From Psychrobacter fozii (GTDB taxonomy: Bacteria; Pseudomonadota; Gammaproteobacteria; Pseudomonadales; Moraxellaceae), in assembly GCF_003217155.1 (NCBI RefSeq), contig NZ_QJSU01000005.1, forward strand, positions 124,001 to 188,000: a stretch of DNA of 64,000 nt, written 5' to 3'. The notes below the pieces were generated by a model. It saw nothing but the letters and a program-made list of their open reading frames with translations. It was not told where the DNA came from and did not search any database. A program made the translations under genes and the position numbers. How positions within the stretch are numbered: position 1 is the first letter of the stretch; each line of letters begins with the position of its first letter. Of the stretch, positions 1 to 64,000 are shown in pieces.

Positions 1-87
1 GGAGTTAGAATACCTTTCTTAAAGCAAGGATATAGTTAACCAGTTTTTTTACTTAAACAATCCACCACTGATCATAGAGAAAGCGAT

Positions 88-450
88 ATGCGTACAGACT
101 CATTTCAACAGATATTGGAAGACTTAAACAGCTCATCAGCAGATGTTGAAGCATCTGCCCTAATCTCTAACGATGGTCTGATGATTGCTTCAGCTCTACC
201 AACTGGCGTCGATGAAGATCGTGTGGGTGCTATGTCAGCAGCATTATTATCGTTGGGTGATCGTGCAGGTCGTGAGTTGGCGCGTGGTAGTATCGATCGT
301 ATTATGATTCAGGGTGAAAAAGGCTACGTTATTATGACGTCATCAGGAGATGAGGCGGTGCTCACTATTATGGCAAAACCAAATGCCAAGCTTGGTTTGA
401 TATTCTTAGATATCAAACGTGCCTCAGAAGCCCTTGCAAAGCTCATTTGA
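88..450 (+). CDS. Roadblock/LC7 domain protein
   Basis: This 120-residue protein is a single Roadblock/LC7 domain: an N-terminal helix, a strand reading ASALISNDGLMIASALP, a central helix with MSAALLSLGDRAGREL, a strand pair around IMIQGEKGYVIM, and a C-terminal helix. In bacteria such proteins (MglB class) pair with small Ras-like GTPases in polarity and motility control. No GTPase gene is visible here, but the window starts only 87 bases upstream. The ATG follows a GAGAAAG ribosome binding site. It leads a same-strand series with a PAS protein and a PhnD-like protein, separated from them by a ~103-bp repeat. The fold call is strong; the partner and role are unknown. Confidence 0.85.
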   Translation: MRTDSFQQILEDLNSSSADVEASALISNDGLMIASALPTGVDEDRVGAMSAALLSLGDRAGRELARGSIDRIMIQGEKGYVIMTSSGDEAVLTIMAKPNAKLGLIFLDIKRASEALAKLI

Positions 451-497
451 TTGGCGACTGCTTATCGAATTTATTAGCTTTTTAATTACTATAAACA

Positions 498-601
498 TAG
501 TCGATTCAATATAATTTGGATACAAGGAAGCCGGGTGAAAGTACTACAAGTAGTAGACTAAGCAAGGCTGACACCGTATCCAATTTATAGAGAATCAACT
601 A
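498..601 (+). repeat. ~104-bp TA-bounded inverted-repeat element, subfamily A, copy 1
   Basis: The element begins TAGTCGATTCAATATAA and ends TATAGAGAATCAACTA. The reverse complement of the right end matches about 28 bases of the left end imperfectly. It is flanked by TA on both sides and has no coding capacity. Same-length copies occur at 26599-26702 and 42760-42863. It lies between the Roadblock gene and the PAS gene. Confidence 0.85.
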
Positions 602-627
602 CATAATGACCAATGAAGGAGATGACC

Positions 628-1122
628 ATGGGTTCTCCAATCCCTGATGCACACAAGCCTGATATGCCTGCCGAACAGATTACCCTGACTTACCATGATG
701 GCACGTCGCGTACTGTCTATGACACTGGTATCGAACGCCCTTATCCAGACGGTAAATTGATTGTATCGCGTACCGATTTGGATGGCGTACTGACACACGT
801 CAACGATGCCTTTGTTGAGATTAGCGGTTACCATGTCGATGAATTGATTGGCCAGCAGCATTATATTTTGCGCCATCCTGACATGCCAAAAGCGGCTTAT
901 AAAGACCTGTGGGACACTGCCACAGCAGGACAAAAATGGCATGGCTATGTCAAAAACTTATGCAAAGATGGTAGTCATTATTGGGTCTATGCAACCGTCG
1001 TACCTAACGTTCGTCACGGCGAAACCGTCGGCTATACATCCGTACGACGTAAGCCATCACGCAGCAAAATCAAAGCGGCAATGGCGCAATATGCCCAAAT
1101 GAAACAAAACGAGGAAGGCTAA
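628..1122 (+). CDS. Stand-alone Aer-type PAS sensor protein
   Basis: The 164-residue protein is one PAS domain closely resembling the FAD-binding PAS of the E. coli aerotaxis receptor Aer. It shows TDLDGVLTHVNDAFVEISGY, RHPDMPKAAYKDLW, G-x-VKNLCKDGSHYWV and GYTSVRRKPS in the same order. In Aer this domain binds FAD and senses redox state. Here no HAMP or methyl-accepting domain follows, so it must signal to a separate partner. I chose ATG 628 because AAGGAG at 616-621 sits six bases before it; ATGs at 613 and 622 are alternatives. Its stop lies three bases before the start of the next gene, so the two are co-transcribed. Confidence 0.85.
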   Translation: MGSPIPDAHKPDMPAEQITLTYHDGTSRTVYDTGIERPYPDGKLIVSRTDLDGVLTHVNDAFVEISGYHVDELIGQQHYILRHPDMPKAAYKDLWDTATAGQKWHGYVKNLCKDGSHYWVYATVVPNVRHGETVGYTSVRRKPSRSKIKAAMAQYAQMKQNEEG

Positions 1123-1125
1123 ATC

Positions 1126-1875
1126 ATGACGACACACAATATGTTAATCGCCCCAGATTTTTCGCCTGATCGTTTTGCAGGCTGGCACATGTTCAATACG
1201 TTGATTCAAAAACGTGCCAATTTAAATATGCACTTGAACATCCCCGCATCACATGCTGAGCAAGAGCAAGTCATTAATGCGGGTGACATTCAGGTCATTT
1301 ACGCCAATCCTTTTGATGCCGCAACCCTAATCCGTGAGCAAGGCTACCGTGCCGTCGCCCGCCCTATCGGAAAGTCTGATGAAATGGTCATTGCCGCTGC
1401 GGCAAATAGCGACATTAACCACTTAGAAGACATTAAAGCTGGTGCTACAGTCGCTATGGCAGACAACCGAGATGTCAAACTGATTGGCTTACGATTACTA
1501 GAAGCGGTTGATATCGAAGAATCTGATCTGACATGGGATGTCACTGAAACCTATCAGGCAGCTGCCCGTAAAGTTATTAAAGGGGATGCCCAAGCCGCGT
1601 TCTTTTTGGCAGAGATTTTTCATAGCTTTTCACGGTTGACCAAGACCCAGCTCTCCGTACTTATCGAAAGTGACTTGGCTGACATCAGCCACGTGCTACT
1701 TATTAAAGACGGCTTCCCTGATGCACAAATATTTATAGAAGCCATTCTCAATCTGCACAATGATGATGATGGTAAAGAAGCCTTGGCTGAGCTTGGTATG
1801 CCTCAAGGGTTTGAAGCGATGAACGAAGAAGATGCCGAATTTATGATAGATTTGATGCAGACACTGCTAGACTAA
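1126..1875 (+). CDS. Cytosolic PhnD-like substrate-binding protein
   Basis: The 249-residue protein has the periplasmic-binding-protein fold of the phosphate/phosphonate PhnD family: an early FAGWHMFNTLIQ segment, the IQVIYANPFDAATLIREQGYRAVARPI block, a hinge near INHLEDIKAGATVAMA, and a C-terminal lobe with DISHVLLIKDGFPD. It has no signal peptide and no lipobox, and no ABC permease or ATPase follows, so it is unlikely to be a transport component. A GAGGA site inside the end of the PAS gene precedes the ATG, giving tight coupling. I infer a cytosolic ligand-sensing role together with the PAS protein. The ligand is unknown. Confidence 0.75.
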   Translation: MTTHNMLIAPDFSPDRFAGWHMFNTLIQKRANLNMHLNIPASHAEQEQVINAGDIQVIYANPFDAATLIREQGYRAVARPIGKSDEMVIAAAANSDINHLEDIKAGATVAMADNRDVKLIGLRLLEAVDIEESDLTWDVTETYQAAARKVIKGDAQAAFFLAEIFHSFSRLTKTQLSVLIESDLADISHVLLIKDGFPDAQIFIEAILNLHNDDDGKEALAELGMPQGFEAMNEEDAEFMIDLMQTLLD

Positions 1876-1889
1876 CGGATGGACTAATT

Positions 1890-1994
1890 ACTGGGCTACA
1901 TACGCAATAGAAGACAGGTAAGAGCACTATAAACAGTAGACTGAACGGCTGAACAGGCCTGACAATCTATCTGGTTTATATGGAATTGACTGTA
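1890..1994 (+). repeat. Degenerate copy of the ~104-bp element (subfamily A)
   Basis: The stretch GTAGACTGAACGGCTGAACA through TGGTTTATATGGAATTGACT aligns with the right two thirds of copy 1 with many changes. The left boundary is unclear. It abuts the next element, sharing its terminal TA. Confidence 0.45.
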
Positions 1995-2094
1995 GTGAAT
2001 TCAAATAATTTCGATACAAGTAAACCGAGTGTAAGTGATACATTAGTATGCTTAGCGAGGATGACGATGTAGCGGATTTATATGAATTTGACTA
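1993..2094 (+). repeat. ~102-bp element, subfamily C, left copy of an inverted pair
   Basis: It starts TAGTGAATTCAAATAATTTC and ends ATGAATTTGACTA, and has the same overall plan as the subfamily A elements. Its reverse complement occurs at 2732-2834, with an identical core of about 45 bases and roughly eight differences overall. The two copies bracket the orphan gene at 2125-2748. Confidence 0.85.
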
Positions 2095-2124
2095 TATAGC
2101 GACCATGACTCAAAGGACACTGTT

Positions 2125-2748
2125 ATGTCTGATTCAGATCTTATTAAAGAAAACGAAATGGAAGCGCGGCGAGTATTCCGCTTATACTCGCGCAAAGTGT
2201 TTTTGGCACCCAACAACCGTCACTTTCACGAACAACGAATCAATGCGGCGCTACTATTGACCGAGAGAGAGCCGTTGCAAGGTGCTGTTGCAGACTTCTT
2301 TTATGGCTGCTGGTATGACATTCCTTATGATGTGAATAACTTATTCATTCGTGTCAAAGATCGCTTGTACCCTCATATTCAACAAGGGTTTCGCGACTGT
2401 ATTGATAAAAAAGCATATATTCAACGCAATAGTATGCTCGCGACCCGCTGGAGCGTACTAATCTCGCCTTCTCTCAATGAGCAAAAACAACGACTACGTA
2501 TCAGTAGCGATGACGCCAAGGAAATCTCCAAAGAAATCACAGCCGAGCTAATGCAAGCACGTACTAATGAGGATTGGGGTACGATTGAGCAAGTCGAAAA
2601 CGAGTTCTTTGCACACTGCATCGCTCGCAATGATCGCCTTGCTTTCTCATTAGTGTGGTTTCGCTTGGGCAAAAGCGACTGGCAATTCGATGCGCGTTGG
2701 AACAACTGTCAGCAGCACCTTGATCAAACTATAGTCAAATCCATATAA
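2125..2748 (+). CDS. Hypothetical protein flanked by inverted repeats
   Basis: I do not recognise this 207-residue protein. It is soluble, rich in charged residues and aromatic residues (FYGCWYDIPYDVNN, LVWFRLGKSDWQFDARWNN), with a basic central segment and no signal peptide or membrane segment. AAAGGA lies seven bases before the ATG. The last codons (VKSI and stop) are formed by the left end of the repeat at 2732, so the element has either trimmed or extended the original C-terminus. It is bracketed by two inverted subfamily C elements. It may belong to the signalling cluster around it by position only. Confidence 0.7.
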   Translation: MSDSDLIKENEMEARRVFRLYSRKVFLAPNNRHFHEQRINAALLLTEREPLQGAVADFFYGCWYDIPYDVNNLFIRVKDRLYPHIQQGFRDCIDKKAYIQRNSMLATRWSVLISPSLNEQKQRLRISSDDAKEISKEITAELMQARTNEDWGTIEQVENEFFAHCIARNDRLAFSLVWFRLGKSDWQFDARWNNCQQHLDQTIVKSI

Positions 2749-2834
2749 ATTTTCTACATCGTCATCCTCGCTAAGCATACTAATGTATCACTTACACTCG
2801 GCTTCCTTGTATCAAAATTATTTGAATTCAACTA
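2732..2834 (-). repeat. ~103-bp element, subfamily C, right copy of an inverted pair
   Basis: It starts TAGTCAAATCCATATAA and ends GAATTCAACTA, and is the reverse complement of 1993-2094 apart from about eight changes. It overlaps the last 17 bases of the gene ending at 2748 and supplies that gene's stop codon. Confidence 0.85.
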
Positions 2835-2888
2835 TATGAAAACCTAATTTATCGCCACTCTATAACCTTCATCATAATGGTAGCTGCT

Positions 2889-3503
2889 ATGTCTTCTTAT
2901 TTAAATGCTGATAAAACGTATCTGACTCTAACCCCAGCCGGTATTTTTGAGGCATTTTCACAAGGTGAGCCCACTGAGGAGCAGCTATCACTACAAGACT
3001 TGTTGTCTTATGCGCAGACGTTACTCGCTGCCGACTGGCTTGAACGCTACTCTGATGAATGGCTGCAAAACTTCATAGAACAAGGTTGGATTGAGAAACT
3101 GTCTCTCCTGTTACCAGCGCCCAATCTGCCACTAGATCAGTTTTTACCCTATGTGGTGGCCAGCTTATCAGGCAAACGCCGTGCTGCCATTGGCTCTGAT
3201 GAAGGGTTTTGCTTGGCACGTATTGGCTACACCCAAGAAGAAGCAGACATGCTCAGTGTCGCGGCAGCTGATTTTTCAGGATTTATGCTACGACAAAAGC
3301 AACGCGGATGGGCCGTAGAAAGCCAAGCGATCTCATTCTTTCAGCAGGTCGATCTGCTCATTCCTGAGACCAGTTTTGTATTCTTATGGATTGATGGTTC
3401 AGGCTATGTGCTCATTATCGATGGCGAACCTCTGACCAATAGTCGCGCCTTTGTAGAGCTGGTATGGGCACTCAAAACCTCTGGATTGAGGTTTCTTAAT
3501 TAA
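2889..3503 (+). CDS. Hypothetical protein of the Roadblock/PAS cluster
   Basis: This is a 204-residue soluble protein that I do not recognise. The N-terminal part resembles a small helical DNA-binding or adaptor module (LNADKTYLTLTPAGIFEAFS). An acidic leucine-rich middle follows (YAQTLLAADWLERYSDEWL), and the C-terminal strands read SFVFLWIDGSGYVLIIDG. There is no signal peptide. I favour ATG 2889 because ATG 2877 has no better ribosome binding site; neither is strong. It is the last same-strand gene of the left cluster, and a role with the Roadblock protein is only a positional inference. Confidence 0.7.
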   Translation: MSSYLNADKTYLTLTPAGIFEAFSQGEPTEEQLSLQDLLSYAQTLLAADWLERYSDEWLQNFIEQGWIEKLSLLLPAPNLPLDQFLPYVVASLSGKRRAAIGSDEGFCLARIGYTQEEADMLSVAAADFSGFMLRQKQRGWAVESQAISFFQQVDLLIPETSFVFLWIDGSGYVLIIDGEPLTNSRAFVELVWALKTSGLRFLN

Positions 3504-3600
3504 TTCTGCCAAAATTGATATTTTGGCTGAGCTTATAGAGTGTTATGTAAGATTTGGATTTGCCTTTTAAGGGGCATATCTTGACCTTTTCAAGGAAATA

Positions 3601-4695
3601 TTAATCTGACTGTTTGTCTTTATCATTTCCGAACTTTGAAATCAGCGCCATGATGACTTCTTGAGAGTTAATTGGGTAAGACTCATTACTTATAGATTGA
3701 AAATCTTTAGGGGCAAATATTCTTTGAGCAATTTCTGATTTTATTTTATGTTGCTCTTCGTCAGGTAATGAGGCTATATAAGGATTAATAGCCTTCAAGT
3801 CTAGTGATGTTTGAAGGTGTGTGTACTGTTGCTGACGATGCTTAGTAGATTCACGTGCTAAGTAAGCAGCTGGAACAGATAATAAAAACACTAATGCCAA
3901 TCGTAAAAGCGAGTTAGAAAGGTCGAAGCTTTGGTGTATAGACTCCCAAAAAGAATATCCAGCTATCACAATGATGACTGCCATGCAAAAAATTGATCCC
4001 CCTCTCAACCATTCGGCAGCTATTTTTTCTTGTTTTGCGCTATCTGCATACTCTGAGACAATAACTCTGCTTGCGGCATTACCTAGAAGCTGATCTAACT
4101 GAGCATTCTTATCATTAATAGCTTTTAGCTCTTCTTCATATGCTAGCGATATGGCACCGATTTTACTTTTGTATGTCTCTTCTAATGACTCTATTTCTTT
4201 CGTTAAAATATTAGCCTTAACTTCACTTTCATCAAGTGTTTTTTTTACTTTACGATTTAATTGTTCAAGTTTTTCATTCGTATCTTTTAATTGTTTCTTA
4301 AAAGATCTATAGTCTTGCATATCGCTTGAAACATTTGAACGTGCCTTATCTGTTAAAGGAACTGTCAAAATTGGTGAACTTTCTATCTTTCTACGAAGAA
4401 AACTAGCACGCTCCGATAAAGTTTTACTGTATTTCCTCGTTTGCTCATCCATATCGTCAACAAAAACATCAATTCTACTTGCATTTGAACAAACACTTAA
4501 AGCAGCTTCCGCAACTTTCTCTGCACTGCCTTTGTCCAGAGTAACCATGTAACTTTCATAAGCGCTTATAAAATAATCAATACGATCTCTAGTATTTTTA
4601 GATACTGGATTTTCACCAATGCTATCTCGAAATTTGTTAAATAGCTCTAAGATATCTGCTATACCATTTTCGAACTCTAACAGTATATCTTCCAT
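3601..4695 (-). CDS. Coiled-coil protein with two membrane segments
   Basis: The 364-residue protein has a helical N-terminal half, a clear coiled coil from about residue 125 to 205 (LKDTNEKLEQLNRKVKKTL and following heptads), two hydrophobic segments at about 232-250 and 262-280, and a soluble C-terminal tail. The short turn between the segments suggests a hairpin with both ends in the cytosol. No enzymatic motif is visible. The gene is more AT-rich than its neighbours and stands alone, which suggests acquired DNA. I cannot assign a function; a membrane-anchored structural or defence-related role is possible but unsupported. Confidence 0.75.
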   Translation of the reverse strand: MEDILLEFENGIADILELFNKFRDSIGENPVSKNTRDRIDYFISAYESYMVTLDKGSAEKVAEAALSVCSNASRIDVFVDDMDEQTRKYSKTLSERASFLRRKIESSPILTVPLTDKARSNVSSDMQDYRSFKKQLKDTNEKLEQLNRKVKKTLDESEVKANILTKEIESLEETYKSKIGAISLAYEEELKAINDKNAQLDQLLGNAASRVIVSEYADSAKQEKIAAEWLRGGSIFCMAVIIVIAGYSFWESIHQSFDLSNSLLRLALVFLLSVPAAYLARESTKHRQQQYTHLQTSLDLKAINPYIASLPDEEQHKIKSEIAQRIFAPKDFQSISNESYPINSQEVIMALISKFGNDKDKQSD

Positions 4696-4800
4696 AGTGC
4701 TCTCGGTCTGTATACATAAATCGATAATTATATATTATATTTAAGAGTATGAGATCTAATTGTTCAACTAGGTCACTATCCCAACTAAGTAAGTGGCTAC

Positions 4801-5343
4801 TTAAGCAGACTTCCACTGCTGCCGAATAATTTTGTATAGCACATGCTCAGCAAGCCGATGATTAGAATCAAGCATTGGATGATAAAAGTTTTCTTGTGTA
4901 TTACTCATGCCAATACGCTGCATGATAAGTTGCGAGTGCTCGTTAATCACTGCAGTAAAGGCCACGACTTCATCGAATCCTAATGTATCAAATGCAAAAT
5001 TTAATGAAGCTCGTGTCGCCTCCGTTGCATAACCTTGTCCCCAATAACCTTTGTGTAGTCGCCAAGCAATCTCAACAGCAGGTGCAAAAGGCATATCGGC
5101 ATGCGCTTCATTTAAGCCAACCATACCGATAAAGGTATCTGTCTCTTTTAGACTGACCGCCCAAAACCCCCAACCTTTATCTTTAATAAGCTGCGAGCAT
5201 TTATTGGCTATCGCATCGCTCACTTTTGGTGATAACGGCTTAGGGAAATACTTCATCACGTCAAGATCGGCATTCATTTCAGCGAATATCGCAAAATCAC
5301 TTACTCGCCACTGTCTAAGATATAAGCGTTCTGTTTCTATCAT
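4801..5343 (-). CDS. GNAT acetyltransferase, RimJ/RimL type
   Basis: The 180-residue protein has the standard GNAT order: an N-terminal IETERLYLRQWRVSDFAIFAEM, a central strand WAVSLKETDTFIGMVGL, the acetyl-CoA loop near WGQGYATEATRASLNFAFDTLG, and a C-terminal VINEHSQLIMQRIGM. This pattern is typical of the RimJ/RimL-like group, which acetylates N-terminal or small-molecule amines. The substrate cannot be told from sequence. It is a single gene with no operon partner. Confidence 0.88.
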   Translation of the reverse strand: MIETERLYLRQWRVSDFAIFAEMNADLDVMKYFPKPLSPKVSDAIANKCSQLIKDKGWGFWAVSLKETDTFIGMVGLNEAHADMPFAPAVEIAWRLHKGYWGQGYATEATRASLNFAFDTLGFDEVVAFTAVINEHSQLIMQRIGMSNTQENFYHPMLDSNHRLAEHVLYKIIRQQWKSA

Positions 5344-5557
5344 GTTGGTGGTTGAGCTCTCTCATCAGGGCGTATTGAATATTCACATAGGGGCGATATA
5401 GCCAAGCCAGAATAAAAGTAGTACATACAGTCATCATGTTCTACTAACCCTACTAGTTCTACTGGCCCTACTTCTATAGTATCGTGTGTCCATTGTATTC
5501 AGGATCGACCACATCCTTTCATTAAACTGTCGTGATAACTTAAGCTTTTGTGATAGC

Positions 5558-6213
5558 TTAGGCTTTAGTGATGATTGTCTCTTCATCAAAGCGTGATTTT
5601 GGCAACTCAGCGTTAAAGTCATCTTCACTACGATAACCAAGCGATACGACCGCAACAGCCGTATAGCCTTTGCTACGTAAATCAAACTCTTCATCAAGTG
5701 CTTTCAAATCTGCCCCTTCCATAGGCACAGCATCAATACCTAAAGTCGCAGCTCCTAGTAGCAAAGCGCCCATGTTGAGATATAGCTGCTCTATCAACCA
5801 GTGTGGCTCGTCTTTTTGCTCATAACGGCGAATATCCAAAAACATCTTACGCACTTGGTGCATCTGCTCTTTAAATTTTGGTTCCGCAAAACGGCCATCA
5901 GCATCTTCTTTGTCTAAGATGTTATCCAAAAACTCGTCATCAGCATAGACACGACTACAGAATACGATGACATGTGAGGCGTCTTTTACTTTTGCCGTAT
6001 TAAATTCATACATGCCCTCAGTACCTGTTGCGATTCGAGCTTTACCAGCCTCATCATCAGCAATCACAAAATGCCAAGGTTGGATATTGGTGCTCGAAGG
6101 ACTGAGACGCAAGATATCTTTTAGGCTCTGAAAGTCTTCTGCTGAGATTTTTTATTGGTATCAAATGCTTTTGTGCTGTAACGCCAGTTCATCGCTTCAG
6201 TAATGTTTTTCAT
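5558..6213 (-). pseudogene. NfsB-type nitroreductase with a one-base frameshift
   Basis: Read from ATG at 6213, the protein begins MKNITEAMNWRYSTKAFDT, the usual start of the oxygen-insensitive NAD(P)H nitroreductases (NfsB). The frame then meets a stop just after a run of six A (T on the plus strand, 6148-6153). In the next frame it continues LKDILRLSPSSTNIQPWHFV and on to a normal C-terminus at 5558. Adding one A to the run restores a 218-residue protein, matching the family length. The long intact part (184 residues) lacks the N-terminal FMN-binding Arg/Ser segment. It could be a recent pseudogene, a phase-variable tract or a sequencing error. Confidence 0.85.
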
Positions 6214-6630
6214 TTGTGCATCCTGTATCGAATATTAAGTTTTTATTATTTATTAAAGACTTGGTGTTAGCATGGGTTATAAGCCACGACTACCCAGGTC
6301 GGCAAAACTACTGTAGAGAAAAACCCATTTCATGGCCATGACAGATTGGTTAAATATTCATACGTTTTGTTATCAGAGGTTGATTTTTGACCGCCTTATC
6401 GCAAAAAAGCAGCTATGAATAATAGCAATCCAGTGAGCAAATGAGTCACTCAGAGCGCATTGTATTCACCTGATTATGCTTTGAATGTTCATTAACGCTT
6501 GATATTTAAAGCATGATTATTACTGAGGCTTCTTGGTCGACGACCATCTCTAAGCGAAAACATTTAGATGAGATATATGAGCAATTAGAAGCCTTAAATA
6601 AAATACAAATAACAATCCCTGCGAGGAAAT
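6214..6630. other. Divergent intergenic region, nitroreductase / FrnE-like gene
   Basis: These 417 bases separate two divergent genes and must hold both promoters. I see AT-rich stretches but no convincing operator, hairpin or coding region. A short frame from 6513 runs into the FrnE-like gene and looks spurious. Confidence 0.5.
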
Positions 6631-7284
6631 ATGAGCACATCAGAAAAACCACTCCGAATAGACATCGTCTCAGACGTCGTCTGCCCTTGGTGCGTCATCG
6701 GCTATCGTCAATTGGCAGCAGCACTGGAGCAAACCAACACGGCTCACACTATCCATTGGCACCCGTTTGAGCTAAACCCAAACATGCCAAGCGAGGGCCA
6801 AAACCTACGTGAGCACATCATCGAAAAGTATGGCTCGACCAAGCAAGAGTCAGATGCTAGTCGAATCAGAATGGCAGAAGCTGGACAGGAAGTTGGCTTT
6901 GAATTTAATTTCAATGATGACACGCGCATGCACAACACCTTTGATTTGCATCAGCTGCTACATTTCGCTGATCAGAAAGGAAGCATGCATGAATTAAAAC
7001 AAGCGTTGTTTGCCGCGCATTTTACCAACAACAGAGATATTTCAGATATCAACGTGCTTGCTGATATTGCAGCAGAGACTGGACTTGATCGTAGTGAGGC
7101 GCTAGCAATACTAGAGGGTCAACTCTTTGCTAAGGAAGTACGAGCAGAAGAACAGCATTGGCAACAACAAGGTATTCAAAGTGTACCGGCAATCATTTTT
7201 AATGAGCGTCATCTTGTTAGCGGTGCTCAAGGGGTCGAAAACTACGTCAGTATATTAGAGCAATTGGCTAATATAACTGAGTAA
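6631..7284 (+). CDS. DsbA-family oxidoreductase, FrnE-like
   Basis: The 217-residue protein has a thioredoxin-like CPWC active site at about residues 18-21 (DVVCPWCVIGYRQL), a helical insertion, and a C-terminal cis-proline region IQSVPAIIFNERHLVSGAQG. These mark the FrnE group of DsbA-like proteins. It has no signal peptide, so it works in the cytosol, probably in thiol-disulfide exchange or glutathione-linked detoxification. GCGAGGAAAT precedes the ATG. A strong hairpin terminator follows at 7330-7364. Its neighbours, a nitroreductase and formaldehyde dehydrogenase, fit a redox-stress setting. Confidence 0.88.
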   Translation: MSTSEKPLRIDIVSDVVCPWCVIGYRQLAAALEQTNTAHTIHWHPFELNPNMPSEGQNLREHIIEKYGSTKQESDASRIRMAEAGQEVGFEFNFNDDTRMHNTFDLHQLLHFADQKGSMHELKQALFAAHFTNNRDISDINVLADIAAETGLDRSEALAILEGQLFAKEVRAEEQHWQQQGIQSVPAIIFNERHLVSGAQGVENYVSILEQLANITE

Positions 7285-7329
7285 ATGGGTCTGTAACCGT
7301 ACATATAAAATGATGATGTTATAAGCTTT

Positions 7330-7364
7330 AAAAAAGGCCGCTTCGAAATCGAAGTGGCCTTTTT
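7330..7364 (+). terminator. Rho-independent terminator, FrnE-like gene
   Basis: An inverted repeat with AAAAAGGCC on the left and GGCCTTTTT on the right closes over CTTCG-AAAT-CGAAG, followed by T-rich sequence. It lies between convergent genes and could serve both. Confidence 0.85.
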
Positions 7365-7433
7365 ATTTTTAAAACCGTATTTTCAGAGCAATATCTAACG
7401 TTACTGTCAGATATTGCTCTTGCACAATATTTT

Positions 7434-8594
<1,161 letters not shown>

Positions 8595-8626
8595 CTATAA
8601 AAAGCAGGCCACTATTTTTAGGATAC

Positions 8627-8640
8627 TCATTCGCAAATGA
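8627..8640. promoter_or_regulatory. Candidate LysR operator near frmA
   Basis: TCATTCGCAAATGA is a palindrome with one mismatched pair. Its core matches the perfect palindrome at 8721. It lies about 70 bases upstream of the frmA start, the position expected for an activator site. Confidence 0.4.
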
Positions 8641-8720
8641 TTGCAGTCTGCTAGATTACAACCAACTATTTGAGTAGATGCTTACCATTATAGTTATTTC
8701 TAGGGTGATAACAATATGCT

Positions 8721-8734
8721 ATATTTGCAAATAT
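8721..8734. promoter_or_regulatory. Candidate LysR autoregulatory operator
   Basis: ATATTTGCAAATAT is a perfect 14-base palindrome of the T-N11-A form used by LysR regulators, ending 22 bases before the regulator's ATG. The related site at 8627 strengthens the reading, which remains inference. Confidence 0.45.
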
Positions 8735-8756
8735 CTTTTACATATTGGTAATAATC

Positions 8757-9644
8757 ATGCGCTGGGATGGTGTTAGCGAGTTCGTTTACGTCGCAGAATA
8801 CGAGAGTTTTACGCGCGCCGCCAAAGAATTAGGTATCTCAACGGCACAAGTAAGCCGGCAAATAAGCGCGTTAGAAAAACGCCTTAATATTAAACTCCTC
8901 TATCGTACAACACGCAAAGTATCATTAACAGAAGAAGGTCGTGTGTTCTATCAGCATTGCCGTAGTGTGCTCGATGGCTTGGATGCTGCTGAGCAGGCTG
9001 TCAGTAATTTGCAATCAAAACCGCAAGGCAGGATCAAACTGACAGCCCCTGTCACTTATGGCGAGCAGCAATTATTGCCGTTGGTCAATGACTTTATGAT
9101 GCAATATAGCGATATCGAAGTGACGGCTTTTTTGAGTAATCAAAAGATCGATTTGATTGAGGGTGGTTACGACTTAGCGATTCGTATCGGCAAATTAAGC
9201 GACTCCACGATGATGGCAAAAAAACTCAGCCATCGCACCAACTTTGTCTGCGCGGCACCCTCTTATCTTAATAAATATGGCACACCGCACGCTTTGAGCA
9301 AGCTGAGTCAACATAACTGCTTACTTGGCACTCGCGACTACTGGCACTTTATAGATACTGACCCACGTGCTAGTGACGCAGGTAAAGAAAGGAATTTGCG
9401 CGTCTCTGGGAGCATTCAATATAATAGTGGTCATAGCCTAGTTGATGCTGCCCTAAAAGGGCTAGGTATCGTGCAGCTGCCAGATTATTATGTACAAAAA
9501 TACCTAGCATCTGGTGAACTGATAAGCTTATTGGATGACTATAGAGAGCCTGAAGAAAGTATTTGGGCCATTTATCCGCACAACCGCCAGTTATCACCAA
9601 AAATCAGGCTGTTGGTGGACTACTTGGCAGAGCACTTGGCTTAG
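8757..9644 (+). CDS. LysR-family transcriptional regulator
   Basis: The 295-residue protein has the LysR N-terminal helix-turn-helix (FTRAAKELGISTAQVSRQISALEKRL) and a full-length inducer-binding domain with LTAPVTYGEQQLLPLVNDF and GYDLAIRIGKL. It belongs by look to the large group that regulates adjacent divergent genes. The longer frame from 8745 would begin with TTG, so I prefer ATG 8757. It is transcribed away from frmA across a 198-base spacer with two related palindromes, so frmA and autoregulation are the likely targets. The inducer is unknown. Confidence 0.9.
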   Translation: MRWDGVSEFVYVAEYESFTRAAKELGISTAQVSRQISALEKRLNIKLLYRTTRKVSLTEEGRVFYQHCRSVLDGLDAAEQAVSNLQSKPQGRIKLTAPVTYGEQQLLPLVNDFMMQYSDIEVTAFLSNQKIDLIEGGYDLAIRIGKLSDSTMMAKKLSHRTNFVCAAPSYLNKYGTPHALSKLSQHNCLLGTRDYWHFIDTDPRASDAGKERNLRVSGSIQYNSGHSLVDAALKGLGIVQLPDYYVQKYLASGELISLLDDYREPEESIWAIYPHNRQLSPKIRLLVDYLAEHLA

Positions 9645-9776
9645 TAATTGATTAAGGCAGGTTGCAGTACGGCTCTTTACTATGCAGCGTTTATTACGCA
9701 CAATATTATGACGCATAATAAATATGTGATGCTACAAACTATTACGGATAACCGACCACCATAAAAAGGATTACTT

Positions 9777-10295
9777 ATGATTAAAATCATTTCTATCGCC
9801 GCTCTAGCTTTGACCATGGCCTCTTGCGCCAGTGTTGAAAACATTTTAAATTCACCCAGCGACACGCCCTCAGTGACAAAAACAATGACTGCTACCAACG
9901 CCGAAAAAGGCTTGATAACCATGCAAAGTCATCATTCTGTCCAAGAGACTGCTGATAAACTGGCCGCCATTATCGAAAGTAAAGGCATGAAAGTATTTGC
10001 GCGCGTCGATCATCAAAAAAATGCACAAGGTGTCGATTTAACCTTAAGACCAACACAAGTTATTATGTTTGGTAACCCGAAAGCGGGTACACCATTGATG
10101 AATTGCGAGCAAAGCGTCGCTATTGATTTGCCACAAAAAATTCTCATCAGTGAAGATGCAGATAAAAAAGTATGGCTATCGTATAACGATCCTCAATACT
10201 TAAAAACCCGTCATAATATTAAAGGTTGTGACACCGTTATAGATAACATCTCAAAAGCCCTAAATGGCGTCAGTACAGCAGCAGTGGCAAAGTAA
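9777..10295 (+). CDS. DUF302 lipoprotein
   Basis: The 172-residue protein starts with a lipoprotein signal peptide ending in TMASC, then a short Ser/Thr-rich linker, then a DUF302 domain (GLITMQSHHSVQETADKLAA, GMKVFARVDH, VIMFGNPKAGTPLM, VWLSYNDPQYL). DUF302 proteins are small dimeric periplasmic or cytosolic proteins of unknown function. AAAGGA sits before the ATG, and a good hairpin terminator follows, so this is a single-gene unit. Membrane anchoring is well supported; its job is not known. Confidence 0.88.
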   Translation: MIKIISIAALALTMASCASVENILNSPSDTPSVTKTMTATNAEKGLITMQSHHSVQETADKLAAIIESKGMKVFARVDHQKNAQGVDLTLRPTQVIMFGNPKAGTPLMNCEQSVAIDLPQKILISEDADKKVWLSYNDPQYLKTRHNIKGCDTVIDNISKALNGVSTAAVAK

Positions 10296-10315
10296 AAGTC
10301 AAAAAATCTAAGCAA

Positions 10316-10352
10316 AAAAAGGTGAGTTAGCGAAAGCATAACCCACCTTTTT
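10316..10352 (+). terminator. Rho-independent terminator after the DUF302 gene
   Basis: AAAAAGGTG and CACCTTTTT pair around a GTTaGC-gaaa-GCaTAAC stem-loop, with T-rich sequence following. It also faces the convergent DUF4031 gene. Confidence 0.85.
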
Positions 10353-10378
10353 ATTTGTTCATGCATTAAGGCATGTCC

Positions 10379-10669
10379 TCAATTCAAACTATCGGACTCT
10401 GCTATTTGTGCATGTAATTCTACTTTTAACTTTTTAGCACACTCGATAATTTTTCTGCGATCAGCAGGGATCGCGCCATACTCAATCGCGGTTTCTCGCA
10501 TTTGTACAGTGACGTCATAATGCGGATAACTGGCATTACGATGGAACAAACGCTCATCTAATTCAATGAATGCCGCAAACTCATGCAGCTCTTGCAACGT
10601 ATCAGCCAGCAGGTGGCACCACTTATAACCTTTAAATTCTATCTGCATAAAATCTACATATATTGCCAT
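10379..10669 (-). CDS. DUF4031 domain protein
   Basis: The 96-residue protein fits the DUF4031 pattern: MAIYVDFMQIEFKGYKWCHL at the N-terminus, HEFAAFIELDERLFHR in the middle and HYDVTVQMRETAIEYGA near the end. Members are small cytosolic proteins of unknown function. The last three codons fall in a stretch (10370-10384) that resembles one end of the 170-bp element at 50508, so the C-terminus may have been altered. It precedes no obvious partner. Confidence 0.85.
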   Translation of the reverse strand: MAIYVDFMQIEFKGYKWCHLLADTLQELHEFAAFIELDERLFHRNASYPHYDVTVQMRETAIEYGAIPADRRKIIECAKKLKVELHAQIAESDSLN

Positions 10670-10715
10670 ATAACTGGCTCCTTAATACGTTCTACATATC
10701 TGGATAAAACCACCG

Positions 10716-11135
10716 TTAGTCGGCTTCAGCGATAGGAAATACCCTGTCATAAATCCAGTTATACACAAAAGCATATACCAAATAGAATGTCGCCATGGCA
10801 ATATCCATTTTAAACGCTTCCCACAGACTAATATCCAAATACCAAGCAATCGCTGGCAAGAACAACACTAGCAGACCACCTTCAAATAGCGCGGCATGTA
10901 GCATTCGTATAGGAACGGTCTTCTTTACTTCACCACGTAGTTTAAGCATGGCATTATCAAATAAGACATTATAAAAATAATTCCACACGGTCGCGACAAT
11001 AGAGCCAGCGATTGCTATCACACCCATTGAGTGCAGCTCAAAACCAAACACCCAACTTGCCAGTGGTGCGAAAATAAGTAGCCCAATGATTTCAAATGCT
11101 AAGGCGTGGCGAATACGATCTTTAGTGCTACGCAT
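10716..11135 (-). CDS. PACE-family efflux transporter (AceI-like)
   Basis: The 139-residue protein carries two bacterial transmembrane-pair repeats, giving four membrane helices, as in AceI of Acinetobacter. Recognisable pieces are RIRHALAFEIIGLLIFAPLA, the acidic residue in the first helix, VWNYFYNVLFD, RMLHAALFEGGLL, and a second YNWIYDRVFP near the end. Family members export biocides such as chlorhexidine and short diamines, driven by protons. The frame could start at TTG 11147, but ATG 11135 with GGAAC upstream is better. It stands alone without an adjacent LysR regulator. Confidence 0.9.
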   Translation of the reverse strand: MRSTKDRIRHALAFEIIGLLIFAPLASWVFGFELHSMGVIAIAGSIVATVWNYFYNVLFDNAMLKLRGEVKKTVPIRMLHAALFEGGLLVLFLPAIAWYLDISLWEAFKMDIAMATFYLVYAFVYNWIYDRVFPIAEAD

Positions 11136-11204
11136 TATTTGTTCCAAACCTATCTATCATTTACCTACTCACCATTTCTAATAAGTGCTACTGGCTAAAT
11201 GGAC

Positions 11205-13493
11205 TTACAACAATTCGTGTAAGTTTTTCTTTAGCTGCTTAAGCACTTTCTGGTACTCACTATCACTGATTTCAACAGTGCTTAAGCGTCCATAGCGTAG
11301 ATGACGATAGTCTTGTTTGATTTGGGTGATTTTATCCTGAATAACTTTAGGGTGATCACTGTCTGTTAATTGACTGGTATTGCTCGCATCAGTGTCATTT
11401 GAGGCACTAGAATCAATGGCCATCGCTAAACGCTCAAGCCACGCCAACTGACCCTCATCATCAGTACGAGCCAGTGACTTATCTTGCTTACCTATACGTT
11501 TCGACAACTGAGCAAGTGGTAAATCTACTGGGTGCCAGCGTTTACGGCGACGTTGCCAAATGATAAACACCAAGATAATCATAACCGTAATAGCACTCGC
11601 GGCTAACCAAATAATTTGTTGCGTGATGGAGCTGATATTGAACCATTTGAATAGTGAGTCTGCTTGTTTGTCTTGGTCGTAGCCAACGACATCTTTTTGC
11701 CAATAGTAGCTCGCTTGATCTGAGAGACGACGTAAGGTTTGTAGCATTTGATATTGTTGATAATTAATCTGTGCACCAGCGCCATCACCAAACATCGCAG
11801 CGCCTTGTGACTGCGTCATCGCGTCCATCCCTTGCTCCACACGCTCGGGCGCTACAAAAGCAGTCGGATCGACACGTACCCAACCTTGATCCTCAAGCCA
11901 AACCTCAGTCCACGCATGCGCATCCATTTGCCGGACTTCCCACACATTACCACCACGGCTCGGCTCACCACCTTGATAGCCTGCGACGACTCTGGCAGGG
12001 ATACCTGCCGCCCGCATCATAAAAGTAAAACTTGAAGAGTAATGCTCACAGAACCCCGCCTTGGTCTCAAATAAAAACTCGTCAATACGATTATTATTCA
12101 AGCGTGGTGGCGATAACGTATAGCGAAAATCTGTTTGATTAATCCAGTGTTCGATAGCTGCTATATAGCGTGTAGGGTCTGAGCCTGACTGCGAAAAAAG
12201 CTGTTGAGCCAATGCTCTTGCTTTCGGATTCCCATCATTTGGCAGTGCAAGATTCATTCGCCGCGACTCATCCGTAAGGATAGAATCGATACTCATCGGG
12301 GAAAACTGCAATACGTCATAGCGCAGCTGCTGAGTGACAGGCTCGTCTTTTAATAACGTGAAATCTGAAGTAATGCTAATATCTTGTTGCTGAGCGAAAG
12401 GATAATCGAGACCAAATAGCCAGTTTTGCTGAGTGGGCTCTAAGATAATTTGATAGTTATTTGGTGCAACTTGTGCCTCTTCGGGAATGGTAGCAAATGC
12501 ATTATCAATCCAAGCAGGACGTTGCTCTGAAGGTTGCCACTGTCGTTGCTGAGGGTTACGACGCCACGTGACGCCATCAAAATCGCTAAATACCAATCCG
12601 CGCCAATAGAGCTGCTGCTGTGGTGGACGATTATTTTCAAACTCTACGCGAAATGCCAACTCCGTTGATTGTCCTAAGTTAGCAAAGTCACCAGGTGACA
12701 TGCTGTCGGAGACGCCCGTGGTTGCTTGCTGACCTGATAGCTGTACCGACCATAGCGGTGGCAAGCGTGGGAAAAACAGAAATAGCACCACCAATAATGG
12801 CAGCGCACCAATGCCTAATACACCTAAAGTGCGCAGGCGACCATCACCCCGATCATTGCCATCATCGTTTAGCGCAATAAATGTCAGTAATACAATGACT
12901 GCCCCTATCATTACCTCTAAAGTCGTAAGCAGCCCTTGATCCATCAAAAACAGTGCTGCCAACACAAATAGCGATAAATTCAATACTACATAGGCGTCAC
13001 GACGCTTGTACAATTCCCAGAGCTTACTGATGAGACATAGCACTAAAAATGCCACGCCCATATCTAGCCCAAATGCCGTATTGTAGGTCAACCACAATCC
13101 CAAAAGACCCAATAAGAAGCCTAGCATTTGCATGCCTTGATAGACACGCTTTAAATGAGCTGTCTTTTGGAATCGAGCCTTTACACGAGGTAGCTGGGCG
13201 AGAATAGTCACCACAGCAAAGCCTATGAGCCATAATGGTAAATGGGCAGCATGCGGCAAAATAACAATAACTTGCGCAATTATTATCCAATAATACGCTG
13301 GCAGTGCCAGTAGCTTGCGATACCATTTAGCGTTACTGCCTGACTTAGTGCCACTACCTAATGCAACATGATTAGTGATGTTTTGACCTAAAGCCAACTG
13401 CTCAAAGCTTGCAGATTTGATAGAGTCTGCTGTAAAGGTACTGTTAGATGCTTCTACATCTTTACTCGAGGATAAGCGTTTAGAATTAATCAT
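11205..13493 (-). CDS. Transglutaminase-like membrane protein, TgpA type
   Basis: The 762-residue protein has an N-terminal block of several membrane helices (DUF3488), a periplasmic region, a transglutaminase-like domain with the catalytic Cys in KAGFCEHYSS, His in MDAHAWTEVW and Asp in VRVDPTAF, then a further membrane helix (IIWLAASAITVMIILVFII) and a cytosolic tail. P. aeruginosa TgpA has the same plan and is essential there. The start ATG overlaps the stop of the DUF58 gene as ATGA, so the two are translationally coupled. With moxR and DUF58 it forms a common cluster that probably acts on cell-envelope proteins or peptidoglycan; the substrate is not established. Confidence 0.92.
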   Translation of the reverse strand: MINSKRLSSSKDVEASNSTFTADSIKSASFEQLALGQNITNHVALGSGTKSGSNAKWYRKLLALPAYYWIIIAQVIVILPHAAHLPLWLIGFAVVTILAQLPRVKARFQKTAHLKRVYQGMQMLGFLLGLLGLWLTYNTAFGLDMGVAFLVLCLISKLWELYKRRDAYVVLNLSLFVLAALFLMDQGLLTTLEVMIGAVIVLLTFIALNDDGNDRGDGRLRTLGVLGIGALPLLVVLFLFFPRLPPLWSVQLSGQQATTGVSDSMSPGDFANLGQSTELAFRVEFENNRPPQQQLYWRGLVFSDFDGVTWRRNPQQRQWQPSEQRPAWIDNAFATIPEEAQVAPNNYQIILEPTQQNWLFGLDYPFAQQQDISITSDFTLLKDEPVTQQLRYDVLQFSPMSIDSILTDESRRMNLALPNDGNPKARALAQQLFSQSGSDPTRYIAAIEHWINQTDFRYTLSPPRLNNNRIDEFLFETKAGFCEHYSSSFTFMMRAAGIPARVVAGYQGGEPSRGGNVWEVRQMDAHAWTEVWLEDQGWVRVDPTAFVAPERVEQGMDAMTQSQGAAMFGDGAGAQINYQQYQMLQTLRRLSDQASYYWQKDVVGYDQDKQADSLFKWFNISSITQQIIWLAASAITVMIILVFIIWQRRRKRWHPVDLPLAQLSKRIGKQDKSLARTDDEGQLAWLERLAMAIDSSASNDTDASNTSQLTDSDHPKVIQDKITQIKQDYRHLRYGRLSTVEISDSEYQKVLKQLKKNLHELL

Positions 13494-14503
13494 GGTGCTT
13501 TTGCCAACCTTAGCAAGCAATCTTGTGCAAACTCATCACCTTCACCCATTGTTGTGACAAAGGGGCTATCATTGGGTAAGCACATATTAAATGGCACACC
13601 TAGCTGACCCAACGTCATCGCACCATACGCCAATTGTGATAGCTTTTGTTCATGCTGTGCGGCAGGCATATCGGCATAGTCTAGCGTCTGCTCATGACCA
13701 ATAGGATCAGCGAAGTGTTTGGTAAGCATTCCTTGACCACGCGCTACATGTCCCCAAGAGACACGTGCCAGCGACTCACCTTCTATATAATTATCAAGCC
13801 GTTCAAAGTCATCTTGGCCTTGGCGATACTGCCCACCTATTGGCAAATCCTCCAAGCTTGCAATGGCATACTGCGTTTCCCAATCAAATGCTTCAGGTTT
13901 TGGATATACCCAAGCGGTACGGGAAAAATAGACATAAGACCATGCCTTCATAATACCCAAAGGATAAACTGTTTTTATTCTGAGACGTGGTAATTCGAAC
14001 TGCCCACGGGCATTGGTCTGGACAGGCAACCTAATGATTTGCTCGCCTTGCAACCTTGTGACCAAGACAGAGCTTGGTATGTCCATGCTACTCTTGACCT
14101 TATTATCCACATCCTCAAAGCCAAATAATAGCTGTCGTCTAGGTTGGCGACTCTCACTACGCAGTTGTAAGGTAACCCAGACTGGAGTACCTGCCTCTGC
14201 CATGGTGACTTCTAATAAATGCACTTTCAACCCTGAGATATGGGCAAAGGTTACATGAAAACTGATAAGCCAAATGCTGATGAGATAAAAACATAACCCC
14301 AGCACCAGATTATTGCCATAATTAATGCCAGCGATAAAGGTGATGATTAATAATACCGCAAACAGCATCCCTTCACGGCTAAAGAAGATATACACGTTGC
14401 GCAAATTCAGCGTAGCACTGTCAGTTTTGGGTGCACGCGAGGCAAACCAGCGGCTTAGTTTTGACTTGATTGGTACGGTTAAGGCTTTTGGCAAAAGACT
14501 CAT
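13490..14503 (-). CDS. DUF58 domain protein of the moxR cluster
   Basis: The 337-residue protein has two N-terminal membrane helices (LFAVLLIITFIAGINYGNNL, LVLGLCFYLISIWLISFHV) and a DUF58 domain with the conserved patch GGQYRQGQDDFERLDNYIEG and VSWGHVARG. DUF58 proteins are thought to carry a von Willebrand-like fold and act as substrates or adaptors for MoxR ATPases. The gene lies 231 bases after moxR and overlaps the transglutaminase gene by four bases. The exact role is unknown, but the three-gene association is strong. Confidence 0.92.
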   Translation of the reverse strand: MSLLPKALTVPIKSKLSRWFASRAPKTDSATLNLRNVYIFFSREGMLFAVLLIITFIAGINYGNNLVLGLCFYLISIWLISFHVTFAHISGLKVHLLEVTMAEAGTPVWVTLQLRSESRQPRRQLLFGFEDVDNKVKSSMDIPSSVLVTRLQGEQIIRLPVQTNARGQFELPRLRIKTVYPLGIMKAWSYVYFSRTAWVYPKPEAFDWETQYAIASLEDLPIGGQYRQGQDDFERLDNYIEGESLARVSWGHVARGQGMLTKHFADPIGHEQTLDYADMPAAQHEQKLSQLAYGAMTLGQLGVPFNMCLPNDSPFVTTMGEGDEFAQDCLLRLAKAP

Positions 14504-14734
14504 GACTACCCTATCCTTACCATAGAATTGATAATATCGTCGGTATTGGACGACAGTTTTGACAACAGATGCCTTTCGAGTATTTACTTAGAAAGAACAC
14601 AATTTTTGTTAAGTGAGAAACTTTCAATAGCCTTTGATTGATTAGTTGATTAATTCATTGATAAATAACTCAACTACTAGAGCCTATAATCAATTAACTA
14701 ACTTTTACTTAGATGGCTTTCACTCAAAAGGCAT

Positions 14735-15694
14735 TTAGATAACGACTGGCACTTCTGCCAAAATACGTTGTGCGATAGTCTTCGTCATTAGTCCACCCGT
14801 CACATGCACCGGTACAAAGCGTTGACCGAGGCGATGATCAGTGACTGCTGCAAACACGGCTTGGACATCTTCAGGAGTCATCTCCATGTGCCCTGACACA
14901 TAGGCATGAGCCTGTGCTGCACGTTGTAGCGACAGTACTCCACGCGGTGATAACCCATGATATTCTTGGCTTGCTCGTGTTTTTGCGACCAGTCTTTGCA
15001 AGTAATCCAAGACTACATCTGCGACATAAACCTGCTTGACCCCTTGCTGTGCTAACAACACAGCCTCGGTATCAAGTACCGCATCTAAACCTTTCAATAA
15101 CTCACGGCGATCCTGACCTTTTAGCAGCTCACGCTCAGCGGCTGGTGATGGATAACCCAATGACAAACATAATAAAAACCGATCGAGCTGCGATTCAGGA
15201 AGCGGATACACACCAGCTTGCTGCAATGGATTCTGGGTTGCAATCACAAAAAACGGCTGAGGCAAACGATAGGTCTGACCGTCTTGGGTTACCTGTCGCT
15301 CTTCCATGGCTTCGAGTAGCGCACTTTGTGTTTTAGGACTGGAACGATTAATCTCATCAGCGAGCAAAAGCTGAGTAAAAATAGGACCGGGACGAAATTC
15401 AAATTTCAGTTTGCTTTGGTCATAGATGCTCATACCCAAGATATCTGCAGGTAGCATATCATTAGTGAATTGGACTCGACTAAAACTTAGACCCAATAAC
15501 TGTGCCAGCCCTTGAGCCAAGGTAGTCTTACCCATGCCGGGCAAATCTTGTAATAGTAAGTGTCCACCTGCCAATATGCCGCTAAGTGCCAACTTCACCA
15601 CTTGAGGTTTGTCCAATACAATTCGATTCAGTTGTATCATTAACTGCGTAATTTTTTGCTGATTAGCGGCGTAGTCGGTGGTTACAATTGTCAT
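14735..15694 (-). CDS. MoxR-family AAA+ ATPase
   Basis: The 319-residue protein is a MoxR AAA+ ATPase: Walker A GMGKTTLAQ at about residues 54-62, Walker B LLLADEINRSSPKTQSALL, the sensor sequence FFVIATQNPLQQAGVYPLPE, and arginine finger region ESQLDRF. MoxR proteins act as chaperones for assembly or activation of complexes, often with DUF58 and von Willebrand partners. It is first in the moxR, DUF58, TgpA order. The 231-base spacer before DUF58 is wide, so a second promoter there is possible. Confidence 0.94.
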   Translation of the reverse strand: MTIVTTDYAANQQKITQLMIQLNRIVLDKPQVVKLALSGILAGGHLLLQDLPGMGKTTLAQGLAQLLGLSFSRVQFTNDMLPADILGMSIYDQSKLKFEFRPGPIFTQLLLADEINRSSPKTQSALLEAMEERQVTQDGQTYRLPQPFFVIATQNPLQQAGVYPLPESQLDRFLLCLSLGYPSPAAERELLKGQDRRELLKGLDAVLDTEAVLLAQQGVKQVYVADVVLDYLQRLVAKTRASQEYHGLSPRGVLSLQRAAQAHAYVSGHMEMTPEDVQAVFAAVTDHRLGQRFVPVHVTGGLMTKTIAQRILAEVPVVI

Positions 15695-15856
15695 AGTGAA
15701 TCATCGGCTCATTTTTTATGGAAATAATGGGGCATATTGAACATTCAGTCATAGAATTGAAATAGACATTATTTGGTCAGTATAAGGCAAAAATCATGTC
15801 TTTGGATAAGTCTCAATTTATGGACTCGAATACAGGCTTTCATTATAAATGAGAAG

Positions 15857-16315
15857 CTACTTTTCTTCGCTTTCAACGACCGGTACTGACTCACGGAGAG
15901 TTGATAAATAGGCAATCACATCAGCACGCTCTTTTGCATCTGGCATCGGATTTGACAGCATCTTTGAGTCTGTCATAACTTTTTGCGCGTCAGCAATATA
16001 AGGATCGAGTGTCTCAGCATCCCATACCCATTCTGACTGCTTTAGCCCTTTACTATAAGTGTAATCTGTTAGCTGAGCAGCGTGGGCACCATAGATATTC
16101 ATCAGCTGTGGACCTTTTTTATTGAGTCCAGCATTCAGCTGATGACATTGCCCACAGGCATCTTGATAAATAATAGCACCGTTATCTGCATCACCGTCAG
16201 TATATAGCGGCAATGTCACAGAAGCACGGTGATCAGGTGGCGTACGATCGCAAGCACTGAGTAATAAAATAGCGGCAAGCAGACTGCTCATTTGATATTT
16301 ACGAGTGTTAGGCAT
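15857..16315 (-). CDS. Cytochrome c family lipoprotein
   Basis: The 152-residue protein starts with a lipoprotein signal ending LLLSAC, followed by one class I cytochrome c domain: haem motif CGQCH at about residue 55, a conserved GPQLMNIYGAHAA segment, and a likely Met ligand in SNPMPDAKERADVIAYL. It would sit in the periplasm, tethered to a membrane, as an electron carrier. The longer frame from 16408 has no membrane-export logic upstream, so I chose ATG 16315. No oxidase or dehydrogenase gene is adjacent, so the partner is unknown. Confidence 0.88.
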   Translation of the reverse strand: MPNTRKYQMSSLLAAILLLSACDRTPPDHRASVTLPLYTDGDADNGAIIYQDACGQCHQLNAGLNKKGPQLMNIYGAHAAQLTDYTYSKGLKQSEWVWDAETLDPYIADAQKVMTDSKMLSNPMPDAKERADVIAYLSTLRESVPVVESEEK

Positions 16316-16507
16316 TTTGGCAATCTTTGAGTAGAGAGTGTCAGCCATGTATGAACGACATATATAATGAGACCATGTTAAGAAACACAGAGTACTATTA
16401 ATTGCCACGTATACATAGCTGCTTATAGAAATACAGTACTATTTATGAGAGATATACTTATAAATAATACTTGAATGACGGATATGAAGAAAAATATTAT
16501 GTAGTGC

Positions 16508-18595
16508 TTAGGTCGCAACTTTCATTATTTTTCTAGGCTCTTCCAAATAATAGCCTTGCAGGTAGCGTGCACCTACGCTCCAAGCGACAGACATGGTCGC
16601 GGCATCTTCAATATAAGGCATCAGCACATCAACGTTGACTTCGTTAGTACGTATGATGAGTGATTTGACCGTTTCCAAATTTTCTGCCGAATCAATATCT
16701 TCTACGTAGCTACGCGGTAGACGTACCATATCTGGCTGCACAAAACTGGCAATTTCTATGGATTTGGCAGAAGAGCCAAAGTTATTAATACCCATCTGAC
16801 AACCGGCTTGACTAAGCGCTGCAAACTGAGTCTTCGCGACCGTCAAATGATCTGCAATGTCTTTTTCATTAAACTGTAAGGTAAGCACGCCTGCTGCACC
16901 GCCCACGGCTTTTATCAGCTGGCTAGCCACGCTAGACAGTTTTTTATCTATTAATGAAGCACTCGTCAATTGCACTAGCAGCTTAGCTTCAGGATGTGTT
17001 TTACGTACATCGTTTACTTTTCTACAGGCATTAATCAATACCCAGCGATCCATCTTTTCGAGCAGCTTATGTTTTTTGGCGACTGCCATAAACTGGTCAG
17101 GTGTCAGCACTGTGTTCTCAGCATCTGACAATGGCAGGCGTAAATATACTTCAAAGAAGTCGCTGCGATCGTTATTAATATCATATATTGGCTGGAATGT
17201 TAGCTCAAAACGATTATTGGTAATAGCCTCAATTAATGATTCAGCCAGCGCATGATCATCACTATTAGCATGTTCACTTGGATCGTATAAATGATAAGTG
17301 GCCCCGTTATTGGCTGTTTCCATCATAATCTGGTTGATAGCGTCCATCGCACGCTCAAGCAATACGCTTGGCTCTGCTGTATTTTTTTCGATTTTGACGA
17401 TACCGATACTAACCGTGGTACTGGTCGTGCGTTTATCCACTTCAATGAGCATACCATTAATACGCGAGCCGATTTGCTCAGCCAGCGTTTTAAGCTCTGC
17501 TGTTGTTTTGTCTTCTACAAGTATGGTAAAAGCCGTATCACTAAAACGGCTTACATGCCCATCTACTACTAGCTCATCTAACGCATAAGCGACCTGCTTG
17601 ACAGTTGCATCTAGTCCTTGCAAGCCTAAACTGCTTCGAATCTTACCAATATTATCGAGTTGGACATATAACAATCCTGCCGTCAGCTCTCCTTGGCGGG
17701 CTTGCTGATATATTACTGCCATTTTCTCTTCAAAGCCGCGGCGATTGTTAATACCAGTCAGACTGTCCTTACATTCAGCCGCTGCCAAACGTTTGGCCAC
17801 CTCAGTGCTGTTACTGTTGTTTTGTTGGATGATCACCTGAGTAACTGGCTCACCCTCTAGGGTCGCAGCTGCCAGTTGTAGTTTTGCTTCAAAAGTACTC
17901 CCATCCGTCCGTAGACTTTCAAACTTAAACTCTACTTCTTGACGGTTTCCTTTCGCGAATTGACGTAAGAATTGCTTGAAGCCCTTAACGTTATCACCGC
18001 CTGCAATCAGATCAATAATAGGCACACCGATGGCATCACTCATCGATGCAAACCCAAAAAGCTGAAGATAAGGGTCATTGGCGAAGATATGGATGCCTTG
18101 ATCTATGTAAGCCACTGCACTTTTAGAGTTTTTGATTAATACATTGGCACGCTGTTCTGCTTCAGAGAGTACATGACGCAATGTTTTTAGCTCGCGGCGA
18201 CTACGCAGATTATCATGTTGTAAACAGATAGACATCACAACGGCCATTTCTTCGTCTACTTTAAGCGCCTTGACCATTGTACCGCTAATAATATTGGGCA
18301 GCCCTTCATTATTATGGGCGGTCGCTACCATCTCCTCATTTAATAAGCAGATCATAGGTAGGTCAATGTTTTGTTCTTGGACGATACCTACTACATCCGT
18401 AAAATTCATATCGTAAGCATTACCAAATACCAAAACATCCCATGGCTGCCGCAGTAATTTTAATAATTCTTCTTTATCATCTAAAAACCCTAAATTCACA
18501 CTGTCATAATAACAGCCTAATAAGTGCACAAGACGTTCAGCATAGAGCTGATCATCATCGATGACTAATAGATTTAAGATAGATTGAGTACGCAT
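16508..18595 (-). CDS. FimX-like degenerate GGDEF/EAL protein
   Basis: The 695-residue protein has four domains in the order of P. aeruginosa FimX: an N-terminal receiver (LLVIDDDQLYAERLVHLL) without the usual phospho-acceptor Asp, a PAS domain near residues 175-280, a GGDEF domain whose signature reads SDTAF, and an EAL domain whose signature reads EVYLRL. FimX has GDSIF and EVL in the same places, is catalytically inactive, binds c-di-GMP through EAL, and controls type IV pilus assembly and twitching. AAAGG lies eight bases before ATG 18595, which I prefer to 18643. I therefore infer a c-di-GMP receptor for pilus control. No pilus genes are nearby. Confidence 0.85.
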   Translation of the reverse strand: MRTQSILNLLVIDDDQLYAERLVHLLGCYYDSVNLGFLDDKEELLKLLRQPWDVLVFGNAYDMNFTDVVGIVQEQNIDLPMICLLNEEMVATAHNNEGLPNIISGTMVKALKVDEEMAVVMSICLQHDNLRSRRELKTLRHVLSEAEQRANVLIKNSKSAVAYIDQGIHIFANDPYLQLFGFASMSDAIGVPIIDLIAGGDNVKGFKQFLRQFAKGNRQEVEFKFESLRTDGSTFEAKLQLAAATLEGEPVTQVIIQQNNSNSTEVAKRLAAAECKDSLTGINNRRGFEEKMAVIYQQARQGELTAGLLYVQLDNIGKIRSSLGLQGLDATVKQVAYALDELVVDGHVSRFSDTAFTILVEDKTTAELKTLAEQIGSRINGMLIEVDKRTTSTTVSIGIVKIEKNTAEPSVLLERAMDAINQIMMETANNGATYHLYDPSEHANSDDHALAESLIEAITNNRFELTFQPIYDINNDRSDFFEVYLRLPLSDAENTVLTPDQFMAVAKKHKLLEKMDRWVLINACRKVNDVRKTHPEAKLLVQLTSASLIDKKLSSVASQLIKAVGGAAGVLTLQFNEKDIADHLTVAKTQFAALSQAGCQMGINNFGSSAKSIEIASFVQPDMVRLPRSYVEDIDSAENLETVKSLIIRTNEVNVDVLMPYIEDAATMSVAWSVGARYLQGYYLEEPRKIMKVAT

Positions 18596-18949
18596 AATAA
18601 GCCTTTTAAACTTTGTGATCTTATTTTTATATGTTGCTGTCAATACCCTACATCTGTTCCGGAGATCAACCTAGCACAGAATGCACTATAGGGAATAGGC
18701 TTAGCTATCTTTATGATACTGGCATGCTTTTAGGATTAAGATAATATACTTTTTAGCCAAAGATATTTTATAAGAAATAGCAATAATATCGAACATTATA
18801 GACAATAATTTTAATGATTGCTGACTAACTTATCATTATCTAACGTGCTGATCTACTTTAATTATTGAAGCCGAAATCAAGTAAACAAAGTCTATTCAAT
18901 TCTGTATTTACATTACTACTTTTCTATTTTTGACAATCCTTTCAAAAGA
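18596..18949. other. AT-rich spacer upstream of the fimX-like gene
   Basis: This 354-base spacer should contain the fimX-like promoter. It is AT-rich with no convincing hairpin, repeat or coding region that I can see. Confidence 0.5.
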
Positions 18950-20710
18950 CTACAACTGCACCACTTCATACTGACTAAATTCATCAGTAATCAGTAGCCG
19001 CTTCCCCAAACGTAACAAAGTTTGTTTGGTGTTGATACGCATGATGACCCTGTCATCTGTCTGGAAGTAAGACGTTGGTACTATCAGAGTTCCCGTGGTT
19101 TGCAGATGCTCTTCCCGACCAAGGATGAATGCTGGTACAAAATGTTGACTGCGTGTTGCTGTGCCTTCTAAACGCAGACCACAAGCCACTAATTGATGTC
19201 CCAATATTTGCCAATCAACCTCTGGATTTTCAATATCAAGGCTCAGCCAGCGCACGACACCAAGTGACCAATCGGGCGGTGTGGTTGTGTCAGCACGACA
19301 GACTAACAGAAGACTCATAACATGTAATGGCGGTGGTGCCGTCATAGCGACATCATCGTCAGTAGTCACTGCATCTATACTCTCTTTACCATGGTTTTCT
19401 TCTAAACTTTCTTCATCTATCTTGGTTACTTTATCTAATAATTTCAGTGTGCGAAATAGTGATAAATCATCATTACGGTCGAATATTTCATTGGCTAGTA
19501 TATCGCTATCATTTTGTTTTTTACTAACGGTATCGTAACGAGGTTGATGCTCATCTGGCAATTCATTTTTAGCAATCAAGCTTGCAAAACTTTGTGAATG
19601 ACCCACGCAGTAATGGATTTTATTAAAACCAGTCACCAAAACAGCCTCTTTTTCTGTATAGCGTTTCGGTGCTACCGATAGTGGCAACTTTAGATAACGA
19701 TAACGAATCGTCGCTGCTATGTTTTGGAGTAAGTAACTCTCTAATCCTGCATTGCCGTCCCTAACTAATGCTTGGCTACGCGAGTTAAAATACTCAAGCA
19801 TTGGATCCAACTCTATAAATAAGCAGTGATAGCGATCTTCGTATGGATTGATTATAGAATTGGCAGTGAGATAAGAAGGTGGCTTATTACTTTGTAAATC
19901 TACGTATATCCGAGTATCAGTTTGTGGTTCTATCGTCGCAATAATATGCTCAGCCCATACCGGCAACAAACGTTGTACTAGCAAGATATTAGGACGACGC
20001 ATAGCACGTACATTTAGTAAGCTGTGTAAACAAATTTGACAGTACAAGCGATGTATATTATCCGCACGTTGAACATCAATCACTTTACTTAAATCAATCT
20101 CAGTGGCATGATATTGATAGGCAAGATAGTATAGCTGATTGATTTTGGCCCATAAATAAGGAGAGGGTTTTTGATAGCAAAGCGCTTCTGCAAACAGGAG
20201 TCTTTGATACATCATCAACGTCTGATAGATAACGATAGCAAGTGTCAGTGATGAAGACTTGTCACCATTGAAATAACGTTGCCAACCATTACTTGCCGTG
20301 TATTTATGCTGACTGTTTAATAGCGATATTCTATGCCGTATAACTCTGTCATAGACCATAATGATGAGATAATACAGTGACTTTATCTGATTCACATAAC
20401 CCAATTGAACGCTATTAAACCCTTTTGGCTCATAAATGCAATGCTGCCGCAATGCAGCAATTAATTTGTCTGAGGCACCTATCACGGTAGCCATTAACTT
20501 AAGACGTTGCTGCTCATCTATATTAGCCACGCGCAATACCGTCAGTATCTTTTCTAGTTGCTCAACCTGCTGTACCTGCGTTTGCGAAGGCAAATTTGCC
20601 AACAGCTTGAGCAAGTAACTCTCTTGACCATTTGCCGCTCGAATCGATAATGGCGGTAGTGGCTCTGTAGACGATAAATACTCTTGAAACGTCGATAAAG
20701 TTATCATCAT
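18950..20710 (-). CDS. Large unknown protein beside the fimX-like gene
   Basis: I do not recognise this 586-residue cytosolic protein. It is mainly helical for about 350 residues (LLKLLANLPSQTQVQQVEQL onward), then has an acidic variable linker, and ends in a strand-rich domain of about 100 residues with VVRWLSLDIENPEVDWQILG and GTLIVPTSYFQTDDRVIMRI. The C-terminal part has the look of a small beta-barrel binding module, which could be a c-di-GMP or nucleotide effector, but I see no RxxxR motif to prove a PilZ domain. AGGA precedes ATG 20710. It is upstream of and co-oriented with the fimX-like gene, so a shared pathway is possible. Confidence 0.7.
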   Translation of the reverse strand: MMITLSTFQEYLSSTEPLPPLSIRAANGQESYLLKLLANLPSQTQVQQVEQLEKILTVLRVANIDEQQRLKLMATVIGASDKLIAALRQHCIYEPKGFNSVQLGYVNQIKSLYYLIIMVYDRVIRHRISLLNSQHKYTASNGWQRYFNGDKSSSLTLAIVIYQTLMMYQRLLFAEALCYQKPSPYLWAKINQLYYLAYQYHATEIDLSKVIDVQRADNIHRLYCQICLHSLLNVRAMRRPNILLVQRLLPVWAEHIIATIEPQTDTRIYVDLQSNKPPSYLTANSIINPYEDRYHCLFIELDPMLEYFNSRSQALVRDGNAGLESYLLQNIAATIRYRYLKLPLSVAPKRYTEKEAVLVTGFNKIHYCVGHSQSFASLIAKNELPDEHQPRYDTVSKKQNDSDILANEIFDRNDDLSLFRTLKLLDKVTKIDEESLEENHGKESIDAVTTDDDVAMTAPPPLHVMSLLLVCRADTTTPPDWSLGVVRWLSLDIENPEVDWQILGHQLVACGLRLEGTATRSQHFVPAFILGREEHLQTTGTLIVPTSYFQTDDRVIMRINTKQTLLRLGKRLLITDEFSQYEVVQL

Positions 20711-20923
20711 TTTTCCTAGTAACTCTGAGTAACTTAGTAAAAGGCAACTATCTAGCCATACCACTTATAATAATAAAATAATGCAAAGTAACCACTACTC
20801 TCAAAAATTGACAGGATAAGATTTTAGCAGTCATAAAGACATTCAATACCTATTTGTCAGCATGCAAACCTTCAAATAAAACACTCTTTGTTTACTATTT
20901 TTTAATACCCTATAGTGCCTACA

Positions 20924-21931
20924 TTAATTTACATTGTAAATGTTAATTGGCACCTTAAAAGGTTTGTTCGGTAGCTCTCTTACTAATTTTGGTACAAGAT
21001 AGCCTGGTAATGCGGCCAGTAATGACCAGTAAAGCTCGATTGACGACCGCTCGTCTTTATCAAAATGTGCGGCGCCAGCGACCTTGTCTAATACATGCAA
21101 GTAATAAGGTAATACACCACATGAGAACAAACGTTGACTTAATTGTGTTTGAGTCTCAACACTATCATTAATACTTTTTAATAAAACCGCTTGATTTAGT
21201 AAAGTCACGCCAGCGGACCTCGCACGTTGCAAATATTCTGATGTTAAAGTATCTATCTCATTGGCATGATTGCAGTGAATCACCATGACAATATGACAGC
21301 TACTTTGAGACAATCTGGTCAATAACGCATCATCTAGACGCGCTGGAATGACCAATGGTAGGCGAGTATGCAGTCGAATAGTAGTCAGTTGCGGGATCGA
21401 CTCTAGCGTATCCAACCATGCAAACAAACGCCTATTCGTCACATTCAATGGATCACCACCGCTCAAAATCACCTCATTGACCTCAGGATGCTCAGTAATA
21501 TAGCTAATGATATTTTTTTTGGCATCGGCCGTTGGCATATTTGCGCTGTAGTCGAAGTGCTGACGAAAGCAATAACGGCAATGAATGGCACAAGCGCCTG
21601 TAATGGTCAGCAATACTCTGGACTGATACTTATGAAGCATACCTTTTACTGGGTTTTGTGTATTCTCGTGTAAAGGGTCTGCTACATAGCCTGTCACCTT
21701 GATTTGCTCTTGTTGATCTGGCAAGACTTGTTTTAATAAAGGATCGTTACTATCCCCAACGGTCATTTTTGCCACAAAACCCCGTGGTACCCGCAGCTCA
21801 AAATGCTTAGGCACATAGACACTGGTACGTAGGGATTCGAGCTGCAAAATACTTAATAGCTCATCAATAGAAGTAATGGCCTCGGATAATTGCGTTTGCC
21901 AGTTTTTTTGTGTGATTAAATGGTTTATCAT
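20924..21931 (-). CDS. epmB: EF-P beta-lysylation protein EpmB
   Basis: The 335-residue protein is a lysine 2,3-aminomutase-like radical SAM enzyme. The cluster motif is CAIHCRYCFRQHF and it has the following GGDPL loop (VILSGGDPLNV) and a C-terminal PLP-binding Lys region. EpmB makes R-beta-lysine, which EpmA attaches to EF-P. Its length of about 335 matches EpmB rather than the longer catabolic aminomutases. It is divergent from efp with a 169-base spacer, the usual genomic association. EpmA is not in the window. Confidence 0.94.
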   Translation of the reverse strand: MINHLITQKNWQTQLSEAITSIDELLSILQLESLRTSVYVPKHFELRVPRGFVAKMTVGDSNDPLLKQVLPDQQEQIKVTGYVADPLHENTQNPVKGMLHKYQSRVLLTITGACAIHCRYCFRQHFDYSANMPTADAKKNIISYITEHPEVNEVILSGGDPLNVTNRRLFAWLDTLESIPQLTTIRLHTRLPLVIPARLDDALLTRLSQSSCHIVMVIHCNHANEIDTLTSEYLQRARSAGVTLLNQAVLLKSINDSVETQTQLSQRLFSCGVLPYYLHVLDKVAGAAHFDKDERSSIELYWSLLAALPGYLVPKLVRELPNKPFKVPINIYNVN

Positions 21932-22100
21932 GACAGCCTATTACCTGTACCCAAAAGCCGATATTATACGCTCTTAGAGTGTGCCCTATCAAAGTATACC
22001 AACTGCCCGTTCTACACTAGGCTTAATAGCAGGTTTTGTACAGTAAGCCCCAAACCCTTATTATTTATATCATCATATTTACCATCCCTAGGAGTCTCTT

Positions 22101-22673
22101 GTGGCAAATTTTTCTACTAATGAATTTAAAGCTGGTCTAAAAGTCATGCTAGATGGCAACCCTTGTTCTATTCTTGAGAATGAGTTTGTCAAACCAGGTA
22201 AAGGCCAAGCTTTTAACCGCGTCAAACTACGCAATCTTCGTAGCGGTAAAGTGTTAGAACAGACATTTAAATCAGGTGACAGCTTAGAAGCTGCTGATGT
22301 GATGGATACTGAAATGAACTATCTGTATAACGATGGCGAGTTTTGGCATTTTATGGATCCAGAAAGTTTTGAGCAGATCCAAGCTGATAAAACAGCGATG
22401 GGCGACTCAATACAGTGGCTAAAAGAAAACAGCAATGCATCATGCACCATCACTTTATTCAACGGTGCACCTCTATCAGTAACACCGCCTAACTTCGTTG
22501 AGCTACAGATCACTGAAACAGATCCAGGTGTGCGTGGTGATACATCAGGTGGTGGTGGTAAACCAGCTAAGCTAGAGACAGGCGCTGTCGTACGTGTACC
22601 TCTATTTGTACAGCAAGGTGAAGTCGTACGTGTCGATACTCGTACCGGTGACTATCAAACTCGTGTTAACTAA
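22101..22673 (+). CDS. efp: Elongation factor P
   Basis: The 190-residue protein is EF-P, which enters the ribosomal E site and relieves stalling at polyproline. Its three-barrel plan is complete. The modified residue is Lys34 in KPGKGQAF, the form beta-lysylated by EpmB and EpmA, matching the divergent epmB. The start is GTG with AGGAG seven bases upstream. The C-terminal signature [20 protein letters not shown] is present. A hairpin terminator follows. Confidence 0.97.
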
Positions 22674-22720
22674 TAACACGTAAAAATAATAGGCAGTCTA
22701 TATTATTTTGAGTATGTCAT

Positions 22721-22759
22721 AAAAAAGCTGAATCTCTCATTAAGGGATTCAGCTTTTTT
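22721..22759 (+). terminator. Rho-independent terminator of efp
   Basis: AAAAAAGCTGAATC pairs with GATTCAGCTTTTTT around a short loop. Confidence 0.9.
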
Positions 22760-22820
22760 GTACTTATAACAATGAGAGGAAATAACTATGCAACAAGCTC
22801 AATAATTATTTCTCATACAG

Positions 22821-24650
22821 CTACTCTGTTGATTGTTTTTGTATCAGCCAATACTGTACCAATGCATTCAATTGCTCTTGTTTAAATGGCTTAGTGCAAT
22901 AGTCTTGCATACCAACTTTCAGATATTTTTCGCGTTCACCATCCATCGCATTGGCCGTCAAAGCAATAATAGGTGGTAATGATTGTGAATCATACATTTC
23001 ATGCAATTTAATGGTCGCCTGCACCCCATCTAAAATAGGCATATGATGGTCCATCAAGATAACATCGTAGCGCTCAGGTGACAGCACAAACGCTTCAATG
23101 GCTTGCTGCCCATCAGCGACATGCGTCACAGTATGACCACTATTAGTTAGCGCTTTTTTCGCGATAATCGCATTGACAGTGTCATCTTCAACCAACAGTA
23201 TATGACCCGCACGTTCTTGCGTCGGCTTCATCATAGTGAAGTCATTTTCTGCTTGCCATTTTTGATAGTGCTCTTCATCAATAGTAGGTAAAGGCAACAA
23301 AACAGTAAAAGTAGTGCCAACACCTACTTCGCTACTGACATCAATATGTCCACCCATCAAATCGACCAAAGACTTACAAACTGAAAGTCCAAGACCCGTG
23401 CCACCATAGAGACGATGTGTGAATTGATTTGCTTGGTCATAAGCATTAAATATTGCGTCCAACGATTCTTCTTTAATACCAACGCCAGTATCTGTGACTT
23501 CAATACATACCGTCATTCCTTTAGGAGGAATAGATTTTATACTCGTATCGTGAACAGTAATTTCATTCGAAGTGCTGTTTGGAATTGCTTGAGAGCGTTG
23601 CTCATCTGCTGTACCATGCACGTCAACACCATCACACTGGCAATTAAGTACGTGTTTAACATCAATACTGACTTGACCACCTTCACGGGTGAACTTAATC
23701 GCATTATTGACGAGATTCGTAATTATTTGTTTGAGACGTACTGGGTCTCCCTCTATATAGGGCGATAAGGACTCGGTATAATTGTAGTTTAAAACCAATT
23801 TTCGCTGATGTGCTTTGACAGAGAAGAGACTGACAACTTCATTACATAATTCAGATAAATTGACCGGAATATGATCAATTGTCATTTTCCCAGATTCAAC
23901 TTTCGACAAGTCTAAAATGCCATTGATAATGGCCATCAAATGCTCATTGGAAACTTTGATATTATCCACACAATCTTGCTGCTCTTTGCTAAGTTTGGTA
24001 TCACCTAGCATTTCTACCATACCAATAATACCATTCATCGGTGTACGGATTTCATGACTCATATTGGCCAGAAAACTCGACTTCATCTCATTAGCATGTT
24101 TAGCATCACGCTGCTTATCTTGTAGCTGCAAAGCGTCGGCTGCCATCATCGCAAATTGAGCCAATATCTGTAATTGCTCATCGTCGAAATCATGATTAGG
24201 CTTTATATCCATCAAGCAAAAAGAGCCTAAATTGTAGCTTTTATTGTCCTCAATGAGGATAATTGGTGCACCAGCATAAAACTGTAAGTAAGGAGCCTCC
24301 GTCACCAGTGGACTTTGGCTAAAGCGGCTATCTGCTGTTAAATCTGGCACCACAAAAACCTCATCAGAGAGCACCGTATAATTACAAATAGCGACTTCAC
24401 GTGTTGTTTGGCATACATCGTCAAGGCCGTAGGCAGATTTTAGATATTGTGTCTCTTCATCCATAAAGCTGATAGTAATGGCGGATACATCAAAAAACCG
24501 CTTAGCCAGATTGATTAGGCGCTCAAATGCAGGCTCATTATTATTATTCAGTACTTTATATTTTCTGAGCTTATGGATACGTTCTACTTCATCCGCTGCT
24601 ACTGGATAGCTGTGTTTGGGTGCGTTAGATATAGACAAAATAGACTCCAT
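22821..24650 (-). CDS. GAF-containing hybrid histidine kinase
   Basis: The 609-residue protein has an N-terminal GAF domain (about residues 40-175), a histidine kinase core with phospho-acceptor His in [15 protein letters not shown], an ATPase domain with [16 protein letters not shown] and GVGTTFTV, and a C-terminal receiver with the acceptor Asp in VILMDHHMP and Lys in CTKPF. It has no membrane segment, so it senses a cytosolic signal. There is no separate response regulator beside it, so phosphotransfer to another partner is expected. It starts nine bases after the tcdA stop, which implies co-transcription with tcdA. Confidence 0.93.
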
Positions 24651-24659
24651 TAAATAAGA

Positions 24660-25538
24660 TCAGACGCTCTGTTTGATACCCGTCTGTTTTATTAATAATT
24701 GCAAAGCTTCACTCACCATAATCATCGCGACGACTGATGTAACAACAACTGCTGAGCCGTAACCACCACAGTGCAACCCGCCTGTTTGACAGCTTTTATC
24801 TACCCGTGGTGGCTCTGTCGAATAAACACATTTAATACCGAACTTTTCTTTTAAAGCACTATTAATGCCTTTTTCATGGCGCAGTTTATTACGTAATTTA
24901 GCAAGCAGCGGGTCTTGATAGCTGTCCTTTAAGTCACTCACTTTAATTTGGCTTGGGTCTATTTTGCCACCTGCACCACCTGCACAGACCAGTTTTAGTT
25001 TATTAAAACGACAATGCAGCGCAATGGCCAGCTTAGCACTCATGTCATCTAGACAGTCTAGAATAACAATAGGCTTACCTTGGGCAATAGCCGCTTTTGC
25101 TTCTTCACGACTGGGTAATAGAGCAGCTACATTTTCTACTGTCAAGAAATCATCAATTAAATTAAGCGTAACTTTTGGATTAATCTCATAAACACGAGTC
25201 GCCATTGCCCCAATTTTACTTTGACCGAAAGTACTATCTAATGCAGGTAATTGCCGATTGACATTGGAGGCAACCAAAACATCCAAATCAATCAAAGTAA
25301 TAGTACCCACTGCCGTCCGAGCCAGAGCTTCGGCTACCCAAGAGCCAACACCCCCTACGCCTATAACATAGACATGGGCAGCAGCGAAAGTGTCAACTGC
25401 TGAGGTGCCATAAAGTGTTCGTGTACCTTGAAAACGACGCTCATACTGCTCATCTTCTCCAATCACTTCTTCTATTTCGAAATGTTCAGTGGTGACAAAA
25501 TCTGCCTCTGTTGGCTCAAATTGTTGTGTTTCATTCAT
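24660..25538 (-). CDS. tcdA: tRNA threonylcarbamoyladenosine dehydratase
   Basis: The 292-residue protein is an E1-like enzyme of the TcdA (CsdL) family, which cyclises t6A37 of tRNA to ct6A in an ATP-dependent reaction. It shows the nucleotide loop VIGVGGVGSWVAEALART, the acidic LIDLDVLVASNVNRQ, the GQSKI region and VILDCLDDM. A C-terminal CQTGGLHCGGYG segment includes conserved cysteines. It is about 24 residues longer than the E. coli protein because of an acidic N-terminal extension. It is co-transcribed with the hybrid kinase. Confidence 0.93.
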   Translation of the reverse strand: MNETQQFEPTEADFVTTEHFEIEEVIGEDEQYERRFQGTRTLYGTSAVDTFAAAHVYVIGVGGVGSWVAEALARTAVGTITLIDLDVLVASNVNRQLPALDSTFGQSKIGAMATRVYEINPKVTLNLIDDFLTVENVAALLPSREEAKAAIAQGKPIVILDCLDDMSAKLAIALHCRFNKLKLVCAGGAGGKIDPSQIKVSDLKDSYQDPLLAKLRNKLRHEKGINSALKEKFGIKCVYSTEPPRVDKSCQTGGLHCGGYGSAVVVTSVVAMIMVSEALQLLIKQTGIKQSV

Positions 25539-25655
25539 AACAGATTAAATGCTCTTTTAAATTGTTTTATCTATAGGTGCTTCGGTTATTTACTGCTAAC
25601 TTATTTACTATTATACAAGTTAGCAGTAAATAATAATGGCCTATAATAGGTATAA

Positions 25656-26597
25656 CTATACTGGAGAATAATCCCATGTCTTCTGTAAAGCCTTGCAACT
25701 GTTGTGCCACAATTGCTCAGCCAATCTATCTGGCGACACATTGAGCAACTCACTTAAGCTTAATAGTACCCATGGCAAATTAGCTGGTACGTTACGATCA
25801 TGTGACTGCTTATCAGGCCAACTATTATTATTATCTGACACTTGACACTGGATAGGTGTCATGTCTGGACAATCTGTCTCTATAACCAAACATTCTATGC
25901 CATAAGTCTCCACAGCAGCATGAATGGCACGGCGCAGTTTTTTGGCATTTGGGTTGGTGATCTGACCAGTAACACCTAGCTTAAATCCTAACCTCACAAA
26001 TGCTTTTGCCTCTTGTTCCCCGCCACTGAAACTATGTGCGATACCACCTAACTGGTGTGCATCATAATCGTGTGCCTTCAGTATAGCTAGCGCCTCTGCA
26101 TGTGCTTTTCGAATATGCAGCATCACTGGCAACTTATGAAGCACTGCTATGTCCAATTGCGCCTTAAAAAACCGTTTTTGTTTGTCAAATACCTCAGGCT
26201 CTCTCATAGATTCCGTGAAAGTATCCAATCCAATCTCACCGATTGCTATTGGCCGCTGCTCAGCAATCATATGCGCCATATTTTTTAGATGATCTTCACT
26301 GTGCTCTTTAATATAAAAAGGATGTAAGCCTATCGCAGTATGAGTCTCAATCTGTGACAAATTTGCGCTATCGACATCTTTGGCAGTCAACGGTACCAGC
26401 TTGTTTAATAGTTGTTCAGTCTTATACATTCTCTCAAAATACTGGTGTGAATACCCCACCAATAAGAGATGACGTACACCGCACTCATAAGCTTGCTGTA
26501 CTAGCAACTCCCTATCGCTATCAAATACTGGGGCATCAAAATGAGTATGGGTATCGATGAGAGGATAAGTCTTGAGCAACGTCTGTTTAGATATCAT
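25656..26597 (-). CDS. TatD-family metal-dependent hydrolase
   Basis: The 313-residue protein is a TatD-like amidohydrolase: metal motif DTHTHFDAPVF at the N-terminus, IGLHPF, the GEIGLD strand, PVMLHIRKAHAEAL, HSFSGG, and the late VIETDCPDMTP. TatD proteins act as metal-dependent DNases; E. coli TatD trims 3' ends. The start codon lies two bases beyond an inserted ~104-bp element (26599-26702), whose terminal repeat carries AGAGGA nine bases before the ATG. Thus the element provides the only visible ribosome binding site. Confidence 0.92.
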   Translation of the reverse strand: MISKQTLLKTYPLIDTHTHFDAPVFDSDRELLVQQAYECGVRHLLLVGYSHQYFERMYKTEQLLNKLVPLTAKDVDSANLSQIETHTAIGLHPFYIKEHSEDHLKNMAHMIAEQRPIAIGEIGLDTFTESMREPEVFDKQKRFFKAQLDIAVLHKLPVMLHIRKAHAEALAILKAHDYDAHQLGGIAHSFSGGEQEAKAFVRLGFKLGVTGQITNPNAKKLRRAIHAAVETYGIECLVIETDCPDMTPIQCQVSDNNNSWPDKQSHDRNVPANLPWVLLSLSELLNVSPDRLAEQLWHNSCKALQKTWDYSPV

Positions 26598-26598
26598 A

Positions 26599-26702
26599 TA
26601 GTCAATCCTCTATAAATTGGATACGGTGTCAGTCTCGCTTAGTCTACTAATTGTAGTACTTTCACTCGCCTTCCTTGTATCCAGATTATATTGAACCGAT
26701 TA
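26599..26702 (-). repeat. ~104-bp element, subfamily A, next to the tatD start
   Basis: On the plus strand it runs from TAGTCAATCCTCTATAAATTG to ATTATATTGAACCGATTA, reverse complement of copy 1 in structure and exactly 104 bases. Its left end is two bases from the tatD ATG, and the terminal repeat holds AGAGGA in the right place for a Shine-Dalgarno. Confidence 0.88.
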
Positions 26703-27268
26703 TAAATGGAACTATAGTGGTCATTAATAGACTCCGAGATTAACGTTTTTTAATTGAGCGTTATATCGTTCGGCATTTTATAGATATCATTAATAATTAG
26801 AATAACTTATATTAAAAGTATTTAATTTTTAATTTGATCTTTATTTCATTACTTTGCCGTTATTAACATTCTAAATACTATTAATATTACTATCAGATTT
26901 TGCATTATTTTTGTTTGAGAGGTCCATATCAGGCTTTTGACTACTACGCCGAGGTAGAAGCAATAAAGCTGTCGGAATAATTCCCAAAGAAATCCATTTT
27001 TTTACTTTCTGTCACTTTACCTATCCTATATCTTTGTACTGTTACTTATCCATTTTATCAGCAATTGTTCATAATGGATATTAATTAAAAAGTTATCACT
27101 GGCTTAGTATACGTGGATATGATGAGCTCTATGTTTATCTGTGTTATGAATACGCAAGCTAATGTATAGCTCTACTCTCTGAGAACACCGCTGCTACTGT
27201 TGGTATTAATTGGGCTAACAAACCATCAACGCCTTAATAGTACTAAAGATATGGCGTGCGGAAGACAT
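26703..27268. other. AT-rich non-coding region
   Basis: I see no supported gene in this stretch downstream of the element. It is strongly AT-rich, with scattered homopolymers, and has no clear inverted repeat or promoter pattern. Confidence 0.5.
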
Positions 27269-27319
27269 AAAAAAGCCAGTAGCTCCTTACCAAATAATGG
27301 CAAGAAAGATACTGGCTTT
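27269..27319 (-). terminator. Candidate terminator of the H-NS-like gene
   Basis: AAAGCCAGTA at 27272-27281 pairs with TACTGGCTTT at 27310-27319, with a run of T on the minus strand. It lies downstream of the H-NS-like gene but beyond an inserted repeat at 27329-27431. Confidence 0.55.
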
Positions 27320-27328
27320 CATCTAATG

Positions 27329-27431
27329 TAGTCGATTCAATTTAAAAGTACTACTAGGTAACCGAGTGTAGATGTATGTTAAATACTTCAAGTGGGGTTA
27401 ACGCAGTAATACTTTCATAATGGAATAACTA
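27329..27431 (+). repeat. ~103-bp element, subfamily B, copy 1
   Basis: It runs from TAGTCGATTCAATTTAAAAG to ATAATGGAATAACTA, 103 bases with imperfect inverted ends shared with subfamily A but a different interior (CTTCAAGTGGGGTTAACGCA). It lies between the H-NS-like gene and its probable terminator. Confidence 0.85.
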
Positions 27432-27486
27432 TAATCAGCGATATCGCTATCAAACTTAATAAGAAAACTTATTAGTTAATACAACA

Positions 27487-27810
27487 TTAAATAGCAAAAT
27501 CTTCGATATCACGACCTGCTGCTAATGCTTCAACCAACCATGTAGGCTTGCGACCACGACCAGTCCAAGTTTCTTCGTTGTTGTCAGTATTGCGGTATTT
27601 AATACTGCGTTTCTTCTCTAGGGTTTCACCCGCTTTCAAAATTTCTTCGATAGAGGCATGGCTTTCTTCTGCAATTTTTTCGAACTTCACATAAGCATCA
27701 TATAGACGCTGATGTTGTTTTTTAGCAATAAGCTGCTGAGCATTTTCAGTAATAGCTCGTAGCTCGTCGACGTTTAGATTATCTAAATCAATTGCGTTAT
27801 TTTTGCTCAT
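27487..27810 (-). CDS. H-NS-like nucleoid protein
   Basis: The 107-residue protein has a helical oligomerisation half (LRAITENAQQLIAKKQHQRL) and the C-terminal H-NS DNA-binding motif ETWTGRGRKPTWLVEAL. Proteins of this class bind AT-rich and acquired DNA and silence it. It is the length expected for short H-NS-like proteins. The surrounding DNA is very AT-rich, and two light-sensor genes lie upstream, so they may be among its targets, which is inference. Confidence 0.92.
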   Translation of the reverse strand: MSKNNAIDLDNLNVDELRAITENAQQLIAKKQHQRLYDAYVKFEKIAEESHASIEEILKAGETLEKKRSIKYRNTDNNEETWTGRGRKPTWLVEALAAGRDIEDFAI

Positions 27811-28246
27811 AGTAAATCCAACTGTAAAATAAAAGGTACAACCTTAATAGAGATTATATTCTCCATTAAGAACCGAGATGACTTATTCATTATTCGATAA
27901 AGTCATAAGTAGATATTCTTTGTAATAAAAATATGGTTAGCCAATATATCTATGGGCGGAGACAATATAAACAAAAAGCAATGCTATCACAACCGCAAAC
28001 TATCAGATCTTATATATCAAAAGTCAACGGATAGTAAAATTTGGTAAATGGGCAAAGTTTGAAGATTCAAATATTCGTTTATAAATCAATATTTGTTTAT
28101 ATATTTTACCGAATAACCACTCATAAAGTGCACTTCAAAGCTAACAGAATGCATATTTAATAAACATAAATCCATATATTGATATAGATTTTTAGTTTTG
28201 AAAATTATTTTTATATTTGTAATATTAAAATAAAAAATCTATTCAA
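27811..28246. other. AT-rich spacer upstream of the H-NS-like gene
   Basis: This 436-base stretch holds the H-NS-like promoter region. It has long AT tracts and nothing resembling a gene, terminator or repeat of the ~103-bp family. The first BLUF gene ends into it without a visible hairpin. Confidence 0.5.
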
Positions 28247-28684
28247 TTAGTCGCGCTGGTCACTAAGCTCATTCATCAATTCACGGGCTGATTCAGCGCT
28301 TAATAAGTACGGATTAAAATCAACAGTGGTAGAGTATTTTAAATAAATCGCAGCGTTTTTTTCAGTCGGTGTGGCATAGTTCATAGACCATTTGGACCAT
28401 GTTCTATACTTTAATTCACGTGTTTCAATAATTTGTAAATCATAATGGCGTTGATCAGCGATTAAGCTATACAGTAGACGATTAATTTGCGCTCTCGGAC
28501 CTTCTACCGTTTGCAAAAAATAATCTTTATTAAATGTCAGCATGCCAGTGATACCGTTGGCGGCATTATTCACCTGTGCTTGCTTCAATATTTCATTGAA
28601 ATCTTTAGCTGACACGCCTGGATTGGCACGGCTCGCATATGTCATGCTCATTAAAATGGGCGCATCTTCCATTATTGATGTCAT
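28247..28684 (-). CDS. Short BLUF photoreceptor 1
   Basis: The 145-residue protein is a lone BLUF domain, which binds FAD and senses blue light. It has the flavin Tyr in MTYASR, the Asn in NAANGITGM, the key Gln in DYFLQTVEG, and the C-terminal WSKWSMNY segment that carries the Trp important in signalling. No output domain is fused, so it must act through a partner. AAGAGA lies six bases before the ATG. It follows a second BLUF gene with a 53-base gap, so they are probably co-transcribed. The partner is unknown. Confidence 0.92.
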   Translation of the reverse strand: MTSIMEDAPILMSMTYASRANPGVSAKDFNEILKQAQVNNAANGITGMLTFNKDYFLQTVEGPRAQINRLLYSLIADQRHYDLQIIETRELKYRTWSKWSMNYATPTEKNAAIYLKYSTTVDFNPYLLSAESARELMNELSDQRD

Positions 28685-28737
28685 ATCGTATCTCTTATAA
28701 TAAAGTTATAGGGTCTGATAGCTTCTCTAAACATCAA

Positions 28738-29256
28738 TCAACTCAAAGAAAACCAAGATTTCTTCTTTTTAGAAGCATCGATTTCTTCTTGCTCTTGAAG
28801 TTCTGATAACGTATCAATCAGCATCATAATTTGATTGGTATTCATCAAATACGGATTAAACTGATTGCCTGTCGAAAACTTGAGTGCCAGCCCCTTGTTT
28901 TCATCACTTGGGATTAAATATTTCATTGACCACTTACTCCAATGACGCTGCTCAACTTCACGGCACTCGATAACTTGCAGTGCATAATGTCGATCGTCTT
29001 CGACTAACTTTCTAAGCAGCTCATTGATAACAGGTCTCGCCCCTTCAATACTTTGCAAAAAGTAATTGTGGTTAAACACCAAAGCACCCGTAATACCATT
29101 ACGCTCATTATTTTGCTGCGCTTGGGTGAGAATACGTGTCACTTCACCAGTAGGGTTGTCACTGTTATAACGGCTAATATAAGTCAAACGTAAAATAACA
29201 TGCTCACCATGACGCATTTTTAGACGATCTAATTCCGATAGCTCAGCTGATTCCAC
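28738..29256 (-). CDS. Short BLUF photoreceptor 2
   Basis: The 172-residue protein is a second lone BLUF domain with the same flavin residues: Tyr in LTYISRYN, Asn in NERNGITGA, Gln in NYFLQSIEG, and WSKWSMKY. It has a charged N-terminal extension and a short lysine-rich tail (ASKKKKSWFSLS). I prefer GTG 29256 because GGAG lies six bases upstream; TTG 29268 or a later ATG are possible. It precedes BLUF 1 and follows a protein of unknown function, all in one direction. Confidence 0.9.
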   Translation of the reverse strand: MESAELSELDRLKMRHGEHVILRLTYISRYNSDNPTGEVTRILTQAQQNNERNGITGALVFNHNYFLQSIEGARPVINELLRKLVEDDRHYALQVIECREVEQRHWSKWSMKYLIPSDENKGLALKFSTGNQFNPYLMNTNQIMMLIDTLSELQEQEEIDASKKKKSWFSLS

Positions 29257-29363
29257 AAGAAACTCCAATTAGTTTGCTAGATTTTTCAACAATGACAGCA
29301 CCGTTATTTTTCATAACTAAATATTTGTCATATCCATTTTTTACTACATAAATACCGTCAACA

Positions 29364-30008
29364 TTAACGTTGAATTCTTTTGATAAAATCATTCATACCA
29401 CGTGCTAAATTACCACTATCCGTATTCTGTATTTCTTTTGCCAAGATCAATAATTGCGTACTACTACCACATTGCTCTAAACTTAATAAATAACCCCAGG
29501 CTTCTACAGGCGGTGCATTCTTTTCAATATAGGTAGCTAAATCAGATTTTATCGTTTCATAGCTAGCACTAGATGGCTTAGTTTTGAACATACTACTGAT
29601 TGATTTTTTTTCTGACTCTTTTACGTTAATGGTGCTTTTATTATTGAACGTATTATTGAACTCTACTTCAGACTTCTCATCAAAGACAGGTACGGCTGGT
29701 TGAGACTGAGTAGTGACAGGTACGGCTGTCGTCGTCTGAGCAGGCGTGGGCACTTCTGTCTCAGCACTGCCAGCCACTGCTATTTCAATACACTCAAGGC
29801 TCAAAAGCAGCTCAAATAGCGGTGTAATACCACCAAACTCAGCAAACATCTTGCTACTGTCGAGTGTATTAAGATAGCTCTGATACGTGCGTCTGCCATC
29901 AATCATAATGAGTAATGTTCTGGCTTCTCGCGGCAATACACCGAGACTCTGAGATTTAATCTCTTCTCTACCTAAATCACTTTTTCGAAACACATCACCA
30001 TAATTCAT
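29364..30008 (-). CDS. Hypothetical protein upstream of the BLUF pair
   Basis: I do not recognise this 214-residue protein. It has an N-terminal globular part (about residues 1-75, with REARTLLIMIDGRRTYQSYL), a Pro/Thr/Gln-rich linker (TTTAVPVTTQSQPAVPVF), and a helical C-terminal part with YIEKNAPPVEAWGYLLSLEQC. No signal peptide or membrane segment is seen. It is 107 bases upstream of the second BLUF gene in the same direction, so it could be an output partner for the photoreceptors, which is inference from position alone. Confidence 0.7.
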   Translation of the reverse strand: MNYGDVFRKSDLGREEIKSQSLGVLPREARTLLIMIDGRRTYQSYLNTLDSSKMFAEFGGITPLFELLLSLECIEIAVAGSAETEVPTPAQTTTAVPVTTQSQPAVPVFDEKSEVEFNNTFNNKSTINVKESEKKSISSMFKTKPSSASYETIKSDLATYIEKNAPPVEAWGYLLSLEQCGSSTQLLILAKEIQNTDSGNLARGMNDFIKRIQR

Positions 30009-30480
30009 TATGTATACTCAATACTAGCAGTGAGGTGGGCATTCTTATTTTAAAATGCCGACCAAGTAAGTTTTTATGTTTTAAACCATTAAATGGCCAA
30101 ACCCTGACTTTTCATTTGCTAATAAAAATCACTTTAAACGAAAGCCGAACGTTTAATATCGTATAAATCATTGATTCAAGTGGATTATATCAACCTGTCC
30201 AATAGACTGTTAGCATTAATTTGATTTAATAGAACAGACGGTTGATATAGGATATGAAAGGTAGTTTTTATCATTTTCAACATATAAATTGACGAAATAA
30301 TAAGCGAAATAAACCTTATAAATTTAATTATTCTAACCAATACCTATTCGATTATTAACCTTTTTGAATACTCAACAACCAATTATTGAATTTTTATTAT
30401 TTTGAGAATTAGAGTTTTTAATACCATTAGTATAATCAGAAACAGACAAACGTTTTATTTCATTTAGTAATTAGCACTTA
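30009..30480. other. AT-rich spacer with an imperfect inverted repeat
   Basis: This region precedes the gene at 30008 and holds no supported gene. At 30186-30249, TATATCAACC and GGTTGATATA face each other across about 44 bases and could form a long hairpin or a binding site. The rest is AT-rich. Confidence 0.45.
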
Positions 30481-30689
30481 CAGTTGATTCGATTTAAAAG
30501 TATATTCAATTTAATATAACTTGGACACAAGGAGGTCGAGTGAAAGTGCTACAAATAGTAGACTAAGCGAGACTGAAACTGTATCCAGTTTATAGAGGAT
30601 TGACTCTGCTGCAAAGCAACCGAGTCTAGATAGATATTCAATACTTCGAGCGACGTTAACGCAGCAACATTTTTATAGTGGAATGACTA
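30481..30689 (+). repeat. Subfamily B element interrupted by a subfamily A element
   Basis: The outer element starts AGTTGATTCGATTTAAAAG and resumes after an interruption with CAACCGAGTCTAGATAG through GAATGACTA. Its total of 209 bases equals a 103-base subfamily B element plus 106 bases. The interior insert is a subfamily A element. Confidence 0.82.
30501..30606 (+). repeat. Subfamily A element nested in a subfamily B element
   Basis: It carries ATATAACTTGGACACAAGGA and ends TATAGAGGATTGACTC, aligning along its whole length with copy 1 (498-601). Its right TA is changed. It splits the outer element after AAAAGTA. Confidence 0.8.
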
Positions 30690-30777
30690 TATATAGATAA
30701 AGACAGTCTAATTAACTCCCATATGGCTTTTAGCAATATGATAAAACGACTTTTTCAAATTATTTATCGTCACATAC

Positions 30778-30803
30778 AAAAAACCCCGCTATTAACGGGG
30801 TTT
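30778..30803 (-). terminator. Rho-independent terminator of ssb
   Basis: AAACCCCG at 30781-30788 pairs with CGGGGTTT at 30796-30803. On the minus strand it ends in a T run, 34 bases after the ssb stop. Confidence 0.88.
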
Positions 30804-30836
30804 CTAACTCTCTTTACACTTTGACTCTTATAAGAT

Positions 30837-31469
30837 TTAGAACGGGATATCGTCGTCTACAGGGCCGTCTGGCATTGCCGTAGGCTTAGATTGAGCAGGT
30901 TTCTGCGCAGGTTGATTAAACTGGTTTTGCTGGGTAGGTGCTTGATTGTTATTGAAGCTGTTCTGACCACCACTAGCTTGATTGTAGCCACCCTGTTGAG
31001 CTGGCTGATTGTTACCTTGCTGACCGAAGTTGTTTTGGTTGCTTTGACCACCTTGATTGCTATAGCCCTGATTTGAGCCACCGCCCTGACCTTGATTCTG
31101 ACCACCAAAGCTATCCCCACCTTGACCACCACCAGTTGCACCATCTAGCATTTGCATTTGCTCAGCGCGAATCTCGGTGATATAACGGTCTTGACCATTG
31201 GGATCTTGATATTTACGTGTGCGCAAGCTGCCTTCAATATAAACTTTGCTGCCTTTACGCAGGTATTGTGCCGCAATTTCACCTAAACGGTTAAAGAGTG
31301 CAATACGATGCCATTCAGTGGCTTCTCTTTTTTCACCGCTTTGTTTGTCTGTCCATTGTTCTGATGTCGCAACCGAGATATTGGTCACGCCGCCACCATT
31401 ACTAAATTGACGTGCCTCAGGGTCTGCTCCAAGGTTACCGATGATGATAACTTTATTAACTCCGCGCAT
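30837..31469 (-). CDS. ssb: Single-stranded DNA-binding protein
   Basis: The 210-residue protein has the SSB OB-fold ([57 protein letters not shown]), a long linker rich in Gly, Gln and Asn (about residues 112-198), and the acidic tip DDDIPF that recruits partner proteins. AAAGGA precedes the ATG. The linker is longer and more Gln-rich than in E. coli. It is a single-gene unit with its own terminator. Function in replication and repair is well established for the family. Confidence 0.97.
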
Positions 31470-31760
31470 GATACTGTCCTTTTGCTTATGAATAATTTGA
31501 TGAATCTTTCTAATTTTTCGTTAATAGTATCGATTAATACTATTAGTATTATGATTTTACTTTAACCAATTTTGGTTTAAATATCTACAGACTATCTACT
31601 AAAGGCGACACCTTATGTCGCCTAGATATATTTGTTCTAAATACATTTATCGCAGTCTCCACTATCAAAAGACAGTAATAGTGCTATTTTGCCACTTTAA
31701 TCAGTGGATTAACACCATCAACCTTCATTGACTGTTAGTATAGCGTGGCGACCTATTACT

Positions 31761-32393
31761 TTACTTAGCGTCAGAGCGATGACGATGCATACTCAAAGTA
31801 ACACTACCCAGCTCTACGCCGAATTTTTTCATCACGGATCGATTCAGCATGACATCTTCATTGATAAGATACATCCAGTCGTCAAAATTGACTTTGTAAG
31901 TCTTGTCTTCAACAGGCAATTCTAATAAATAATTCCAATGGAGCGTATTACCAACGACCTCCCCTGTTGCCTCACCGATGACATCGCCTGCCGTGCCTTT
32001 CCAACTACCGTCATCTTGCTTGGTCAATCGCCATATACGCTGCGATTTTGACCCATCTGCCCACGAAAACTTCTCATCTAAAACGATAACATCGTCACCC
32101 TCGTGAGTGGCATCGATATCGACATAAAAACGTTTCTTAACCTCACCATTTCGGCCTTGAAACATGCCCCAACCATCAATCTGACCTGAGAAAAACTCAT
32201 GCATATCGAGCGTTGGTGTAGTATTTTGATAGGCTTGAAGATTTTGGGTAGCACAACCAGAGATTAACAAAGTGGCTGATAGCCCAAAACCTATTGCCAA
32301 TTTAGTCATCGATTTATTGATAGTACTTGAAAGACTGGTTGATTTAACTGCTCTGGTCACAATCTGATTAGACAGCATCGTAAACTTACTCAT
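31761..32393 (-). CDS. DUF3833 lipoprotein
   Basis: The 210-residue protein carries a long N-terminal region, a lipoprotein signal ending ATLLISGC, then a DUF3833 domain (MHEFFSGQIDGWGMFQGRNG, VIVLDEKFSWADG, WRLTKQDDGSWKGTAGDV, LHWNYLLELPV). The start at 32393 has AAGGA seven bases upstream. An internal ATG at 32309 would give a standard short signal peptide but lacks a ribosome binding site. DUF3833 members are periplasm-facing lipoproteins of unknown function. Confidence 0.87.
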   Translation of the reverse strand: MSKFTMLSNQIVTRAVKSTSLSSTINKSMTKLAIGFGLSATLLISGCATQNLQAYQNTTPTLDMHEFFSGQIDGWGMFQGRNGEVKKRFYVDIDATHEGDDVIVLDEKFSWADGSKSQRIWRLTKQDDGSWKGTAGDVIGEATGEVVGNTLHWNYLLELPVEDKTYKVNFDDWMYLINEDVMLNRSVMKKFGVELGSVTLSMHRHRSDAK

Positions 32394-32538
32394 ATTAATT
32401 CCTTTTAAATAGAGATAGATTTAAGCAAAGAGGTTTAAATTGCACCTAATAATAGTGGCGGTCTATACAGTTGTTGTCTACTCTGTTTTTGACTATCCAG
32501 ACTTTTTCGACTAACCTAATACCATTATGTATGGCTTA

Positions 32539-33903
32539 TCAGATGTCTAGCGGACTCTGTGCCAAACTTGATAGCTGCTGCCTTGAATCGTCCGTCAGCT
32601 GGGTTTTATCCAATTTAAGATACGCCACTTTCTCTTTTGCCATCACGACCAGCTCATCGACACCATCGACTGCTAGCATCTGGCGTGACCAGTCTTGCAT
32701 ATTCACATTTTTGGGAACACTAACGGTCGTGCTTGATAGGTATGGTGGCTGCGCAATCGGTATAATAAGCATCAAAGCGACACCCATAATGACCGCCAAT
32801 ATACCCCATGCCAAGAGGCTAGGCTGACTCAATAATAGCCCGCCCATTGCCCCGCCCACAAACGCACCAAAAAACTGGCTAGATGAGCTTATTCCCATTG
32901 CCGTCGCTTTATTGGCCACTGGTGCGCGCTTAGAAATCCATGAAGGAATAGTCGCCTCAATGAGATTAAAGCCCATAAAGTACAGTAATAAGCCTAAAAT
33001 AATACCAATACCAGCCTGACTGCCAAGTGCGAGTATGGCTAAGGCTGCGGTTATTAATGCCAATGCACCCAAAAATACCTGACGCATTTTGCGTTTCTTT
33101 TCAGCGATGATAATAAAAGGTATCGCTACCGCAAAACCAATAAACAATAATGGCAAATAAACCAAGCCTTGCTGGCGTACCGATAATCCCATCACTTCAT
33201 TGAGCTGATGCGGCAAAATGACAAATATCGCAGTCATGGTCAGATGTAGCGCAAAGATACCAATATGTAAGCGATTCAAATCACCAATTTTGAGTACTGT
33301 CGCTAATTGCTCACCGATCGATTTATTGTCTAGATTATGCTTAAGCACCCTTAGTGGCGTCGGTACTATCATTAATAGCAACATTGCCAAAACCGCAAAG
33401 CCTGCGGTGAGCCAAAACAGACCAGAAATGCCAAGCGAACCAACCAACAGCGGGCCAAAGGCAAAGGCAAGCATAATAGAGGTCGCAATGGTCAAACCCA
33501 TCGTAGCCATCGCTTTGGTACGCATCTCCTCACGAGTCACATCGGCTAGTAATGCCATCAATACAGCAGAGACCGCTCCACTACCCGCCAGCGCCCGACC
33601 GATAATGACCTCATAAATATCTGTCGCGTTGGCCGCGATGATACCGCCAATAGCAAATAAGATTAAACCTAAAAATATAATAGGTTTACGCGGGAATTTG
33701 TCAGCAGCAAGGCTCATCGGTATCTGAAAAATAGCCTGCCCAAGCCCATAAATACCAACTGCTAAACCAATCAAAAATGGCGTCGCATGCGCATAATTGT
33801 TACCGTATACAGAAAATACTGGGACAATCATAAACAAACCAACCATCCGTAAGGCAAAGATACCACCGACCCCGAGGATTGCCCGTTTTTCTACGCTATT
33901 CAT
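32539..33903 (-). CDS. yajR: MFS transporter, YajR type
   Basis: The 454-residue protein has twelve membrane helices of the major facilitator family and a cytosolic C-terminal domain of about 65 residues. The length, the early GIFALRMVGLFMIVPVFSVY, the GLGQAIFQIPMSLAADKF motif A region and the tail QDWSRQMLAVDGVDELVVMA resemble E. coli YajR, a proton-driven exporter with a ferredoxin-like C-terminal domain. The substrate is unknown. It lies between ssb and uvrA. Confidence 0.85.
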   Translation of the reverse strand: MNSVEKRAILGVGGIFALRMVGLFMIVPVFSVYGNNYAHATPFLIGLAVGIYGLGQAIFQIPMSLAADKFPRKPIIFLGLILFAIGGIIAANATDIYEVIIGRALAGSGAVSAVLMALLADVTREEMRTKAMATMGLTIATSIMLAFAFGPLLVGSLGISGLFWLTAGFAVLAMLLLMIVPTPLRVLKHNLDNKSIGEQLATVLKIGDLNRLHIGIFALHLTMTAIFVILPHQLNEVMGLSVRQQGLVYLPLLFIGFAVAIPFIIIAEKKRKMRQVFLGALALITAALAILALGSQAGIGIILGLLLYFMGFNLIEATIPSWISKRAPVANKATAMGISSSSQFFGAFVGGAMGGLLLSQPSLLAWGILAVIMGVALMLIIPIAQPPYLSSTTVSVPKNVNMQDWSRQMLAVDGVDELVVMAKEKVAYLKLDKTQLTDDSRQQLSSLAQSPLDI

Positions 33904-33980
33904 ACTCGCCTCACTGGTTGATCATTAGCTAGTTTATCACTGCTGCTTTTATCGAGTCATCAGCCTATAAATCAAGCCCA

Positions 33981-34181
33981 CTAGTATAAGACATTCGTCA
34001 TTTGGTTGCCGAAACTTTTACTTTTTGCGCCCAGACTTAACGGTAAATGTGATGCCATATTTTTGTTATTAAGTGCATCTAATAGCAACCGTACCTTGAA
34101 TAATGCCACTATCATGACAATAAAGTAAGACGGCGCAAGCATTACCAGAGCAGCACTTTTAGCTTGTACAGAATTGACCAT
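33981..34181 (-). CDS. Possible small membrane protein
   Basis: A 66-residue frame starts at ATG 34181 with AGAGG ten bases upstream. It has one hydrophobic segment (LVMLAPSYFIVMIVALF) and a polar C-terminus. I do not recognise it, and no conserved context supports it, so it may be spurious. Confidence 0.35.
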   Translation of the reverse strand: MVNSVQAKSAALVMLAPSYFIVMIVALFKVRLLLDALNNKNMASHLPLSLGAKSKSFGNQMTNVLY

Positions 34182-34344
34182 ATAACGAATACCTCTCATA
34201 AAATGACATTGTTTGGCAAAATCTATAACAAACCTTACCTGTTACTCACTGCTGATTTGATTTAGATTTACTTATCAAAATAAAAACTTAAAATCAGAAA
34301 CTAAAACAAGAGCACACCGACTGTCGTTTACATCGTTTTGTTTG

Positions 34345-34384
34345 TATCGCTCTATAAAACTATCAATGCCTTTATAGAGCGATA
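34345..34384. promoter_or_regulatory. Perfect inverted repeat upstream of uvrA
   Basis: TATCGCTCTATAAA and TTTATAGAGCGATA pair perfectly over 14 bases with a 12-base loop. No T run follows on either strand, so it is less likely to be a terminator and could be an operator in the uvrA leader. Confidence 0.5.
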
Positions 34385-34495
34385 TGAATGACAGCACTAT
34401 CCACAATTTAAATAAACCACTTCGACTTCATTTACGCTTTTAACGTTTAGACATTTTTTTAAATACCATTTTAGCAAATAGGAAACCTATCACCG

Positions 34496-37402
34496 ATGGC
34501 ACATGACCATATCGCAATACGCGGCGCACGTACGCACAATTTAAAAAACATCGATTTAGACATACCACGAGATAAATTCGTGGTCATCACCGGTTTATCA
34601 GGTTCTGGTAAATCATCATTGGCATTTGACACACTATATGCCGAAGGGCAACGTCGTTATGTCGAGAGCTTGTCGGCCTACGCACGTCAGTTCCTATCAC
34701 AGATGGAAAAGCCTGACGTCGATAGTATCGAAGGTCTATCCCCTGCGATTGCCATCGAGCAAAAATCGACCAACCATAACCCGCGCTCTACGGTCGGTAC
34801 GATTACTGAAATTTATGATTATTTGCGTCTGCTGTATGCGCGTATTGGTACGCCGTTTTGCCCTGAGCATGGCGAGCCAATGGTTGCACAATCGGTCACT
34901 GAAATGGTCGACCAAGTCATGGCGCTACCCGATGACACCAAGATTATGATTTTGGCACCCGTCATTCGTGAGCGTAAAGGTGAGCATACCGTCTTACTAG
35001 AGCAGCTCATTGGCCAAGGCTTTGTGCGTGTGCGCGTCGACGGTGATGTCTACGATACTGATGAGCTACCGACCCTCGATAAAAAGAAAAAACACACCAT
35101 CGAAGTCGTGGTGGATCGTTTTAAAGTCCGTGATGACTTGGGCAACCGCGTCGCAGAAAGCTTAGAGACTGCTCTACGCTTAGGTCAAGGTCTGGTCACG
35201 CTGCATTTTATGGATGGTAATCCAAAAGAAGGCGGCGATGACAACCAAGTCATGTCAGCCAAGCATTCTTGCCCTGTCTGTGATCGTGCCGTCTCTGAGC
35301 TTGAGCCGCGTATGTTTAGTTTTAACAACCCATACGGCGCTTGCCCAAGCTGTGATGGTCTCGGTAAACGTCAGTACTTCTCTGCTGAGAAACTGATTAC
35401 CCATCACGAAAAATCGCTCAATCAAGGTGCCATCAATGGCTGGGATAAGCGTCATGCTTATTATTTCGGTCTGCTGTCAACTGTGTGCAATCATTTTAAA
35501 ATTGACATGGATGCGCCGTGGCAAGACCTGCCAAAAGAGCAACAAGACCTCATTATGAATGGCTCTGGTAAAGAGAAGCTAACCTTTAACTTTACCGATG
35601 AGCGCGGTCGTAAAACCAATAAAACTGTACCATTTGAAGGCGTGCTTCCTTATCTAGAGCGTCGTTATGCTAAGACGCAAAGCAATCTCGTCCGTGACGA
35701 GCTGGCCAAATACTTAGCTGATACGACTTGTAACGTCTGTGATGGTGCGCGTCTGAATGAAATCTCACGCAATGTCCGTGTTGATGATCAGACCATCGCT
35801 CAAATCGTCAAACTGTCTATCGGTGATGCAGCAGAATATTATAAAACGCTAAAAATTGGTGGTCATAAAGGCGAAGTCGCAGAAAAAATCTTTAAAGAGA
35901 TCAATGAGCGTCTGAACTTTCTAGTGAGTGTTGGACTGGATTACTTATCCTTGGCTCGCTCTGCTGAAACGCTATCGGGCGGTGAAGCACAACGTATTCG
36001 TCTTGCTAGCCAAATTGGTGCCGGTCTGATGGGCGTGATGTATGTACTCGATGAGCCATCCATCGGTCTGCATCAACGTGACAATGATCGTCTGCTAAAA
36101 ACCCTCACACGCTTACGTGATTTGGGTAATACGGTACTGGTCGTTGAGCATGATGAAGATGCGATTCGCCAAGCGGATCACGTCATCGATATCGGTATCG
36201 GCGCAGGTGTACATGGCGGTCATGTCATTGCTCAAGGTACGGTCGATGACATCATGGCAAATAAGGACTCGCTGACTGGACAATACATGTCTGGTAAAAA
36301 GAGAATCGAGATTCCAGCCATTCGTCATCAGCCAAAAATGATAGATGTGGAAGTCAAAGGTAAAGCCAAACCCAAAAAAGTACCGATGACGATTGAGCTA
36401 AAAGGCGCGTCAGGCAACAACCTACATGATGTAGATTTGACCATTCCCATTGGTATTATGACTTGCGTGACTGGCGTATCGGGTTCGGGCAAATCAACCT
36501 TGATCAACCGTACCCTAATGCCATTAGCCGCGACTCAGTTAAACAATGCCTCAACACTGATTGCCGACAAGTTCGAAAGCATTAGCGGTCTTGAGCATCT
36601 AGACAAAATGGTCGATATCGATCAAAGCCCAATTGGTCGTACACCTCGCTCAAACCCAGCGACTTATACAGGCGTGTTTACCCCAGTACGTGAGATGTTT
36701 GCACAAACGCAAGAAGCGCGTGCCCGTGGTTATAAAGCGGGTCGCTTTAGCTTCAACGTAAAAGGTGGACGCTGTGAGATGTGTCAAGGTGATGGTCTCA
36801 TCAAAGTTGAGATGCATTTCTTACCGGATATGTATGTGCCCTGTGACACCTGTGAAGGCAAGCGCTATAACCGCGAGACCCTAGAGATTCACTATAAAGG
36901 CAAAACCATCGCCGACGTACTCGATATGACCGTTGAAGACGCGACTGAGTTCTTCTCAGCCATTCCAGCGATTTATCGTCGTTTGCAAGCCTTGATGGAT
37001 GTTGGTCTAAGCTATATCCGTCTCGGACAGTCTGCGCCCACGTTATCAGGTGGTGAAGCACAGCGTGTCAAACTGGCTCGTGAGCTTGCCAAACGTGATA
37101 CAGGACAGACGCTCTATATCTTGGATGAGCCAACCACTGGTTTGCATTTCCATGATATCGATAAGCTGCTCAACATCTTGCATGCCCTACGTGATAAAGG
37201 TAATACCATCGTGGTCATCGAGCATAACTTGGATGTCATCAAAACGGCGGATTGGGTGATTGATCTTGGCCCTGAAGGCGGTAAAGGTGGCGGCATGATC
37301 ATCGCTGAAGGTACGCCTGAAGAAGTGGCGGAAGTCAAAGAATCTTACACGGGTATATTCTTAAAGCCGATGCTTGAACAAGGCATGAAAGAAGTAAGCT
37401 GA
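34496..37402 (+). CDS. uvrA: Excinuclease ABC subunit A
   Basis: The 968-residue protein is UvrA, the damage-recognition ATPase of nucleotide excision repair. It has two ABC modules with Walker [13 protein letters not shown] (about 33-44) and [12 protein letters not shown], signature [12 protein letters not shown] and [12 protein letters not shown], and two zinc modules with [27 protein letters not shown] and CDTCEG. It is about 25 residues longer than E. coli UvrA. A terminator follows. An inverted repeat 112 bases upstream might regulate it. Confidence 0.98.
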
Positions 37403-37424
37403 TACCCGTTAATGAACTATTGAT

Positions 37425-37459
37425 AAAAGGCCACTCTACTGAATAAGGTGGCCTTTTTT
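37425..37459 (+). terminator. Rho-independent terminator of uvrA
   Basis: AAAAGGCCAC pairs with GTGGCCTTTT and is followed by more T. Confidence 0.9.
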
Positions 37460-37770
37460 GTTAGATGCTATTTTGTTAGATACTGTTTTGTTAGGTACTA
37501 TTTTATTGAATACTATAAAGCGCTACCCAGTCCATGAGTTGGAAACCTTAACTGATAGATGTGTGTAAAATTTCAACCTGTACGGCTACGTTGCGTTACC
37601 TTTCTTAATATTTATTAAAGATACTTAAACTTTAATTGTATTAATATTTAAATAGCACAACATCATGCGTAAACGCATACGATATAGAAATAACTGGTTG
37701 AGAACGATATAGCGTGCACGAGTCGACGCTATTCCCTTTAATACGACCTTTAAAATTTTAAGGACTTTCC
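37460..37770. promoter_or_regulatory. Upstream region of small lipoprotein 1, duplicated at 42350
   Basis: The sequence TTACCTTTCTTAATATTTAT through TTGTATTAATATTTAAAT, roughly 37594-37653, is repeated with changes at about 42359-42418, the same distance from the second lipoprotein gene. It probably contains the promoter. Confidence 0.55.
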
Positions 37771-38034
37771 ATGAAAAAATTACTATTTATTGTCTTGGCC
37801 TCTACTGTTGGCGTTGCTGCCTGTGCATCAAGCGGAACATCAAATAGCAGCCACAGTCACAAAAAACCAGCGATGTCAGCTGACATGAAACAAGCAATGG
37901 ATGATTGTGCTAAGAGAACTGGCGTAAAAATGACTAAAGACAGTCGCCCAAGTAAAAGCGATATGAAAAAACTAGAATCATGTATGACTGCAAAAGGGTA
38001 TAAAAAACCTGAAGGCCGTCCATCTACACATTAA
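37771..38034 (+). CDS. Small lipoprotein 1 (paralogue of 42475-42738)
   Basis: The 87-residue precursor has a lipoprotein signal ending GVAACASS, a His/Ser/Lys linker, and a mature core with two cysteines (MDDCAKRTGV and LESCMTAKGYKKPEG) that could form one disulfide. AAGGA precedes the ATG. It is about 80 percent identical to the gene at 42475, and its last codons plus terminator are copied again at 38686. I know no function. The duplicated promoter suggests that both genes are expressed. Confidence 0.8.
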   Translation: MKKLLFIVLASTVGVAACASSGTSNSSHSHKKPAMSADMKQAMDDCAKRTGVKMTKDSRPSKSDMKKLESCMTAKGYKKPEGRPSTH

Positions 38035-38060
38035 TTAGTGTCTTTAGATAGACGATGATG

Positions 38061-38090
38061 AAAAGCCACTCTCTAGTGAGTGGCTTTTTT
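38061..38090 (+). terminator. Terminator of small lipoprotein 1
   Basis: AAAAGCCACTC pairs with GAGTGGCTTTT, followed by T. Confidence 0.88.
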
Positions 38091-38132
38091 GTTGAGAACA
38101 ATAAAATACTCTCCGTTCAGCTAATGTTTCTT

Positions 38133-38229
38133 GATGACAGCCACAACTCGGACAAGTTAACCTCGCTTAAAGTATCGCGTCTACATCTGTACTCGGTTGC
38201 CTTGCATCTCTTTTAAACTGAATCAACTA
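38133..38229 (-). repeat. Truncated ~100-bp element, subfamily B
   Basis: Its right end (CTTTTAAACTGAATCAACTA) and interior (CATCTGTACTCGGTTGCCTT) match the element at 52460-52562. The left terminal repeat is missing or scrambled. Confidence 0.7.
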
Positions 38230-38283
38230 CACGATCATTGGGTATTATAATCTTCGCCCAACATATAAATTTTAGAGGAAGAA

Positions 38284-38646
38284 ATGGGTCCTGATATAAG
38301 TGATGGCATCATTACTAATATAGATAGTATCTTATACAAAGCCTATATTCGGGATGCCTATGAAGATACCGTTTTTTACTACGATTTATGTAAATACACA
38401 GGCAAGGACGTATTGCTAGTAGGTACTCAAGTCACATACTATAAACTTTATTATAAAACCCCAGTTGCCGTTGGCTTACTTACTAAAAAAGAAATATGTA
38501 ATGCTGAACTGTTCAAGAGTTATGATAAAAAAAGATATTATTCAAGCTGTTCTGGACAGGGGTTTGAAATGTCCACGTATAAGACTTTACTTCTCGGTAT
38601 ATGTTTTTTATTAGGTATCGTTATAGGTTTACTTAACTTATTCTGA
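38284..38646 (+). CDS. Small C-terminally anchored membrane protein
   Basis: The 120-residue protein has a soluble strand-rich part (TGKDVLLVGTQVTYYKLYYK) and one C-terminal membrane helix (TYKTLLLGICFLLGIVIGLL). The ribosome binding site AGAGGAAG is strong. I do not recognise a family; the layout resembles small tail-anchored OB-like proteins, which is only an impression. It sits between small lipoprotein 1 and a remnant of its 3' end, so it may have been inserted there. Confidence 0.65.
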   Translation: MGPDISDGIITNIDSILYKAYIRDAYEDTVFYYDLCKYTGKDVLLVGTQVTYYKLYYKTPVAVGLLTKKEICNAELFKSYDKKRYYSSCSGQGFEMSTYKTLLLGICFLLGIVIGLLNLF

Positions 38647-38685
38647 TTTTGATAGGTAAGCTGATGCTGAAAATTGGAGGCATAT

Positions 38686-38721
38686 ATGACTGCAAAAGGG
38701 TATAAAAAACCTGAAGGTTAA
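38686..38721 (+). pseudogene. 3' remnant of the small lipoprotein gene
   Basis: These eleven codons (MTAKGYKKPEG and stop) are identical in sense to the end of small lipoprotein 1. The similarity continues loosely into the terminator at 38763. The 5' three quarters of the gene is absent. TTGGAGG lies upstream of the ATG, so a tiny peptide could be made, but a relic is more likely. Confidence 0.75.
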
Positions 38722-38762
38722 GGCCGTACGAAATAATTAGTACTTCAAATAATTAATGATAG

Positions 38763-38792
38763 AAGGCTACTCTTTATAGGGTGGCCTTTTTT
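38763..38792 (+). terminator. Terminator copied with the lipoprotein remnant
   Basis: AAGGCTAC pairs with GTGGCCTT (one G-T pair), followed by T. It also ends transcripts from the gene at 38284. Confidence 0.75.
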
Positions 38793-38985
38793 GTTGGCTG
38801 TGACAAATAAAGTAGACTTTAAACACTCTACTTTAGTTAATATGGAATCTTAACATTTGTTGCTCAAATATTACTGATAAGTTATAATCCTTATCTTATT
38901 TCCCAAACATTTAATTAATTTTGTAGTACTTACCCTTGCAGAAATGTGCTCGGGATATTGCATATGAAAATAAAGAAGAAAAAGC

Positions 38986-40026
38986 ATGGCTCTAATCAAT
39001 TGTCCTGAATGCTCCAAGAGCATCAGCGATCAAAGTGCTGCTTGCCCTAGCTGCGGTTTCCCTACTGCTAGAGCTGTTCCTCCTACTTTGCAACAAGCAG
39101 ATCTCACCAACAATAATTCACTAGAAAACCGTCGTCAAAGACAAAAAAATAGTGGCTGTTCTGGCGCAACTATCTTCCTAATCATTATTATAGTTCTTAT
39201 AGGCTTTTGGCTTGTAAGTGCTTATGATGGCTATACAGAAAAAGCAAGACAATACAATGAAGTGCAGTCAGAACCTGATAAAGAATCACCACAAGTCCAA
39301 GAATCAGTATTTGATTCTCCATTAACACAGATACCAATGTTACTTTCTGGTTCAGGTGAAGATGGGCGCTATTTTCTCATCTCTCATTTTACATCTTATG
39401 ACATTGAAAATATTAAGTATGCACGTAGAGGGAACGAAAGTGACGCTTATGGAGAAATGCAAATTGACTGCACAAACAATAAAATAAGAAAAACATCATC
39501 AGCTAATCTTGAAGCATTAATATCGGCAGATCTAGGGGATTGGTATACACCAACACCAGATTGGACAGATCAAGATATTGTTAATTTCATATGTTCAACT
39601 AAAAGAGTAGTGTCAAAAAATATAGAACATCATGAAATAGTTGAAAAAGTAGTAGCGCTAGAAGCTCCAAGGAACGAAGTAGTTGAAAAGGTAACATTGG
39701 AGCAATTCAAGCCAGAGCCAGTGATATCAGTAGAAGCAAGACCGAGGGAAGTTTTATTATCAAACGACCCTTCGGGTAGTGAGAAAGAATATAAAGTACG
39801 GGAAACACCAATAGAAACAAAAGAGCCTTACAACGAAAAAGTAGTTAATAAAGCAGCGGACGATAAAAAAGAGAGGGACATAGCACGCAGAAAAAGTGAT
39901 GATCGAGCAATATGTGAACAAGCTATAAAAGTAAACAGCGCTTATCTAGGGAAGGACGATCCGGAATATAGTCAGTGGAAGGCAATTGAGCGTGCCAATT
40001 GTATGCAAGATAAACTATATGAGTGA
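38986..40026 (+). CDS. Zinc-ribbon membrane protein 1
   Basis: The 346-residue protein opens with a zinc ribbon (CPECSKSISDQSAACPSCGFP, cysteines at about 6, 9, 20 and 23), then one membrane helix (TIFLIIIIVLIGFWLV), then a long soluble region. The latter contains a strand-rich part (YFLISHFTSYDIENIKYARR) and a charged, Glu/Lys-rich segment ending in a short Cys-containing tail. The ribbon is shared with the next two genes, and all three begin with nearly the same codons. I cannot name a function. Confidence 0.8.
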   Translation: MALINCPECSKSISDQSAACPSCGFPTARAVPPTLQQADLTNNNSLENRRQRQKNSGCSGATIFLIIIIVLIGFWLVSAYDGYTEKARQYNEVQSEPDKESPQVQESVFDSPLTQIPMLLSGSGEDGRYFLISHFTSYDIENIKYARRGNESDAYGEMQIDCTNNKIRKTSSANLEALISADLGDWYTPTPDWTDQDIVNFICSTKRVVSKNIEHHEIVEKVVALEAPRNEVVEKVTLEQFKPEPVISVEARPREVLLSNDPSGSEKEYKVRETPIETKEPYNEKVVNKAADDKKERDIARRKSDDRAICEQAIKVNSAYLGKDDPEYSQWKAIERANCMQDKLYE

Positions 40027-40104
40027 AATTAGTGGATACAAATCGGTGTTATTTGTAAGTGATGTATCAAAATAAGCCCAGAAGCGAACTAAACAGAACA
40101 AATA

Positions 40105-40120
40105 TAGTCAATTTTGACTA
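40105..40120. repeat. Back-to-back terminal repeats, possible excision scar
   Basis: TAGTCAATTTTGACTA is a near-perfect palindrome made of the two outermost ends of the ~103-bp elements joined with no interior. It may be a footprint left by deletion of such an element. Confidence 0.35.
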
Positions 40121-40159
40121 TGGGAATAAGCCATCTATTAGCTAAATAAAGGAATAAAT

Positions 40160-40540
40160 ATGGCTTTAATTAATTGTCCTGAGTGCACACACAAAATTAG
40201 CGACCAAAGCGTAACTTGTACTAGCTGTGGGCTTCCAACTTCTAAAATGAGATTTTCAATTAAATGTCCTGAATGCTCTAAATCTATTAGTAATCAAAGC
40301 ATCTCCTGTACTAATTGTGGCTTTCCTCTTATAAAGTCTGAAACATCCAAAGATATTCCACTTTCACCTGAAGAACTTAAAGAGCTTAAACTTCTTAAGG
40401 AGCTTAAAGAAGCTGGGGAACATGATGAACAAGGATTTTTCGATAACACAACTATGTTCATTATTAGCTGCATTATCATTTACTTTCTAGCTAAGGAAGA
40501 CATTCATAAGATTTTACAACACGTTATGGTCTATTTTTAA
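40160..40540 (+). CDS. Zinc-ribbon membrane protein 2
   Basis: The 126-residue protein has two tandem zinc ribbons (CPECTHKISDQSVTCTSCG and CPECSKSISNQSISCTNCG), a charged Glu/Leu/Lys helix (LSPEELKELKLLKELKEAGE), and one C-terminal membrane helix (TMFIISCIIIYFLA). AAAGGA lies before the ATG. The second ribbon is nearly identical to that in the third protein, which points to recent duplication. The function is unknown. Confidence 0.8.
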   Translation: MALINCPECTHKISDQSVTCTSCGLPTSKMRFSIKCPECSKSISNQSISCTNCGFPLIKSETSKDIPLSPEELKELKLLKELKEAGEHDEQGFFDNTTMFIISCIIIYFLAKEDIHKILQHVMVYF

Positions 40541-40614
40541 ATTGAAGAAAATACAGCGTAAGTAACGATTGATATTGAAACGATAACTAAAAAATTGCGA
40601 AAAATGGAAAATAT

Positions 40615-41061
40615 ATGGCCATTATTGATTGTCCTGAATGCACACACAAAATTAGCGACCAAAGCCTCTCTTGTACTAATTGTGGATGTCCAACTTCTAA
40701 AATGAAGTTTTTAATTAGGTGTCCTGAGTGCTCTAAATCTATTAGCAATCAAAGCATATCTTGTACTAATTGTGGCTTTCCTATTGCGAAACCTGCACCA
40801 TTTAAAGCTGTCCCACCTCCTTTACCGACTCAAAATCCTATTCCTATCGTACAGGGAAATAGAAAAAGTAAGGGTACAGCAGCATTGCTAGCCTTTCTTT
40901 TAGGAGGTCTTGGCATACATAAATTTTATTTAGATCAGGTTTTTTGGGGTATTTTATATTTATTGTTCTGTTGGACATTTATACCAGTAATAATCTCTAT
41001 GTTCGAAGTAATAATCCTCCTATTTATGGACGAATCTGAGTTCAACAAACGTTTTAGCTAG
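40615..41061 (+). CDS. Zinc-ribbon TM2-domain protein 3
   Basis: The 148-residue protein has two tandem zinc ribbons, a proline-rich linker (FKAVPPPLPTQNPIPIV), and a TM2 domain: two membrane helices with the motif GLGIHKFYLDQVFWGILYLL between them. TM2 proteins are widespread but mostly uncharacterised. It is the third of three consecutive ribbon genes. A terminator follows at 41139. I infer membrane anchoring with ribbons in the cytosol. Confidence 0.87.
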   Translation: MAIIDCPECTHKISDQSLSCTNCGCPTSKMKFLIRCPECSKSISNQSISCTNCGFPIAKPAPFKAVPPPLPTQNPIPIVQGNRKSKGTAALLAFLLGGLGIHKFYLDQVFWGILYLLFCWTFIPVIISMFEVIILLFMDESEFNKRFS

Positions 41062-41138
41062 CAGCATATGCTTGCTAGCTGTAGAAACCTCAATCTTAAG
41101 ATAAAAGACAAACCAGTCATTTCTCGATATTTCTTTGC

Positions 41139-41169
41139 AAAAAAAGCAAGTCTCTCGACTTGCTTTTTT
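41139..41169. terminator. Bidirectional terminator
   Basis: AAAAAAGCAAGT pairs with ACTTGCTTTTTT between the convergent TM2 gene and the M48 protease gene, with T on both sides in the reading directions. Confidence 0.88.
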
Positions 41170-41206
41170 ATTTGCTATACTTTTCTAATAGTACTGTACT
41201 GATCTA

Positions 41207-42004
41207 TTAAGGTGCTTTAGCAGCCGCTTGATAAATTGGCGTAACTTCAGGCAAGAGTGCTTTGATTTTAGCGATACGCTGCCCAGAATTTGGATGCGTA
41301 GACGTCAAAGTAACTAAGGCGCTACTACGACCATTTTCGGCCTCCATTTTTTCCCATACTGACACTGCAGACGCTGGATTGTAGCCTGCCTGCGCCATCA
41401 AACGCAAACCACCCGCATCGGCTTGTGATTCTTGACTACGAGAAAACGGCTTATCAATACCTAGGTCATTAATTAAGCCTAATGCATTATCACTCAACCC
41501 TGTTTTTGACTGTAGTTGCGCACCACCTAACTGCATTGCTAAACCAGTCAGAACCTTTTGTCCTGCATCCTTTTTACTGTGCTCAGACAATGCATGGGTC
41601 ATTTCGTGACCCATGATTGCAGCGATTTCTGCATCAGTTAACTTTAACGTCTCTACAATACCTGTGTAAAATGCCATTTTGCCACCAGGCATCGCCCAAG
41701 CATTTAGTTCAGGTGACTTTATAACAGTAATTTGCCAATCAAAAGGCACGCCTGTTGTATTAGCTTGAACAGCGTAAGGCTTTATACGGTTAAAGACTTT
41801 TTTAACTCGAATAGCGGTGGCAGATGTATTATCTACTGCGCCTTGACTCTTGGCACTAGAAACCACTTGAGAGTAACTTTTCGCCGCATCGCTATTTAAG
41901 GTAGCAGTATCGTACCCTGCCATATCGGCGACAGTAGTACAGCCCACCAAACTAGTAATTGTAGTTAGCAATAGAACATTTTTCATTTTATTAAAAGTTG
42001 TCAT
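41207..42004 (-). CDS. M48-family metalloprotease lipoprotein
   Basis: The 265-residue protein has a lipoprotein signal ending TSLVGC and an M48 peptidase domain: MPGGKMAFYTGIVETL, the zinc motif HEMTHALSEH at about residue 134, and the third ligand Glu in RSQESQADAGGLRLM. M48 lipoproteins such as LoiP and BepA degrade misfolded outer-membrane proteins. No TPR domain follows, so it is closer to LoiP. An alternative start lies six codons in. A 9-base tandem repeat lies about 90 bases upstream. Confidence 0.92.
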   Translation of the reverse strand: MTTFNKMKNVLLLTTITSLVGCTTVADMAGYDTATLNSDAAKSYSQVVSSAKSQGAVDNTSATAIRVKKVFNRIKPYAVQANTTGVPFDWQITVIKSPELNAWAMPGGKMAFYTGIVETLKLTDAEIAAIMGHEMTHALSEHSKKDAGQKVLTGLAMQLGGAQLQSKTGLSDNALGLINDLGIDKPFSRSQESQADAGGLRLMAQAGYNPASAVSVWEKMEAENGRSSALVTLTSTHPNSGQRIAKIKALLPEVTPIYQAAAKAP

Positions 42005-42474
42005 TAGACGTCCAATTTGAAAGATACAGTTAAAGTAAATAGCGAAAATAAAGGCAATGAATTTATAAAGTCAAAACCCACTACTAAAATTCATGTCATT
42101 AATGTCATTAATGACATTAATGACATTAATGACATTAATGACATTAACTAAGAGCACCATATAATTAAGAATGTAACTACTATGTAAGTAATGTATCTAA
42201 ATTATCGAGTGAGATTATCATTAAAGAACACAAAAGTCTATCAATTCGACAACCTATTATTCATTCAATGAGAGCGGCAAACGTCAACTGGCCTAAAGGT
42301 CTTAGGTATTGGTTTATTACTGTTTTTGCAACGTTTCCATTTGTACTCCCCTATTACGTTACCTTTCTTAATCTTTTGTTAAATGTATTTAAATTCTAAT
42401 TGTATTAATATTTAAATGGTTCAACGTTATTCATGAACTGCAACTATATAAAAATACTTAATTGAGAATTTCAT
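42005..42474. other. Divergent spacer with 9-bp tandem repeat and duplicated promoter region
   Basis: The part nearest the M48 gene holds six 9-base tandem units. The part nearest the second lipoprotein (from about 42350) copies the upstream region of lipoprotein 1. I see no other gene. Confidence 0.6.
42094..42147. repeat. 9-bp tandem repeat, six units
   Basis: Two units of TGTCATTAA are followed by four units of TGACATTAA with no gaps. It lies upstream of the M48 protease gene, so unit number could change promoter spacing. Confidence 0.92.
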
Positions 42475-42738
42475 ATGAAAAAACTATTATTTATTGTCCT
42501 AGCATCTACTGTCGGTGTTAGCGCCTGTGCTTCAAGCGGAACGTCAGAGAGCAGTTACAGTCATCAAAAACCAGCGACATCAGCTGACATGAAACAAGCC
42601 ATGAATGATTGTGCTAAAAATGCTGGCGTAAAAATGTCTAAAGACAGTCGCCCAAGTCAAAGTGATATGAAAAAACTAGATGCATGTATGACTGCCAAAG
42701 GGTATGAAAAACCTGAAGGTCAAGGCCATCAGCACTAA
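42475..42738 (+). CDS. Small lipoprotein 2 (paralogue of 37771-38034)
   Basis: The 87-residue precursor keeps the lipoprotein signal ending GVSACASS and the two-cysteine core (MNDCAKNAGV, LDACMTAKGYEKPEG). It differs from lipoprotein 1 at scattered positions and ends GQGHQH. The upstream region is also duplicated. A ~104-bp element is inserted between its stop codon and its terminator. The function is unknown. Confidence 0.8.
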   Translation: MKKLLFIVLASTVGVSACASSGTSESSYSHQKPATSADMKQAMNDCAKNAGVKMSKDSRPSQSDMKKLDACMTAKGYEKPEGQGHQH

Positions 42739-42759
42739 TTCGTATGTTTTAGACAGTTA

Positions 42760-42863
42760 TAGTCAATCCTCTATAAATTGGATACGGTGTCAGGCTTGCT
42801 TAGTCTACGAGTTGTAGTACTTTCACTCGCCTTCCTTGTATCCAAATTATATTGAACCGACTA
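42760..42863 (-). repeat. ~104-bp element, subfamily A, before a terminator
   Basis: It runs from TAGTCAATCCTCTATAAATTG to TTATATTGAACCGACTA, nearly identical to 26599-26702, with TA on each side. It separates the lipoprotein stop (42738) from its hairpin at 42866. Confidence 0.88.
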
Positions 42864-42865
42864 TA

Positions 42866-42900
42866 TAAAAAAGGCCGCTCTTTAGAGAGTGGCCTTTTTT
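42866..42900 (+). terminator. Terminator of small lipoprotein 2
   Basis: AAAAAAGGCCGCTCT pairs with AGAGTGGCCTTTTTT. Its distance from the gene is increased by the inserted element. Confidence 0.88.
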
Positions 42901-42955
42901 ATTGGGTGGTTATCACTAACGCTATCCAACCTACAAGTTAGACATTTTATGCTTT

Positions 42956-43123
42956 TTGCCAAAAAATCTTATACTTTATCTTAGCTTTCAATATAATGTC
43001 ATAATGTCTTCTCATTACATCTATACCTTTTATAATAGCGTATCAATACTAACCAACCTGCGTATCTAACCCATGACTTCTATCAGTTACGTACAGCAGC
43101 AGCGTGTCTACCGTACGTTCTAG
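42956..43123 (+). pseudogene. Decayed duplicate of the threE promoter and first codons
   Basis: The sequence from TTGCCAAAAAATCTTATAC to about 43120 aligns with 45164-45330, including CTTTTATAATAGCGTATCAA and an ATG followed by ACTTCTATCAGTTACGTA. The copied frame (43073-43123) encodes MTSISYVQQQR and stops after 16 codons. It is a relic of the exporter gene's 5' end, displaced by the gene at 43247-45058. Confidence 0.75.
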
Positions 43124-43246
43124 CTTCTCTTCAATCTGACTACACTACGATTCAACCTCACATTTAAACAGACCAATTATTACAAAGGTCCATTCACTGG
43201 CATCATACCGATCACGTACTACTTTAACTCATGTATATTTAAGCGC

Positions 43247-45058
43247 TCATGAGCACTGATTACCAGTATATTTATTAAAAGATAGATAGTCTGTCGAATA
43301 ATCACCAACAAACTCCACGACTGGAATATTATAGGATTTGTATGCTTTGAATCTGGTAGATTTCCCTTGGCTTATGCATTCATCCATATCAGAAACACAG
43401 TGACAAACCTCATTGGTTGCATAGCTACCAAACTGCTTGCCTGTATTGATCACCATATCTTGAGAGACACCCTGTACTTTGGTACCGTCGTCATAACTAC
43501 CATAGACCACACCAACAACTTTTGTTTTATGTGGATTATTGACTTGCCACTTGATCGCGCGATAAGATCCTAGATATAAAACTATAGGCGCTGTACTCTT
43601 TGGGATATCGAGCACAACCGCTTGATTATTCGCTTCATAAGCACCAGCATATAACGCGACGACATTAGGATATTGAGTCTTGATGTCTACTAAAAAGTCA
43701 CTAGGGTCTGTGGGCTGTTTCACTTCTGATATTGGTGTTAGCATGACGCTGACATCAGTGGTATGCCAACTGTTTGAATACTCAACCTCAATAATGTGAT
43801 TGCCTTTTGGAATAAATACTTTTTGCTCAACATCATGAAGTCCCTGCTCAAGAATGACGCGCCTATCAATGGAAACCCTGCCACCAGACCAGCTTTTATT
43901 CATCAATATATTATAAAACTCTGATTTAGGCGCGTTTAACACCCCGACCCAATACGCATTCAAATTACTCGAAGGAATCCCTAAAAACTCATCATAAGCG
44001 TACTTTTTTTGAATGGCAGAAACTGGCATTGCTTTGACTACCTTTTCTACGTTATTCGCATCAATGTAATAAGCCATGTAACCCGAGTCAGGTACTTTAC
44101 GTTTAGGATTTAGAAAGTCGCCCCAGGTATTAGTGGTGAAAGGAAACTTGTATAGATGATTATCAAACATTTGCGAGTCATTAGTTTGCACCTGACCTGC
44201 GTTTGACTTTGTTTGAATAAGATAAGAGGAAGTATCACTATAAAAGGTGAGGCTGTCTTGATGATTTTCGGTTAGATTTGTATATGTATCCTCAAAATTA
44301 GAATGGACCCTATTTGTACACTGATTTTTTTTTGCTTCTATCTTTTTATAATTAACGGTAGCCAATTTTGCAAAATTTATAGAACGGTTAGTGTTGCTAA
44401 AAGACACTTTATCGACTGAAGATGCACCAGTATAACCTATCACTTTAAAGCCATACCTATGTTGCAATGAGCCGATGTCTAAGATTACATCGCTACCATC
44501 ACAGCGAAAATTGCCACCAGCACAGCTACAGCTAACATCGGAGTTATAGTTACCCAGTCTATGACCATGATCAAAAGTCAGTTTTTTGTTCACGCCACTA
44601 ACTTGTGAACCTTCACTATAACTGCCATATACCACACCAATTACATTGGATTCGTACTCGTTATTCTCGCTATCGATAACGGTCGTATTGATGTTCCAAT
44701 GTATTGGGCTATACGAGCTTAGATATAAAATGACAGGTTCTTTTATATCAGGCATATCAATAGTTGTTTCTCGTCCACTAGAGTTATAAGCGCCTACATA
44801 TAGTGCAACTGCATCCGGATACTTCTGTCTAATGTCGGCTAAAAAATAACTGGTTGGATCTTCAACATTGGTTATGTCAGCATCAGCAGGCAGTACAGAA
44901 AACCGTTCATCACACACTTCATTAGAACATTCTATTACTGTCTCATTGTTGTCTTTAATATTGCTGTCAGAGCTTTTATCACAGCCTATCAAAGATAACG
45001 GAATCATAAAAAGTAGCGAGATATAAGTGAATGCAGCAAAGAATTGTTTAATAATCAT
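43247..45058 (-). CDS. Two-repeat lipoprotein of unknown function
   Basis: The 603-residue protein has a lipoprotein signal ending IPLSLIGCDKSS. Two related segments are near residues 65-225 and 455-600: each has DPTSYFLADIRQKYP or DPSDFLVDIKTQYP, then VALYVGAY or VALYAGAY, VILYLSSY or IVLYLGSY, and GVVYGSY. Between them is a region with ISAIQKKYAYDEFLGI-like and PA14-like sequence (LEQGLHDVEQKVFIPKGNHI). Several Cys pairs occur. I know no family. It is flanked by duplicated sequence, suggesting insertion. Confidence 0.75.
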   Translation of the reverse strand: MIIKQFFAAFTYISLLFMIPLSLIGCDKSSDSNIKDNNETVIECSNEVCDERFSVLPADADITNVEDPTSYFLADIRQKYPDAVALYVGAYNSSGRETTIDMPDIKEPVILYLSSYSPIHWNINTTVIDSENNEYESNVIGVVYGSYSEGSQVSGVNKKLTFDHGHRLGNYNSDVSCSCAGGNFRCDGSDVILDIGSLQHRYGFKVIGYTGASSVDKVSFSNTNRSINFAKLATVNYKKIEAKKNQCTNRVHSNFEDTYTNLTENHQDSLTFYSDTSSYLIQTKSNAGQVQTNDSQMFDNHLYKFPFTTNTWGDFLNPKRKVPDSGYMAYYIDANNVEKVVKAMPVSAIQKKYAYDEFLGIPSSNLNAYWVGVLNAPKSEFYNILMNKSWSGGRVSIDRRVILEQGLHDVEQKVFIPKGNHIIEVEYSNSWHTTDVSVMLTPISEVKQPTDPSDFLVDIKTQYPNVVALYAGAYEANNQAVVLDIPKSTAPIVLYLGSYRAIKWQVNNPHKTKVVGVVYGSYDDGTKVQGVSQDMVINTGKQFGSYATNEVCHCVSDMDECISQGKSTRFKAYKSYNIPVVEFVGDYSTDYLSFNKYTGNQCS

Positions 45059-45280
45059 AGTGTGTTTAGCTTATGTATAGTTATCGTAGAGTATTATTTA
45101 GATAAGATAAATAACATTATAGTAACTTTTGATACAATAAGCGATATTCGTTCATTATTCTCCTTGCCAAAAAAACTTATCCTTTATAGTCGCATTAAAT
45201 ATAATGTCCAATAATGCCTGCGCGTCAGCGCCCAGACCCTTTATAATAGCGTATCAATAACCAACGTGCGTACTTCCACA

Positions 45281-46069
45281 ATGACCTCTATCAGTTATGT
45301 AAAGCAGCAGCGCATTACCCGACTATGCGTGCGCTGCGGATTACTCCTTATGCAGTATGGTGCTGAGTCTGCCATTGTGGTGGACTTGTCCAAACGCTTG
45401 GGCATTGCTTTGGGAATGAACAGCGTAGAATGCTCGCTCAATTTTAATGCCCTTACCTTGACCACTATCTGTGATGAGCGCTGTATCACCACTACCAGAG
45501 ACACCATCAATCAGAGCATCAACGTCAATTTATTGGTACAAATTCAGCAAATCGTTAATAAGACCGAAGACACCGTAGATAATGATGATTTGATAGACCT
45601 GACTACGCTTGCCTTTGATGAGTTAGACAAGACGGTTTATCCAACATGGCTAGTCGGCATATTCGTTGGCATCTCTTGTGCTGCATTTGCTTATTTGAAT
45701 AGCGCCAGTTGGTTGATGACGGCTGTGACTTTTGTCGCTGGTATGGTGGCGATGCTCACTCGCATTTATCTGTCCAAACACCACTTTAATCCGTTTATAA
45801 CGGTCATCGTGACGGCCTTTATTGCGTCCTTGATTGGCGCAACTACTTATTATTTTGATATTGGGAATAATGCCGATATCGCCGTTGCCTCCAGTGTGCT
45901 GCTACTGGTGCCAAGCTTCCCGCTCATCAATTCTTTTTCAGATATTTTAAAAGGCTATGTCAATATCGGGGTTGGGCGTGCCGTGTTTACCTATATGCTG
46001 ACCCTATCCGCGTGCGTTGGCATTGTGATGGCCCTTGTTTTACTTCAAATACAGCACTGGGGGTTTTGA
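45281..46069 (+). CDS. Threonine/serine exporter ThrE, N-terminal subunit
   Basis: The 262-residue protein matches the DUF1212 (ThrE N-terminal) half: a cytosolic part with RLCVRCGLLLMQYGAESAIV and a membrane part with five hydrophobic segments (YPTWLVGIFVGISCAAFAYL, VTFVAGMVAMLTRIYLSKHH, and others). In Corynebacterium these halves are one protein that exports threonine and serine. I chose ATG 45281; GTG 45266 is possible. The second half starts one base after its stop. The 5' end is duplicated at 42956. Confidence 0.88.
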   Translation: MTSISYVKQQRITRLCVRCGLLLMQYGAESAIVVDLSKRLGIALGMNSVECSLNFNALTLTTICDERCITTTRDTINQSINVNLLVQIQQIVNKTEDTVDNDDLIDLTTLAFDELDKTVYPTWLVGIFVGISCAAFAYLNSASWLMTAVTFVAGMVAMLTRIYLSKHHFNPFITVIVTAFIASLIGATTYYFDIGNNADIAVASSVLLLVPSFPLINSFSDILKGYVNIGVGRAVFTYMLTLSACVGIVMALVLLQIQHWGF

Positions 46070-46070
46070 C

Positions 46071-46523
46071 ATGTGGTTTATCGAAACCGTCGTACTGTCT
46101 TGCATCATCACCCTTGGTTGGACGCTGATGTTCACCGTTCCCAAGCGCTATATTCTGCCATGTTTGCTCATGACTGCTTTTGGGTTCGGACTAAAGACTG
46201 CCCTTGTCCATCAGCAAGTACATCTTGTAGTAGCTAGCTTTTTTGGAGCGATGCTTGCCAGTTTTTTGGGTGTGTATTTTTCTAAGAAATATACCCTACC
46301 GCCTAAAGCGCTTATTTCGCCAAGTGTCATCTGTATGATGCCCGGTATCGCCGCGTATAAGGCCATGGTCAGTATGGTGCAGATTGGCTATTTTGGTTTT
46401 TCAGACGAGTTATTTAGTCAAATGATGGTGTACTTGTTTGAGGCTTTGTTTGTGACCTCAGGATTGGTACTGGGTTTGTCGATTCCTGGGCTGTTATTTT
46501 ATAGACGTCGTGCTATTGTTTAA
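46071..46523 (+). CDS. Threonine/serine exporter ThrE, C-terminal subunit
   Basis: The 150-residue protein is the DUF3815 half of a split ThrE exporter, with four to five membrane segments (VVLSCIITLGWTLMFTV, LVVASFFGAMLASFLGVYF, LFEALFVTSGLVLGLSIP) and the conserved SPSVICMMPGIAAYKAM. The ATG at 46071 begins one base after the stop of the first subunit, so translation is coupled. The two probably form a heteromeric exporter. Confidence 0.88.
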   Translation: MWFIETVVLSCIITLGWTLMFTVPKRYILPCLLMTAFGFGLKTALVHQQVHLVVASFFGAMLASFLGVYFSKKYTLPPKALISPSVICMMPGIAAYKAMVSMVQIGYFGFSDELFSQMMVYLFEALFVTSGLVLGLSIPGLLFYRRRAIV

Positions 46524-46705
46524 GTGGGTTTAGATAAGCTTAGCTATATAAATACTGACAACATGGAAGCAACTCAATACACCTTAACCATAAAAAACTT
46601 GTAAGATGGATTATAAGACCCATTACAGTAGAGTCCAAACCAATAGCATTCAAAACAATAAACCTTAAAACTGTACCAATAACAATTTAATAAAGAGACC
46701 TGATT

Positions 46706-48070
46706 ATGACCAAACATTATGACTATATCGCCATTGGCGGCGGCAGCGGCGGTATCGCCTCAATCAACCGTGCAGCAAGCTATGGCAAAAAATGCGCTAT
46801 TATCGAAGCCAACCAACTGGGCGGCACTTGTGTGAATTTGGGCTGTGTTCCTAAAAAGGTGATGTGGTATGGCGCGCAAGTTGCCGAAGCCATCCATAAA
46901 TATGCGCCCGATTATGGTTTTGATGTTGAGTTTAAAGGTTTTGACTTCCAAAAACTGGTCCAAAGCCGTCAACAGTACATCGAAAATATTCACCGCTCTT
47001 ATGACAATAACTTGGCGAAAAATGGCGTCGAAGTGATCAAAGGCTTTGCCAAGTTTGTCGATACCAATACCGTAGAAGTGAACGGCGAACTCATTACCGC
47101 TGATCATATTTTGATTGCTACGGGCGGTCACCCGATTCAACCAAACATCAAAGGTGCAGAATACGGCATCGATTCTGACGGCTTTTTTGCGTTAAATCAC
47201 TTGCCAAAACGCGTGGCGATTGTAGGCGCTGGTTATATCGCTGTCGAAATCGCAGGCGTACTAAACAGTCTGGGTGCAGAGGTGCATTTGTATGTGCGTA
47301 AACACTCGCCACTACGCGCATTTGATCATACTATTGTAGAAACCTTGCTGATAGAGATGGAACAAGATGGTATTCATCTACACACCAACACTGCCATCAA
47401 TGAAGTCAATAAAAATGACGACGACAGCCTGAACCTATCTACCAATAGTGGTGGCGAAGACTGTATTGACACAGTAGATTGCTTGATTTGGGCCATTGGT
47501 CGTGCGCCTTCTACGGACAATATCAATCTGCAAGTGACAGAGGTCGCGACGACTGAAACTGGCAAAATCAAAGTCGATGAGTTCCAAAACACCAATATCG
47601 ACAACATCTATGCAGTCGGCGATATTATCGAAAACAGTGTTGATTTGACCCCAGTGGCGATTGCCGCAGGTCGCCGCTTGTCAGAGCGTTTATTTAACAA
47701 TAAGCCCAATGAGCACTTAGACTATACGTTGATACCGACGGTTATCTTTACTCATCCTGCTATCGGTACAATCGGTTTGTCTGAAATTGACGCGATTGAA
47801 CGCTATGGCAAAGACAATATCAAATGCTATAAATCGAGCTTTACCTCTATGTATAGTGCAGTGACTCAGCATCGCCAAAAATGCACCATGAAATTGGTAT
47901 GTTTGGGCGATGACGAAAAAGTCATTGGTCTGCACGGTATTGGTTTTGGTGTTGATGAGATGATTCAAGGCTTTGCAGTTGCCATCAAAATGGGCGCGAC
48001 TAAAGCTGACTTTGACAATACGGTTGCCATTCATCCCACTGGCTCAGAAGAGTTTGTGACGATGCGTTAG
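46706..48070 (+). CDS. gor: Glutathione-disulfide reductase
   Basis: The 454-residue flavoprotein reduces glutathione disulfide with NADPH. It has the FAD motif [14 protein letters not shown], the redox-active pair [13 protein letters not shown], the NADPH motif [13 protein letters not shown] followed by VRKHSPLR, where Arg residues favour NADPH, the second FAD motif NIYAVGDI, and the C-terminal HPTGSEEF active-site His-Glu. It supplies reduced glutathione for enzymes such as FrmA. The gene is single, with AGAGA upstream and a terminator after. Confidence 0.96.
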
Positions 48071-48107
48071 TTGACGATGCGCTAAACTTATTATCTTAGC
48101 TAAAAGT

Positions 48108-48138
48108 AAAAGGCTACTCTCAACGGAGTAGCCTTTTT
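48108..48138 (+). terminator. Rho-independent terminator of gor
   Basis: AAAAGGCTACTC pairs with GAGTAGCCTTTT, followed by T. The convergent gene at 48172 may also use it. Confidence 0.88.
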
Positions 48139-48171
48139 AGTTTGGAATGTCCCGTCCTAGAATAAATGTTT

Positions 48172-49233
48172 TTATCTAACGCTCACATTGTCAAAATGCC
48201 CAAGTTTTTCCAGACTTCCCTGCTCGCTCTGTGGCACTGACTTGAGTAAAACGCTCTTATTAGATTGTCTCACCGTAATGCCTTGCTTATTGATCTGATA
48301 AACCACAGGCTTATTGAGAAAGCTAAGTGTTTTTTTAGCCGTGTCATAAACAAATGGCCCATCATAATACAGCTCGATTCTGTCATTTTTATCGGCAAAG
48401 GCATAATACATCTGCTCACCTTCCTTGTCATAAGTCTTATTTAAAACCATTTTTTTACCGTTATCTAAATCCAACTTATAAATGAAAGGCAATGTCCCAT
48501 CGTCGTTTTCGTTATCGTACTCAGGTAACATCTCATAACTATCTTCTACCATTTTGCCATTCACTCTTGTTCTCTCGGTGATAGAAATTAGACCTTTTGA
48601 ATTATATTCCTCTACAAGCACATGTACCGCCACCGGCTTATTATCGATCACTTTATGCTCTGAATACTGATGCCATCCTGCGCCACTCTTACTCATGGTA
48701 TCTAAGGTTTTAGTGGTTTTATTAAACCCAAAAAATCCGCAATAGCCTTGTGCTAAATCAGTAAATCCTTCGCTATGAACGAAAGTCTCACCATCTTTTA
48801 GATAAACTTGATAAGAAGGCCCACCATAGCAACCATTGCGCCCATCTTTTATCGCTAAATCTTTTTGTCCATCAAAATTAAAATCGTCATAGATCAACAC
48901 ACTATGTTCGCCATAAGGAATACTAACGATATTGGCACTGACTTTTTCACCCAACTCATGTTCTTCGCTATTACTTAACTCATATTCAATATCGATACTA
49001 GCAGGTTGACTGATAAGGGTTTTATGTGTCTTCTCATCTATAATTTTGATGATACTGTTCGCCTCATAGCCATACTCGCCTAATTGGTCAATGACTGCAT
49101 AATAATCGTCCGAGAAACCTTGGATTTGATAGGTTTGCGCCAAGGCCGAATAGGACAATAGTGGCGAAACTAGCAGCCCCGACAATAAAGCAATCGGTTT
49201 GAGTCTCATATTAAGTATAAAAGCTATATTCAT
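48172..49233 (-). CDS. Secreted XAC2610-like protein
   Basis: The 353-residue precursor has an N-terminal signal peptide ending SYSALAQ, then a domain with VSIPYGEHSVLIYDDFNFDG, DLAIKDGRNGCYGGPSYQVY and GYCGFFGFNKTTKTLDTMS, the pattern of XAC2610-related proteins of unknown function. The DxNxDGxxD segment may bind calcium. The C-terminal part is strand-rich. AAGGA lies six bases before ATG 49233, which I keep over the internal ATG at 49209. It is probably periplasmic. Confidence 0.8.
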   Translation of the reverse strand: MNIAFILNMRLKPIALLSGLLVSPLLSYSALAQTYQIQGFSDDYYAVIDQLGEYGYEANSIIKIIDEKTHKTLISQPASIDIEYELSNSEEHELGEKVSANIVSIPYGEHSVLIYDDFNFDGQKDLAIKDGRNGCYGGPSYQVYLKDGETFVHSEGFTDLAQGYCGFFGFNKTTKTLDTMSKSGAGWHQYSEHKVIDNKPVAVHVLVEEYNSKGLISITERTRVNGKMVEDSYEMLPEYDNENDDGTLPFIYKLDLDNGKKMVLNKTYDKEGEQMYYAFADKNDRIELYYDGPFVYDTAKKTLSFLNKPVVYQINKQGITVRQSNKSVLLKSVPQSEQGSLEKLGHFDNVSVR

Positions 49234-49548
49234 ATCTATCCTTAGTGCTTAAAACTTTCTGAACATTTAAAGATGTATTCGAATAGCCAGCAAATGATAG
49301 GATTAATACAACTATTTTACTTAGAGCATACTCTCAATCTACACAATACATATTCAATGAGCTATACAAAATTATAACTTTAAACCCAACTTAATTTCTC
49401 GATATTTGCCTATTTTTATTTAATATTGCTTTTTTATAATTGAATCACTTCTGTTTGAATAGCTCTAAAAAGTTTAAGTGAAGTCACGTTCATACAGACA
49501 GCGCAATCACGATGCTGCTATCATGCGCTTAATAATGGTTGCTGAGAG
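49234..49548. other. AT-rich spacer
   Basis: This 315-base region separates divergent genes. I see no repeat, hairpin or gene in it beyond AT-rich promoter-like sequence. Confidence 0.45.
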
Positions 49549-49761
49549 ATGACTGTGTGGCAGGTGTATTTATTTATATTACCGATTGGTCTTGGGATCA
49601 TGACGTTAGCAGCAAGCTTGCTTTGTTTATTTGCTTATCTTATGTCTGATGATAATGCCACGCGCTTGCCAGCATTTAATTGGTTTAAGCGATTAATCAT
49701 CGTGGCATTTTTATTGTTGAGCGTGGGTCTGTTTATGACTTTTAGATATTTTTGGGGTTAA
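49549..49761 (+). CDS. Small two-helix membrane protein
   Basis: The 70-residue protein consists of two hydrophobic segments (VYLFILPIGLGIMTLAASLL and LIIVAFLLLSVGLFMTF) joined by a polar loop (MSDDNATRLPAFNW). The ATG is near GAGAG. No family is recognised. Composition and layout support a real inner-membrane protein, but nothing points to a role. Confidence 0.6.
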   Translation: MTVWQVYLFILPIGLGIMTLAASLLCLFAYLMSDDNATRLPAFNWFKRLIIVAFLLLSVGLFMTFRYFWG

Positions 49762-49806
49762 ATAAAACATCCTAGTTCTGAGTGTCTTTTTACTAGACCT
49801 ACATTA

Positions 49807-50445
49807 TCAGCCAACCATTTTTTCTAGCTCTAATAGCTCTAAATCTTCACGCTTTGGCTCGCCATTATTGCCATCATTGGGAAACGGCATTTTATTACCA
49901 TTTAACTGATACCCACGGCGCTCATAATAAGCCAATAGCTCAGGACGATGGCTAAGAATAGACATGGTCAAACAGCTCAGGTGATTCTGTGACTGTAAGT
50001 GTCTATCTGCAAAAGTCTCCGCCGCTTGTAGGATCACGTTACCAATGCCCTGCCCTTGTAGCACAGGATGTACCGCAAACATACCGATATAAGCTTTTTT
50101 ATTCGAGTCAGCATCAGTTTTAATATCGACAGCGATACAGCCAAGTATCTCACCCGTTTCTTCTCCATCGCGTTCGCCGGTTATCGTTTTTGGATAAACA
50201 AAGTAATAGTGGTTCGGGTCATTAATAACAGCAGCAAGCTCAACTGAGGTGGTTCGAATACCACCAATCAAATCGGCCTCGTTGGTCCAACCTGATGTCT
50301 CGCGATAGCAGCAATTTAATAGCTGCTCAAGTGCACTAATATCATCTAATGTGGCTTCACGTAGAAACACAGACTCTTTACTCAAGTGGTTTTCATTTAT
50401 AGTACTCTTATCTACAGTGCTCTTATTTATAGTATTTTCGCTCAT
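49807..50445 (-). CDS. GNAT acetyltransferase
   Basis: The 212-residue protein has a repetitive polar N-terminus (INKSTVDKSTINENHLSKES) and a GNAT domain: REATLDDISALEQLLNCCYR, the strand GCIAVDIKTD, and the acetyl-CoA loop AVHPVLQGQGIGNVILQAAE, then YERRGYQL. The substrate is unknown. AAGGA precedes the ATG. The N-terminal repeats (STVDKSTINE type) are unusual and may be dispensable. Confidence 0.9.
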   Translation of the reverse strand: MSENTINKSTVDKSTINENHLSKESVFLREATLDDISALEQLLNCCYRETSGWTNEADLIGGIRTTSVELAAVINDPNHYYFVYPKTITGERDGEETGEILGCIAVDIKTDADSNKKAYIGMFAVHPVLQGQGIGNVILQAAETFADRHLQSQNHLSCLTMSILSHRPELLAYYERRGYQLNGNKMPFPNDGNNGEPKREDLELLELEKMVG

Positions 50446-50474
50446 ATTATAATTTTCCTTTTTTATTCATGTAT

Positions 50475-50504
50475 AAAAAAACTGGCTTAGACTCCTAAGC
50501 CAGT
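50475..50504 (-). terminator. Terminator of the Rieske/FAD reductase gene
   Basis: ACTGGCTTAG at 50481 pairs with CTAAGCCAGT at 50495-50504. On the minus strand it is followed by a T run. A 170-bp element now lies between it and the gene it serves. Confidence 0.8.
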
Positions 50505-50507
50505 CTA

Positions 50508-50677
50508 GGGCATGTCATCAATTAGATTGTGAGGCTTAAAATGAGAAAAATTGTAGATAAATGAGGAAGAAATTGCCGTTAATATGAACATATTGACAAA
50601 ACTTCTGACGATATTTATCAAAATTTAGCCATTTTAAGACCACTAAATGTATTAATGTGCTAATTGATGACATGCCC
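50508..50677. mobile_element. 170-bp miniature element with perfect 18-bp inverted ends
   Basis: GGGCATGTCATCAATTAG at 50508-50525 is the exact inverse of the sequence at 50660-50677. The interior is AT-rich and non-coding. This is the structure of a miniature element derived from an insertion sequence. No clear target duplication is visible. It lies between the reductase gene and its terminator. Confidence 0.82.
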
Positions 50678-50706
50678 AAGATACTAATACTTATTGCTTG
50701 ATAGTA

Positions 50707-52377
50707 CTAGCGCGATAACACTTTTGCTTGATTAATAATATCGAATCCTGAGTTGATTTGAGCACGAGTTGGGGCTTGACCTATACGTAATAGCTCAGCA
50801 AAAGCAATTAGCTCTTGGTCACGCCCTAATGTACTGGCCGCAGTGGCTCGGCTATTCTCATTACTGTCATCATCAAAGTAGTATTCAATATAATTCAGCG
50901 TGTCTGGGGTGCCAAGTAATATGCTGTTGTCTGGTGTTTGGGCATGGCCACTATAGCGTAGGCTTTTGCCAAATTGCATAGTCCAAAAAAACGGCACACG
51001 GGCATCTAACGTTTCTACTGTCTCGTCTTTTAATATCGCAGCTGCCGCCACAAGCCCATGCTGTAATGCCACTCGCCAATGCTCAATACGCATACGCCCC
51101 ATTTGCCCAGATGCTTTTGCGATATCACCCAGTGCATAAACTCCATCACGCAATTGCAGCTTGCTATCGACCTGTACCCCATCAGAGTCGTTGACCCCTT
51201 CTAACAGCTCGGTATTGGCAGATACCCCAGTACCTAAAATCACAATGTCGGCATCGATATGCTCGCCATTAGCAAGCGTCACACCACCTACTTGTGAAAA
51301 GGTTTGTCTTGCCTCACTGCTGTCAGACTTGTTTTCAACCTTGGTAATTTCATTCACGTTGGCACCTAACACAAAGTTAATGCCGTTTTCTTCGTGCAAC
51401 TTGATAAGTGCTTTGCTAACAGTTTCTGAGATGATATTACCCATCACTCGGTCAGACTGCCCAACCACTGTGATTGAAGCTGTCGTGCCTGCCTGCGCTA
51501 AAGCCGAAGCGACCTCCATACCAATAAAACCAGTACCGATAATCACTACACGCTGATCATGACTGGCCGCTTTGATCAACTTGGCATCATCCATACTGCG
51601 TAAGGTATACACGCCATCTAAATCTGCTCCAGTAATAGGCGGTATGGTAGGCGACGATCCTGTGGCCACTACCAAATAATCGGCCGATATACTTTCATCA
51701 CTACCATTGTCATCGTTGTTGCTGTTGCTGCTATCACTAACAACCATTAAAGTACGCTCATTGGGCAATACTTTGCTCACAGTTTGATTCAAGCGCAAAT
51801 CAATATTATTGTTCGTGGCCCAGTCGCTACCGCCAAGCAGTAACTTCTCTTCTGGCATATTCCCTGCCAAAAAAGCTTTAGACAATAACGGACGATTATA
51901 AGGAGCTTTATTGTCAGCACTAATCAATGTGATATCACCGCCATACCCGGTATTTCTCAGGTAATGTGCCGTCATAAACCCAGCTGCACCGCCGCCCACA
52001 ATCACAGTATGAGTGTCTTTCAATTTATCGTTTGATACGCTGATATTTTCTTTGGCTGACGTCGTCACAATCAACTCTTCGCCATTGTCAGTCAGTTGAT
52101 ATTGGGTCAAGCCTTCGGTGGCAATCGGCTCCAACAATGTGCCATCACGACTATCAAAAGTAGCATGATGCCATGGGCAAACCACACGGTTGCCACAGCG
52201 TAGCCCAGTACCTAAATCCGCTCCCGCATGTGGGCATTTACCATCAAACGCGTGAAACTCATCGTCGTCTCGAGTGATTAAAATGATACTATTATCATCT
52301 TGCTTGTATGATTTCATACCGCCACTTGGAATATCTGCCTTACTGATAGTAACTGTGTTAATCGTTGCATTGGTCAT
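50707..52377 (-). CDS. Rieske ferredoxin fused to FAD reductase
   Basis: The 556-residue protein has an N-terminal Rieske [2Fe-2S] domain with CPHAGADLG and CPWHHATFDS, then a flavin reductase with the FAD motif VIVGGGAAGFMTAHYL, the NAD motif VIIGTGFIGMEVASAL and the DVYALGDI-type motif (GVYALGDIAKASG). The same fusion occurs in AIF-like (AIFM3) and some dioxygenase reductases. No oxygenase gene is near, so a general electron-transfer or redox-balance role is likelier. AAGGA precedes the ATG. Confidence 0.92.
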   Translation of the reverse strand: MTNATINTVTISKADIPSGGMKSYKQDDNSIILITRDDDEFHAFDGKCPHAGADLGTGLRCGNRVVCPWHHATFDSRDGTLLEPIATEGLTQYQLTDNGEELIVTTSAKENISVSNDKLKDTHTVIVGGGAAGFMTAHYLRNTGYGGDITLISADNKAPYNRPLLSKAFLAGNMPEEKLLLGGSDWATNNNIDLRLNQTVSKVLPNERTLMVVSDSSNSNNDDNGSDESISADYLVVATGSSPTIPPITGADLDGVYTLRSMDDAKLIKAASHDQRVVIIGTGFIGMEVASALAQAGTTASITVVGQSDRVMGNIISETVSKALIKLHEENGINFVLGANVNEITKVENKSDSSEARQTFSQVGGVTLANGEHIDADIVILGTGVSANTELLEGVNDSDGVQVDSKLQLRDGVYALGDIAKASGQMGRMRIEHWRVALQHGLVAAAAILKDETVETLDARVPFFWTMQFGKSLRYSGHAQTPDNSILLGTPDTLNYIEYYFDDDSNENSRATAASTLGRDQELIAFAELLRIGQAPTRAQINSGFDIINQAKVLSR

Positions 52378-52744
52378 AAGTCTTCCTTAACGGTTATAAT
52401 GGACTTCTAATAAGAATGGGGTGAAAACAACTCTACTTAATCAAGTAATTCAACAGATATAGTCAATCCTCTATAAAAGAGTGACAGCCTTAACTTCGCT
52501 TGAAGTATCAAACATACATCTGTACTCGGTTGCCTTGTATCTCTTTCAAACTGAATCAACTATAGTACTGATTTTCAGAATGCTTTTTTCATACCCTATT
52601 CATCGATAGTAACAAGACCATTTAGCACACGCTGTTTTTTTGTATGTTTACTGCGTTGCAAAACGTAAGTTTGCGAGTTTCGTTTAGACCCTCTATGACT
52701 ATGACTTCCATTTTAAATTTACAATCAAAATAAAAGACTACTTT
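52378..52744. other. Divergent spacer holding a subfamily B element
   Basis: This region between the reductase gene and truD contains the ~103-bp element at 52460-52562. The remaining sequence shows no gene or hairpin. Confidence 0.6.
52460..52562 (-). repeat. ~103-bp element, subfamily B
   Basis: It runs from TAGTCAATCCTCTATAAAAG to CTTTCAAACTGAATCAACTA. The reverse complement aligns with 27329-27431 and 56765-56867, including CAACCGAGT and ACTTCAAGCG. TA flanks both ends. Confidence 0.85.
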
Positions 52745-54010
52745 ATGACTTATCCAGACAACCATATTGAAACGCCTACGATCTCTGACTCCGAATCACA
52801 TTCGGAGAGCAAGCCAGTCACGAGCGCATCCGTTGATATAGCTGATATTGATATTACAGCTGCCGCAGATACTACGCAGTTGCCACAGCCGATGCAGCCA
52901 CCGTTAAAACAGGCAACTTATAAAGCCAATACTACGGATTTCATCGTTAATGAGCTATTGCCATTAGACTTCACCAATGAAGGTGAGCATCTATGGTTGC
53001 ATATAGAAAAATCAGGAATGAATACTGCTTATTTGGCCAAACTACTATCAGAGTGGGCAGAGATTCCATTGCGTGATGTTGGATATTCAGGATTAAAGGA
53101 TCGTCATGCGTTGACGACACAGTGGTTTAGCCTACGAATACCAAAGAAGCAACTACCAGTAACTGAGTTTGCGCCAATAGATATCGGAGAGACAGAGTCA
53201 GTCACTATTCTCGCCCAGCATTGGCATAACAAAAAGCTCAATCGTGGTACGCATCGTGCCAATCAATTCGTGATTACCTTGCGTAATATTCAGTTTGAAA
53301 ATATCGATACTGAGACACCAGAACCTGAGCAATTATTGTCTGCAAAAGAAGCAGTCGAGCAGTATTTATCGAATATTAGTCAGAGCGGCGTCCCCAATTA
53401 TTTTGGTCCTCAGCGTTTCGGTCGTCAGGGCAATAACGTCAGAGAGGCACTATCCCTGTTTGCCCGTCCACCACGAGCGCCTCGCCCATCGTCTAAAAAA
53501 AGCAAAAGCAAGCGTGCCCCGCGAGAGCAAAACACGATGGAGCTGTCTGCAGCCCGTAGCTTGATATTTAATGAGATATTGGCAGCACGCGTACGAGATG
53601 GTAGCTGGAATACTGGTCTATCCGGTGAAGTGTTTAACTTGGATGGTTCAGGGTCTATATTTACCAGTGAAGAGATAGATGACACATTACGTGAACGAAT
53701 GGCTAGTGGTGATATTCATCCAACGGCTGTGATGTGGGGAATAGACAATGACAAAGTCAGTAATGCGGCGGCAGACATTGAAAATGATACTGTACAACAT
53801 AGCCTTTTATTGACGCAGTTAGCAGCAGGATTAGAGCAACGAGATATAAAGGCACAACGACGAGCGCTGCGTTTACCTATCGAAGCATTAACATGGGAAT
53901 GGCGTGATTCAGAAGAAGACTCGCAGACACTCGTGTTGAATTTCACGCTAACGACTGGCAGTTTTGCAACCAGTGTATTGGCGAGTTTGGTACAGCAGTT
54001 GGTCTTTTAA
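52745..54010 (+). CDS. truD: tRNA pseudouridine synthase D
   Basis: The 421-residue protein makes pseudouridine 13 in tRNA-Glu. The catalytic Asp lies in GYSGLKDRHALTTQW, and the family blocks NTAYLAKLLSEWAEIP, NYFGPQRFGRQGNN and the late TGSFATSVLASLVQ are present. It has about 55 extra N-terminal residues rich in Ser, Thr and acidic residues, and a basic insert (SSKKSKSKRAPREQ). The ribosome binding site is weak. No operon partner is visible. Confidence 0.94.
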   Translation: MTYPDNHIETPTISDSESHSESKPVTSASVDIADIDITAAADTTQLPQPMQPPLKQATYKANTTDFIVNELLPLDFTNEGEHLWLHIEKSGMNTAYLAKLLSEWAEIPLRDVGYSGLKDRHALTTQWFSLRIPKKQLPVTEFAPIDIGETESVTILAQHWHNKKLNRGTHRANQFVITLRNIQFENIDTETPEPEQLLSAKEAVEQYLSNISQSGVPNYFGPQRFGRQGNNVREALSLFARPPRAPRPSSKKSKSKRAPREQNTMELSAARSLIFNEILAARVRDGSWNTGLSGEVFNLDGSGSIFTSEEIDDTLRERMASGDIHPTAVMWGIDNDKVSNAAADIENDTVQHSLLLTQLAAGLEQRDIKAQRRALRLPIEALTWEWRDSEEDSQTLVLNFTLTTGSFATSVLASLVQQLVF

Positions 54011-54083
54011 TTAAGTAGATACAGATTAGGACATTCATAGATGACATCTATCATCTATGAATGTCTAGCTGCTTTATCGATTT

Positions 54084-55535
54084 TTAATTACTATAAAGCG
54101 ACTCTATCTTTGTATCGCCTGCTTTTAACATCTCGTTAGCACTCACAACTTTATCGCGCCCGAGGCCCTTAGCATTATACAAAGCCTTATCCGCCATACA
54201 GATCAAGCGCTGACAAATATCTTGGGGCAATTCTACTGTATCAACCTTTTTATCCGCTCGTTCACTATTCGACTTACTGACCTGTGGTTTTTTAAACTGA
54301 TACCCTGATTCGGTTTGTGACAGTTTTTCGCATGTGTGCTTTATGCAATGACGCTCATCATGAGTCAGCGTGTATAGCCCGAGACTAGCGGTCACGTTAA
54401 AGGTAGTATTGTCATCGACCACGATGGTTTGATCAGCGATGCTTAGCCGTAGTTGTTCGGCAATAACCATCGCACTATCATGCTTCGTATCTGGTAGTAC
54501 AATCAAAAACTCCTCACCACCATAGCGGCTAACAATGGCATCATCTGTCAAAGACTGTAGTAGTGCTTGTGCCACTGTCACTAACACTCGATCACCAATA
54601 TCATGACCATAGCTATCATTGATGTCTTTAAACCAATCTAAATCTAATAGAATTACGCTAAAGTCTTGAGCACGTTCTATGCTCACTAATGCCTGTTTCA
54701 TTTGCATCAGACCATAACGACGGTTTTTTAGTTGTGTCAGCTCGTCTTGATTGGCATGTTGTAAGGTTTCTTTTCTACTGTCATCTAATATCACTAACAA
54801 AGTACGAAACATATAAATGATAAAAATGGCTTTTGGTAACGACATATAAATATGGGTAGAACGCCACAACAGATTGGAAGATTGACGCAGATAATTGACA
54901 CTATCCCAATTTAACCTTCCATTTGGCAGGACAGTGGCAGCGGTAGCGTCTTTCATCATAGCCATCTCATTATAAGTGACATAACTATGAATATTAGGAG
55001 GCAGCGTCGTAGCAATCATTTGACGCAAATTTGGTAACGTGATACCAAAATAAGGAAACAACGTTACTGCTAAGATTGCGATAATTTGCCCTACAAATGC
55101 TCGCCATACATACCGCCGGCTAATGAGCATCATTCCTAGCATAGCACCACCTACCAGTGAGACACCCGTTACCAGACTACTATGCCCTAATATGGTGATA
55201 ACAAAGGTAATATAGGCACTATAAATGGTGATAAGTATCGCTTGCCACGTATACAAATTGCTCTTGGCGTTTCTAACTGGTGAAAAACGACTGGACATCC
55301 ATAGTAAAAATACACCTACCATGGACACGAGAATCCATAGTGGATAGAGCAGAGTTATATCAACGTAATTACTATAAATGTCGCGGCGATACCAAACAAA
55401 TAAGCACCACAGCCAATGTGAAAAAACCTCAATCACCATAAATGCTGCTAGTAGAGCAGTCCTATCAGCTGCTTCCCACTCAAAAACCGCCTTAGAAAGC
55501 TGCTTGTAGCCTAGATAAAACTTAGATACAGCCAT
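54084..55535 (-). CDS. Membrane diguanylate cyclase
   Basis: The 483-residue protein has six membrane helices in the N-terminal half, then a GGDEF domain (LTQLKNRRYGLMQMKQAL, LLDLDWFKDINDSYGHDIGD, SRYGGEEFLIVLP). The signature GGEEF and the surrounding metal Asp are intact, so it should make c-di-GMP. The RxxD product-inhibition site is absent. A charged insert of about 45 residues lies between the ASLGLYTL strand and the final ADKALYNAK helix. The sensed signal is unknown. Confidence 0.92.
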   Translation of the reverse strand: MAVSKFYLGYKQLSKAVFEWEAADRTALLAAFMVIEVFSHWLWCLFVWYRRDIYSNYVDITLLYPLWILVSMVGVFLLWMSSRFSPVRNAKSNLYTWQAILITIYSAYITFVITILGHSSLVTGVSLVGGAMLGMMLISRRYVWRAFVGQIIAILAVTLFPYFGITLPNLRQMIATTLPPNIHSYVTYNEMAMMKDATAATVLPNGRLNWDSVNYLRQSSNLLWRSTHIYMSLPKAIFIIYMFRTLLVILDDSRKETLQHANQDELTQLKNRRYGLMQMKQALVSIERAQDFSVILLDLDWFKDINDSYGHDIGDRVLVTVAQALLQSLTDDAIVSRYGGEEFLIVLPDTKHDSAMVIAEQLRLSIADQTIVVDDNTTFNVTASLGLYTLTHDERHCIKHTCEKLSQTESGYQFKKPQVSKSNSERADKKVDTVELPQDICQRLICMADKALYNAKGLGRDKVVSANEMLKAGDTKIESLYSN

Positions 55536-55810
55536 AATGGGCTACCGCAAATAGAAAAATTGATAGAGCTAAAACGAGAATAACAACTGACAACTCATGA
55601 TTACTACTGAAACCAAAACTACTTATTCAGTGTGGCCATTTATGCCTGAATTATCAATCCATTTGATAGTTCACGCGTCAATATCTGACGCTTTGTTTTA
55701 AACATTATTTCAATTGATATATTAATTCAGGCAACCTCCAAGATTAAACGATAATCAACCACTTTTCAGTGGATTTTATAGGTATTTTTTGAATACTTGT
55801 AAAACACGAA

Positions 55811-56692
55811 TTAAGCAAACATCTTAAATGACTGCCAAACCCCTTGCTGTTCGGGGTTCAACGTCGGTACATCGCCCAAGCGTCGCCACGGCATATTACT
55901 ACCATGAAAGTCACTACCAATTGAGGTGACAAGATTGTGCTCAGCGATACTACGATCGACCATTCTGCGGGTGCTAACTGGCTCACTATTGGCGGGCAGC
56001 TCACAAGCATCACCGCCTAACTGGGCAAATTCTTCAATCAGTTTGCGCACGCGAGTGGCTGAGAGTTGATAACGAGTCGGATGCGCCAGTACAGCCTTAC
56101 CACCACAAGCATGGATTAGCTCGATACCATGCTGCATCGTTAGGGCCTCAATTGCCACATACGCAGGTTTATTATCTGCCAGATATTTATCAAAGGCCTT
56201 TTGTACGGTTTTTACTTCACCGCGTTCAAACAATACTTGACCAATATGAGCACGACCGACTGCTTGTGGATTACCACCTACTTTATCAAGTACAGCCTGC
56301 CATAGCTCATCATAATTAATATCCAGTAGCTCGCTAAGTTTTTCAGTGATTTTCTGACCACGAGTGGCACGGCTTTCTTGCAGTTGCTGTAGAGTGGCAT
56401 CCATTTTTTCACGATCAGTAAAATCAAGACCTAGCACATGGACAATTTTGTTGGTTGATTTGTTTTTACCATAACCACCACTGAGCGTATGCTCACAGCT
56501 GATTTCAACACCATTAATGAGTTGCATATCACAGGCTGTAGCAGCGACTCTCGCCTCATCAATTCCCGCTAGCGTATCGTGATCGGTCAGAGCCAATACA
56601 TTGACGCCAGCTGCATGGGCGCGTTGTATCACCTCCGTTGGTCCATAAGTACCATCAGAGTAGTGGGTGTGACAATGTAAATCTATTTTCAT
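55811..56692 (-). CDS. PHP-domain 5'-3' exoribonuclease, RNase AM type
   Basis: The 293-residue protein is a PHP phosphoesterase related to E. coli YciV (RNase AM), which trims the 5' ends of rRNA and degrades short RNAs. Metal motifs DLHCHTHYSDG, ALTDHDTLAG, NGVEISCEH, VLAHPTRY and SDFHGSNMPW are present. The length of about 290 fits. AAGG lies before ATG 56692. It lies divergently from yciB with a 364-base spacer; in E. coli the same genes also cluster loosely. Confidence 0.9.
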   Translation of the reverse strand: MKIDLHCHTHYSDGTYGPTEVIQRAHAAGVNVLALTDHDTLAGIDEARVAATACDMQLINGVEISCEHTLSGGYGKNKSTNKIVHVLGLDFTDREKMDATLQQLQESRATRGQKITEKLSELLDINYDELWQAVLDKVGGNPQAVGRAHIGQVLFERGEVKTVQKAFDKYLADNKPAYVAIEALTMQHGIELIHACGGKAVLAHPTRYQLSATRVRKLIEEFAQLGGDACELPANSEPVSTRRMVDRSIAEHNLVTSIGSDFHGSNMPWRRLGDVPTLNPEQQGVWQSFKMFA

Positions 56693-57056
56693 AAATAAGC
56701 CTTAACATTTTAAAATAATAAGTATTAAAGAGAGTAAGAAGCGATGCAATAGCCAGCCGTTGTATGGTCGATTCAATTCAAAAGTCATTCAAGCAAACCG
56801 AATGTAGATGTATATTAAATACTTCAAGTGGGGTTAACGCAGTAACACTTTTATGATGGAATGACTGTATTTAATATATAGAACTACTGACATTATCGAA
56901 TCGTTATATTGGATAGCAGTGCTGCTCATGAGCCACAATCATAAAGTGTTACTAAGCAAGCCCGCTATATAGAATGATTATCGCGTTGATTGCTTTTTTT
57001 TGGTGCAGTAGACGTGTAAACTACCCCATACGTTTTTGGTGGACACCCTATTTGTT
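56693..57056. other. Divergent spacer holding a subfamily B element
   Basis: The spacer between the PHP gene and yciB contains the element at 56765-56867. I see no other gene or hairpin. Confidence 0.6.
56765..56867 (+). repeat. ~103-bp element, subfamily B
   Basis: It starts TGGTCGATTCAATTCAAAAG and ends GATGGAATGACTG. The interior ACTTCAAGTGGGGTTAACGC is identical to copy 1 at 27329. The ends have drifted slightly from TAGT and ACTA. Confidence 0.83.
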
Positions 57057-57608
57057 ATGAAAGCCCTATTAGACTTTATTCCTTTAATTGCCTTTTTCAT
57101 TGGTGCGCGTCACAGTGGTATCTTGGCAGGGGCCGGTGCTTTACTCATCGCCACTATTATCGTTTATGCGATTCATTTTATTCGCCAAAAAGGCAAGTTT
57201 GATAAGCAGCAATGGGTTGTTCTACTATTAACCATTCTGTTTTGTGGTGGTACCTTAATCTTACGTGATGACATCTATCTGCGTTGGAAATCACCAATTA
57301 TTAACGGTATCTTTGCCTTGACGCTATTAGTAAGTGCCGCGATTAATAAGCCTCTGATGCAGCTAGCAATGAAAGATGTTTTTTCGCTCACAATGAGTGG
57401 CTGGAAAAAACTCACCATCGCTTGGGCATTGTTTTTTGCCATGATGGGCGTCTTACATTATATCACAGCGTTTACGATGTCAGATGAAGCATGGATCAAC
57501 TTTAAAACGTACGGTTGGATTCCAATTATGTTGGTGTTCGTTATAGCTCAGTTTGCGGTATTAAAAAATTATTTAAATCCAGAACTGACAAACAAAACCA
57601 CTAAGTAA
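57057..57608 (+). CDS. yciB: Inner-membrane septation protein YciB
   Basis: The 183-residue protein has five to six membrane helices and the family start MKALLDFIPLIAFFIG, then KSPIINGIFALTLLVSAAIN, WALFFAMMGVLHYITAF and WINFKTYGWIPIMLVF. YciB affects cell-envelope integrity and interacts with elongation and division proteins. The frame could start at GTG 57036, but family members begin MK-x-LLDF, so ATG 57057 is correct. yciI follows 171 bases later in the usual yciB-yciI order. Confidence 0.94.
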   Translation: MKALLDFIPLIAFFIGARHSGILAGAGALLIATIIVYAIHFIRQKGKFDKQQWVVLLLTILFCGGTLILRDDIYLRWKSPIINGIFALTLLVSAAINKPLMQLAMKDVFSLTMSGWKKLTIAWALFFAMMGVLHYITAFTMSDEAWINFKTYGWIPIMLVFVIAQFAVLKNYLNPELTNKTTK

Positions 57609-57779
57609 TACTTAGGCTATTATTTTATAATAAATACGATTTTTGAATATCCATAGTATTTCAACTATTTACAGTATTTTAAACATTTATAGTAACGGCA
57701 TTAGTTGCTATGAATTAAGCTTTATTTATCTATTGATTAAACACACTTACATCAATCATCATTTTATTGAGGAAGTCTT

Positions 57780-58109
57780 ATGTCCTTATTTGCCATTATT
57801 GGTCACGATGTTGCAGAGAGCAGCGCGCAACGTCAGATTACCCGTGTTGAACATCTTGACCGTCTTAAAGCACTGAACAATGAGCAGCGACTCATTATTG
57901 CAGGTCCAAATCCTATTGAGCATGGTCAAAGCGCTATGTCAGGCAGTCTAATCATTGCTGATTTTGACTCTCTGGAGGCCGCACAAGCATGGGCAAACGA
58001 AGAGCCTTACTTGCGCGACGGTGTGTACAGCCATGTAGATATCAAGCCGTTCATTCAAGCACTGCCAAAACCAGATGACAGCACATCAGAAAAAGTAGCA
58101 GCGTCGTGA
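57780..58109 (+). CDS. YciI-family protein
   Basis: The 109-residue protein has the YciI fold: FAIIGHDVAESSAQRQITR, HLDRLKALNNEQRLIIAGP, GSLIIADFDSLEAAQAWANE and YLRDGVYSHVDIKPF. The conserved His and Asp pair is present. The function is not established. AGGAAG precedes the ATG. It overlaps the next gene by four bases (GTGA), so the two are translationally coupled. Confidence 0.93.
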   Translation: MSLFAIIGHDVAESSAQRQITRVEHLDRLKALNNEQRLIIAGPNPIEHGQSAMSGSLIIADFDSLEAAQAWANEEPYLRDGVYSHVDIKPFIQALPKPDDSTSEKVAAS

Positions 58110-58546
58110 GTCAGCGTGTCTCTTATTTGAATACACGTCATTACAAACTCAGCATAGCTACCCTAATGTTTATGGCTGCTGCATCGGTACAAGCTGCACC
58201 AACGGTGACGACTATGGATGTGAACAATCCATTGGCAACGATACCGGTGACAGAACCTGAAGCACTAAACGCTCCACCAACCAGCAACTCAACGTTGGAT
58301 ATCAATCGCACTTTAGCAGCGCAACTGCAGCCATCTAAACAGGCGTTGTCCGATGCCAATCAAGAGTTACTAAGCCGCAATGCACAGTTGCAACGTCAGG
58401 TAAACGACTTGCAGACCCAAGCAAACGTTTTGGTTTATGAAAGTAAAGGTCAGATTTTCTTGTACGGGGCATTTACAGTATTAATCAGTCTGTTGGTTGG
58501 TATCTTTATCTCGTGGCTAGTGTTTGTCCGCCGTGAGCGTTGGTAA
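58106..58546 (+). CDS. Exported coiled-coil membrane protein
   Basis: The 146-residue protein has an N-terminal signal segment (LSIATLMFMAAASVQA), a coiled coil (LLSRNAQLQRQVNDLQTQAN) and a C-terminal membrane helix (GAFTVLISLLVGIFISWLV). The start GTG overlaps the yciI stop. This layout places the coiled coil in the periplasm. I do not recognise a family; coupling to yciI and yciB suggests an envelope role. Confidence 0.85.
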   Translation: MSQRVSYLNTRHYKLSIATLMFMAAASVQAAPTVTTMDVNNPLATIPVTEPEALNAPPTSNSTLDINRTLAAQLQPSKQALSDANQELLSRNAQLQRQVNDLQTQANVLVYESKGQIFLYGAFTVLISLLVGIFISWLVFVRRERW

Positions 58547-58585
58547 CGCACTCTCTATTTATTGCTCTGTCCTATGTGAGTGTCT

Positions 58586-60670
58586 ATGTTCACGTCGAAG
58601 TCCACGTCTGCACCCAAAGAAACGCCTGCTACTCCTGCGCAATCTAAAAACGCTAACTCGCTAAATATCATCACTCCTGCCAAGATTGATTGGCAGGTAG
58701 ACGATACGGGTAATCAAGTACCCGTATCAGGTGAGTTTGGCGATGTGTATTTTTCACATGCGGATGGTCTAGCAGAGTCACGATATGTGTTTTTAGCGCA
58801 TAATCAACTACCAGAGCGACTGGCAAGCCTTGCCCCAAAGCAATGCTTTACGATCGCTGAATTGGGCTTTGGTACAGGGCTCAATCTATTAGCCACTTGG
58901 CTGCTATGGCGACAGTTACGCGAGACTCACCCACAATTAGCAACGGCTCGTCTACATTTTATTACCACTGAAAAATTTCCCATACCCCTTGCCGATTTAA
59001 CGCACATTCTCACACTGTGGGCGCAGCGTGCGCCTGAGCTTGCAGAATTGATTGCGTCTTTTTTGGCCGCCTACCCACCCCTTATCGCTGGCTCGCATCG
59101 TTTAAACTTCTTTGATGATAATTTGACCGTTGATATGTGGTTTGGTGATGCTGCTGAGAGCTTGTCCAAGTTAGCATTAGATACTTCCATAGAACCTCCA
59201 CCCTGCGTTAACGCATGGTTTTTAGATGGCTTTGCCCCTTCTTGTAATAGCACCTTATGGGCAGAAGATATCTTTACTCAGATAAAGCGCTTATCCTGCC
59301 AAGACACTACCTCTGCGACCTATAGCAGTGCAGGTATCGTTAAACGTGGGCTAAGAGAGCATGGCTTTGAGATTAACAAGGTCAAAGGCTTTGGGCGAAA
59401 GAACCAAATGCTAACAGCTGTTATGACTGATGCTGCCTGTCTATCTGAAAGTGATAGTCAGAGCAAGCCTGCTAATAGTGCATACAATGCTCCTGATCAT
59501 AGTATCGTCATTGGTGCTGGTGTCTCAGGATTGCTAACGGCTTGGTCGTTGGCCAATCGTGGTATCCAAGTCACTTTATTAGACAAATCAGCGCCATTGG
59601 CAGGTGCGTCAGGCAATCCTCGGGCATTGCTTGCGCCCAAAATGACACCGATTCATCATGTCGATGAGCATTTACACACCATGGGTTATCTCTATAGTAG
59701 CAGACTATATCGTGTGCTGAATGAAACAGCTGCACAGCAAAATATAGCGCCCATATTGGAGCCAACAGGTGCTCTTGATTTACTAATCAAAGCCAATATC
59801 GGTACAGCGCAAATTGCAGATTATCCTAATGACATGGCAACCACGTTATCGCTTACGCAGGCGCAACATGCCAGCGGATTAAAGACGCAGGATGTATCGG
59901 AGAATCTATATTTACCGCAGTCAGGCTTGGTCAATCCACAAGCCTTAAAAAATACGATCCTGACCCATCCGCTCATTCATTTTCAGCAGTTAGCCGTCAA
60001 TAATATTAGCGAGATGGAAAGTCATGTTTGTATTGAAGGGTATGATCAAAATCAAGAAATGATATCCATAACGGCTGATAATGTGGTGGTTTGTGCGGCG
60101 TTTGAGAGCCATCAATTGGATCAACGTATATTTGATTGTCGTAAAATTCGTGGTCAACTTTCTTGGTTTACGCCTACAGCCGAACAACTCGCAAACTTAC
60201 CTAAAATACCACTCAAATATAGTGGTTACTGTACGCCATTCACTGCCCAAGCGGGTGATGAAAACTTAAATGACACAGCAAAAGGCCAACCTCAGTTTCT
60301 ACTAGGGGCGAGTTTTATACGTAACGATACGAACACGGATATCCGTGAAGAAGAGCATCAGATTAGCCGTGACAAGCTGGTCACCGCCATTCCTGAAATG
60401 GCGTCGGTTGTGCCGACAGATATAAGTGGATGGCAAGGACGTGCTGGCGTTCGTACCCAAACACCTGACTACCACCCCATCGTTGGACAATTGATTGATA
60501 GCGAACGCGTTTGGGTAATGAGTGCGATGGGCGCTAAAGGCTATGCCATTGCACCACTATGCGCTGAAGCGTTAGTAGATAGGATGCTAGGCTCGTTTAC
60601 ACCTTTATCAACCGCGATGCTAGCACGCCTAGCACCAAATCGTACGCGTTTGCAGACACCGCTTACTTAA
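58586..60670 (+). CDS. mnmC: Bifunctional tRNA modification enzyme MnmC
   Basis: The 694-residue protein joins an N-terminal SAM methyltransferase ([35 protein letters not shown]) and a C-terminal FAD oxidase ([44 protein letters not shown]). It completes mnm5(s2)U34 of tRNA by removing the carboxymethyl group and methylating. ATG 58586 is preferred over GTG 58580. A Pro/Ser/Thr N-terminal tail precedes the methyltransferase. Confidence 0.95.
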
Positions 60671-60692
60671 TTATTTCTTTTAATGGAAAGCT

Positions 60693-61250
60693 TTAATCAT
60701 TGCCTTCCATTCTAGATTTAACTGCACCAAAAAGTGACTTGCCAGAATCAGGCTGACTATTCACTTCTTTATCAATATTTATGCCGCTGTTGTTATTAAA
60801 CCCTGTCATAGGCGTAATCAGCTTTCGAACTTGCTCCTCATCACGAGTATTCTTCTGAATGGTAACTGCTGCAAATAAACTAAGCGTAAATGCCATCATA
60901 TAAAAGCCTCTCTCACTCAATATCAACCCATCTGCATTTACGAGTCCAATCACAATGAGGGCAATGGACAATCCTAGAGCAGCCCAACTTATCATGTAAT
61001 ACAAATTGGTTGTTGGAATACCTTCTGCACGGTCACGAATCGTCTTTTGCAAACTGATGGCGGCATATAAACCAAGTGCTAAAACAGCTAGATAATAGCC
61101 TTTTTCATTTAACAACATGCTTTGTGCATTCCATAATCCAATCAGGTATGCCAATACACCTATCAGCATTGCCCCCCAAGAGATACCTACATAAGTAGTC
61201 GTTGGTTTGTAAGCCGCTAGCTGACTTTCAGTAATTGTATCGTTATCCAT
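60693..61250 (-). CDS. YiaA/YiaB-type inner-membrane protein
   Basis: The 185-residue protein has two YiaAB repeats, each with two membrane helices and a loop of the form NAQSMLLNEKGYYLAVLALGLYAAISLQKTIRD and its second copy ending AAVTIQKNTRD. A polar C-terminal tail follows. I chose ATG 61250 because AGGA lies six bases before it. The function of the family is unknown. Confidence 0.88.
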   Translation of the reverse strand: MDNDTITESQLAAYKPTTTYVGISWGAMLIGVLAYLIGLWNAQSMLLNEKGYYLAVLALGLYAAISLQKTIRDRAEGIPTTNLYYMISWAALGLSIALIVIGLVNADGLILSERGFYMMAFTLSLFAAVTIQKNTRDEEQVRKLITPMTGFNNNSGINIDKEVNSQPDSGKSLFGAVKSRMEGND

Positions 61251-61431
61251 TACCATTCCTAAGTGTATGTAGACTAACATTCATTAACGAAGCACGACAT
61301 TTATCGACCTCCGTTTTTCCTTAACATAACACAATCGTATTATGTTGTAAGCTAAAATGTCTACTAATAGCTGAAATCCCAATTCATATATCAGACTAGA
61401 TAACCGATCTATTACTATAAGAACACTTATA

Positions 61432-61650
61432 ATGACAACCAATCAGATATATTATCACTATATAACAAAACGTTCGGATGACTTACCAGCCCATTTTAAA
61501 AGCATGGTGTTTGGCGTAATTTTGACCATTCCACTTATTAATGGAACGCTAGGATTGGGGTCGTGGCAAGGTATTTACTTGTGTGAACATAGAGACCATC
61601 TTGAAAAATATGGTGAGCAGCGAAATCTGGTTATTACGGTTAATATTTGA
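61432..61650 (+). pseudogene. C-terminal fragment of a YjbQ-family protein
   Basis: The 72 residues DDLPAHFKSMVFGVILTIP and GLGSWQGIYLCEHRDH match the C-terminal half of YjbQ (UPF0047), including the LGxGxWQGI-x-L-x-EHR signature. The N-terminal half with the other conserved residues is absent upstream. It is therefore a truncated remnant even though the frame is open. Confidence 0.8.
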
Positions 61651-61713
61651 CAGCACCACTGACTCTTGCATCTTACTGTGCTTAGAGCACACTTATTGGA
61701 TAACTACCCTATT

Positions 61714-62349
61714 ATGAACAACCTTACTTTAAACCTACTAAAATCCAAGTCTTACTATAAAGTAATCCCTGCTGTTTTCTTTAGTGCATTGCTACTGACT
61801 GCCTGCCAAAAAGATCCGGAACCTGAAGCGGCTAATGAAGTACAGACGGAAACAACTGTACAAACGACGCCAGTGACGACTAATATCAACGGTATTGATG
61901 CAGATGAAAGCTTAGACAGCAATACCGACAGTAATACAGCGCAACCAACCGATTCAGAGAGTGATATTAACTTGAGTGAATTAGAGGGTGATTTTAATAC
62001 TACTAATACATCAGCAAACAGTGCTGCTGTAGCACCCAATCCTGAGCAAGCCATTAAAGGTGCACAAATAACGGATGTCCGTTATAAAAATGCAGCAGGT
62101 GAAACCCTATCCGTTGTCTTTCAAACCTCGGCAGCAGGCATGCTTAATGCTATCGTCACTTTGCCCAATAAACCAAAGCTGACGCTAAGTGCACCAGAAG
62201 GCCAAGGTAATAACCCTACCTATCGCTCAAAAGATGGCAGTATCGAGCTGGTCAGTCATGCTGGTGGTGGTACTATCGACCTTGTCCAAAATAACAAAAT
62301 CACTAGCTTTGATGCGGTAAGTGCGGAAGCAGAAGTCATCACTGAGTAA
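61714..62349 (+). CDS. Lipoprotein with acidic linker
   Basis: The 211-residue precursor has a lipoprotein signal ending SALLLTACQKD, a long acidic Thr/Ser/Asp linker (about residues 35-110), and a strand-rich C-terminal domain (RYKNAAGETLSVVFQTSAAG, VTLPNKPKLTLSAPEGQGNN, GSIELVSHAGGGTIDLVQ). The latter resembles MliC-like lysozyme-inhibitor domains in style, but I see no diagnostic motif. A bidirectional terminator follows. Confidence 0.8.
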   Translation: MNNLTLNLLKSKSYYKVIPAVFFSALLLTACQKDPEPEAANEVQTETTVQTTPVTTNINGIDADESLDSNTDSNTAQPTDSESDINLSELEGDFNTTNTSANSAAVAPNPEQAIKGAQITDVRYKNAAGETLSVVFQTSAAGMLNAIVTLPNKPKLTLSAPEGQGNNPTYRSKDGSIELVSHAGGGTIDLVQNNKITSFDAVSAEAEVITE

Positions 62350-62383
62350 TATCTGAGCCTTAACATTTATAAAAATCTGCCAT

Positions 62384-62432
62384 AAAAAAGGCGGCACACA
62401 TTATTATTTTAACGTGTGCCGCCTTATTCTTT
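62384..62432. terminator. Bidirectional terminator
   Basis: AAGGCGGCACAC pairs with GTGTGCCGCCTT around an AT-rich loop between convergent genes, with A and T tracts on the outside. Confidence 0.9.
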
Positions 62433-62436
62433 TATT

Positions 62437-63105
62437 TTAGCCAAACCCGGTGGTTTGCCCGAATAGGCTGACCAACCAACTTATCATTGCCCATAATCCC
62501 CAACCAATCACCACAATGACGATTAATCCTAAAATATCAGGGATATGCAGATATAGCCAAGCAACGATTGGATTGCGCCAAAAAAAACCAAAATGACTTT
62601 GCTGTTGCTTATCTTCTAGTGATTGATGTAAAAATGGTCGATCCATATGCATCGTTTCGGTGATGCCATATTCATTATGTAGATGCTCGTGCACGATACC
62701 CAATGTCTTACGACTCGGACGAATGAATATATCGAGCAGCGTCCCAATACCAGGCACGATACCTACTACCATATCAATGAGTGCTAGCCTAACTGCTGGC
62801 GTCATCTTATGTGCTGGCACACCCAATTGACGACCCAATATAAATGCATAGCTCGTCAGTGCCAGTCCTGCCAAATCGCCCGCCAATGGAATGGTTGAAA
62901 GCGCCGCATCCGCACCCATACCTTGTTTGGTGAACGGTATCCGTACTAACGAATCCATGGTATTGGCAAACTTTGCCAATTTACGCTCGGTCGCAATGAC
63001 TTGCTCGCGTGTGAGACCATGCTCAGCCAGTCTTGCCTGATAATCAATAATAGGCGTATTAGCGGCAGAACTTCCTTTCGCTTGGAATTTCGACAATTTA
63101 TCCAT
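62437..63105 (-). CDS. DUF4112 domain protein
   Basis: The 222-residue protein has a DUF4112 domain: [60 protein letters not shown], and a C-terminal membrane helix ([19 protein letters not shown]). The function is unknown. The ATG overlaps the ubiA stop by eight bases, so it is translated with ubiA. It may serve membrane lipid metabolism by context, which is inference. Confidence 0.88.
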
Positions 63106-64000
63106 TGAACGTCGTCCATATACAAGCGATGGCAATGAGAGCAAAGACGTAACGTCCTACCCAAATATTAGCCAAAAATGCCTGAAAGCAAGCCAATGCA
63201 TTGTAGCTAGCACAAGCACTGTTTTGCTTAGCAAACATCATGGCTACCAGTGCCAAACCAAATATTGGCGTAACACCCAATGTAGTCGGCGCAAAATAGT
63301 GCCACATGACCACGCCCATAATAAGCAAAAACAACGTTTGTAGTAGCGAGATGATAATCACATCATAGCGACCAAATAATATCGCCGTTGATTTTACCCC
63401 AATTTTTAAATCGTCCTCGCGGTCAGCCATCGCATACTGCGTATCGTACGCCACTGTCCAGCACATATAGGCTAAAAACAATAACCAACACCAGATATCA
63501 GGAGCACCTTGTACGGCCACATAAGCCATCGGTATTGCCCAGCCAAAAGCTGCTGCTAAAAATACTTGCGGCAAATGTGTATAACGTTTCATAAACGGAT
63601 AAATGAACGCCAATATAACGGCACCAAACGACCAATAAAACACGGCAATAGGTAGAAAAAATAACAGACTGGCACTTAATAACACCAACACCAAAAACGC
63701 AGCGACGGCTTCTTTACCTGATAAACGCCCGTCAGCTAATGGGCGTCCTTTGGTACGGGTCACATGGCCATCTACTTTGCGATCGGCAAAATCATTAATC
63801 GCACAACCAGCCGCCCGCATAAAGATTGCGCCTAATGCAAATATTATAAATATTTTGAGACTTGGCAGCGCTGCCGTTGCTCCTTGCTGCTGAGCTTGAC
63901 CCATCGCAGCCAGCAGCACGCCCCATAATGTTGGCCATAGCAGCAATTCAATGCCCACTGGCTTATCAAAACGGGTTAGTTGGATGTAGGCCTGTAATTT
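63098..64000 (-). CDS. ubiA: 4-hydroxybenzoate polyprenyltransferase (5' end cut by window)
   Basis: The visible part, about 300 codons, is UbiA, which attaches the polyprenyl tail to 4-hydroxybenzoate in ubiquinone synthesis. It is a multi-helix membrane protein with both Asp motifs: [19 protein letters not shown] and [16 protein letters not shown]. The open frame continues to base 64000 ([15 protein letters not shown] reads through the GTG at 63958), so the true start lies outside. DUF4112 follows with an eight-base overlap. Confidence 0.95.

Follow-up and report, generated by a model that had tools for sequence, protein, structure and literature searches.

The repeats of about 103 bp that recur through a 64,000-nucleotide stretch of the Psychrobacter fozii genome (the window) are, with high probability, Correia-like, probably IS630-mobilised, non-autonomous elements, an explanation that takes in a more tentative part concerning their core. 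These elements (TAGTC...GACTA) insert at TA and duplicate it, as two loci show. They cannot hold a gene at this length and are most likely moved in trans by transposases of the IS630 family present in the genus; their ends resemble the terminal inverted repeats of those insertion sequences over ~30 bp. The core would be retained because the element may need it as a folded single strand, either RNA or extruded DNA, and the ends would follow whatever transposase is at hand while the core stays constant; these last two steps together we regard as possible, somewhat short of probable.

Repeat copies in the window and genome

Allowing up to three mismatches, the end motif TAGTCGATTCAATWTAA occurs 13 times in the window (0.60 expected) and TATAGAGGATTGACTA six times (0.54 expected), and for neither did any of 100 shuffles hold as many. 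A model built on 35 copies from the window's own genome (R1) gave 17 rows in the window, equal to ten places, seven of which were also found on the opposite strand. End motifs far above chance and these ten places confirm the TA-bounded family proposed in the initial annotation, and one interrupted copy completes the total. R1 spans take in TA-like bases at both borders, and the R1 scores at 496, 26597, 27327, 42758 and 56763 follow by construction because these five are among the training copies. A second model, R2, comprises 29 cores without Moraxellaceae and omits the outermost ~15 bases.

A-type elements lie at 496–603 on the forward strand (element proper 498–601, TA-like borders; R1 115.9 bits, R2 E 2.5e-6), at 26597–26704 on the reverse strand (R1 119 bits, R2 E 0.0049) and at 42758–42865, also reverse (R1 125.4 bits; repeat D5), the last beside a terminator-like hairpin read from the sequence. 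Two elements typed as B in the initial annotation, at 1991–2096 (forward, 77.9 bits) and 2730–2836 (reverse, 84 bits), form a pair in which 1996–2096 is complementary to 2730–2830 at 93%, and the second overlaps the last 19 bases of the listed ORF 2125–2748. C-type elements occupy 27327–27433 (forward, 105.5 bits), 52458–52564 (reverse, 97.2 bits) and 56763–56869 (forward, 99.6 bits).

A further C-type element, at 30479–30694 on the forward strand, is interrupted by an A-type element at 30501–30608 on the same strand (R1 94.5 bits, R2 E 0.28). When 30479–30502 is joined to 30607–30694, the outer copy is identical to the C consensus in 93 of 109 aligned columns and is two bases longer, so the nested pair noted near 30481 is real; the excess can be read as a duplicated TA, now TA/TG. 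Among the remnants suggested earlier, that near 38133 is a truncated C-type element at 38136–38231 on the reverse strand (R1 39.9 bits, E 6e-6; 60 of 74 columns to the C consensus). The one near 1890 is real though weak, a degenerate A-type remnant at 1910–1992 on the forward strand adjoining the B-type element at 1991–2096 (57 of 85 aligned columns to the A consensus; score 24.2, maximum over 300 shuffles 17.5). At 40105 a 10-base end match stands alone and an element is not established. No Rfam family reached its cut-off in the window, and the Rfam matches at E ≤0.5 on six element loci were all under cut-off. Two sub-cut-off matches, to Thr_leader, touch the element of locus L001.

The whole genome holds at least 44 places of type A and at least 40 of type C, partial ones included, both counts being lower bounds because 40 first-look candidates were scored. 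Aligned copies from this genome measure 105–109 bp with TA included. Of 60 copies fetched, 54 were counted, and these bear out the initial statement that the elements are confined to intergenic stretches and gene ends: none falls inside a script-predicted ORF of ≥80 aa, and the few that overlap ORF ends do so by at most 5 bases at the 3' end and at most 88 at the predicted 5' end. Relative to tandem genes, 21 copies have the same and 16 the opposite orientation, which is little bias.

Homology with Correia elements and a conserved fold

A search of N. gonorrhoeae NZ_CP119140.1 with R1 returned 60 matches (best E 1.3e-7); those listed cover all 108 model positions, and three that were fetched are Correia elements by sequence. 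Conversely, R2 ranks three elements first in the window, followed by a non-element at E 5.8; it finds three of the ten places, and the copies it fails to detect are one of A type, both of B type and every one of C type. Alignment of the families shows core blocks in common. Model searches in both directions thus show, at the sequence level, homology of the Psychrobacter repeats with the Correia elements of Neisseria. The initial annotation knew of no named family with these ends; the ends do differ from those of Correia elements (CREE/NEMIS), which are nevertheless a named relative.

The core forms a hairpin whose short stem mostly reads GTAC-AARTA-GTAC, plus conserved unpaired loops. Across 35 diverse sequences 90.5% of cells are paired, and covariation is 0.625, against 0.200 in shuffled and at most 0.157 in slid alignments. 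Two of the five pair measures in the fold analysis are weak: pairs with two-sided changes number 14 against 12.0 shuffled (19 of 500 shuffles reach 14), and further pair types 47 against 42.8 (32 of 500 reach 47). Within the window's own genome the corresponding values are 14 against 11.1 (41 of 500) and 42 against 42.4, and the two-sided changes there are mostly one A-against-C difference counted repeatedly.

That last feature, together with the two unremarkable measures, fits an origin of the compensatory changes by template switching, which would perfect imperfect palindromes without selection for structure; mutation by quasipalindrome correction is well established. We consider this account of the fold unlikely, though deserving of weight, since in different orders the AARTA tip and an asymmetric loop remain unpaired with little change in sequence, features that correction alone would tend to erase; loop conservation is partly fixed by the 22-base collection pattern (see below) in the betaproteobacterial rows, whereas the Moraxellaceae rows are free of this effect. 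Of the two strands, the model strand has the better fold in 49 of 54 own copies and 26 of 26 Accumulibacter-type elements, but in only 12 of 20 from Neisseria and 5 of 11 of GAG type, and counts of G-U against A-C point in both directions. Selection on an RNA strand, as judged from fold energy and wobble counts, was not general and was dropped as a claim; with strand preference uneven among groups and the G-U/A-C counts conflicting, selection at the RNA level is not established.

One core between different ends

A broad set of cores was collected with a 22-base core pattern, so part of the conservation seen in it was fixed beforehand. The same core stands between unrelated ends in Betaproteobacteria and Volucribacter, and overall it was found between three end types, with TAG..CTA, GAG..CTC and TTCC..GGAA ends seen. 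In the survey of end types and duplications, 88 of 114 core places were classified and 26 were not, leaving 85 counted after removal of duplicates. Some core-bearing elements outside the Moraxellaceae have 3-bp TNA duplications. In the TAG..CTA class, TA borders were observed in 33 of 39, against 33.2 on shuffling, a control that cannot separate duplication from a longer palindrome because the TA borders are constant.

These observations support a pattern in which a superfamily shares a structured core between interchangeable ends. They also raise the possibility, to which we give somewhat less than even weight, that the core of Correia elements, a single conserved hairpin found in the Moraxellaceae, one member of the Pasteurellaceae and several orders of Betaproteobacteria, is itself a mobile module, repeatedly fitted with the ends of unrelated transposases (TA- or TNA-type) and selected as a folded strand.

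R1 found nothing on a Cupriavidus record that carries the core, and among 369 genomes of the class it matched its own genome alone, in a weak search with 10 candidates scored per genome. An exact core pattern occurred in one of the 369 genomes (G192), against five for its backwards control, and gave no signal; it is too narrow for the Psychrobacter forms, as it has no match in the window's own genome. No autonomous partner for GAG..CTC or TTCC..GGAA ends was found in plasmid records, viral contigs or core flanks. The GAG-type arm has matches in five plasmid records, two of which were inspected and have no transposase annotated nearby; against plasmids the Psychrobacter arm gave chance-level matches only and the C element none. 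Near betaproteobacterial cores there are 30 arm matches without a core nearby. On viral contigs GAGCSGCTAACAAAAC occurs in 21 stretches, including seven loci with a matching second end 90–114 bp away, and these loci showed no clear pair of ends spaced as in an IS and accompanied by a transposase.

IS630 elements with matching ends

TA is the target of the IS630 family, and TA borders had been taken initially as a sign of mobilisation by such transposases, a reading supported by the occurrence of IS630 elements with matching ends in Psychrobacter. PF13358 is found at E ≤0.001 in 80 of 100 Psychrobacter genomes, and above its curated cut-off in 75. Loci fetched in the genus carry Pfam DDE_3 and HTH_Tnp_IS630 and the NCBIfam IS630 family, and 24 of 30 have TATAGT..ACTATA pairs 889–958 bp apart, of varying closeness to the repeat ends, the type of ends that an IS630-derived MITE would share; such pairs occur at none of 30 IS5-type loci and at 31 of 1500 shuffled loci. 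In a comparison with six loci picked for their ends, up to 27 of 34 bases of the repeat end are identical to the IS630 end (best of 300 shuffles, 23). The likeness extends over the first ~30 bases, and in locus L405 includes GATACAA.

The window's own genome gave no match to PF13358, and so no same-genome transposase of this kind, an absence that is not certain because the assembly is a draft of 24 contigs. Its single PF01609 element has ends GGCCGTGTTGAACATT, unlike those of the repeats. With no PF13358 match and differing PF01609 ends, the mobiliser of this genome was lost, was missed in the draft or is a different one. The ends match those of the IS630 transposases of the genus, and mobilisation in trans by these enzymes, as judged from that match, is most likely.

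The repeats could also be plain deletion derivatives of a local IS630, linked to Correia elements through similar ends, with the likeness of the cores due to chance or composition. The match over the first ~30 bases, GATACAA included, would suit such an origin, and one report already terms Correia elements IS630-derived MITEs (PMC2817692). We think it improbable: R2, with the outermost ~15 bases omitted, still ranks window copies first, core blocks are aligned in common, and the inner stems covary across families.

Filled and empty sites

The elements jump, with duplication of a TA target at two loci in congeneric genomes. Locus 1 is filled in G043 (GGCTGC-TA-TAGTCG...GACTA-TA-GAAGCC) and in the related G053, G045 and G008, and is empty in G058 (GGCTGC-TA-GAAGCC), where one TA stands in place of TA-element-TA. 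Locus 2 is filled in G058 and empty in G043, as GTCAG-TA-TTGACGG. Four loci private to one or other of these two genomes gave two clean TA footprints, one consistent and one unreadable. Clean footprints at orthologous empty sites, the initial annotation's proposed check, thus exist for these congener loci and not for the copies in the window itself: orthologous sites that lack those elements have 72–84% flank identity, are too diverged to read and show no clean footprint. The TA duplication characteristic of an IS630-derived MITE is accordingly present in congeners.

Over ~600 kb per genome, G043 and G058 each have 14 of their 16 copies at positions shared with the other. Conservation in place as structured RNA, which the initial annotation had set against the transposon reading, therefore holds as regards shared positions and a conserved fold, and mobility stands on the empty sites with TA footprints. 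That the repeats are structured RNAs or regulatory repeats which the host maintains in place, and not mobile, is very improbable, for although the stable, conserved fold, the shared positions and the absence of copies inside ORFs would suit it, filled sites with two TAs against one at empty sites, the A-in-C insertion in the window, the IS630-like ends and the little orientation bias to tandem genes argue against it.

Comparison with known systems

Correia elements undergo RNase III processing and carry outward promoters; their long form, of 153–157 bp, has an IHF site. The repeats share with them the size class, target duplication, TATAG ends, hairpin and homologous core and fold (R1, R2 and pair counts). 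In a 2009 account, Correia elements have a size class of 104–108 bp, which the copies described here match in length, and a target duplication; they are described there from Neisseria only, with the means of spread undetermined (PMC2649163). The strict form given in that source has ends TATAG[CT]GGATTAA, with TCAGGACAA / CCGGTACGG at the ends of its core (PMC2649163); here the letters of ends and core are different (TATAGTCGATTCAAT against TATAGYGGATTAA), the ends being TATAGTCGATTCAAT / GGATTGACTATA and the core related. The host of Correia elements is Neisseria, and the host family of these repeats is the Moraxellaceae. Correia relatives are now found in another genus, beside an IS630 element with fitting ends, so the question of the Correia mobiliser can be tested outside a pathogen.

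IS630-family insertion sequences of Psychrobacter have TATAGT ends and agree with the repeats at as many as 27 of 34 terminal bases, but are ~0.9 kb long with transposase ORFs where the repeats hold a hairpin core. In the usual picture a MITE arises by internal deletion of one IS, its ends kept and its middle drifting; a fixed core with exchanged ends runs counter to this.

Other small repeats can be likened by description. RUP of Streptococcus pneumoniae, in a different host, is described in one report as 107 bp long with TA and IS630-Spn1 as proposed mobiliser (PMC2229807), and so resembles the repeats in size, TA and a proposed IS630-type mobiliser. ERIC, mentioned in the same report (PMC2229807), is likewise a small mobile repeat with TA termini, in enterobacterial hosts. 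MITEAba12, a MITE of 111–114 bp (PMC6382973), comes from the same bacterial family as the repeats described here, the Moraxellaceae, with ISAba12 instead as its reported mobiliser.

Copies and their genomic context

The initial annotation described a family of short inverted repeats scattered through the window, and the end motifs it named are far more frequent than expected by chance. R1, a covariance model trained on 35 copies from the window's genome (alignment A1), recovered ten window places, five of them training copies, which supports the existence of the family; joining the two halves of the outer element in a nested pair added an eleventh. With the flanking TA included, the ends read TATAGTC...GACTATA, and aligned copies are 105–109 bp long. 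Counting partial copies, the genome holds at least 44 places with the A-type interior and at least 40 with the C-type. Placement between genes or at gene ends, as claimed in the annotation, also held, none of 54 copies lying inside a script-predicted ORF of ≥80 aa (60 were fetched and six, truncated or badly aligned, were dropped beforehand). The 54 copies neighbor tandem genes in 37 cases, divergent genes in 9, and convergent genes in 8.

The window contains other repeats. A direct repeat of 258 bases with 85% identity (37758–38015 and 42462–42719) and shorter repeats nearby (D4, D9, and D11) suggest local duplication, and another of 217 bases with 82% identity (40145–40361 and 40600–40816) spans two adjacent small ORFs. 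Five similar terminator-like hairpins followed by T runs (D5) lie at 37430, 38062, 38763, 42871, and 48110, one of them directly adjoining the element at 42758. A tandem pair of 30-base units with 73% identity (D12) occupies 29685–29744.

Mobility

Filled and empty sites were compared between two related genomes, G043 and G058, over approximately 600 kb of each. Each carried 16 copies, 14 at common positions and two private to each side. Two of the four private loci gave the clean footprint anticipated from the TA borders, the empty site having one TA and the filled site an element with TA at each border; at the first of these the element is present in four genomes and absent in one. The third locus is TA-consistent with changed flanks, and the fourth is unreadable. 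Element-free orthologues of window copies exist, with 72–84% flank identity and illegible borders, the remaining compared pairs being no clearer. In the window's nested pair (30479–30694), an A copy at 30501–30608 interrupts a C copy, with 2 bases in excess. Based on the clean TA footprints and this insertion, movement of the elements is real; turnover looks slow.

Probable IS630-type partner elements

Of 100 genus genomes, 80 carry IS630-type DDE_3 domains (75 above the curated cut-off), and a search for this domain in the window's own genome gave no match. IS630 elements with ends like those of the repeats, which the initial annotation had proposed looking for, do exist: 24 of 30 fetched loci have TATAGT/ACTATA 889–958 bp apart around the gene. 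The controls gave 0 of 30 for IS5-type loci of this genus and 31 of 1500 for shuffled loci. How far the IS630 ends resemble those of the repeats differs between loci, with 8 to 19 of 21 bases in agreement. In six loci picked for their ends the agreement extends past the outermost bases: one end of L412 matches the A right end at 27 of 34 bases and one of L420 the C right end at 26 of 34, and the highest value reached at any position in 300 shuffles is 23. At L405 the match extends to GATACAA, the motif that likewise borders the conserved core on its outside; this core is the hairpin middle between the element ends. L420 encodes two ORFs, HTH_Tnp_IS630 and DDE_3, the second being IS630 by NCBIfam. 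The two top-ranked named relatives of the genus transposase among plasmids are from Psychrobacter, and on two named Psychrobacter plasmids IS630-type genes lie between TATAGTC ends, spaced 915 bp apart in one case and 979 bp in the other. We infer that an IS630-type transposase mobilizes the repeats in trans.

Distribution and fold

At an E-value of 0.01, R1 matched 58 of 60 genus genomes, several at or near 64 candidates, the most scored. In the family it matched 39 of 119 genomes and 4 of 16 genera, and in the class 1 of 369 genomes, the window's own, with 10 candidates scored per genome. Three relatives of the element in Moraxellaceae (L115, L128, and L122) keep the core but have outer ends other than the TATAGTC type.

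A structure alignment of 35 sequences of diverse origin (15 from Moraxellaceae, 20 from other groups) yields a consensus hairpin of 19 pairs, 14 of them changed on both sides, with 90.5% of cells paired. Covariation is 0.625 versus 0.200 in shuffled alignments and 0.094–0.157 with slid partners. Weaker measures are closer to their controls: 14 pairs changed on both sides versus 12.0 shuffled (reached by 19 of 500 shuffles) and 47 further pair types versus 42.8 (32 of 500). Terminal arms must co-change because one transposase serves both ends; inner pairs also covary (alignment columns 17–59, 19–56, and 24–52), alignment certainty being lowest around columns 20–30. An asymmetric loop and five-base tip remain unpaired. 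Between A and C copies of the window's genome, 14 of 39 pairs changed on both sides, near the 11.1 of shuffles and largely one two-group difference. The folded form may be RNA or single-stranded DNA; the model strand gives the better fold in 49 of 54 of these genomic copies and 26 of 26 Accumulibacter-type sequences, and in just 12 of 20 from Neisseria and 5 of 11 with GAG-type ends.

A shared core with different ends

When species genomes were scanned with a 22-base pattern of the core, at least 118 stretches were found; among the matches listed, 117 are betaproteobacterial (Neisseria, Accumulibacter, Cupriavidus, Methylobacillus, Crenobacter, Acidovorax, and others) and one is from Volucribacter (Pasteurellaceae), with ends TATAGTCG resembling those of the window's elements. 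The palindromic arms around the scanned cores are of unrelated types. Full flanks were available for 114 core places; 88 of these were assigned to three end types and 26 were unassigned, duplicates then being removed. Flanking 3-mers are identical for 17 of 24 TTCC..GGAA ends (7.1 with shuffled partners; both TNA in 19) and 10 of 22 GAG..CTC ends (4.5 shuffled; both TNA in 11). Among TAG..CTA ends, 33 of 39 have a TA at each border versus 33.2 shuffled, a control blind to a constant TA, the evidence for target duplication in Neisseria being that of PMC2649163. Therefore, the same core is found between at least three unrelated kinds of ends and, on this interpretation, with two target-duplication lengths. 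TNA duplications are a usual feature of one IS5-family subgroup, of which no element with GAG..CTC or TTCC..GGAA ends was found in this analysis. The converse exchange, GAG-type ends around a different middle, seems to occur on a viral contig, where a 90-bp element (L462, 4383–4472) with GAGCCGCTAACAAAAC ends lacks the Correia core as judged by eye. We regard the core as a probable functional module.

Kinship with Correia elements

A Correia consensus sequence is 99% identical to a place in the N. gonorrhoeae record NZ_CP119140.1. R1, trained without Neisseria, had 60 matches to this record (best E 1.3e-7; R1 and R2 E-values are rough, from short calibration); those listed span all 108 positions, and the three that were fetched have the sequence of Correia elements. 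This record and NZ_CP119142.1 (both ~2.17 Mb) are labeled N. gonorrhoeae plasmids, though their size looks chromosomal. R1 had no match on a Cupriavidus record carrying the core. Conversely, R2, whose 29 training cores came from Neisseria, other Betaproteobacteria, and Volucribacter and included none from Moraxellaceae, ranked three A-type elements highest in the window (E 2.5e-6, 0.0049, and 0.28), followed by a non-element (E 5.8). It failed to recover one of the A-type copies, the two B-type copies, and every C-type copy.

No literature naming both "Correia element" and "Psychrobacter" was found in a search mostly outside subscription journals, so earlier notice is possible, and three core strings occurred there only in two papers, both fungal by title. 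Correia and Moraxella do appear together in some papers, among them PMC6382973, PMC10969869, and PMC2911385. A 2024 review, in the portion consulted, names Correia elements in Neisseria only (PMC10969869), and passages of other papers describe their target duplication there (PMC2649163) and already term them IS630-derived (PMC2817692). We read the Psychrobacter repeats, which insert at TA, as non-autonomous IS630-type elements resembling Correia elements.
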